Virus record (IMG/VR): IMGVR_UViG_3300047564_005672 | Location: 1 to 30,220 of that record | DNA: 30,220 nt | Direction: 5' to 3' (one strand) | From: a virus | Part shown: in pieces, positions 1 to 30,220 of the stretch | Numbering within the stretch: the first letter of the stretch is position 1 | Layout of the letters: each line of letters starts with the position of its first letter | Notes under the pieces: model-generated | Told to the model about the DNA's origin: nothing | Databases searched by the model: none | What the model saw: only the letters and a program-made list of their open reading frames with translations | Position numbers and translations under genes: made by a program

Positions 1-2
1 AT

Positions 3-1049
3 CCTGGACTAGATTTTACTAAAGATAATCTATACATTTCAAGTATTACTGATGTATTTTCTGAGACGAATAGAGAAACTTTTTTGATTAATTTAGTTTC
101 TAGAGAAGCGATAACTAATGAAACTGCTAGAGTCGCAAAAAAATACCCCACAAGTTCAAGTATTGATACCTCGGTTAGAAGTATTCTTTCTGAATATCTA
201 CAAACTAAAAAAATTGGAACCATTGATAAAACTTCAAATCCTTATGGATTTATTGGTAATCTAAGAAAACCTTTTACAGTTTTGGTTTGGTTGGCGTCAA
301 AAGCAGTTCCTGATATTTCAAAGGATGCGACTGCTGGATTTGTTTTTTTCCAAACAAAAGATGGACATCAATTCCGTTCAATTGATAAATTGATAATGGA
401 TTCTCCAAAAGCCGAATATTATTATAGTCAAGTTAATGTTAATAAAGTAGGTTCTAATACTGACTTTAAAATTTTAAACTACAATACACAAAGAAATCAG
501 AATCTTTTAGAAAAATTAAGACTAGGAACTTATGCGAGTTATAGAATGTTTTATGACCCACTAACTTTTAAATTTACTAAAGAACAAGATGGTGTATTTA
601 AGTTAGATGATTATTCTTCGCAAGTGAAAAATTTAGGTAAAAAATTAGAGCTTCCAAATATATCTAGTGGAACTAATGTTAATTTGGGAGATGTTCCTAC
701 TAGGATTTTAACTCAAGTTTTGGATATTGGAACAGTTGATAGTGAAGTATCTACAAAATTGAATTCTGATCCGATAAAATACCAATCACAGTCTATTATG
801 AGATATAATATATTATTTACTCAATCTGTTAGTATGACTGTTCCATCTAATACAAATTTAAGAGCTGGTGATATTATTTCTTGTAAATTTCCAAGAATTT
901 CTGGTGATGATAAAGATGAATATGACAGGGAACAAAGTGGTCTATATATGATTAAAGAACTATGCCATCATTTTGATCCTGAGGCATCTTATACATCGAT
1001 GAAATTGGTTAGAGACACTTTTGGTCTTTACGGCACAAATAACAGGTAA
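3..1049 (+). CDS. gp27-like baseplate hub protein, 5' truncated by the window edge
   Basis: The reading frame is open from base 3 with no stop, so this is the C-terminal 348 residues or so of a longer protein. The TTG at 84 is only an internal codon. The last 80 residues carry the pattern expected of the hub beta-barrel shared by T4 gp27, phage Mu gpD and VgrG: a segment reading NLRAGDIISCKFP, then SGLYMIKELCHHF, then a final strand reading SYTSMKLVRDTFG. T4 gp27 is 391 residues, so the missing part is probably short. In T4 this protein forms a trimeric ring that holds gp5 and connects the tail tube to the spike. The gp5-like gene starts 5 bases downstream, which supports the hub role. No clear Shine-Dalgarno separates the two genes, so translational coupling is possible. 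Identification rests on motif shape and context, not on an alignment. Confidence 0.65.
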   Translation, partial: PGLDFTKDNLYISSITDVFSETNRETFLINLVSREAITNETARVAKKYPTSSSIDTSVRSILSEYLQTKKIGTIDKTSNPYGFIGNLRKPFTVLVWLASKAVPDISKDATAGFVFFQTKDGHQFRSIDKLIMDSPKAEYYYSQVNVNKVGSNTDFKILNYNTQRNQNLLEKLRLGTYASYRMFYDPLTFKFTKEQDGVFKLDDYSSQVKNLGKKLELPNISSGTNVNLGDVPTRILTQVLDIGTVDSEVSTKLNSDPIKYQSQSIMRYNILFTQSVSMTVPSNTNLRAGDIISCKFPRISGDDKDEYDREQSGLYMIKELCHHFDPEASYTSMKLVRDTFGLYGTNNR

Positions 1050-1054
1050 AAAAA

Positions 1055-3577
1055 ATGATTGAAGAATCACTATTAAAAAGTAATTTTGTTGGAAGAGATG
1101 GATTCCGCTGGTGGATTGGGCAGGTTGCTCCTGTAGATGTTCAAGACAAGCAGGCAAATAAGGGAGGGTGGGGAAATAGATGTAAAGTTCGTATTATGGG
1201 ATATCATCCATATAGTCAGGCAGATTTGCCTGATAATGATCTTCCTTGGGCACAAGTTCTTTTACCAACAACTGCAGGAACGGGTGCCGCTAATTATGCA
1301 ACAAATACAAAGTTAAGACCATCTGACGTTGTATTTGGATTTTTTATGGATGGTGATAATGCTCAAATTCCTGTTATTTTAGGATGTTTTGGTAGAACTT
1401 CTGAAGTTCTTACTGATGATTATAAAAGTCCTTTTGTTCCTTTTACAGGATATACTGATAGAGTTCCTTCACCAGCAGGAGATAAATTATCAGCCGATCA
1501 AACAAACGAACAAACTCCAACATCGCAAAAATCTCCTAGAAATATTCCAGATGGTATTGCTTCTAAATTAAATAGTGCCGCTGCTGGAGCTGCTGGAGCC
1601 GCTGGTGCTGCTGGAGCCGCTGGTGCTGCTGGAGCCGCTGGTGCTGCTGGAGCCGCTGGTGCTGCTGGAGCCGCTGGTGCTGCTGGTGCTGCTGGAGCCG
1701 CTGGTGCTGCTGGTGCTGCTGGTGCTGCTGGATCCGTACCTAAAGAAGTTAGTTATTTTAGTGGCGTAGGTCAAAAAGTTGTATTTGGAAATACTTGCAA
1801 CAGTTTACTTGCACAAGGAATATCTGCACAAGTTAATAATTTAATTGATAAAGTTTCTGGACCTCTTGGTAAAGCTTTAGATGTTACAACAGAAATAAAC
1901 AGAACCGTTGAGAAAGTTACAACAATGGCTAACGGTTTTGTTGGACAAATGTTTAACTCTTTATTTAATAGAATGATTCCTATTCTGCAGAAAGGATTGA
2001 GCATTTTATATAAAAAGATTTTTGCCAAAGTTTATGCCATAACTCCAGGAGAGCAATCAATAAAATTTGCCGCTGCCCATGCTGCTGGTGTTATTGCACA
2101 AACTGCAATGATAAACCCAGTTTCTACTTTAGAAAAGTCAATTTCTTGCGTAGCAAATAAGGTAGTTAATGGTCTTTTTGGACTAGTTGAAAATTTAATT
2201 AGATCTGTTTTAGATAATGTTAAAAATTTTAATTCTTGTGCCGGAACTCAGTTTACTGGAGCACTTTTAAATGGTATTATTGATGATATTGTTTCTGGAT
2301 TAGAATCTCCAATTAATGGAGTTGCAAAGATTCTTACTGCAGGATTTAGTGTCGAGGGATTTTTAAGGAATACTGTTGATTCTATTCGTGCAATTGGCGG
2401 ACTGTTTGATTGTAATCAAGGAGCTGGAAAATGTTCTGGTATAGTAGATGAATGGACTACTGGATGTGGGCAGAAAAAAACTGATGATGATAGTCTTTAT
2501 AATGATATTTTAAATACTATGAATATTGGTAAAGAACTTGGTAATTTTGATCAAGTTCGTGCGGCATCTCCTGAAGAACTTTTATCAGATCTTAGTTCCG
2601 TTAGTAAGACTATAGCTTCAGATATGGGACCGACTTCTACTAGTGTTCGTCTTAGAGATATTGAAGGTGTAGAACCAAATCAAATCCTATCGATTGGTAG
2701 TGAAGTTATGAGAATTTTGGGAGTTAATAATTCTACTAAAGAAGTAACGGTACAAAGAGATAATCCAATTGAAGAATATAAAGCAGGATCATCTGCGCGT
2801 ATATCAGAATATGTTACAGATAATGAATTAAGAAAAACATATCCTCCATCTACATTTGAGCAACTTGTTGGATCTTATGATATTTTTAGTTCCAAGACTA
2901 AAAATCCAAAATCTACTAGTGCCGTAGGAAAATGTTATACGGGAGATCCCTTATCTTGCAATCCACCAGAAGTTAGAATATTTGGTGGAGGTGGAAGGGG
3001 TGCATCTGGAAAAGCATTACTCGGAAATGTAAAACCAAATGGTACGGCAAGTATTATTGGAGTACAAATGACAAATCCTGGACGAGGATATAGATATCCA
3101 GCATTTATTGAATTTTTTGATAATTGTAAACAAGGATATGGTGCCGTTGCAAGAACAACTGTCAAAGATGGGAAAATTTCTAGTGTATATATGGTATCAA
3201 TTGGTGAAAATTATCCTCTTACACAGACTGGAAATTATATTGTAGATTTTGTTGTCATAGATGATCCCGGAGAGGATTATTCACAAGATATAGTTATAAG
3301 AGATAATTTTGATAATGTATATGAAACGACTATTGAGGGTGGAATAATTACCGAAGTTATACCAATAAATAGTAAAGTAATAAACGATTTACCTCAGTTT
3401 AAAATTATTTCTACTACTGGTTCTGGTGCTGTTTTAAGACCTATTCTTAGAGAAATTGATAATATAATTCCTGAAGATGGAATTATAGGACCTGACGAAG
3501 TTGGAATTGGAACCGGTTCAGTTAGAATTGGACAGCAAAGAGAGGTTAAAAAAGTTATCGATTGTATCACAAATTAA
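1055..3577 (+). CDS. gp5-like baseplate central spike/hub protein with collagen-like tract, no lysozyme domain
   Basis: The first 120 residues or so match the OB-fold of T4 gp5: RWWIGQVAPV, a CKVRIMGYHP strand, LPWAQVLLP, and DVVFGFFMDGDNAQIPVILGCFGR. In T4 gp5 a lysozyme domain follows. Here residues 178-226 are 16 uninterrupted Gly-Ala-Ala triplets plus a final Gly, and no lysozyme-like sequence is seen. Residues about 235-470 are rich in predicted helix with scattered Cys. Residues about 500-590 hold a small beta module containing IGSEVMRILGV. The C-terminal third has glycine-rich strand repeats of the type GRGYRYPAFIEF and GENYPL, also seen once in the 1374-residue protein downstream. The stop codon directly abuts the start of the needle-like gene. 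Expected role: trimeric central spike base held by the gp27-like ring. The OB-fold call is firm; the function of the middle region is unknown. Confidence 0.8.
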   Translation: MIEESLLKSNFVGRDGFRWWIGQVAPVDVQDKQANKGGWGNRCKVRIMGYHPYSQADLPDNDLPWAQVLLPTTAGTGAANYATNTKLRPSDVVFGFFMDGDNAQIPVILGCFGRTSEVLTDDYKSPFVPFTGYTDRVPSPAGDKLSADQTNEQTPTSQKSPRNIPDGIASKLNSAAAGAAGAAGAAGAAGAAGAAGAAGAAGAAGAAGAAGAAGAAGAAGAAGAAGSVPKEVSYFSGVGQKVVFGNTCNSLLAQGISAQVNNLIDKVSGPLGKALDVTTEINRTVEKVTTMANGFVGQMFNSLFNRMIPILQKGLSILYKKIFAKVYAITPGEQSIKFAAAHAAGVIAQTAMINPVSTLEKSISCVANKVVNGLFGLVENLIRSVLDNVKNFNSCAGTQFTGALLNGIIDDIVSGLESPINGVAKILTAGFSVEGFLRNTVDSIRAIGGLFDCNQGAGKCSGIVDEWTTGCGQKKTDDDSLYNDILNTMNIGKELGNFDQVRAASPEELLSDLSSVSKTIASDMGPTSTSVRLRDIEGVEPNQILSIGSEVMRILGVNNSTKEVTVQRDNPIEEYKAGSSARISEYVTDNELRKTYPPSTFEQLVGSYDIFSSKTKNPKSTSAVGKCYTGDPLSCNPPEVRIFGGGGRGASGKALLGNVKPNGTASIIGVQMTNPGRGYRYPAFIEFFDNCKQGYGAVARTTVKDGKISSVYMVSIGENYPLTQTGNYIVDFVVIDDPGEDYSQDIVIRDNFDNVYETTIEGGIITEVIPINSKVINDLPQFKIISTTGSGAVLRPILREIDNIIPEDGIIGPDEVGIGTGSVRIGQQREVKKVIDCITN
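1577..1732 (+). repeat. Collagen-like (Gly-Ala-Ala)16 tract in the gp5-like gene
   Basis: The 9-base codon triplet GGN-GCN-GCN repeats 16 times from base 1586, mostly as an 18-base unit alternating GGA-GCC-GCT and GGT-GCT-GCT. The encoded tract is perfectly regular, whereas third positions vary slightly. Gly at every third residue is compatible with a collagen triple helix or an extended trimeric linker, which suits a trimeric spike protein. The near-identical units should be prone to slippage, so length is likely to vary between relatives. Large apparent open frames in other frames here are artefacts of the repeat. Confidence 0.95.
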
Positions 3578-4345
3578 ATGTCAGAATACAACTGGGAAGC
3601 AAGAGATATTTTAAGTATTGGTCCTAAGTATAGGATAGATATTTCTAATCCCCAAATGGGATGTAATGGTCCGGATACTTATAATATGTACTCGACCAAT
3701 GATAGTAAAGATGCATTTATTTCTGCTTTAAGTGAGGGGGGATTATATAGACTTCAAAATGATCGTTCAATAGAAATAGTTGCCGGAGAAAAAAACGAAG
3801 GAAATGGTATAGACATTGTAATCTCTGGTAAGAATGGTGATATTACTATCACTGCCGAAAAAAATGGTAAGATTAGGATTAAGGGACAAAATGTGATGAT
3901 AGAGGCTGATGAAGATGTTGACATAAAAGCGGGAAGAAATATTAATTTAAGTTCTGGATCAGGAAGAATTCTCCTCAAAGGAAATAAAGTTGATGCTAGT
4001 GGATTGACCGGCAACGTAATCGAAGCTGTTGGTGGTGGGTTTGGTGTAAGTTCTTTTCTTGGAAGTTTTGTTGGTGCTGACATTATTGGTTCCGTGTTTA
4101 ATGCTGCAATCCCACCTGAAATAGGTTCTGCACTCTCAACAGCAGCTACTTCTGCAACGGGTGCATTGGGTTCATTTGGTGAAACTGTAGCTAATTCGGC
4201 AACGGGTGCATTGGGTTCATTTGGTGAAACTGTAGCTAATTCGGCAACGGGTGCATTGGGTTCATTTGGTGAAACTGTAACTGAAAACTTGCAAGGTGGA
4301 TCAATTTTAGAAGGAAATACGACAACGTCATTTGAGTTGTTATAA
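3578..4345 (+). CDS. Needle-like baseplate spike protein (gp5 C-terminal/VgrG-tip-like)
   Basis: This 255-residue protein starts on the base after the stop of the gp5-like gene, so it is probably translationally coupled to it. Residues about 62-140 are short beta strands repeating every 7-9 residues with alternating hydrophobic positions (IDIVISG, DITITAE, KIRIKGQ, VMIEADE, VDIKAG, INLSSG, RILLKG). This resembles the intertwined triple-stranded beta-helix of T4 gp5C and the VgrG tip. In T4 that needle is covalently part of gp5 before maturation cleavage; here it would be a separate gene. Residues about 145-190 are hydrophobic and small-residue rich. Residues 192-236 are three copies of a 15-residue unit (SATGALGSFGETVAN). 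The C-terminus is Thr/Ser rich. The needle role is inferred from strand periodicity and position. Confidence 0.6.
   Translation: MSEYNWEARDILSIGPKYRIDISNPQMGCNGPDTYNMYSTNDSKDAFISALSEGGLYRLQNDRSIEIVAGEKNEGNGIDIVISGKNGDITITAEKNGKIRIKGQNVMIEADEDVDIKAGRNINLSSGSGRILLKGNKVDASGLTGNVIEAVGGGFGVSSFLGSFVGADIIGSVFNAAIPPEIGSALSTAATSATGALGSFGETVANSATGALGSFGETVANSATGALGSFGETVTENLQGGSILEGNTTTSFELL
4151..4285 (+). repeat. Three in-frame tandem 45-bp repeats
   Basis: Units start at 4151, 4196 and 4241. Units 1 and 2 differ only in the third base of the first codon (tct versus tcg). Unit 3 differs from unit 2 only in its last two codons. Each encodes the 15-residue SATGALGSFGETVAN unit. The near-absence of synonymous change implies very recent expansion. 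Confidence 0.95.
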
Positions 4346-4359
4346 CCGAGATATAAGAG

Positions 4360-7300
4360 ATGGCAGATATCACAGTTACCGGTAATGAAGCGTATTTCAA
4401 TAATGATGTAAGATTTTTTAAGGATTTATATATTTACGGAATTTCCTCTTCAACATCTTCTGCTGATGTTAAGAAAATTCTTTATATTGATAGTGATGGA
4501 AAGTTAAAGTACAATGTTGGTATAATAACTGACTTAATTGGTGCTCCTGGTGGTGGGGGTACTGGTGGTGGAATCGGTACAGGTGGTGGTGGAGAGTCTT
4601 TATGGGCAGTTAATCCTGTAGGTATTCACACATTAACCAACGTTGGTATAGGATTAGATTATCCACTTGCCCGTTTTCATGTATCTGGGGATTCTAGATT
4701 TGATGGTAATGTAACTGTTAATGGAAATGTAACCATTACAAATGACTTATCTGCTAATAATGGAATTTTTACTGGTAATATAAGTGCTATTAACGGAACT
4801 TTTTCCGGCGATATTACTGCCAATAATGCTAATTTTATTGGAGTTGCCAGTGCAACTAAGTTCTTTGGAAGTGGAATATATGTTCCAACAATGTATGTGG
4901 CAGATACTCCTCCACTTACTGCGCTTCCAGGAAACTTATGGTATGATTCAAATGAAGGTAGAACATTTTTATATTATCAAGATATTGATTCTTCGCAATG
5001 GGTAGACTTATCTCCACCGGATCCTGGATTAACCTTAACACTTTCTGAGACTGCGCCATCCTCACCATTAATTGGAAATCTTTGGTTTAATACTATAAAG
5101 GGTAGAGCATTTGTCTACTATAATGATGGAGATTCGAATCAGTGGGTAGACTTTTCTCCTGATGGAACTACTCAAATTCCTATTCTATGGAATAGTAATA
5201 CCATCGGTATTCACACTGATGCGAATGTTGGGTTTGGAACAGACTATCCTTTCTCTAGAGTTACTATCAGAGGTGAATTAGAATTTGCCGATGGAAACAT
5301 AACCATAGGAAATTCTTCTACTGGATATTGTAGAACTTCTTCTGGCGGAAATAATATATTTTTAGGCGCAGAAGCAGGTTATTTTAATACTGATTATCAT
5401 AATACTATTGCAATTGGTAGACAAGCAGGATATTGGAATCGCGCTGACAATAATATCTATCTAGGTGAATGTTCTGGTAGAAGTTCTACTAGGAATCCCG
5501 GCGAATTTACTACTGGAACGAATAATATTTTCTTAGGTAAATTATCTGGTGCTAATAATGTATCTGGTGCAGATAATTTATTCTTTGGACAATCATCTGG
5601 TTTCTGTAATGATACTGGAACTTCTAATATATTTTTAGGAAAATTCTCTGGTTGCTATAATCAAACTGGATCATTCAATACATTTATCGGTGAGTGTGCT
5701 GGTACTTCTGCAGGTCCAAATGGTTCTTGTAACAACTTTATTGGATACAAGGCAGGATATTATAATTATAATGCGAATAATAATAATTTCTTCGGTTCTT
5801 ATGCAGGATTTCAGAACTGTGGAAATTCAAACGTATTCATAGGCGAAAGAGCAGGACAAAATAATCGCCTAGCAGGATGTAATATATTCTTCGGACACTG
5901 CACTGGTTTTAATAATAAGACTGGTAATAGCAATACTTTTATTGGCGAACTGGCTGGTCATTCCAATGATAGTGGGAACGAAAATATTTTCATTGGTAAT
6001 AGAGCAGGATACGCAAATACCACTGGTTACAGAAATATTTTCATTGGTGATTGCTCGGGATATTGTAATCAAATTTCTTTTGATAATAATTTCTTTGGAA
6101 ATTTATCCGGATTTAATAATACGATTGGAAGAAGAAATACTTTCATCGGTCAATCTGCAGGATTTAATAACGTATGTGGATTCTATAACAACTTCTTTGG
6201 AAATTACACCGGCAATTCTTCATCAGCATCATATAAAATTCTTCTCGGGCAAGGTTTAGGGGTACCTAATTTTGACCCACCACTATACATTACAAAAAGA
6301 TTTTTTGATGCTTATAATCCAGACAAAGATAAACAATTTGCAATTGGTTTAAACACAACGGGACAATCAGAATACTGGTTGGTTGGTGATGAAAATCTGA
6401 ATATTGGTATTGGTACTGCTGTTCCAAATGCAAGATTGAGTGTACGTGGAGATTCAATCTTTACTGGAATTATTACTGCAGCAAAATTCTTTGGTGATGG
6501 TTCTGGTCTTGTTAATATTCCAAACATTGTTGCTTCTCGTTGGGCAGAAGCAGCACAAGGTCAGGCAGTCGGTATTTGGACATCTGGAAGTGTTGGCATT
6601 GGCACGATTGATCCAACTTCAAGATTAACGGTTAATGGTAACATTAGAGTTATGGGTACGGGTATTGTTACCGCTACCCGATTTGATGGTACTACCTTTA
6701 ATGGCACCACATTTAATGGTACTACGTTTAGTGGTGCTTTTATTGGTGATGGTAGTGGAATTACCAATCTTAGTATGGCAGGTCAGTGGGATTATAACAA
6801 CACTGGCATTCATACGATGCTTAATGTTGGTATTGGAACCACAACATCAACAAATCGCCTAACTGTTTTTGGAAGACAAGAGTTTGTAGGATATAATATC
6901 AAAATTGGGATGTCTTCAGAGGCTACTTCATTATATACACTAAACCCTGAAGAGAAATTTAATACTTTCATTGGATATAGAGCAGGATATAATAATTCTT
7001 CTGGATGTGCAAACAATTATATTGGATATTGTGCCGGAACAAGTAGCGCAAATGCAACCGGAAGTTGGAATAACTTTATGGGTGCATTTGCCGGAAGAAA
7101 TAATTTCTCCGGTTCATCGAATAATTTCTTTGGATATGAAGCCGGTAGAGAAAACACAAGTGGAGGATATAATAATTTCTTTGGTGAATGTGCAGGAAAA
7201 AACAATACTACTGGTTCATATAATACGTTCTTTGGTAGATTTACTGGAACATACAATACCACTGGTAGTTGGAACGTATTTTTAGGATGTAGTACTGGGC

Positions 7301-10300
7301 GTTGTAATTTAACCGGTAGAGAAAACGTATTCTTAGGAAGAGATACTGGACTGTTCAGTACAGGTTCTTATAATAGTTTCTTTGGTGCTTTTGCAGGATG
7401 TTCACTAAGAGAAGGATCATACAATGTTGCTATTGGACACAGTGCTCAATTACTAGATGATTATGGTTCACACCAATTATCAATTGGTGCTGGCAACAGT
7501 TCTTGGATTGTTGGTAACAATGAATTCTTCGTTGGTATTGGTAGTACAATGCCAATATCAAAATTCACTGTTTATGGTGATGCTCACTTCTCCGGTATTG
7601 CAACGTTTGCAAAACTTTATGGAGATGGTTCTGGTCTTTATAATATTACTGCAACGGTAAGTCCCGGTATCAATATCAACAATAATGGAAACTTTGTTGG
7701 TGTTGCGGCAACGCTAAACTTTGATGGATACTTTGATGCCTCTCCAGTTTCTGCCGGTATTGTTACTATCAGTATTAATGATTCAATTAATCAACTCTTT
7801 ATATGGGAAAAAACTTCTGTAGGTGTTAATACACAATCTCGTGTTGGTATTGCAACAACAAGTCCAAGACAAGAACTTGATATTCGTGGAAATGCTATTA
7901 TCAGTGGTGTAACCACGGCATCTACTTTTAATGCCACAAGTTTAATTGTCACTCCTTCGGCAACGATTGATAATTTAACTACTCAGGTTGGATTAATTAA
8001 TAATCTTACTGGTAATAATTTATTATATGTTGGAGTAAGTTCCTTAAGAACATTAACTGGACAATCATTGAATTATGGTAGTGGTATTATTACCAGTTTC
8101 CAAAGTTCGAGTGCTACAATCACAAATATTACTGGTAGCACATTAAGTATCTCTGGATCAAGTAATTTTACAAATGGTCCAGTATTAATTGGAAGTGCGA
8201 TACCAACAGGAACTCCTAATCAAACACTACAAGTTATTGGAAATTCCTACATCAGTGGAAATCTTGGAATTGGAACCACTAGACCGATTGAGAACTTCCA
8301 TTTAATTGGTGATGCAGTAATTTCCGGATTTGTAAGTGCTTCTCAATTTATTGGAGATGGTTCTGGGTTAACTGGTGTTATTGCGGCAAATGCAGACTCT
8401 CTGTGGATTGTAACATCTGTTGGTATTCATACACTCAGAAAAGTTGGTATAGGAACAACAAATCCAACTTCCCAACTTACCGTTGGTGGGAGTATTGGAT
8501 TCGTTGATGATAGTGTCAGAATTGGTAATGAAGAAACTGGTGCTTGTCTTGTTAAGAATATCGGCATTCTGAATGCATTTGTTGGATATGGTGCTGCTGC
8601 CTGTGTAACAACCGGTGCATACAACAGCTTCTTCGGAGCATTTTCGGGAAGATTTAATACTACTGGATGTTATAATAGTTTCTTCGGAACTAATGCTGGA
8701 CAATGTAACACTAGTGGAGATTCTAATAGTTTCTTTGGATTCCTTTCTGGTAGAAATAATACCACTGGATTTAGAAACAGTTTCTTCGGTAGAGCAGCAG
8801 GTCTTTGCAATACTACAGGAAGAACCAATAGTTTCTTCGGATTCTATGCCGGTATTAATAATCTTGCCGGTTGCAACAATACATTCTTCGGTTCATTTAT
8901 TGGATGCTCTCAGAATTCTTCCTATAAGGTTCTGATTGGTAGTGGACAAGGTTCTGCATACTTTGATTTCCCTGTAGTTGAAAGAAGCAAAACTCTTGCA
9001 ATTGGTATTAACTCCTTAGGATTTAATGAGTATTGGTTAGTTGGTAATGAGAGATTAAATGTTGGTATCGGAACCACTAATCCAAATTCTAGACTTTCTG
9101 TTGGTGGAGATGTAGATGTTGCAGGAGTTGTAACTTCCAGAAGACTTGCAACTGGTGGAATTACTGGCACTCAGATTCAAATTACTGGCGTTAGCACTCT
9201 TGGAACTCAGTTAAGTGTTAGCGGTGATGCAAACATTTCTGGAGTTGTTACTGCCGGTATTGTTACTGCCACTACTTTCTTTGGTGATGGTAGCAAACTT
9301 ACTGGAATTATTGCTGAGGGTGCCGGTGTTGTTGTCAGAGACGATGACATTTCCTTTGGAACAGCAGCAATTATAAATTTTGGAGATAATATTAGTCTAA
9401 CTCCAATTATTTCTGGAATTACTACAGTATCAACCACCAACTTCTGGGAAAGTGGTGGAACTGGTATCGTAACTACCGGAAGCATTGGTATTGGAACTAC
9501 ATCAGCATCATCAACACTTACGGTATATGGAGATGCTTTCATTACTGGTGTTGTTACTGCTACCAGATTTTTCGGTGATGTTGGTTATGCGAGTACGGCA
9601 GGAATTGCCACCTACGCTACTAGATCTGGAGTATCCACTTATGCTCAAGTTTCGGGAGTATCGACAAGTGTAAGTGGGGGAACTGCGAATGTAACTTCAC
9701 TGAATGTCACCGGTATTTCTACATTAGGAAATGTTAATCTCAGTAACATTAATAGTGTTGGTGTCATTACTGCCGGTATAGTTACTGCCACAACATTTTA
9801 TGGTGATGGTAGTAAACTCTTTGGAATTAGTGTAGGTATTGCAAGTTACTCTGAGTATTCAAAAGTCTCTGGAATTTCTACATTATCCGGAATTTCGACA
9901 AGTGTAATTGGCGGCATAGCATCCGTATCTCAATTAAATGTAACTGGAATTTCTACATTAGGAATTGTAACCGCAATAAAATATTATGGAGATGGTTCAG
10001 AACTAACTGGAATTATTGCTTCAAAGTGGGTTGAAACATCTGCTGGTATTCACACTCTAGTAAACGTTGGTGTCGGAACTACAAACCCAACCTCAAAACT
10101 CACTGTAGATGGCGACGGTCTCTTTACAGGCGTAGTAACTGCCACTACCTTCTATGGAGATGGTTCTGGTCTAACAGGTGTTATTGCCGCTTCTGGAGTG
10201 AGCGTATGGGATTCTGGATCTCAGGTTGGTACTGCTGCCAGCTTGGACTTTGGAGATAATCTTACAGTTACTTTTAGTTCTGGATATGCCACAATTAATG

Positions 10301-11280
10301 TTGTAACTGGTATTAGCACTCAATGGATTACAACACCAGTTGGAATTCATACTTTCTCAAGCGTTGGTATTGGCACCACAAACCCAACATCAAAACTTTA
10401 TGTAGATGGTAATGCAATCATCACTGGAGTACTAACTGCAGGTATCGTTACTGCCACTACTTTCTTTGGTGATGGTAGCAAATTAACCGGCATTAGTGCT
10501 GGTATTTCTAGTACATCACAGTATGCTCAAGTTGCCGGTATCGCAACCTATGCTTCAGTAGCAGGCGTTTCTACTTATGCTCAGGTTTCTGGTATCTCGA
10601 CTTATGCTCAGGTTGCCGGTATTGCTACTTATGCATCAACCGCAGGAATCGCAACTTATGCGACGAGATCTGGAGTATCAACCTATGCCGAACTTGCCGG
10701 TATTTCTACAAATGTAAGTGGTGGATATGCCTCTCTGACAAGATTAAATGTCACTGGAATTACAACTCTTGGGGTTACTACAGTAACTCAACTGTTTAGT
10801 ACCGGAATAGTAACGGCATTTAGATTTATTGGTGATGGTTCTGGACTAACTGGAGTTGCTGCTGAATCATCTCAGCAGTGGATTACAACTTCTGTTGGAA
10901 TTCATACTCTAGTAAATGTTGGTGTCGGAACCACAAACCCAACATCTAAACTTACTGTTCTCGGTGACATTTATGTAACTGGAGTCATAACTTCAACGGA
11001 CTATGATTCGCTATCTGACCAAAAACTGAAGACGAATATTAAAAATATTCCCGACCCCATCTCAACTGTGATGCAAATTCGTGGTGTTACCTTTGATTGG
11101 AAGGATGGTAATAGAGCATCTGCTGGTGTTATTGCACAAGAAATTGAAAAGGTTCTGCCAGAATTGGTTCACGGTGATGACACGAAGACTGTTAATTATA
11201 ATGGTCTAATTGGATTGTTAATTGAATGTGTTAAGGAGCAACAAAAAGAAATTGACATATTGAAGAAACGATTGTTATGA
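4360..11280 (+). CDS. Giant modular tail fibre with C-terminal S74 intramolecular chaperone
   Basis: This 2306-residue protein is the largest in the window. After a short N-terminus with a Gly-rich hinge (about residues 65-82), it has two copies of a module found in many phage tail proteins, of the form PG.LWYDS..GR.F.YY.D.DS.QWVD (bases about 4900-5160). Three long arrays of 17-residue NTTG..N.FFG..AG beta-roll repeats follow (residues about 331-632, 867-1030 and 1404-1529). They are separated by GDGSGLTGI boxes (about ten in this protein) and IHTL..VGIGTTNPTSKLTV units. Two short 9-residue GIATYA arrays precede the end. Residues 2219-2306 are the endosialidase-type S74 domain. No signal peptide or membrane segment is seen, as expected for a virion protein. 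The S74 domain supports a trimeric fibre whose chaperone is cut off after folding. Receptor specificity cannot be deduced. Confidence 0.85.
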   Translation: MADITVTGNEAYFNNDVRFFKDLYIYGISSSTSSADVKKILYIDSDGKLKYNVGIITDLIGAPGGGGTGGGIGTGGGGESLWAVNPVGIHTLTNVGIGLDYPLARFHVSGDSRFDGNVTVNGNVTITNDLSANNGIFTGNISAINGTFSGDITANNANFIGVASATKFFGSGIYVPTMYVADTPPLTALPGNLWYDSNEGRTFLYYQDIDSSQWVDLSPPDPGLTLTLSETAPSSPLIGNLWFNTIKGRAFVYYNDGDSNQWVDFSPDGTTQIPILWNSNTIGIHTDANVGFGTDYPFSRVTIRGELEFADGNITIGNSSTGYCRTSSGGNNIFLGAEAGYFNTDYHNTIAIGRQAGYWNRADNNIYLGECSGRSSTRNPGEFTTGTNNIFLGKLSGANNVSGADNLFFGQSSGFCNDTGTSNIFLGKFSGCYNQTGSFNTFIGECAGTSAGPNGSCNNFIGYKAGYYNYNANNNNFFGSYAGFQNCGNSNVFIGERAGQNNRLAGCNIFFGHCTGFNNKTGNSNTFIGELAGHSNDSGNENIFIGNRAGYANTTGYRNIFIGDCSGYCNQISFDNNFFGNLSGFNNTIGRRNTFIGQSAGFNNVCGFYNNFFGNYTGNSSSASYKILLGQGLGVPNFDPPLYITKRFFDAYNPDKDKQFAIGLNTTGQSEYWLVGDENLNIGIGTAVPNARLSVRGDSIFTGIITAAKFFGDGSGLVNIPNIVASRWAEAAQGQAVGIWTSGSVGIGTIDPTSRLTVNGNIRVMGTGIVTATRFDGTTFNGTTFNGTTFSGAFIGDGSGITNLSMAGQWDYNNTGIHTMLNVGIGTTTSTNRLTVFGRQEFVGYNIKIGMSSEATSLYTLNPEEKFNTFIGYRAGYNNSSGCANNYIGYCAGTSSANATGSWNNFMGAFAGRNNFSGSSNNFFGYEAGRENTSGGYNNFFGECAGKNNTTGSYNTFFGRFTGTYNTTGSWNVFLGCSTGRCNLTGRENVFLGRDTGLFSTGSYNSFFGAFAGCSLREGSYNVAIGHSAQLLDDYGSHQLSIGAGNSSWIVGNNEFFVGIGSTMPISKFTVYGDAHFSGIATFAKLYGDGSGLYNITATVSPGININNNGNFVGVAATLNFDGYFDASPVSAGIVTISINDSINQLFIWEKTSVGVNTQSRVGIATTSPRQELDIRGNAIISGVTTASTFNATSLIVTPSATIDNLTTQVGLINNLTGNNLLYVGVSSLRTLTGQSLNYGSGIITSFQSSSATITNITGSTLSISGSSNFTNGPVLIGSAIPTGTPNQTLQVIGNSYISGNLGIGTTRPIENFHLIGDAVISGFVSASQFIGDGSGLTGVIAANADSLWIVTSVGIHTLRKVGIGTTNPTSQLTVGGSIGFVDDSVRIGNEETGACLVKNIGILNAFVGYGAAACVTTGAYNSFFGAFSGRFNTTGCYNSFFGTNAGQCNTSGDSNSFFGFLSGRNNTTGFRNSFFGRAAGLCNTTGRTNSFFGFYAGINNLAGCNNTFFGSFIGCSQNSSYKVLIGSGQGSAYFDFPVVERSKTLAIGINSLGFNEYWLVGNERLNVGIGTTNPNSRLSVGGDVDVAGVVTSRRLATGGITGTQIQITGVSTLGTQLSVSGDANISGVVTAGIVTATTFFGDGSKLTGIIAEGAGVVVRDDDISFGTAAIINFGDNISLTPIISGITTVSTTNFWESGGTGIVTTGSIGIGTTSASSTLTVYGDAFITGVVTATRFFGDVGYASTAGIATYATRSGVSTYAQVSGVSTSVSGGTANVTSLNVTGISTLGNVNLSNINSVGVITAGIVTATTFYGDGSKLFGISVGIASYSEYSKVSGISTLSGISTSVIGGIASVSQLNVTGISTLGIVTAIKYYGDGSELTGIIASKWVETSAGIHTLVNVGVGTTNPTSKLTVDGDGLFTGVVTATTFYGDGSGLTGVIAASGVSVWDSGSQVGTAASLDFGDNLTVTFSSGYATINVVTGISTQWITTPVGIHTFSSVGIGTTNPTSKLYVDGNAIITGVLTAGIVTATTFFGDGSKLTGISAGISSTSQYAQVAGIATYASVAGVSTYAQVSGISTYAQVAGIATYASTAGIATYATRSGVSTYAELAGISTNVSGGYASLTRLNVTGITTLGVTTVTQLFSTGIVTAFRFIGDGSGLTGVAAESSQQWITTSVGIHTLVNVGVGTTNPTSKLTVLGDIYVTGVITSTDYDSLSDQKLKTNIKNIPDPISTVMQIRGVTFDWKDGNRASAGVIAQEIEKVLPELVHGDDTKTVNYNGLIGLLIECVKEQQKEIDILKKRLL
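5350..6255 (+). repeat. Beta-roll repeat array 1 in the S74 fibre
   Basis: About 18 degenerate copies of a roughly 51-base unit encode 17-residue repeats of the form NTTG..N.FFG..AG, closed by a SYKILLGQG strand. The regular Asn and Gly turns and paired hydrophobic positions resemble the YadA-like left-handed beta-roll of trimeric adhesins. Cys recurs at the turn positions. Confidence 0.85.
6958..7449 (+). repeat. Beta-roll repeat array 2 in the S74 fibre
   Basis: Nine to ten copies of the same 17-residue repeat family (for example NTTGSYNTFFGRFTG). It is preceded by an IHTMLNVGIGTTTSTNRLTV unit and followed by another fibre linker. Confidence 0.85.
8569..8946 (+). repeat. Beta-roll repeat array 3 in the S74 fibre
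   Basis: Seven copies of the 17-residue repeat, closed by SYKVLIGSG. The same closing strand type (YKILLGQG, YKVIVGSG, NKIILGRG) ends arrays elsewhere in the window, so it is probably the cap of the roll. Confidence 0.85.
10534..10722 (+). repeat. 27-bp / 9-residue GIATYA repeats in the S74 fibre
   Basis: Seven consecutive in-frame 27-base units encode AGIATYASV-type nonapeptides and end in AGISTNVSG. A shorter array of three units lies at about 9598-9678. The same unit occurs in four of the five large fibres in this window. Confidence 0.9.
11014..11280 (+). other. S74 (chaperone of endosialidase) autoprocessing domain
   Basis: The last 88 residues begin at Ser2219-Asp2220 and read SDQKLKTNIKNI, then FDWKDGNRASAGVIAQEIEK and LPELV, and end in a coiled-coil-like helix (IECVKEQQKEIDILKKRLL). 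In endosialidases and other S74 proteins the domain assembles the trimer and then cleaves itself off at a Ser-Asp bond. The expected Ser-Asp and the downstream Lys residues are present, so the domain is probably active. The expected product is a mature fibre of about 2218 residues. Confidence 0.92.
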
Positions 11281-11284
11281 ATCT

Positions 11285-11293
11285 ACTAAATAG
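11285..11293 (+). promoter_or_regulatory. Possible weak late-promoter box (ACTAAATAG)
   Basis: The longest intergenic gap in the window (47 bases) contains ACTAAATAG about 35 bases before the start of the 1374-residue protein. It partly matches the T4-type late box TATAAATA. The match is imperfect, so this is a weak call. Confidence 0.25.
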
Positions 11294-11327
11294 TTCAAAT
11301 TACCCAGTGGAAACACGAAGACGGTAA

Positions 11328-14300
11328 ATGGCAATTAAAATTATAGGTTCTACTATCATTGATGATAGTAGGAATATTGTTAATGCTGGTATTGTAACTG
11401 CAACGTCTGTAGCGATTGGAACGGCTCAGGTTGTAAGTTCAGGGCAAGAACTGCAAAATATTTTATCATTAGACAATGTAACTACAGAAACCATTCAGAA
11501 AATTTCTGGAGTTTCTTTAAGAGAAGACGGAAATATTGTAGGATTTGCTAAGACTGTAAATTTTACTGGTGTAGGCGTAGATGTCTCACCAGTTTCTAGT
11601 GGAATATCGACGGTATCAATAAATGGATTCCCATCAATCACAAATCTCCTCTACGTCACAAAAAACGGAAGTGACACAAACGACGGGAGAACTCTTGGAG
11701 AAGCAAAGGCAACTATCAAAGGAGCAGTTGCAGCAGCAACAGAGGGAACTGTTATTAAGGTTAGTGCTGGAACTTATGTAGAAGATAACCCAATAACTCT
11801 ACCAAATCAAGTTAGTGTTGTTGGAGATAGTCTTCGTGAAGTTACGGTAACTCCACAAAATCAGGGAGACTTGTTTTACGTTGGGGAAGGAAATTATGTT
11901 GCAGAGATGTCCTTCATCGGAGCACCAAATCCCGGAGCAATCTTTTCCTTTGACCCTGCCGCTGCACGATATAACGCTCAGTCACCATACATTCAAAACT
12001 GTACCAATTTCATACCTGACAGTATAGGTCTTAAAATTGATGGTAAGTTATCGATTGGACCAACAAAAAGTATGGTGTTGGACTCCTATACTCAATATAA
12101 TCAAGGCGGAATCGGATGCTCAATTACGAATGAAGGATATGCTCAGTTAGTTTCTTTATTTACTATTTGTAATGAAGTTGCGGTATACTGTGGTTCTGGT
12201 GGTGCCTGTGATCTAACAAACTCCAACTCATCATTCGGAGATTATGCTCTCATTGCAGATGGTGTAAGTCCTCTTAAATTTACTGGTTCAATCGTAGAAG
12301 AAGCAGAATCAAATTCGGATACATTTGTGATTGATTTAAATGTTCCAACTCTAGGAGTTGTAACAGCACGTTATGACAATGTAAGTGGAATTGTAACTAT
12401 TACCACAGACCAACCACATAATTTTAATGTTGGTATGGGAGTTTCAATTGTTGGGTTAGCATTTACTTGCCCATCAGGTCCAGAAACTTTAATATATCCT
12501 ACTGGAAATTATGGATATAAATTTGAAGTTAGAACCGTAGCACCAGCAAGATATGTTGATGCCTCAAACTTAATCAGAGCAAATAGGACAGAGATACAAG
12601 ATAAATCACTAGCAGCAATTGCGATTAGTCATCCAGATTTTTATTTTCCTGGAGACCCACAAACCACAGAATACTCTAGATTTTATGATTCTTATCGTCT
12701 AATTCAGCAAAACAAGCAAGAAATCGTAGATAAATCTCTTGCTTCAATTGCAGTTGGATTTCCATCAGGATTTTATTTCCCAGATGAACCGGAAACAAAT
12801 TCTCGGTCGAGATATTATGATGCATCTGGATTAATTCAGAGAAACAAACAAGAAATTGTTGATAAGTCTTTAGGTTCGATTGCAATTGCTCACTCGGACT
12901 TTTATTTTCCTGGAGATTTACAATCAAATCTAAGATCGAGATATTTTGATTCTTATAGATTAATTCAAAATAATAAAGACGTAATTGTTAGTATTGCTTG
13001 GACAAATGCTTATAATGTATATCCCGGAATTGCAACTTCTGAAGCAAAATGTAAAAGAGACTTGGGATTTTTTATTGATGCAATTTCAACAGATGTACTA
13101 ACTGGAGGAAATAATTATGCTCGTCAGTTTGCCTTACAATACTTTGATAGTGCCGGAAATCCAATCACAAATGGTCTGCAAGGTGAGGAAGTAGCATCTA
13201 ATTATGCATTTGTTGAAGCAAGAGAATTGATGAAAGATGCGATTACTAATACTTTGGTTGGGGCTGCTTATAGTGATTTGACCATTACCCCTGATTCGGC
13301 GGTAGGATTCAATACAAGTCCGGATTCTTGTGCCGATGTTCAGACAAACATTGATAATCTTGTTGGTATCGTAACAACTGTAATTGGGTCCGGTAACTTA
13401 TCATCTTTACCAAGTGCTAATTTAGGATACTTTAATATAAGCATAGAGATTGGTGGTACTCCACCTCCCGGAGATTCTCCTGGTGGATATAAATGTGCAA
13501 GGGACTTGGGATATTTGGTCGATGCTGTTGCCACAGATGTATTTACCGGAGGAAATAAGTATTCCAGAGATTTTACCTTACAATACTTTGATAATTCTGG
13601 AAATCCCATATCCAATGGATTGGTTGGAGAAACGGTTGAATCTATAACTGCTTTCAATTCTTCTAGAGAATTGATGAAGAAGGCAATTACCAATCAATTA
13701 AATGTTAAAAATCTTGGTATTAGTTCCGGACCTGCTTCTTATGCCGGTGTAGGAACTTCTCTGGTAGTTCTTCAATCGGGTAACCCAAATTCTTGTACAG
13801 ATGTTCAGGCAAATATTGATAGTCTTGTAGGTATCATTACATCAGTTATTGGTGTTGGAAGTACTGGAATACTATCAACATTCAATGAAAATCTTGGAAT
13901 AACCACAACAAATAAATGTGCGCGAGATTTGGGATATTTTGTTGATGCTATTTCCACTGACATATTTACTGGCGGTAATTCTTATTCTATTGCATTCACT
14001 AAATTCTATTTTAATAATGTTGGATCTGCCACGACTGCGCTATTGGGTGAAGAGGCAGAATCCGTATATGCATTTGTTTCTGCACGACAATTATCTAAGA
14101 AGGCAATTACCAACCAATTAAATAAAAAGGACTTAACCGTTACTGCAGACCCACTTACCGGAAGCAATATTGATTGGGATTCTTGTGCAAATGTTCAGAG
14201 TGCAATTGACACTCTTGTTGGCATTACGACTCAGGCAATTAGTTCTGCTAGTTTAACAGTACTAAATTCTATCAATGTTAATCCCGGAATATTCATAACG

Positions 14301-15452
14301 GGACAAAATAAATGTCGTCGAGATATTGGATATATTGTTGATGCAATTGCCGATGATTTAGAAGGATTTACGAACAAAAATATTATTGCCGCAACCAAAG
14401 CTTATTTTGATATTAACGGAAATCCGATTTCAAACGGATTGGTTGGGGAAGTTGCAGAATCAATAACTGCTTTCCACGCCGTTCGAGATTATTCGAAAAA
14501 GGCAATTAATAATTTATTAAATGCTCAGGACTTAACAGTACAAGTAGACCCTCTCACAGGTTCTAATCAAAATGAAAATTCTTGTTCTGATGTTAAGAGT
14601 ACTATTGATAATCTTGTAGGAATTCTTACAACCTATGTTGGATTAGGAACACTTACTGGTCTTCCTGCAATCACTTTATCCAGTGATACATTTAGTGCAA
14701 ATGTAGGAGCATCTACACTTCCACATACTTATGTTGGTGGTGGTAATGTAAACATAAGCGTTATTCGTCCTTTTGACGGGCAAGTAGTTTATTTCGGAGA
14801 TCTTTATTATAGTGTAGGTAGAGTGGTTGTTTCCGCAGGAGGAACTGGATATTTGGGTCCAGTAGATGTAATTCTTGAAGAACCTGAAACTGAATGGGGC
14901 ATCCCGGCAACCGCAGTTGCAGAAGCTTCTGGCGGATCACTGATAAATGTTGAAATGATTTCAAATGGTAGGGGATACAGAATACCTCCAAAGGTTACTG
15001 TATTATCACCTGACGTTGGAATTAATACCGCAACCGCATTTGCAGAAATGGTACCTACTTATTATGTGATTAGTTCTTGTACTCCCATTTCTTCTGGTAT
15101 ATGTACGATTACTGTTTCTGATAATGTTCCTTATTTGGTTCCATCAAATATGAAAGTTCCGTTTTTTAAACAAAGTAGATTACTTGCTTCTGGACATTCC
15201 CTTGAATACATTGGTTCTGGAACTGAAATTTCAAAGGCATTGCCATCAACTGGAGGAGTTGCAATTCAAGATAATGAAACAACTATGAGAAATGGTGGTC
15301 TAGTGGTATTCACAAGTACGGACCAATCTGGTAATTTTAGAATTGGTGATGGTGTAGTTATTAATCAGCAGACCGGAACAATTTCTGGAACATTCTATTC
15401 TAAGAGTTTGTTCTCAACTATGACCCCATTCATTCTAGCACTCGGAGGATAA
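11328..15452 (+). CDS. Large virion structural protein: beta-helix domain plus two families of tandem repeats
   Basis: The 1374-residue protein has distinct blocks. Residues 1-105 resemble the fibre linkers (AGIVTATSVAIGTAQ). Residues about 108-313 look like a right-handed beta-helix of the pectin-lyase type: LYVTKNGSDTNDG, then GTVIKVSAGTYVEDNPI, then VSVVGD, a form used by many phage tailspikes. Residues about 408-558 are four copies of a 43-44-residue repeat (YxDAxxLIxxNKQEIVDKSL, then DFYFPGD). Residues about 575-1106 are four copies of a 130-150-residue repeat starting C.RDLGY.VDAI.TD. The C-terminal 250 residues contain a strand of type GRGYRIPPKVTV and end in TSTDQSGNFRIGDGVVIN and SLFSTMTPFILAL, a conserved end in cyanomyovirus structural proteins. 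No catalytic residues could be assigned. It is probably a virion appendage protein; hydrolase activity is possible but not shown. Confidence 0.7.
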   Translation: MAIKIIGSTIIDDSRNIVNAGIVTATSVAIGTAQVVSSGQELQNILSLDNVTTETIQKISGVSLREDGNIVGFAKTVNFTGVGVDVSPVSSGISTVSINGFPSITNLLYVTKNGSDTNDGRTLGEAKATIKGAVAAATEGTVIKVSAGTYVEDNPITLPNQVSVVGDSLREVTVTPQNQGDLFYVGEGNYVAEMSFIGAPNPGAIFSFDPAAARYNAQSPYIQNCTNFIPDSIGLKIDGKLSIGPTKSMVLDSYTQYNQGGIGCSITNEGYAQLVSLFTICNEVAVYCGSGGACDLTNSNSSFGDYALIADGVSPLKFTGSIVEEAESNSDTFVIDLNVPTLGVVTARYDNVSGIVTITTDQPHNFNVGMGVSIVGLAFTCPSGPETLIYPTGNYGYKFEVRTVAPARYVDASNLIRANRTEIQDKSLAAIAISHPDFYFPGDPQTTEYSRFYDSYRLIQQNKQEIVDKSLASIAVGFPSGFYFPDEPETNSRSRYYDASGLIQRNKQEIVDKSLGSIAIAHSDFYFPGDLQSNLRSRYFDSYRLIQNNKDVIVSIAWTNAYNVYPGIATSEAKCKRDLGFFIDAISTDVLTGGNNYARQFALQYFDSAGNPITNGLQGEEVASNYAFVEARELMKDAITNTLVGAAYSDLTITPDSAVGFNTSPDSCADVQTNIDNLVGIVTTVIGSGNLSSLPSANLGYFNISIEIGGTPPPGDSPGGYKCARDLGYLVDAVATDVFTGGNKYSRDFTLQYFDNSGNPISNGLVGETVESITAFNSSRELMKKAITNQLNVKNLGISSGPASYAGVGTSLVVLQSGNPNSCTDVQANIDSLVGIITSVIGVGSTGILSTFNENLGITTTNKCARDLGYFVDAISTDIFTGGNSYSIAFTKFYFNNVGSATTALLGEEAESVYAFVSARQLSKKAITNQLNKKDLTVTADPLTGSNIDWDSCANVQSAIDTLVGITTQAISSASLTVLNSINVNPGIFITGQNKCRRDIGYIVDAIADDLEGFTNKNIIAATKAYFDINGNPISNGLVGEVAESITAFHAVRDYSKKAINNLLNAQDLTVQVDPLTGSNQNENSCSDVKSTIDNLVGILTTYVGLGTLTGLPAITLSSDTFSANVGASTLPHTYVGGGNVNISVIRPFDGQVVYFGDLYYSVGRVVVSAGGTGYLGPVDVILEEPETEWGIPATAVAEASGGSLINVEMISNGRGYRIPPKVTVLSPDVGINTATAFAEMVPTYYVISSCTPISSGICTITVSDNVPYLVPSNMKVPFFKQSRLLASGHSLEYIGSGTEISKALPSTGGVAIQDNETTMRNGGLVVFTSTDQSGNFRIGDGVVINQQTGTISGTFYSKSLFSTMTPFILALGG
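12549..13001 (+). repeat. Four tandem ~130-bp repeats (YDAxxLIxxNKQEI family)
   Basis: Units start at 12549, 12678, 12810 and 12939 and are 129-132 bases long; the last is truncated. Each encodes R-Y-x-D-A/S-x-x-L-I-x-x-N-K-x-E-I followed, in the first three, by DKSLxSIA and a DFYFPGD-like end. Copies are clearly diverged at the DNA level, so this is an older duplication than the 45-bp repeat. Confidence 0.9.
13050..14645 (+). repeat. Four tandem ~400-440-bp repeats (C-x-RD-x-G-Y family)
   Basis: Units start at 13050, 13494, 13917 and 14313. Each has the order C.RDLGY.VDAI.TD, then a Y..FDN.GNPI.NGL-like segment, a GE..ES..AF..AR.L..KAITN helix, a variable loop, then SC.DVQ..IDNLVGI. The variable loop accounts for the differences in spacing. 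A paired Cys at the start and near the end of each unit is conserved. Confidence 0.9.
15444..15448 (+). promoter_or_regulatory. Shine-Dalgarno GGAGG
   Basis: GGAGG lies 5 bases before the ATG at 15454, inside the last codons of the previous gene. It is one of only three clear ribosome-binding sites in the window and fixes the start of the 113-residue protein. Confidence 0.8.
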
Positions 15453-15453
15453 T

Positions 15454-15795
15454 ATGGCATTAGCACTTAACGTATTCAAGACAGTTACAAAAGTTGCACC
15501 AACAAACCCAGTAGGAATCTATACGGCTCCTGTTGGATACACTGGTGTTGTTTTGCTGGCACAAATTGCCAATATTGATAACATAACTCATCAAATTTCC
15601 TTTTCACATCAAAGAAGAGTTGCCGGAATTGCCGTAACAACAGAAATATTAAAGAATTTTGCAATTCCGGCAAATGATACGGCAAATCTGTTATCCGGAA
15701 AGTTAGTTCTGGAGCCTGGTGATGGTTTGGTTCTTTCCGGAACTAGTGGGACCAATCTCAAATTCATCGGAAGTATTCTAGAGACACTCAATTAA
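15454..15795 (+). CDS. Small beta-rich virion protein, function unknown
   Basis: The 113-residue protein starts one base after the previous stop with a good GGAGG site. It has alternating strand-like segments (TGVVLLAQIANID, HQISFSHQRRV, LVLEPGDGLVLSG, LKFIGSILETLN). This pattern resembles small jelly-roll or immunoglobulin-like proteins that cap or decorate phage fibres. It contains no repeats, signal peptide or Cys. Its position between two fibre genes on the same likely transcript suggests a virion component, for example a fibre connector or adhesin tip. This is inferred from context and predicted fold only. Confidence 0.55.
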   Translation: MALALNVFKTVTKVAPTNPVGIYTAPVGYTGVVLLAQIANIDNITHQISFSHQRRVAGIAVTTEILKNFAIPANDTANLLSGKLVLEPGDGLVLSGTSGTNLKFIGSILETLN

Positions 15796-15799
15796 AAGA

Positions 15800-18169
15800 A
15801 TGGCAAAGTTTCTAAGCGGCAGAGAACCATATTTTAGAGTTGGTATTGAGTCTACAACTGAAGACTTGACCAGTTTTTCAGTCGTTGGAAATTCTTATTT
15901 CACTGGAATTTTAACAGCTTCAGTCTTTTCTGGTGATGGAAGTCAACTGACAGGAATTATTGCAACTGGACAAGGTATTGTAGTTACTAATAATAATAAT
16001 AACGTTGGTGTTACTTCAATATTAAATTTTGGACAGGGTATTGATGTAAGTTCAGTTTCTGCCGGTATTGTTACGATTACAACGGTTTATTCACCAGTAG
16101 CAGGGATTGCGTCTTATTCTGATGTTGCTGGTATTGCAACCTATGCTATTAGTTCTGGAGTAGCAACGTATTCCGAGTATTCAGGATTCTCCACATATTC
16201 TGCATTATCCGGAATAGCGACTTATGCCGAATCTTCCGGAATAGCAACATATTCTGCTTTTAGTGGTATTGCAACTTATGCCGCTAATTCTGGGATAGCA
16301 ACTTATTCAAGTATTGCAGGAATAGCATCTTACTCAGAATTATCAGGAATCGCAACATATGCCACTAATTCTGGAGTAGCAACGTATGCCACTAATTCTG
16401 GAATATCGACATATTCAGTTCTTGCCGGTATTGCAACCTATGCCGAAGTTTCTGGAGTCTCAACTGTCTCCGGATATGCTGATTTTTCAAATTACTCTAA
16501 TTCTTCTGGTATATCATCATACTCGGAATTATCGGGAATTTCTACAAATGTAATCGGTGGTATTGCATCCGTTACTAGATTAAATGTATCTGGTATTACG
16601 ACTCTTGGAGTTGTAACGGCAACTCAAATTCTTGCCGGAATAATTACTGCAACAAACTTTATTGGTGTTGGTTCTGGTCTTACTGGAGTTATTGGAGTAT
16701 CAACTCAGTGGATTACAACATCTGCAGGAATTCATACATTATCTAATGTTGGTATAGGGACGACTAGACCATTATATAATTTGCACGTTAATGGTGAGGT
16801 TGTAGTTTCTGGAGGAACCTCTACAACTCAGCATATTAAGATTAAGGCATATGAGCAAGATGGTGGAGCACTAAGTTTTGAAGGTTCCTCTGGACAGTTA
16901 CTTTCAGTCTCAAATAATTTAACCGGAACTATCTTTGGAATTAATAATATTGTTGGTGTTCCAATTATTGAAGCAAATTCAAATGGAACAATTTCTCTTG
17001 CAGAAAGTGGTGGTAATGTTGGAGTAGGAACAACTCTACCGACATCAAGACTATTTGTTGTAGGTGATGGATTCTACACAGGTGTTGTAACTGCGACTAG
17101 ATTTATCGGTGATGGTAGTCAAATAACTGGAATTTCTGCCGGTATTGCAACTTATGCTGCTGTTGCCGGTATCGCAACTTATGCATCTAGTGCTGGTATT
17201 GCCACTTATGCATCTAGTTCTGGTATTGCAACCTATGCTGATGTTGCTGGTATTACTACTTATGCTTTAACAGCAGGAATTGCTACTTATGCTTCAATAT
17301 CTGGAATAGCAACTTATGCACAAGTAGCTGGTATTGCAACTTACTCTGAGACTTCTGGAATATCAACTTATGCTTCTTCTGCCGGTATTGCCACGTATGC
17401 TGATGTTGCTGGTATTGCCACTTATGCACAAGTATCTGGTATTGCTACTTATGCATCTAGTGCCGGTATTGCTACTTATGCAGAATCTTCTGGTATTGCC
17501 ACTTACTCAAGTCTTTCTGGAATTTCAACAAATGTAATTGGTGGAATTGCTAATCTAACAAATTTAAATGTAACTGGGATATCTACACTCGGGGATGTAA
17601 TAGTAAATGAACTTGTATCTACTGGAATTGTAACTGCATTTAAATTTGTTGGAGATGGTTCTTTACTTACCAACGTTATTCCTTCATCATCTTCTGGCAT
17701 TAGTATCAGTAATAATGATGAAAATGTTGGTGTTGCTCTTACAATTAATTTTGGAAGATACTTGAGTGTAAGTCCTGCTTCTGCGGGTATTGTTACAGTT
17801 ACGGCACCATCATCAATACCAACAGGAATTTCTAAAAATTCATCATCATACATTGCGACAGAAGGTCAAACCATCTTCTTAAGTGAATATGTAGTTGGAA
17901 GCATTGATGTATTTTTGAATGGAAGTCATCTTACTGAGGATGAATACACCGCAGATAATGGAACTTCTATTGTACTAAATGAAAGTGCATCGGAAGATGA
18001 TTTACTTGAAATTGTATCAAGTCAGATTTTATTCATTCCTTTTGGGGATTATGGAGATTTCAGTCCAGTTATTACTGACCCATTTGGTATTCCAATTTCA
18101 CCGGCATTTGATGCATTAACTGACCCACCAGCAACGGTGGCTATAAATGATTTAGGCACACTTTCTTAA
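15800..18169 (+). CDS. Tail fibre protein built mainly of 9-residue GIATYA repeats
   Basis: The 789-residue protein begins 4 bases after the previous stop. The N-terminus (MAKFLSGREPYFRVGI) is unlike that of the other fibres and may be its attachment site. It contains four GDGSGLTGI-type boxes, two long arrays of nonapeptide repeats (residues about 101-252 and 447-581), and IHTLSNVGIGTT units between them. Near the C-terminus (about residue 680 on) is a module widespread in cyanophage fibres: a GQTIFLSEYVVGSIDVFLNG segment, then GTSIVLNESASEDDLLEIVS. It ends in a unique DPFGIPISPAFDAL segment. The regular repeats with no catalytic motif suggest a long trimeric shaft. No Shine-Dalgarno of note precedes the ATG. 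Confidence 0.75.
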   Translation: MAKFLSGREPYFRVGIESTTEDLTSFSVVGNSYFTGILTASVFSGDGSQLTGIIATGQGIVVTNNNNNVGVTSILNFGQGIDVSSVSAGIVTITTVYSPVAGIASYSDVAGIATYAISSGVATYSEYSGFSTYSALSGIATYAESSGIATYSAFSGIATYAANSGIATYSSIAGIASYSELSGIATYATNSGVATYATNSGISTYSVLAGIATYAEVSGVSTVSGYADFSNYSNSSGISSYSELSGISTNVIGGIASVTRLNVSGITTLGVVTATQILAGIITATNFIGVGSGLTGVIGVSTQWITTSAGIHTLSNVGIGTTRPLYNLHVNGEVVVSGGTSTTQHIKIKAYEQDGGALSFEGSSGQLLSVSNNLTGTIFGINNIVGVPIIEANSNGTISLAESGGNVGVGTTLPTSRLFVVGDGFYTGVVTATRFIGDGSQITGISAGIATYAAVAGIATYASSAGIATYASSSGIATYADVAGITTYALTAGIATYASISGIATYAQVAGIATYSETSGISTYASSAGIATYADVAGIATYAQVSGIATYASSAGIATYAESSGIATYSSLSGISTNVIGGIANLTNLNVTGISTLGDVIVNELVSTGIVTAFKFVGDGSLLTNVIPSSSSGISISNNDENVGVALTINFGRYLSVSPASAGIVTVTAPSSIPTGISKNSSSYIATEGQTIFLSEYVVGSIDVFLNGSHLTEDEYTADNGTSIVLNESASEDDLLEIVSSQILFIPFGDYGDFSPVITDPFGIPISPAFDALTDPPATVAINDLGTLS
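16100..16555 (+). repeat. 27-bp / 9-residue GIATYA repeat array 1 of the 789-residue fibre
   Basis: About sixteen nonapeptide units follow one another in frame, such as AGIASYSDV, SGIATYAES and SGIATYATN. One irregular stretch occurs at SGVSTVSGYADFSNYSNS. Units vary mainly at positions 7-9, and the last is SGISTNVIG. Confidence 0.92.
17138..17542 (+). repeat. 27-bp / 9-residue GIATYA repeat array 2 of the 789-residue fibre
   Basis: Fifteen units fill exactly 405 bases with no insertion. Positions 1-6 are nearly fixed as A/S-G-I-A-T-Y, and 7-9 vary (AAV, ASS, ADV, AQV, AES). Both arrays in this gene end with the same SGISTNVIGG unit, which is followed by a threonine/asparagine-rich linker. 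Confidence 0.93.
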
Positions 18170-18177
18170 AATAAATA
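18170..18177 (+). promoter_or_regulatory. Candidate T4-type late promoter box (AATAAATA)
   Basis: AATAAATA lies in the 22-base gap before the LamG fibre gene, 14 bases from its ATG. The 15 bases ATAAATAACTAAAAA are repeated exactly in the gap before the 644-residue fibre gene. A second near match (TATAAATG) sits at 18142-18149 inside the preceding gene. The promoter role is inferred from the T4 late consensus TATAAATA. Confidence 0.45.
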
Positions 18178-18191
18178 ACTAAAAAATAGAT

Positions 18192-21100
18192 ATGGCAGGC
18201 AAGAGTCGTCAATCCGCAAATCTAACTTCTAAGAACAACATCTTTGTAGATGCGGTTGCCGATAATACTGGAATAGGAAGCGCAAGTCCCAAAAGTAAAC
18301 TAGACGTTGTTGGTAGTGCAAGAATTTCCGGCATTCTAACCGTAGGAATATCTTCGTCTGTTACAATTGATGGCAATACAGGAATCGTAAGTGCCACTAA
18401 ATTATATGCTGCCGGTATTGACGTAGCATCCTTTATTGCCGGTGCAGGTTATGCAAATACTTCGGGTATTGCAACTTATGCCGTTAGTTCAGGTATTGCA
18501 ACTTATGCATCTTCTAGTGGAATATCAACGATATCATCAGGATTAACAACAACAGTAAGTGTTAATACGAGTGGAATTATAACTGCATCGTCTCTTGTTG
18601 GTAGTGGTTCTAGTATTACTGGAATCTTCATCAACCAGTTAGAAGATGTAGATATTATAGAAGGAACTATTAGCGATGGTCGTGCTTTAATTAATGTAAA
18701 TGGTAAGTGGAAAACAGGTCCTGTTATTGGGGGATATGAATATTTTTCGGGTAATGATCCGTATATTGGCAATGTAAGTATTGCTTTACCTTATGACACA
18801 GATTTCTTAGATAAAAGTGGTAATTTTGATCAAATTAGTTCTATATTAGTTGTAACACAAAGTGGTACACCTGGCATTACTACGAGCATTAAAAAATATG
18901 GAGCAGGTGCTTTATCTTTAAATGGTACTAGTTATTTAACTTATACTACATTAACCAATCAATCAGACTTTAATATTGGAACTGGCGATTTCACATTTGA
19001 ATTATGGGCTAGAGATACTAAAGGTTTTAGTGCTCGTGGTCTTTGCCTTTTCCACGGTATTGAAATAATAGTCGATGCTGGAAATAATCTTAGTATAAGA
19101 CTAGGTAGCACTAGCTTTAGCGTCAGTAGTACCTTCTTTAACATTATTAATAATTGGGTATATATTGCCATAACTAGAGAAAGTGGTACGGTAAGATTTT
19201 TTACTGATGGAGTATTGCGTAGTACACATACAGGAAATACTTCAAACCTATCGTATGGTACCGGGTGGATTGGGAGGGCTAATCCAGCTTCTCCTTATAA
19301 CTGGACAGGACAAATTGATGACATTCGTTATACAAAGGGAATTGCCAGATATACTTCTACTTTTTCGCCTCCATCTGCAGCTATTCTAGGAGATTATATT
19401 TCTCTTCCATATTCTATTAATAATTTAGATGATGTTGATACATCTAGCAATGCACCAGTTACTGGACAATCACTTGTTTGGAATCAATCTACTAGTAAAT
19501 GGGAGCCAGGATATACTGGTCTAACGACAACTACAAGTGTCAATACAACGGGTATTATAACAGCATCATCATTTGTAGGTATTGGTTCTGGTCTTACTGG
19601 AGTTATTGGTGTATCGACTCAGTGGATTACAACATCTGCAGGAATTCATACTTTATCGAATGTTGGCATTGGAACTACAAATCCAACATCAAAACTTGAT
19701 GTTCGTGGTGATGTTATTATTTCTGGTATTATAACGGCATCATCATTCGTTGGTAACTTAACTGGAACGGCAACAACTGCTACCACATTAACAAATGATG
19801 CTAGTGTTAATACTAGTGGTATCGTAACTGCAACAAAGTTTGTTGGAGATGGTTCTGGATTAAGTGGTATTGTTGCTGCCGGTAGTGGTGGAATATCACT
19901 TCAAAACGATAGTAACCCTGTAGGAACTGCTGGAACTATTAATTTTGATAATAATTTTGACCTTGAAATCTCCGGAGGAATTGCAACAGTTACCTTATTA
20001 ACTGCTCCAGGACTTACATCAACCGCAAGTGTCAATACAACCGGTATTATAACTGCATCTAACTTTAGTGGAACTTTTGCGGGAAATTTTGTTGGTAGTG
20101 GTTCTAGTCTGACTGGAGTTATTGGTCTATCAACTCAATGGATTACTACATCTGCAGGAATTCATACACTATCTAAGGTTGGAATAGGAACCACCAATCC
20201 AATATCAACACTAGAGGTTTTTGGAAATGTTAATGTTGCCGGAACTTCTGGTCAATTGTTCTCGGTAGTTGATAATCTATCAACGGGTAGTATTTTTAGT
20301 GTTAATGATATTAGTGGTATTCCAAGTATTGATGTAAATGCCGATGGAACTATTCAACTAGCTCCGTTTAATGGTAATGTTGGTGTAGGAACGACAAGAC
20401 CAAGAGCAAGAGTTGACGTAATAGGAACATTATGGGCATCTAATATTTCAGTAGGAGTTATAACGGCAACCACATTTTCTGGAAATCTTGTAACTCTTGT
20501 GAATGGTAGAACGGGTATTGTTTCAATAGGAATAGTCAGTATGACTGACTTCCTATATCAACCACAAGGAGTTGTAACACTTACTGATAGATGGGATTCT
20601 TATAATGCAATCAACTCCAGTGGTGGGTGGGACTTATCATCGGCTAATTCATTAACAATTGTTAGATTAAACTGGGTTCCTTCATCTTCTCAAAATGGAA
20701 CTAGTGGATCTACTTGGAGAACTAATTTCTTAGACAAAGTTAAGGCAGGAGATTTAGTTCAGTGGAGTAAAGATGGAATTACTTGGAACTCTTTTATTCA
20801 ACCTTTTGATTCTGTAAATACTGGATCTAATAGTGTTGGATTTTATCCCGGTTCTTCAGTTCCAACTGGTGGGTCAATGTATGTCCGATACATTACTACC
20901 AAAGCAGTGGGAGTTCAACCTCTCCAAAACGGCCAAATTTTACAATACGATTCTGCTTATACTAAATGGATGCCATTTGGACCGTATGCAAATTGGGAAT
21001 CAACGTCCGTAGGAATTAATACTTTAAGAAATGTTGGTATTGGAACCACAAATCCAACTTCAAGACTGACAATAGAAGGTGGGGGAATCAATGTTAGAAC

Positions 21101-22106
21101 CACTACAAGTAATTCTTTTTTAGTTTTAGATGCTGGAATAGGACCTGCAGCTGGAAATCAAGTATCTTTTATTGATTTTAAATTTAATGGAGATCTTAAA
21201 GGAAATATTGCTATTAATGAATCATTTTCTACAACACCTTTAGAAATAAACTCTGCAGTATCAAATGACGTCATAATTTCATCTGGCGGTGGAAGAGTTG
21301 GTATAGGAACGACAAATCCATCATCAAGACTAACAGTTAGTGGTGGTATACTAGTTTCTGGTGTAGTAACAGCATCATCATTTATTGGAACTACATTTAT
21401 TGGCAACCTAACAGGAACCGCAACGACTGCCAATACACTCACAAGTGATGCCAGTGTTAATACTAGTGGTGTCGTAACCGCAACAAAGTTTGTTGGAGAT
21501 GGTTCTGGTCTTACTGGAATTGTTGCAACAAGTGGTGGTGGGGTTTTTATACAAAATGATAACATTAATATTGGTGCGGCATCAACAATTAATTTTACAA
21601 GCAACTTTACTGTTGAATCTACTGCAGGAATTGTAACTGTCGGTATTAATACTGCAAGCACGATAACCGCAGCAGCATTTATTGGTGATGGTTCTGGTCT
21701 TACAAATGTGAGTGGTGCCGGTGGAGCATCCTCTAGAACCACTGTTTCTGGAATTACTACGGTATTAGTGGTAAATGGAATTGGAAATACTGAAATATCC
21801 GGATTTAAGACTTATGGACTACTCAAAGTTGGTGTATCCAGTGCATCTTGGGTACGCCTATATACTGATAGTGTTTCAAGATCTAATGATGCATCTAGAT
21901 CAATTGAAGTAGACCCAATTACTGGAAGTGGGGTGATTGCAGAAGTCGCAACAAGTGGAATTTCTACTGTGAAAATGACTCCCTTTATTATTGGATTTAA
22001 TGATGATAATCCAGTTACCAATACAATCTATGTGTCAGTCAAGAATTTGTCAGGAATATCAACCAGTATTTCAGTTAACTTAACAATTTTAAAAATGGAG
22101 GAATAA
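18192..22106 (+). CDS. Tail fibre with LamG-like lectin domain
   Basis: The 1304-residue protein opens with MAGKSRQSANLTSKNNIFVD, a likely attachment segment. A short GIATYA stretch follows, then a LamG/concanavalin-like domain at residues about 196-400. That domain's signatures include FNIGTGDFTFELWARDT, NWVYIAITRESGTVRFFTDG and IDDIRYTKGIARYTSTFSPP. Three STQWITTSAGIHTLS-type and related units with VGIGTTNP follow. Residues about 790-927 form an unrecognised Trp-rich insert. The last 120 residues match a module common at the ends of cyanophage virion proteins (WVRLYTDSVSRSNDASRSIEVDP, then MTPFIIGFNDDNPVTNTIYV). LamG-like folds often bind carbohydrate, so glycan binding at the cell surface is a reasonable inference, not shown. 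It ends with a GGAGG that serves the next gene. Confidence 0.78.
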   Translation: MAGKSRQSANLTSKNNIFVDAVADNTGIGSASPKSKLDVVGSARISGILTVGISSSVTIDGNTGIVSATKLYAAGIDVASFIAGAGYANTSGIATYAVSSGIATYASSSGISTISSGLTTTVSVNTSGIITASSLVGSGSSITGIFINQLEDVDIIEGTISDGRALINVNGKWKTGPVIGGYEYFSGNDPYIGNVSIALPYDTDFLDKSGNFDQISSILVVTQSGTPGITTSIKKYGAGALSLNGTSYLTYTTLTNQSDFNIGTGDFTFELWARDTKGFSARGLCLFHGIEIIVDAGNNLSIRLGSTSFSVSSTFFNIINNWVYIAITRESGTVRFFTDGVLRSTHTGNTSNLSYGTGWIGRANPASPYNWTGQIDDIRYTKGIARYTSTFSPPSAAILGDYISLPYSINNLDDVDTSSNAPVTGQSLVWNQSTSKWEPGYTGLTTTTSVNTTGIITASSFVGIGSGLTGVIGVSTQWITTSAGIHTLSNVGIGTTNPTSKLDVRGDVIISGIITASSFVGNLTGTATTATTLTNDASVNTSGIVTATKFVGDGSGLSGIVAAGSGGISLQNDSNPVGTAGTINFDNNFDLEISGGIATVTLLTAPGLTSTASVNTTGIITASNFSGTFAGNFVGSGSSLTGVIGLSTQWITTSAGIHTLSKVGIGTTNPISTLEVFGNVNVAGTSGQLFSVVDNLSTGSIFSVNDISGIPSIDVNADGTIQLAPFNGNVGVGTTRPRARVDVIGTLWASNISVGVITATTFSGNLVTLVNGRTGIVSIGIVSMTDFLYQPQGVVTLTDRWDSYNAINSSGGWDLSSANSLTIVRLNWVPSSSQNGTSGSTWRTNFLDKVKAGDLVQWSKDGITWNSFIQPFDSVNTGSNSVGFYPGSSVPTGGSMYVRYITTKAVGVQPLQNGQILQYDSAYTKWMPFGPYANWESTSVGINTLRNVGIGTTNPTSRLTIEGGGINVRTTTSNSFLVLDAGIGPAAGNQVSFIDFKFNGDLKGNIAINESFSTTPLEINSAVSNDVIISSGGGRVGIGTTNPSSRLTVSGGILVSGVVTASSFIGTTFIGNLTGTATTANTLTSDASVNTSGVVTATKFVGDGSGLTGIVATSGGGVFIQNDNINIGAASTINFTSNFTVESTAGIVTVGINTASTITAAAFIGDGSGLTNVSGAGGASSRTTVSGITTVLVVNGIGNTEISGFKTYGLLKVGVSSASWVRLYTDSVSRSNDASRSIEVDPITGSGVIAEVATSGISTVKMTPFIIGFNDDNPVTNTIYVSVKNLSGISTSISVNLTILKMEE
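18778..19389 (+). other. LamG-like (concanavalin-type) domain A
   Basis: It encodes the LamG_3-type pattern: a GALSLNGTSYLTY strand, FTFELWARDT, WVYIAITRESGTVRFFTDGVL, IGRANP, then the closing IDDIRYTKGIARYT. It sits between a GIATYA/ISSGLTT linker and a STQWITTSAGIHTL unit. Confidence 0.85.
22097..22101 (+). promoter_or_regulatory. Shine-Dalgarno GGAGG
   Basis: GGAGG overlaps the last codons of the LamG fibre and lies 6 bases before the ATG at 22108, fixing that start. Confidence 0.8.
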
Positions 22107-22107
22107 T

Positions 22108-23154
22108 ATGGCAGTAACTAAACAAACATATACATTAACCCCAACTTGGACTGCTGCTCAACACGCAGACTTAGTTCGTGATGCTTTTATTGGTGCCGGT
22201 TTGATGACTAATTGGTATGATAGTTTTCTATCTGGCACTATGGAAAATAGAATTCTTGAAGTTCAATATGATCCATCAAAGACTTATGGAAGAACTTATT
22301 ATTGGTTTATATTCACTGGTGGTTCTATGTATCTTGCAGTTGCCACCGGATGGAATGCCATAACTCACGTTCCCACAGGAACTCAGTATCTTGATTATTA
22401 TACTGCAACGACTAATGCGATAACTGGTCATAGAATAATGTATACTTGGACAACCACAACAAATTTAGTCATTACCAGATATACAAGCAACACTGATTCA
22501 ACATTTAGTTGGTTCGTAATTCGAAATGGAACTTCTAGTACATCTAATTTTCATATTTCGAGTGCTGCCGTAGGATCTAAATTATCAACTTGGTATGACT
22601 TAAATAAAGTATTTTTCCATCACTTTTTAATTGCATCCTTAGGCACTCTTACTTACAGTGGATATATAAGATTTATTCAATATATGGCATTAAGAAGATC
22701 ATATCATCCTTGGGGAATGACATTAAGAGGCGAAACCAATGATGATGATTACGGAATAGGAACTAACTTTGCCAGTTATACTGCTTATTCGGTATCAAAT
22801 TTTGGTGGAGTGGGAAATGTAAGTATTGCTGCTCCATCAAATATGCCTTCATCAGCTAGTTATGCCGTTGATGAATCAGTTCCAACATTTCTTCCAGTTG
22901 CATTTACTAATGTAAATCCGGCATTTGCAACTAATGTTACTCCAGTATTTACCGGAGCACAATATAGTTCATTCTTATTTGATTCTCTTCCAGAAGATTT
23001 TGGGTTATCAATGCACTATGCAAATAATACTATGGCAGTTCAAGATACTCTAGTTGTTTCTACTGGAGTTGAAGAATGGGAAATGATTAATGTTTCAAAT
23101 AATGCAACAATTGGTTCTGGAGCTTCTCCAATGTTCTTGGCAAGGATTGTTTGA
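22108..23154 (+). CDS. Probable virion protein of unknown fold, aromatic-rich
   Basis: The 348-residue protein begins one base after the previous stop with a strong GGAGG site. It has none of the fibre repeats of its neighbours. The N-terminus (TLTPTWTAAQHADLVRDAFIGAGLMTNWYDSF) looks helical. A Tyr/Trp-rich central part follows (GRTYYWFIFTGGSMYLAVATGW, HRIMYTWTTTTN, WFVIRNG), and then a Ser/Asn/Thr-rich C-terminus that ends FLARIV. There is no signal peptide or obvious membrane helix. The exposed aromatics and the position between fibres make an adhesin or tip role attractive, but no family could be named with confidence. Confidence 0.55.
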   Translation: MAVTKQTYTLTPTWTAAQHADLVRDAFIGAGLMTNWYDSFLSGTMENRILEVQYDPSKTYGRTYYWFIFTGGSMYLAVATGWNAITHVPTGTQYLDYYTATTNAITGHRIMYTWTTTTNLVITRYTSNTDSTFSWFVIRNGTSSTSNFHISSAAVGSKLSTWYDLNKVFFHHFLIASLGTLTYSGYIRFIQYMALRRSYHPWGMTLRGETNDDDYGIGTNFASYTAYSVSNFGGVGNVSIAAPSNMPSSASYAVDESVPTFLPVAFTNVNPAFATNVTPVFTGAQYSSFLFDSLPEDFGLSMHYANNTMAVQDTLVVSTGVEEWEMINVSNNATIGSGASPMFLARIV

Positions 23155-23155
23155 T

Positions 23156-23377
23156 ATGGCATCATTTAATCAAAGTCCTTTAGGGCAAACTACGGTTGGT
23201 TTGGCATATTCTACACCAACCCTTGGCATTGGAACCATAAATCCCGCAACATTTCTTTCTATTTACGTTAAATTTAATTATGCTGGGTCAATTTTCTTAT
23301 CTCCAGACTCAACAATTGATAATATTGCACTGCCTTTAGATTTAAGACCTACTGTAGGTCTGCTCTATCCAAGATAA
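23156..23377 (+). CDS. Small hypothetical protein (73 residues)
   Basis: The start is taken as the ATG at 23156, one base after the previous stop. An in-frame ATG at 23090 would overlap the previous gene by 65 bases and is less likely. The protein begins MASFNQSPLGQTTVGLAYST and continues with a short beta-rich segment (ATFLSIYVKFNYAGSIFLSP, then LDLRPTVGLLYPR). It includes GIGTINPATF, echoing the VGIGTTNPT units of the fibres. The tight coupling to the 348-residue protein suggests the two act together, perhaps as a virion protein and its partner or chaperone. The function is unknown. Confidence 0.6.
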   Translation: MASFNQSPLGQTTVGLAYSTPTLGIGTINPATFLSIYVKFNYAGSIFLSPDSTIDNIALPLDLRPTVGLLYPR

Positions 23378-23385
23378 CATAAATA
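23378..23385 (+). promoter_or_regulatory. Candidate T4-type late promoter box (CATAAATA)
   Basis: CATAAATA fills the start of the 24-base gap before the 644-residue fibre, 16 bases from its ATG. It is part of the 15-base ATAAATAACTAAAAA string also found before the 1304-residue fibre gene. It matches the NATAAATA form of the T4-like late box. Confidence 0.5.
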
Positions 23386-23401
23386 ACTAAAAAGTATTAT
23401 A

Positions 23402-25336
23402 ATGCCTACTCAAGTTCAGTTTAGAAGAGGAAACGAAGGACAGAATAATAACTTTAAAGGTGCTGCCGGAGAAATTTCCGTAAATACCAGTACTAATTCC
23501 GTTCGTGTTCATAATGGAATTACCACTGGCGGATTTGAATTAGCACGAGCAGACCTGTCAAACGTTGGAAATGTTTCTCTCTCTGGTATTGTAACTGCAA
23601 CTGCATTCGTAGGCGATGGTTCTGGTCTTACCGGAATACAAGATTTAACGGGTCCTTGGGTATCAGGGCAAGTTGGAATATATACAAACTCTTATGTTGG
23701 AATCGGGACCACAAATCCAGAATATGACTTACACGTTATTGGTAATGCACGAATTACTGGTATCCTAACTATTGGTAATGCGTCTATTACGATTGATGGT
23801 AATAATAATGATATTAATATTGGATCTGGTGTAACTGTTTACGGTAATACCGGAATCATTAGTGCTTCGGCATTTTATGTTGGAAATGTTGATTTAGCAT
23901 CGGCATCTGGATATGCAAAAACTGCGGGTATTGCAACATACGCCACTAATGCTGGAGTAAGTACTTATGCATCTTCTAGTGGTATATCATCAATATCATC
24001 AGGTCTGACGACAAATGCAAACGTTAATACTACAGGTATTATAACCGCATCATCTCTTGTTGGGTATGGATCTTCTTCTTATCAATTATCACTACCTGTA
24101 ATTGATCCTTATATCAGTAATGTATCTTTACTATTACACGGAGATGGTGCTAATGGAAGCACTTCAATCACTGATTCTAGTCCTAGTGCAAAAACAATAA
24201 ATCGCTTCGGTAGCGTTGCACTTAGCAATGTCCAAAGTAAATTTGGTGAATCATCTATCTATTTTCCAGGCACTGCTGGATCATATACTGAGGTTTCTAA
24301 TTCTGGAACTGATTTTGATTTTCCTGGAGATTTTACTGTAGAATTTTGGTTTTATTGGTCTGATAGTTCTGGAGGAACCCAAATAATCTATGATGCGCGA
24401 GGTTCTAATCATTTTGCAATTGGACTAAACGAGCCAAGTGCAGGAAAAATCTTTCTTTTCTATAATTTTTCATTTTTACTTCAAGCTTCTGTAAGCACTG
24501 GTCTTTGGTATCACGTTGCAGTAAGTCGTAGTTCGGGAACTTTACGTTTATTCTTAAATGGAATAGAACAATCATCTGCTTCAAATAGTACTTCATTTAC
24601 AGGTTCTTCAACAAATAGACCAATAATAGGAAGAGGGTTTAATAATGCTGCAGAATTGAGGGGATATTTAGATGAGTTTCGCGTAACAAAAGGTGTAGGT
24701 AGGTATACTAGCAATTTTTCAGTTCCTACTACGCCATTCCCCGATAACTCACTTTCATTAAGATATCACAAAAATCTTCAAATAAGTGATTTGGATGCAA
24801 ATCCAAATCACTTAATTAATAATTTAGGAATCGGAACCACTAATCCAACATCAAAACTCACAGTTAGTGGTAATGCATTAGTTTCTGGTGTTGTAACTGC
24901 ATCATCATTTGTTGGTGATGGTTCTGGATTAACTAATATTGTCGCAACCGGAACTGGAGTAGAAGTTAGAGATAATGGAACTGTAGTAGGAACTGCAAGA
25001 ACACTAGACTTTGGAAACAACCTTGATGTAACCTTCAGTGCAGGCATTATGACTGTCACTGGAGCATCAGGTGCAGAGTTCTTAAAGAATGAATCTGGTA
25101 TTTCGACAACTTCTAGTGTTGGAATTGGAACAACTCAACCAGTTGCCAAATTGCACGTTAATGGAGCAATTGCAATATCAGCATCTCCAATCTTTATGGG
25201 AAAAAACACCGTAGAAGAATCGGTGACTGTTCCTTCTGGATATAATGCTATGAGCATTGGTCCAATACTCACTGTGGGAACCGGAGTTACTGTAACTGTC
25301 GAGGCTGGTGCCAACTGGTTTGTATTGGGGCAGTAA
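23402..25336 (+). CDS. Tail fibre with tropism-determinant-like N-terminus and LamG-like domain
   Basis: The 644-residue protein opens with QVQFRRGNEGQNNNFKGAAG and EISVNT....VRVHNG. This matches the RRG....GE..... pattern of the Mtd-type N-terminal domain found on many phage receptor-binding proteins. A GDGSGLTGI box, a VGIGTTNPEYDL unit and a short GIATYA stretch follow. A LamG-like domain occupies residues about 240-449 (DFPGDFTVEFWFYW, WYHVAVSRSSGTLRLFLNG, LDEFRVTKGVGRYTSNFSVP). A second GIGTTNPTSKLTV unit follows. The C-terminus (SVTVPSGYNAMSIGPILTVG, TVTVEAGANWFVLGQ) is a common phage fibre-tip module. No C-type lectin variable region is seen. The protein is probably a receptor-binding fibre. 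Confidence 0.78.
   Translation: MPTQVQFRRGNEGQNNNFKGAAGEISVNTSTNSVRVHNGITTGGFELARADLSNVGNVSLSGIVTATAFVGDGSGLTGIQDLTGPWVSGQVGIYTNSYVGIGTTNPEYDLHVIGNARITGILTIGNASITIDGNNNDINIGSGVTVYGNTGIISASAFYVGNVDLASASGYAKTAGIATYATNAGVSTYASSSGISSISSGLTTNANVNTTGIITASSLVGYGSSSYQLSLPVIDPYISNVSLLLHGDGANGSTSITDSSPSAKTINRFGSVALSNVQSKFGESSIYFPGTAGSYTEVSNSGTDFDFPGDFTVEFWFYWSDSSGGTQIIYDARGSNHFAIGLNEPSAGKIFLFYNFSFLLQASVSTGLWYHVAVSRSSGTLRLFLNGIEQSSASNSTSFTGSSTNRPIIGRGFNNAAELRGYLDEFRVTKGVGRYTSNFSVPTTPFPDNSLSLRYHKNLQISDLDANPNHLINNLGIGTTNPTSKLTVSGNALVSGVVTASSFVGDGSGLTNIVATGTGVEVRDNGTVVGTARTLDFGNNLDVTFSAGIMTVTGASGAEFLKNESGISTTSSVGIGTTQPVAKLHVNGAIAISASPIFMGKNTVEESVTVPSGYNAMSIGPILTVGTGVTVTVEAGANWFVLGQ
24120..24748 (+). other. 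LamG-like (concanavalin-type) domain B
   Basis: It shows the same strand order as the LamG-like domain at 18778-19389: SIYFPG near the start, FTVEFWFYW, LWYHVAVSRSSGTLRLFLNG, IIGRGF, and the closing LDEFRVTKGVGRYTSNFS. The protein-level similarity is clear, whereas the DNA is well diverged. Confidence 0.85.
24783..24814 (+). other. Perfect 14-bp inverted repeat with GCAA loop inside a coding region
   Basis: TAAGTGATTTGGAT at 24783-24796 is followed by GCAA and then by its exact reverse complement at 24801-24814. GCAA is a GNRA tetraloop. The hairpin lies just after the LamG-like domain and before the next VGIGTTNPTSKL unit. No T-run of terminator type follows (TTAATTAATAATTT instead), so its role is open. 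Confidence 0.85.
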
Positions 25337-25338
25337 TC

Positions 25339-25346
25339 TATAAATA
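25339..25346 (+). promoter_or_regulatory. Candidate late promoter box (exact TATAAATA)
   Basis: An exact match to the T4 late -10 box TATAAATA lies in the 39-base gap, 29 bases before the ATG at 25376. This leaves room for a short leader that includes AAGGA at 25356-25360. It is the best promoter candidate in the window and would drive the beta-roll fibre and the genes after it. Confidence 0.6.
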
Positions 25347-25375
25347 AGTAAAGAAAAGGAATTTAACTAGTAACG

Positions 25376-28300
25376 ATGTCAGAAATTAGAGTTGATAGGA
25401 TAGTTGATTCTACAGGTAATAGTCCTGTAATCTATTTGGACCCAAATTCAAGTGAAGTTCGTATTGGAACTGGTATTACGTTTAATACAATTACGAACCA
25501 AATTATACTTGGCGATACTGCGATAGGAGATATTTCTGGAAATGCAAACTTTAGTGGAATTTTAACCGCTGCCGCATTCGTTGGCGATGGTTCTGGACTG
25601 ACTAACATTGTTTCTACGGGAAGTGGAGTAGAAGTCAGAGATAATGGTTCTGTAGTAGGAACTGCTTCTACGATTGATTTTGGTGACAACCTAACAGTTT
25701 CTTTTGGTGCGGGCATTGTGACCGTGACCAGCACATCTGCTGGTGGAGGAGCATCAGACTTTGTAAGAACTTCGGCAGGTATTCATACACTAGGTAATGT
25801 TGGTGTGGGAACCACAAATCCAACAACAGCACTAGAAATCAATGGCACTTTAGGATTTAGAACATTTTCTGCAGGTCTTAATATCAGTATAGGTAATACT
25901 ACAACTGGGTCTAGTATAACTCCAAGTCTAGTTGGTGAGGATGGACTTAATAATATCTTTATGGGTATCGATGCCGGTAAGTCTACTACTACCGGAAGAG
26001 ATAATATCTTTCTTGGAAGATATTCTGGATGTAGTAACACTGATGGATTTAGTAATAATTTCTTAGGATGGGCTTCTGGATGTTCCAATACTACTGGATG
26101 CTATAATACTTTCTTTGGTACATATGCAGGTTCGTATAATACTACCGGAGGGTATAATATATTCTTTGGTAGTTTTTCTGGACTTTGTAATACTACTGGA
26201 TATGGTAATAATTTCTTAGGATATTCTACGGGTCAATATAATACTACTGGAAGTTATAATAGTTTCTTTGGAAAATCCGCAGGAGAATCGAATACTACCG
26301 GATGCTATAACGCCTTCTTTGGAAATTATTCTAGTCTAAGAAATACTACCGGATGTTATAATAGTTCATTTGGAGTTTATTCTGCACAAGACACTACATC
26401 TGGAAGTTATAATAGTTCCTTCGGTGATTATTCGGCAAGTAACAACACAACTGGAAACTATAATTTATTCTTAGGAGGTAATACCGGCATTTCTACATCA
26501 GCATCATATAAAGTAATTGTGGGTAGTGGTAGTGCTGGATTTGGAGGTCTATTCGATTCTCCAAATACTACCAAAGATATGCAGTTTGCCGTTGGTGTAA
26601 AAACAACAACTTCATCTTCATCAAAGTATTGGATAACAGGTGATGAAAATATGAATCTTGTATTTTATAATTCAGTTATTTTTAATAATGATAATATAAA
26701 AATAGGATATTTTGCTGGAGGTAATGCTGTTGGTGGCGGTAATAATGTTTTTATAGGGTATGGTGCAGGATATAGTAATTCGGGAGCATGTGATAATAAC
26801 TTCATAGGTAATGGTGCTGGGTATTACAACACAACAGGAGAATTCAATAGCTTCTTTGGAGAAGATTCTGGAAATTCTAATACCATTGGATGTAGCAATA
26901 GTTTCTTTGGAAGAATGTCTGGATGCTGTAATACTACAGGATCTCGCAATAGTTTCTTTGGAACAAGATCCGGAAGTGATAATCGAACTGGAAGTCATAA
27001 TGTATTTTTGGGTGCTTATAGTGGAATTTCAACAGCATCTTCTAATAAAGTAATTATTGGAGTTGGTACTGTAATTAGTAGTACTAGATACTTATTTGAT
27101 TCTCCAGACACGACTAGAAATACCCAGTTAGCAATCGGCGCAAGAACCGATGCTAATCCAAGTAATTATTGGTTAGTCGGTGATGAGAACTTCAACGTTG
27201 GTATTGGAACTACTAATCCTACATCAAAACTCCAAGTAGGAGGAACTGTAACGGCATCCGCATTCGTTGGTGATGGTTCTGGACTTACTAATCTACCTTC
27301 TGGTGGTGGAGGAGCATCAGACTTCGTAAGAACTTCGGCAGGAATTCATACACTTGGTAATGTTGGATTAGGGACCACGAATCCAACAACAGCACTCTCC
27401 GTTAATGGTGTTATTAGTTTTAGAAGAGATAATATAAGACTAGGTGGTAGCACTACCGGGTCCAGAATAACTACTGGTAATGATAACGTTTTTATGGGAG
27501 TTGGTGCTGGTAGTTCTACTACTACTGGAGATTATAATAATTTCATTGGTTATCTGGCAGGATATTACAATACTTCTGGAAATAGTAATAACTTCTTTGG
27601 ATGTCAAGCAGGATATTTCAATACTCTTGGAGTTGATAATAACTTCTTTGGTTCTTTTGCAGGATATAGTAACATTGATGGAGTTTACAATAACTTTATT
27701 GGTTGTGGTGCAGGATTTTTCAACACTACTGGAAGGGACAATAACTTCTTTGGTTCTAATGCAGGATACTCTAATACTACGGGAGAATATAATAATTTCA
27801 TTGGTTCTTCTGCTGGTCTTGATAATACAACTGGATGTTTTAATAACTTCTTTGGTCTTCTGGCAGGTCAAACTAATACAACTGGAAATTCTAATAACTT
27901 CTTTGGAAATTCTGCCGGATATTATAACACCACTGGAAATGATAATAACTTCCTTGGCGATTTTTCTGGAGGATATAATACTACAGGAAGTTCTAATTTC
28001 TTTGGTGGCGATAGTGCGGGATATTGCAACATTACTGGAAACTTTAATACTTTCTTGGGTTCTTATTCTGGTATCTCAACATCAGCATCTAATAAGATTA
28101 TACTAGGTCGTGGCAATACATTTAACTATCTCTTTGACGCACCAGACACTACCAAAAACACCCAATTTGCTGTCGGTGTAAGAACTGATGCTAATCTAAG
28201 TAAGTATTGGTTAGTAGGTAATGAGAACTTTAACATCGGTATCGGAACCACAAATCCAACTGAAAAACTATCGGTCGGTGGAAATATTTCCCTGAATCAA

Positions 28301-28618
28301 ACAACCGTTTATGGTTCTGTTCAGGCATCTACGGCATCGACAAGTGTAACAGGGATTCATTCTGGTCTTTCAACATCCGTTTATCGTTCGGTCGAGTACA
28401 CGATTCAGGCAACACAAGGAACAAACTATCAGGCAGTTAAGATTCTTGTCATTCACGATGGAACAACTGCGTATGATACTCAATACGGTAACATATATAA
28501 TACTGAAGTCGCAACATTTGATGTTGACATTTCGGGAGGAAATGTTAGACTGGTAGCAGCAGCTTCTTCAACTTCAACAACAAATTACACTGTCAACTTT
28601 ATTGCAACTAGAATATAA
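25376..28618 (+). CDS. Beta-roll tail fibre protein
   Basis: The 1080-residue protein begins MSEIRVDRIVDSTGNSP, an N-terminus typical of cyanomyovirus fibre-like proteins. It contains three arrays of 17-residue NTTG..N.FFG..AG repeats (bases 25946-26530, 26741-27067 and 27479-28114). These are separated by GDGSGLTN boxes and WLVGDENFNVGIGTTNPTSKL units. A block reading GGGASDFVRTSAGIHTLGNV occurs twice, so part of the gene is an internal duplication. The last 115 residues or so form a compact C-terminal domain (YRSVEYTIQATQGTNYQAVK, ILVIHDGTTAYDTQYG, FDVDISGGNVRL) that is recurrent in marine phage virion proteins. Unlike the 2306-residue fibre, it has no S74 chaperone. The exact TATAAATA box upstream suggests late expression. 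Confidence 0.8.
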   Translation: MSEIRVDRIVDSTGNSPVIYLDPNSSEVRIGTGITFNTITNQIILGDTAIGDISGNANFSGILTAAAFVGDGSGLTNIVSTGSGVEVRDNGSVVGTASTIDFGDNLTVSFGAGIVTVTSTSAGGGASDFVRTSAGIHTLGNVGVGTTNPTTALEINGTLGFRTFSAGLNISIGNTTTGSSITPSLVGEDGLNNIFMGIDAGKSTTTGRDNIFLGRYSGCSNTDGFSNNFLGWASGCSNTTGCYNTFFGTYAGSYNTTGGYNIFFGSFSGLCNTTGYGNNFLGYSTGQYNTTGSYNSFFGKSAGESNTTGCYNAFFGNYSSLRNTTGCYNSSFGVYSAQDTTSGSYNSSFGDYSASNNTTGNYNLFLGGNTGISTSASYKVIVGSGSAGFGGLFDSPNTTKDMQFAVGVKTTTSSSSKYWITGDENMNLVFYNSVIFNNDNIKIGYFAGGNAVGGGNNVFIGYGAGYSNSGACDNNFIGNGAGYYNTTGEFNSFFGEDSGNSNTIGCSNSFFGRMSGCCNTTGSRNSFFGTRSGSDNRTGSHNVFLGAYSGISTASSNKVIIGVGTVISSTRYLFDSPDTTRNTQLAIGARTDANPSNYWLVGDENFNVGIGTTNPTSKLQVGGTVTASAFVGDGSGLTNLPSGGGGASDFVRTSAGIHTLGNVGLGTTNPTTALSVNGVISFRRDNIRLGGSTTGSRITTGNDNVFMGVGAGSSTTTGDYNNFIGYLAGYYNTSGNSNNFFGCQAGYFNTLGVDNNFFGSFAGYSNIDGVYNNFIGCGAGFFNTTGRDNNFFGSNAGYSNTTGEYNNFIGSSAGLDNTTGCFNNFFGLLAGQTNTTGNSNNFFGNSAGYYNTTGNDNNFLGDFSGGYNTTGSSNFFGGDSAGYCNITGNFNTFLGSYSGISTSASNKIILGRGNTFNYLFDAPDTTKNTQFAVGVRTDANLSKYWLVGNENFNIGIGTTNPTEKLSVGGNISLNQTTVYGSVQASTASTSVTGIHSGLSTSVYRSVEYTIQATQGTNYQAVKILVIHDGTTAYDTQYGNIYNTEVATFDVDISGGNVRLVAAASSTSTTNYTVNFIATRI
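25946..26530 (+). repeat. Beta-roll repeat array A of the 1080-residue fibre
   Basis: About eleven 51-base units encode NTTG-type 17-mers, closed by SYKVIVGSG. Several units are near identical at the DNA level around aatactactgga. Cys recurs in the GCYN and SGCSN turns. Confidence 0.9.
26741..27067 (+). repeat. Beta-roll repeat array B of the 1080-residue fibre
   Basis: Six units of the same 17-residue family run from NNVFIGYGAG to the closing SNKVIIGVG. Confidence 0.88.
27479..28114 (+). repeat. Beta-roll repeat array C of the 1080-residue fibre
   Basis: Twelve units, the most regular array in the window, dominated by NTTGxxNNFFGxxAGYY. The closing strand is SNKIILGRG. The aataacttctttgg core recurs in most units. 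Confidence 0.9.
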
Positions 28619-28625
28619 TTAAATT

Positions 28626-29528
28626 ATGACTGAAAAAAATAAGATTAAGGGTGGATTCTTTTCTAACCCACAACAAAGTGCTGAGTCAAAAACATTTTAC
28701 TTTATGGCAGGACTTCCAAGATCCGGTAGTTCTGCTCTTTCGGCAATTCTAAATCAAAATCCAAGATTTTATTCTGGACCTTCTAGTCCTGTTCTCTCAA
28801 CAATGTTTGCGGTTGAGAATCATCTTCAAAATGATGAGCTCTTTTTTGGATATCCAAAGCCAGCGCAAGCAGATTTAATTATTTCTTCGCTAATTCATCA
28901 GTTCTATAGTGACGTTGATAAACCAGTAGTCTTTGATAAGAATCGTGCTTGGACTGCACGAGTTCCTTATATTGAAGGTTATATTCGTCAACAGGCAAAG
29001 ATTCTTGTTCCGGTAAGATCTATTGACGAGATTCTCACTTCTATGATTATGATGATTCGCCGCAATCCTTATCAAGAAGGAATGCCAAGAATTAACTTTA
29101 TTGATGAGCAGTTAGTTAAACAAAATATTCCCATTAATGATACTAATCGTTGCGAATTTATTGCAGGTCCTCAGGGCATTCTTGGGCAATCATTAAATGC
29201 TATAATGGAAGCATTCAAACAAGAGTTTCAGGATCGTCTCTATTTTATAGAGTATCAGGATTTGGTTAAAAAACCAGAAAAAACTATGAAAGGAATTTAT
29301 GAATTTCTTGGTGAAAAGTATTATGAGCACGATTTTAATTCTCTAGAAAATCAAAACCGTGAACGAGATATCATTACTTATGGATTGTCTGATATGCACG
29401 AAGTTCGTCCAGAACTTAAATCAACCGCCCCAGATCCAAAAGATATTCTTCCAGAAGAAATTATTACTAAATGTGAGGGAACTGAATTCTGGAGACAAAC
29501 AAAATCCAATATAAATATCATCAAATAG
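28626..29528 (+). CDS. Sulfotransferase family protein (PAPS-dependent type)
   Basis: The 300-residue protein has the sulfotransferase landmarks in order. The 5'-phosphosulfate loop is at residues 28-38 (AGLPRSGSSAL), and VVFDKNRAW lies at about 101-109. The 3'-phosphate-binding segment is at about 128-141 (VPVRSIDEILTSMI, with Arg131 and Ser139). The typical C-terminal pattern EYQDLVKKPEKTMKGIYEFLG is at about 209-229. The family transfers sulfate from PAPS to a carbohydrate, protein tyrosine or small molecule. The acceptor cannot be read from sequence. It has no signal peptide or membrane segment, so it would act in the infected-cell cytoplasm. It follows the beta-roll fibre by 7 bases and is probably on the same transcript. 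The host would have to supply PAPS. No frameshift or missing core residue was noticed. Confidence 0.88.
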   Translation: MTEKNKIKGGFFSNPQQSAESKTFYFMAGLPRSGSSALSAILNQNPRFYSGPSSPVLSTMFAVENHLQNDELFFGYPKPAQADLIISSLIHQFYSDVDKPVVFDKNRAWTARVPYIEGYIRQQAKILVPVRSIDEILTSMIMMIRRNPYQEGMPRINFIDEQLVKQNIPINDTNRCEFIAGPQGILGQSLNAIMEAFKQEFQDRLYFIEYQDLVKKPEKTMKGIYEFLGEKYYEHDFNSLENQNRERDIITYGLSDMHEVRPELKSTAPDPKDILPEEIITKCEGTEFWRQTKSNINIIK

Positions 29529-29531
29529 GAG
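29527..29531 (+). promoter_or_regulatory. Shine-Dalgarno AGGAG
   Basis: AGGAG overlaps the sulfotransferase stop codon and lies 8 bases before the ATG at 29540. Confidence 0.75.
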
Positions 29532-29539
29532 AATAAACA

Positions 29540-29803
29540 ATGCCACGTCCTAATAGAGAAGAACTTACTGAAGAACAGAAAGTTGCTCGTCACATCGAAG
29601 CAATGGGTCACAGTGAGCAGTTAGTTTTAGAATTAATTGCTGCAGGAGTTCATAGTGAGGATATTCACTCAACAATTAAGAGAAATACCGACCATCTTTC
29701 TCTGATGCTTGGTAAAGAGATGATCTCAACTTCAGGAGCAGATCTCACTGCTTTTCAAGAAGCAGTGACTCTTGGTGAAGCATTTATTCTAGAACCTGTA
29801 TAA
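29540..29803 (+). CDS. Small hypothetical protein (87 residues)
   Basis: It begins MPRPNREELTEEQKVARHIE and is mostly predicted helix (HSEQLVLELIAAGVHSEDIHSTIKRNTDHL). It has no Cys or Trp and is highly charged in its first half. It ends in a segment containing SGADLTAFQEAV, a motif shared with the next gene. It has a clear AGGAG site, unlike most genes here. No family is recognised. The helical character and position after the sulfotransferase would fit a small accessory or virion assembly protein, but this is speculative. Confidence 0.7.
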   Translation: MPRPNREELTEEQKVARHIEAMGHSEQLVLELIAAGVHSEDIHSTIKRNTDHLSLMLGKEMISTSGADLTAFQEAVTLGEAFILEPV

Positions 29804-29818
29804 TAAAAAATTCATAAT

Positions 29819-30217
29819 ATGTCAATAAATTCCTTACAAAAGCAAACCGAAGCAATGTTAAATCGTCTTTCACGGGTTAATCAGGAAATATTAACTCCAG
29901 AAGAATTAACTCGCTATGAAGAGTTGGTTTCTAATGCTGAAATTCAACTTCAAAATATTAATATTATTAGAAATGTTGAAACTGAACAAAGAAAAAATGC
30001 TGTCATTCAGAAAAAAATTGAGGCATCTAATATCACTGCAACAGAAATTCAAAAATTAATTTCTGAGCAAGATCCAAATACTGATCAAAAGATTTCTAGA
30101 GGAGTTAAATACATTCAAAATGTCATTCAAGATGCTGGTGTCATTGAATCTGGTGCAGATTTAACTAACCTATCTCAGGTTGTTTCCGACGCAAATCAAT
30201 ATCTTTCAACACTTTAA
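29819..30217 (+). CDS. Small helical hypothetical protein (132 residues)
   Basis: The ATG at 29819 follows the previous stop by 15 bases with no clear ribosome-binding site. The protein is strongly helical and probably coiled coil over residues about 5-85 (LQKQTEAMLNRLSRVNQEIL, ELVSNAEIQLQNINI, TEQRKNAVIQKKIEA). Its C-terminus contains ESGADLTNLSQVVSDANQYL, matching the end of the preceding 87-residue protein. The stop at 30215-30217 is inside the window, so the gene is complete. No function is assigned. A coiled coil plus a shared tail motif suggests the two small proteins bind the same partner. Confidence 0.7.
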   Translation: MSINSLQKQTEAMLNRLSRVNQEILTPEELTRYEELVSNAEIQLQNINIIRNVETEQRKNAVIQKKIEASNITATEIQKLISEQDPNTDQKISRGVKYIQNVIQDAGVIESGADLTNLSQVVSDANQYLSTL

Positions 30218-30220
30218 TAT

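Follow-up and report, generated by a model that had tools for sequence, protein, structure and literature searches.

Fibre parts have been reassorted between gene slots and between head-tip combinations in the phage lineage to which the DNA analysed here belongs. The window, i.e., the whole stretch under analysis, covers the whole of a 30,220-base IMG/VR virus record, very likely a genome fragment, and represents the tail-fibre island of a Kyanoviridae-like, T4-like cyanophage from fresh water. The best explanation of the locus, to which we assign a probability of roughly 0.7, is that its large fibre genes share their connectors, that heads, LamG modules and tips are movable between them, and that crossing over is carried out by general recombination on paralogues or on co-infecting relatives. 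The island is a rich and well-supported case of known receptor-binding-protein shuffling; its unusual point is that several neighbouring fibre genes draw on one kit, the principle itself being known from other phages.

Setting and composition of the fibre island

The tail protein of the window matches 469 phage records, nearly all of them from cyanophages, as expected of the Kyanoviridae, and its best named relative is that of Synechococcus phage S-SRM01 (Kyanoviridae, freshwater reservoir; 64%). When named phages were searched for near DNA relatives of the window, just two short matches were obtained. On the left flank, the tail protein (84-1049; phrog_350, 2e-84) and the baseplate hub (1055-3577; phrog_1922, 2e-128) form a block (84-3577) that is conserved and syntenic in two relatives, G001 and G011; these and the window features given with coordinates below lie on the plus strand. 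Upstream, G001 carries single-strand-binding protein, PhoH and tail-tube families. The hub includes a (GAA)n collagen-like run at 1580-1736 (Pfam Collagen, 4.5e-7), the length of which varies strongly among relatives (about 55 residues in the window, 8 in G001). The hub is followed by a 255-aa gene, the 2306- and 1374-aa fibre genes, a 113-aa gene, the 789- and 1304-aa fibre genes, 348- and 95-aa genes, the 644- and 1080-aa fibre genes, a sulfotransferase gene forming the conserved right flank (28626-29528; Pfam PF13469, 1.3e-14) and two small genes.

Five of these genes, encoding proteins of 2306 (4360-11280), 789 (15800-18169), 1304 (18192-22106), 644 (23402-25336) and 1080 residues (25376-28618), had been described in an initial, sequence-only reading as all built from the same parts. 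By regular expression, GDGSGLTGI-type boxes number 10, 4, 6, 3 and 2 in these proteins, in that order, giving a total of 25 where about 24 had been estimated by eye, and VGIGTTNP-type boxes number 14, 2, 5, 3 and 4, giving a total of 28. Both totals lie far above the level reached in residue shuffles (0.03-0.13 per protein and pattern, i.e., about 0.1), and the same expressions found no box in the neighbouring 1374-, 840-, 348-, 321- and 300-aa proteins. The notion of common parts therefore stands for the two box types, but does not extend to the arrays: 9-residue GIATYA repeats occur chiefly in the 789- and 2306-aa proteins, making up most of the former, and are absent from the 1080-aa protein, and the beta-roll-like FFG repeats are restricted to the 2306- and 1080-aa proteins, counts in the other three being those of chance.

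The ends of the proteins had been named correctly, with a GQTIF-type end in the 789-aa protein and WVRLYTDS, YNAMSIGP and YRSVEY tips in the 1304-, 644- and 1080-aa proteins, respectively. The S74 chaperone tip is also present as proposed, being confined to the end of the 2306-aa protein (Peptidase_S74 intramolecular chaperone, 11014-11172; Pfam PF13884, 3.9e-14), and it resembles the distal subunit of a long tail fibre (PDB 6f45). At the opposite end, the 1304-aa protein starts with a GKSRQSANL head and the 644-aa protein with an Mtd_N-like head (aa 1-95, 23402-23686; Pfam PF18454, 3.4e-8; PDB 1yu0 series, 3e-10). In addition, LamG (lectin-like) modules, overlooked in the earlier reading, were found in the 1304-aa (18942-19328; Pfam PF13385, 3.8e-13) and 644-aa proteins. 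Judging by family names (LamG PF13385, S74 PF13884, tail-fibre PHROGs), these fibre modules probably function in host recognition.

A sixth fibre gene, likewise missing from the earlier reading, encodes the 1374-aa short-tail-fibre-like protein (11328-15452; phrog_4527, 1e-184). It is box-free and serves as an internal control, and two comparisons with relatives revealed no breakpoints in it. This protein has internal repeats of its own (CARDLGY/VDAI and NKQEIVDKSL units); its Phycobilisome match (Pfam, 3.5e-4) falls short of the cut-off.

Movement of modules among syntenic relatives

Five relatives, all metagenome contigs, were recovered from IMG/VR scans. The DNA identity to the window is about 80-86% for G001, G012, G003 and G004, and about 72-78% for G011; G012 equals G004 over 8 kb, and G003 shares at least 99.99% identity with G004 across shared blocks. 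The surroundings of the fibre genes follow the same order in three lineages, which permits a position-by-position comparison of the fibre genes. Neither a fixed module order nor an absence of breakpoints at shared boxes was found in this comparison: modules switch gene in syntenic relatives, and a given domain recurs in fibre proteins of related phages that differ in their other parts, as seen for LamG and for the head-tip exchanges.

The LamG exchange is located in the G001 orthologue of the 1304-aa gene. Its head is 99% identical to the G012 head, whereas its LamG shares 31% identity with the G012 LamG and 92% with the module in the 644-aa gene of the window, after which 1304-type sequence resumes. 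The LamG-bearing stretch of the 644-aa gene (24016-24903) thus sits in a different gene of G001, at 83.7% DNA identity, which is about background for this pair of sequences. A GDGSG-type box (LVGYGSSS, 24056-24079) lies at the left edge of the moved LamG, and a GDGSGL box (24908-24931) at the right edge of the moved stretch. In a LamG tree, two pairs are clear at 100/100, and the deeper forks, on long branches, did not resolve.

Heads and tips have been recombined as well. The window combines GKSRQSANL with WVRLYTDS, MPTQVQF with YNAMSIGP and MSEIRVD with YRSVEY. G004 has the first of these pairs, and joins MPTQVQF to YRSVEY within a single 1666-aa gene, in which the head of the 644-aa protein is fused to the tip of the 1080-aa protein (28271-28615 in the window, with 94% identity to the terminus of the fused gene). 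The switch point is the box at 24056-24079, and the 644 LamG, the 644 tip and the 1080 head are missing from G004. In G011, the same 644-head/1080-tip pair (MPTQVQF+YRSVEY) occurs in a 914-aa gene, a 189-aa gene combines the 1304-type head with a YNEMSIGP tip (GKSRQSANL+YNEMSIGP), and a WIRLYIDD tip is found under a new head (MSTLKVN+WIRLYIDD). Outside the island, G004 encodes a second WVRLYTDS-type tip, combined with a different head in a short protein (L104:3035-3769).

Internal blocks show comparable changes. The middle block of the 1080-aa gene (26036-27231) has its best match in a different G004 fibre gene, located downstream of the sulfotransferase gene (77.5% DNA and 83% protein identity). 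In G012 and G004, residues 956-1033 of the 1304-aa protein (21057-21290) are replaced by an unrelated 92-aa block, the swap falling exactly between two VGIGTTNP boxes (21033-21056 and 21297-21320). Furthermore, the G011 orthologue of the 789-aa gene contains a 578-aa double-LamG insertion inside its GIATYA array. Exchange is concentrated in the 1304-, 644- and 1080-aa genes, and the upstream 2306- and 789-aa genes are nearly collinear with the closest relative. Collinearity of the 2306-aa gene is interrupted at the N-terminal region, at one repeat array and at a tandem duplication, with the S74 tip staying in place; the 789-aa gene and its counterpart in the closer lineage are collinear. Assigning orthologues gene by gene fails for the fibre genes of this locus.

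Breakpoints and routes of exchange

Breakpoints were defined as block edges from a segmentation of protein alignments (n = 26) and were counted as box-associated when located within 8 residues of a box (≤8). By this measure 7/26 edges lie at boxes, compared with 37% (0.367) in simulated random swaps, which were aligned identically and carry the same alignment bias as the real breakpoints. The proposal that breakpoints fall at shared boxes is accordingly borne out for several gene-to-gene switches, with exact borders at conserved repeated motifs in the 1304-aa block and the 644-gene switches, but not as an overall enrichment, and boxes were rejected as general breakpoint hot spots. The seven box-associated edges are gene-to-gene or block switches, a selection made after viewing the data; the remaining edges lie in GIATYA or FFG arrays, which are likewise shared parts, and in linkers. 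An extended set from more contig pairs gave chiefly array and linker breakpoints.

At the DNA level, identity between the genes surpasses the level forced by protein sequence. Different fibre genes have 41 exact 20-mers in common, against a mean of 5.3 (maximum 16) after synonymous-codon shuffling, and the longest exact cross-gene match spans 35 b (at 16703 and 19617), where such shuffles never exceeded 27. The claim that short stretches remain very similar in DNA proved accurate. In the stretches it named, codons agree at 62-67% of identical residues between paralogues; codon usage would predict 40%, and orthologues of the sister lineage agree at 66-77%. Three tracts are nearer to a paralogue in the window than to any sister sequence: 16670-16760 of the 789-aa gene, 92% identical over 90 b to 19572-19677 of the 1304-aa gene; 18447-18612 of the 1304-aa gene, closest to 23909-24074 of the 644-aa gene; and 24872-25022, closest to 25541-25690. 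All three sit at module edges, and they suggest, rather than prove, local exchange within one genome. Of the original proposal, the interchange of parts between slots is upheld, and recombination among paralogues of one genome is only suggested, by these three short tracts.

The most serious alternative, which we rate at somewhat below even odds, is that exchange has been horizontal only. Modules would then be acquired from other phages, into the same slot or a neighbouring one, and the similarity of the five genes would reflect old duplication under protein constraint, with no paralogue recombination. This account is favoured by the box copies, which are overwhelmingly orthologous (12577 orthology-type sites in GDGSG boxes versus 231 concerted and 205 crossed), and by the moved LamG, the divergence of which is that ordinarily seen between lineages. 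It also agrees with the reach of head-tip mixing into many distant contigs, where 29 combinations were counted among 49 distinct proteins in automatic clusters; some heads were merged in these clusters via shared repeat text, and the head-tip claim itself rests on the three inspected lineages. Against it stand the excess of cross-gene exact matches over synonymous nulls, the three tracts nearer to the window's own paralogues, and the fact that modules switch slot, not just allele.

Gene conversion of boxes across paralogues was considered and rejected, concerted evolution being not significant (P = 0.128 for each box type). Since box copies track orthology, there has been no general homogenisation since the lineages split, and because the boxes are not evolving in concert, exchange between co-infecting phages explains much of the pattern equally well. 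Much of the exchange may have taken place between phages and not inside one genome. A self-contained, multigene combinatorial system, in which the paralogues of one genome keep DNA-similar connectors so that modules can be reshuffled from slot to slot, no dedicated enzyme being involved, appears doubtful.

Slippage and unequal crossing-over inside single genes, instead of module exchange, form an improbable explanation of the differences. Many of these do reflect gain or loss of 9- or 17-residue repeat copies, and the G011 orthologue of the 2306-aa gene has a 79-aa tandem duplication; slippage is, however, unable to place the LamG of the 644-aa gene in the 1304-gene slot or to create new head-tip pairs. 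As a full account it is ruled out by these cases, although it holds for the arrays.

It is more improbable still that short-read assembly joined different fibre genes at repeats and that the chimeras are not real. Such repeats do break assemblies, and contigs of G001 and G003 from IMG sample 3300008110 (L101, L105 against L203, L103) lack, at repeat positions, stretches of 114, 160, 80 and 60 b that are retained by contigs of other samples, identical in all other respects. One such omission breaks the frame of the 2306-aa gene of G001. The missing stretches are perhaps collapsed scaffold gaps, and the join of the exchanged G001 gene to its left flank is uncertain, the exchanged gene itself being one open frame. 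Against an artefact, each exchanged gene forms a long open frame, and its parts show 83-92% DNA identity to every other known copy, far too diverged for k-mer joins; the exchanged LamG gene in particular is not a join of the other variant, because the shared parts differ from that variant by 8-14%. Furthermore, the fused G004 gene is matched at the level of at least 99.99% by a G003 contig from another sample, its head is matched by G012 from a third sample, and the more distant lineage G011 shows the same head-tip fusion.

Mtd is the target of the diversity-generating retroelement (DGR) of Bordetella phage BPP-1. The Mtd_N and PDB Mtd matches of the 644-aa head could point to a dedicated diversifier, either a DGR or an invertase, but such a driver is hardly credible: the match is limited to the N-terminal 95 residues, the changes are block swaps and not scattered adenine mutations, and searches near the fibre genes for RVT_1 and Resolvase gave no match in six fragments (the window and its five relatives), leaving neither a reverse transcriptase nor a serine resolvase there as expected of a DGR or of an invertase-switched fibre.

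Under the preferred reading, i.e., general recombination across shared connectors, the five large fibre genes have connector repeats of beta structure in common, namely the GDGSGLTGI and VGIGTTNP boxes together with arrays of GIATYA and FFG units, with heads, LamG lectin-like modules and tips as the movable pieces. The shared repeats could supply enough in-frame DNA homology for crossing over between fibre genes, on which the general recombination machinery of the phage would act, using paralogues or co-infecting relatives as partners. Altered receptor binding would be the likely outcome, and a dedicated diversifying enzyme would not be required. RecA/UvsX was not found in the relatives' fragments (RecA and phrog_97 searched). 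Lambda-like phages are able to recombine sequences that are only 67-88% identical (PMC3945230).

Relation to known systems

In T-even-like phages, conserved repeated motifs reportedly flank variable host-binding fibre segments, which are exchanged by recombination. The present locus resembles that adhesin system in part: conserved motifs border some of the exchanged fibre segments, but breakpoints overall show no enrichment at boxes. The T-even-like adhesins are reportedly alleles of one locus (Tetart et al. 1998, J Mol Biol 282:543, as cited in PMC6027323), whereas here connectors are common to several neighbouring paralogues, between which heads, lectin modules and tips switch gene. A survey across genomes (Smug et al. 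2023, PMC10684548) documented recent exchange of fragments among tail fibres and spikes, with no mention of cyanophages found; here, by contrast, a single syntenic locus with orthologous flanks makes the destinations of the parts visible. In metaviromic islands of marine phages, lectin-like host-recognition genes vary within near-identical populations (PMC3909814). That variability was inferred from read recruitment, whereas the rearranged architectures were read directly here. The relaxed homologous recombination that De Paepe et al. 2014 (PMC3945230) described for Rad52-like recombinases of phages offers a model for the crossing over of diverged sequences, side tail fibre genes among them; it was tested in lambda-like phages, and the recombinase of the present phage does not lie in the fragment. 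The tail locus of S-SRM01 is alike in that tail protein and hub are followed by fibre genes, but it contains different fibre genes and interposed genes, and has no near DNA match to the window. In the literature searched, the coverage of which is incomplete, one kit shared by neighbouring fibre genes was not found described for cyanophages.

The island provides a concrete locus, with syntenic relatives, for following lectin-like modules and tips between fibre genes. If the exchanges reflect changes in host range, the repeat architecture of the fibres would be linked to the speed at which freshwater cyanophages meet new receptors. In relatives reaching that far, the sulfotransferase gene lies directly 3' of the fibre genes, beside differing fibre variants, and it is a possible candidate for fibre or host-surface modification.
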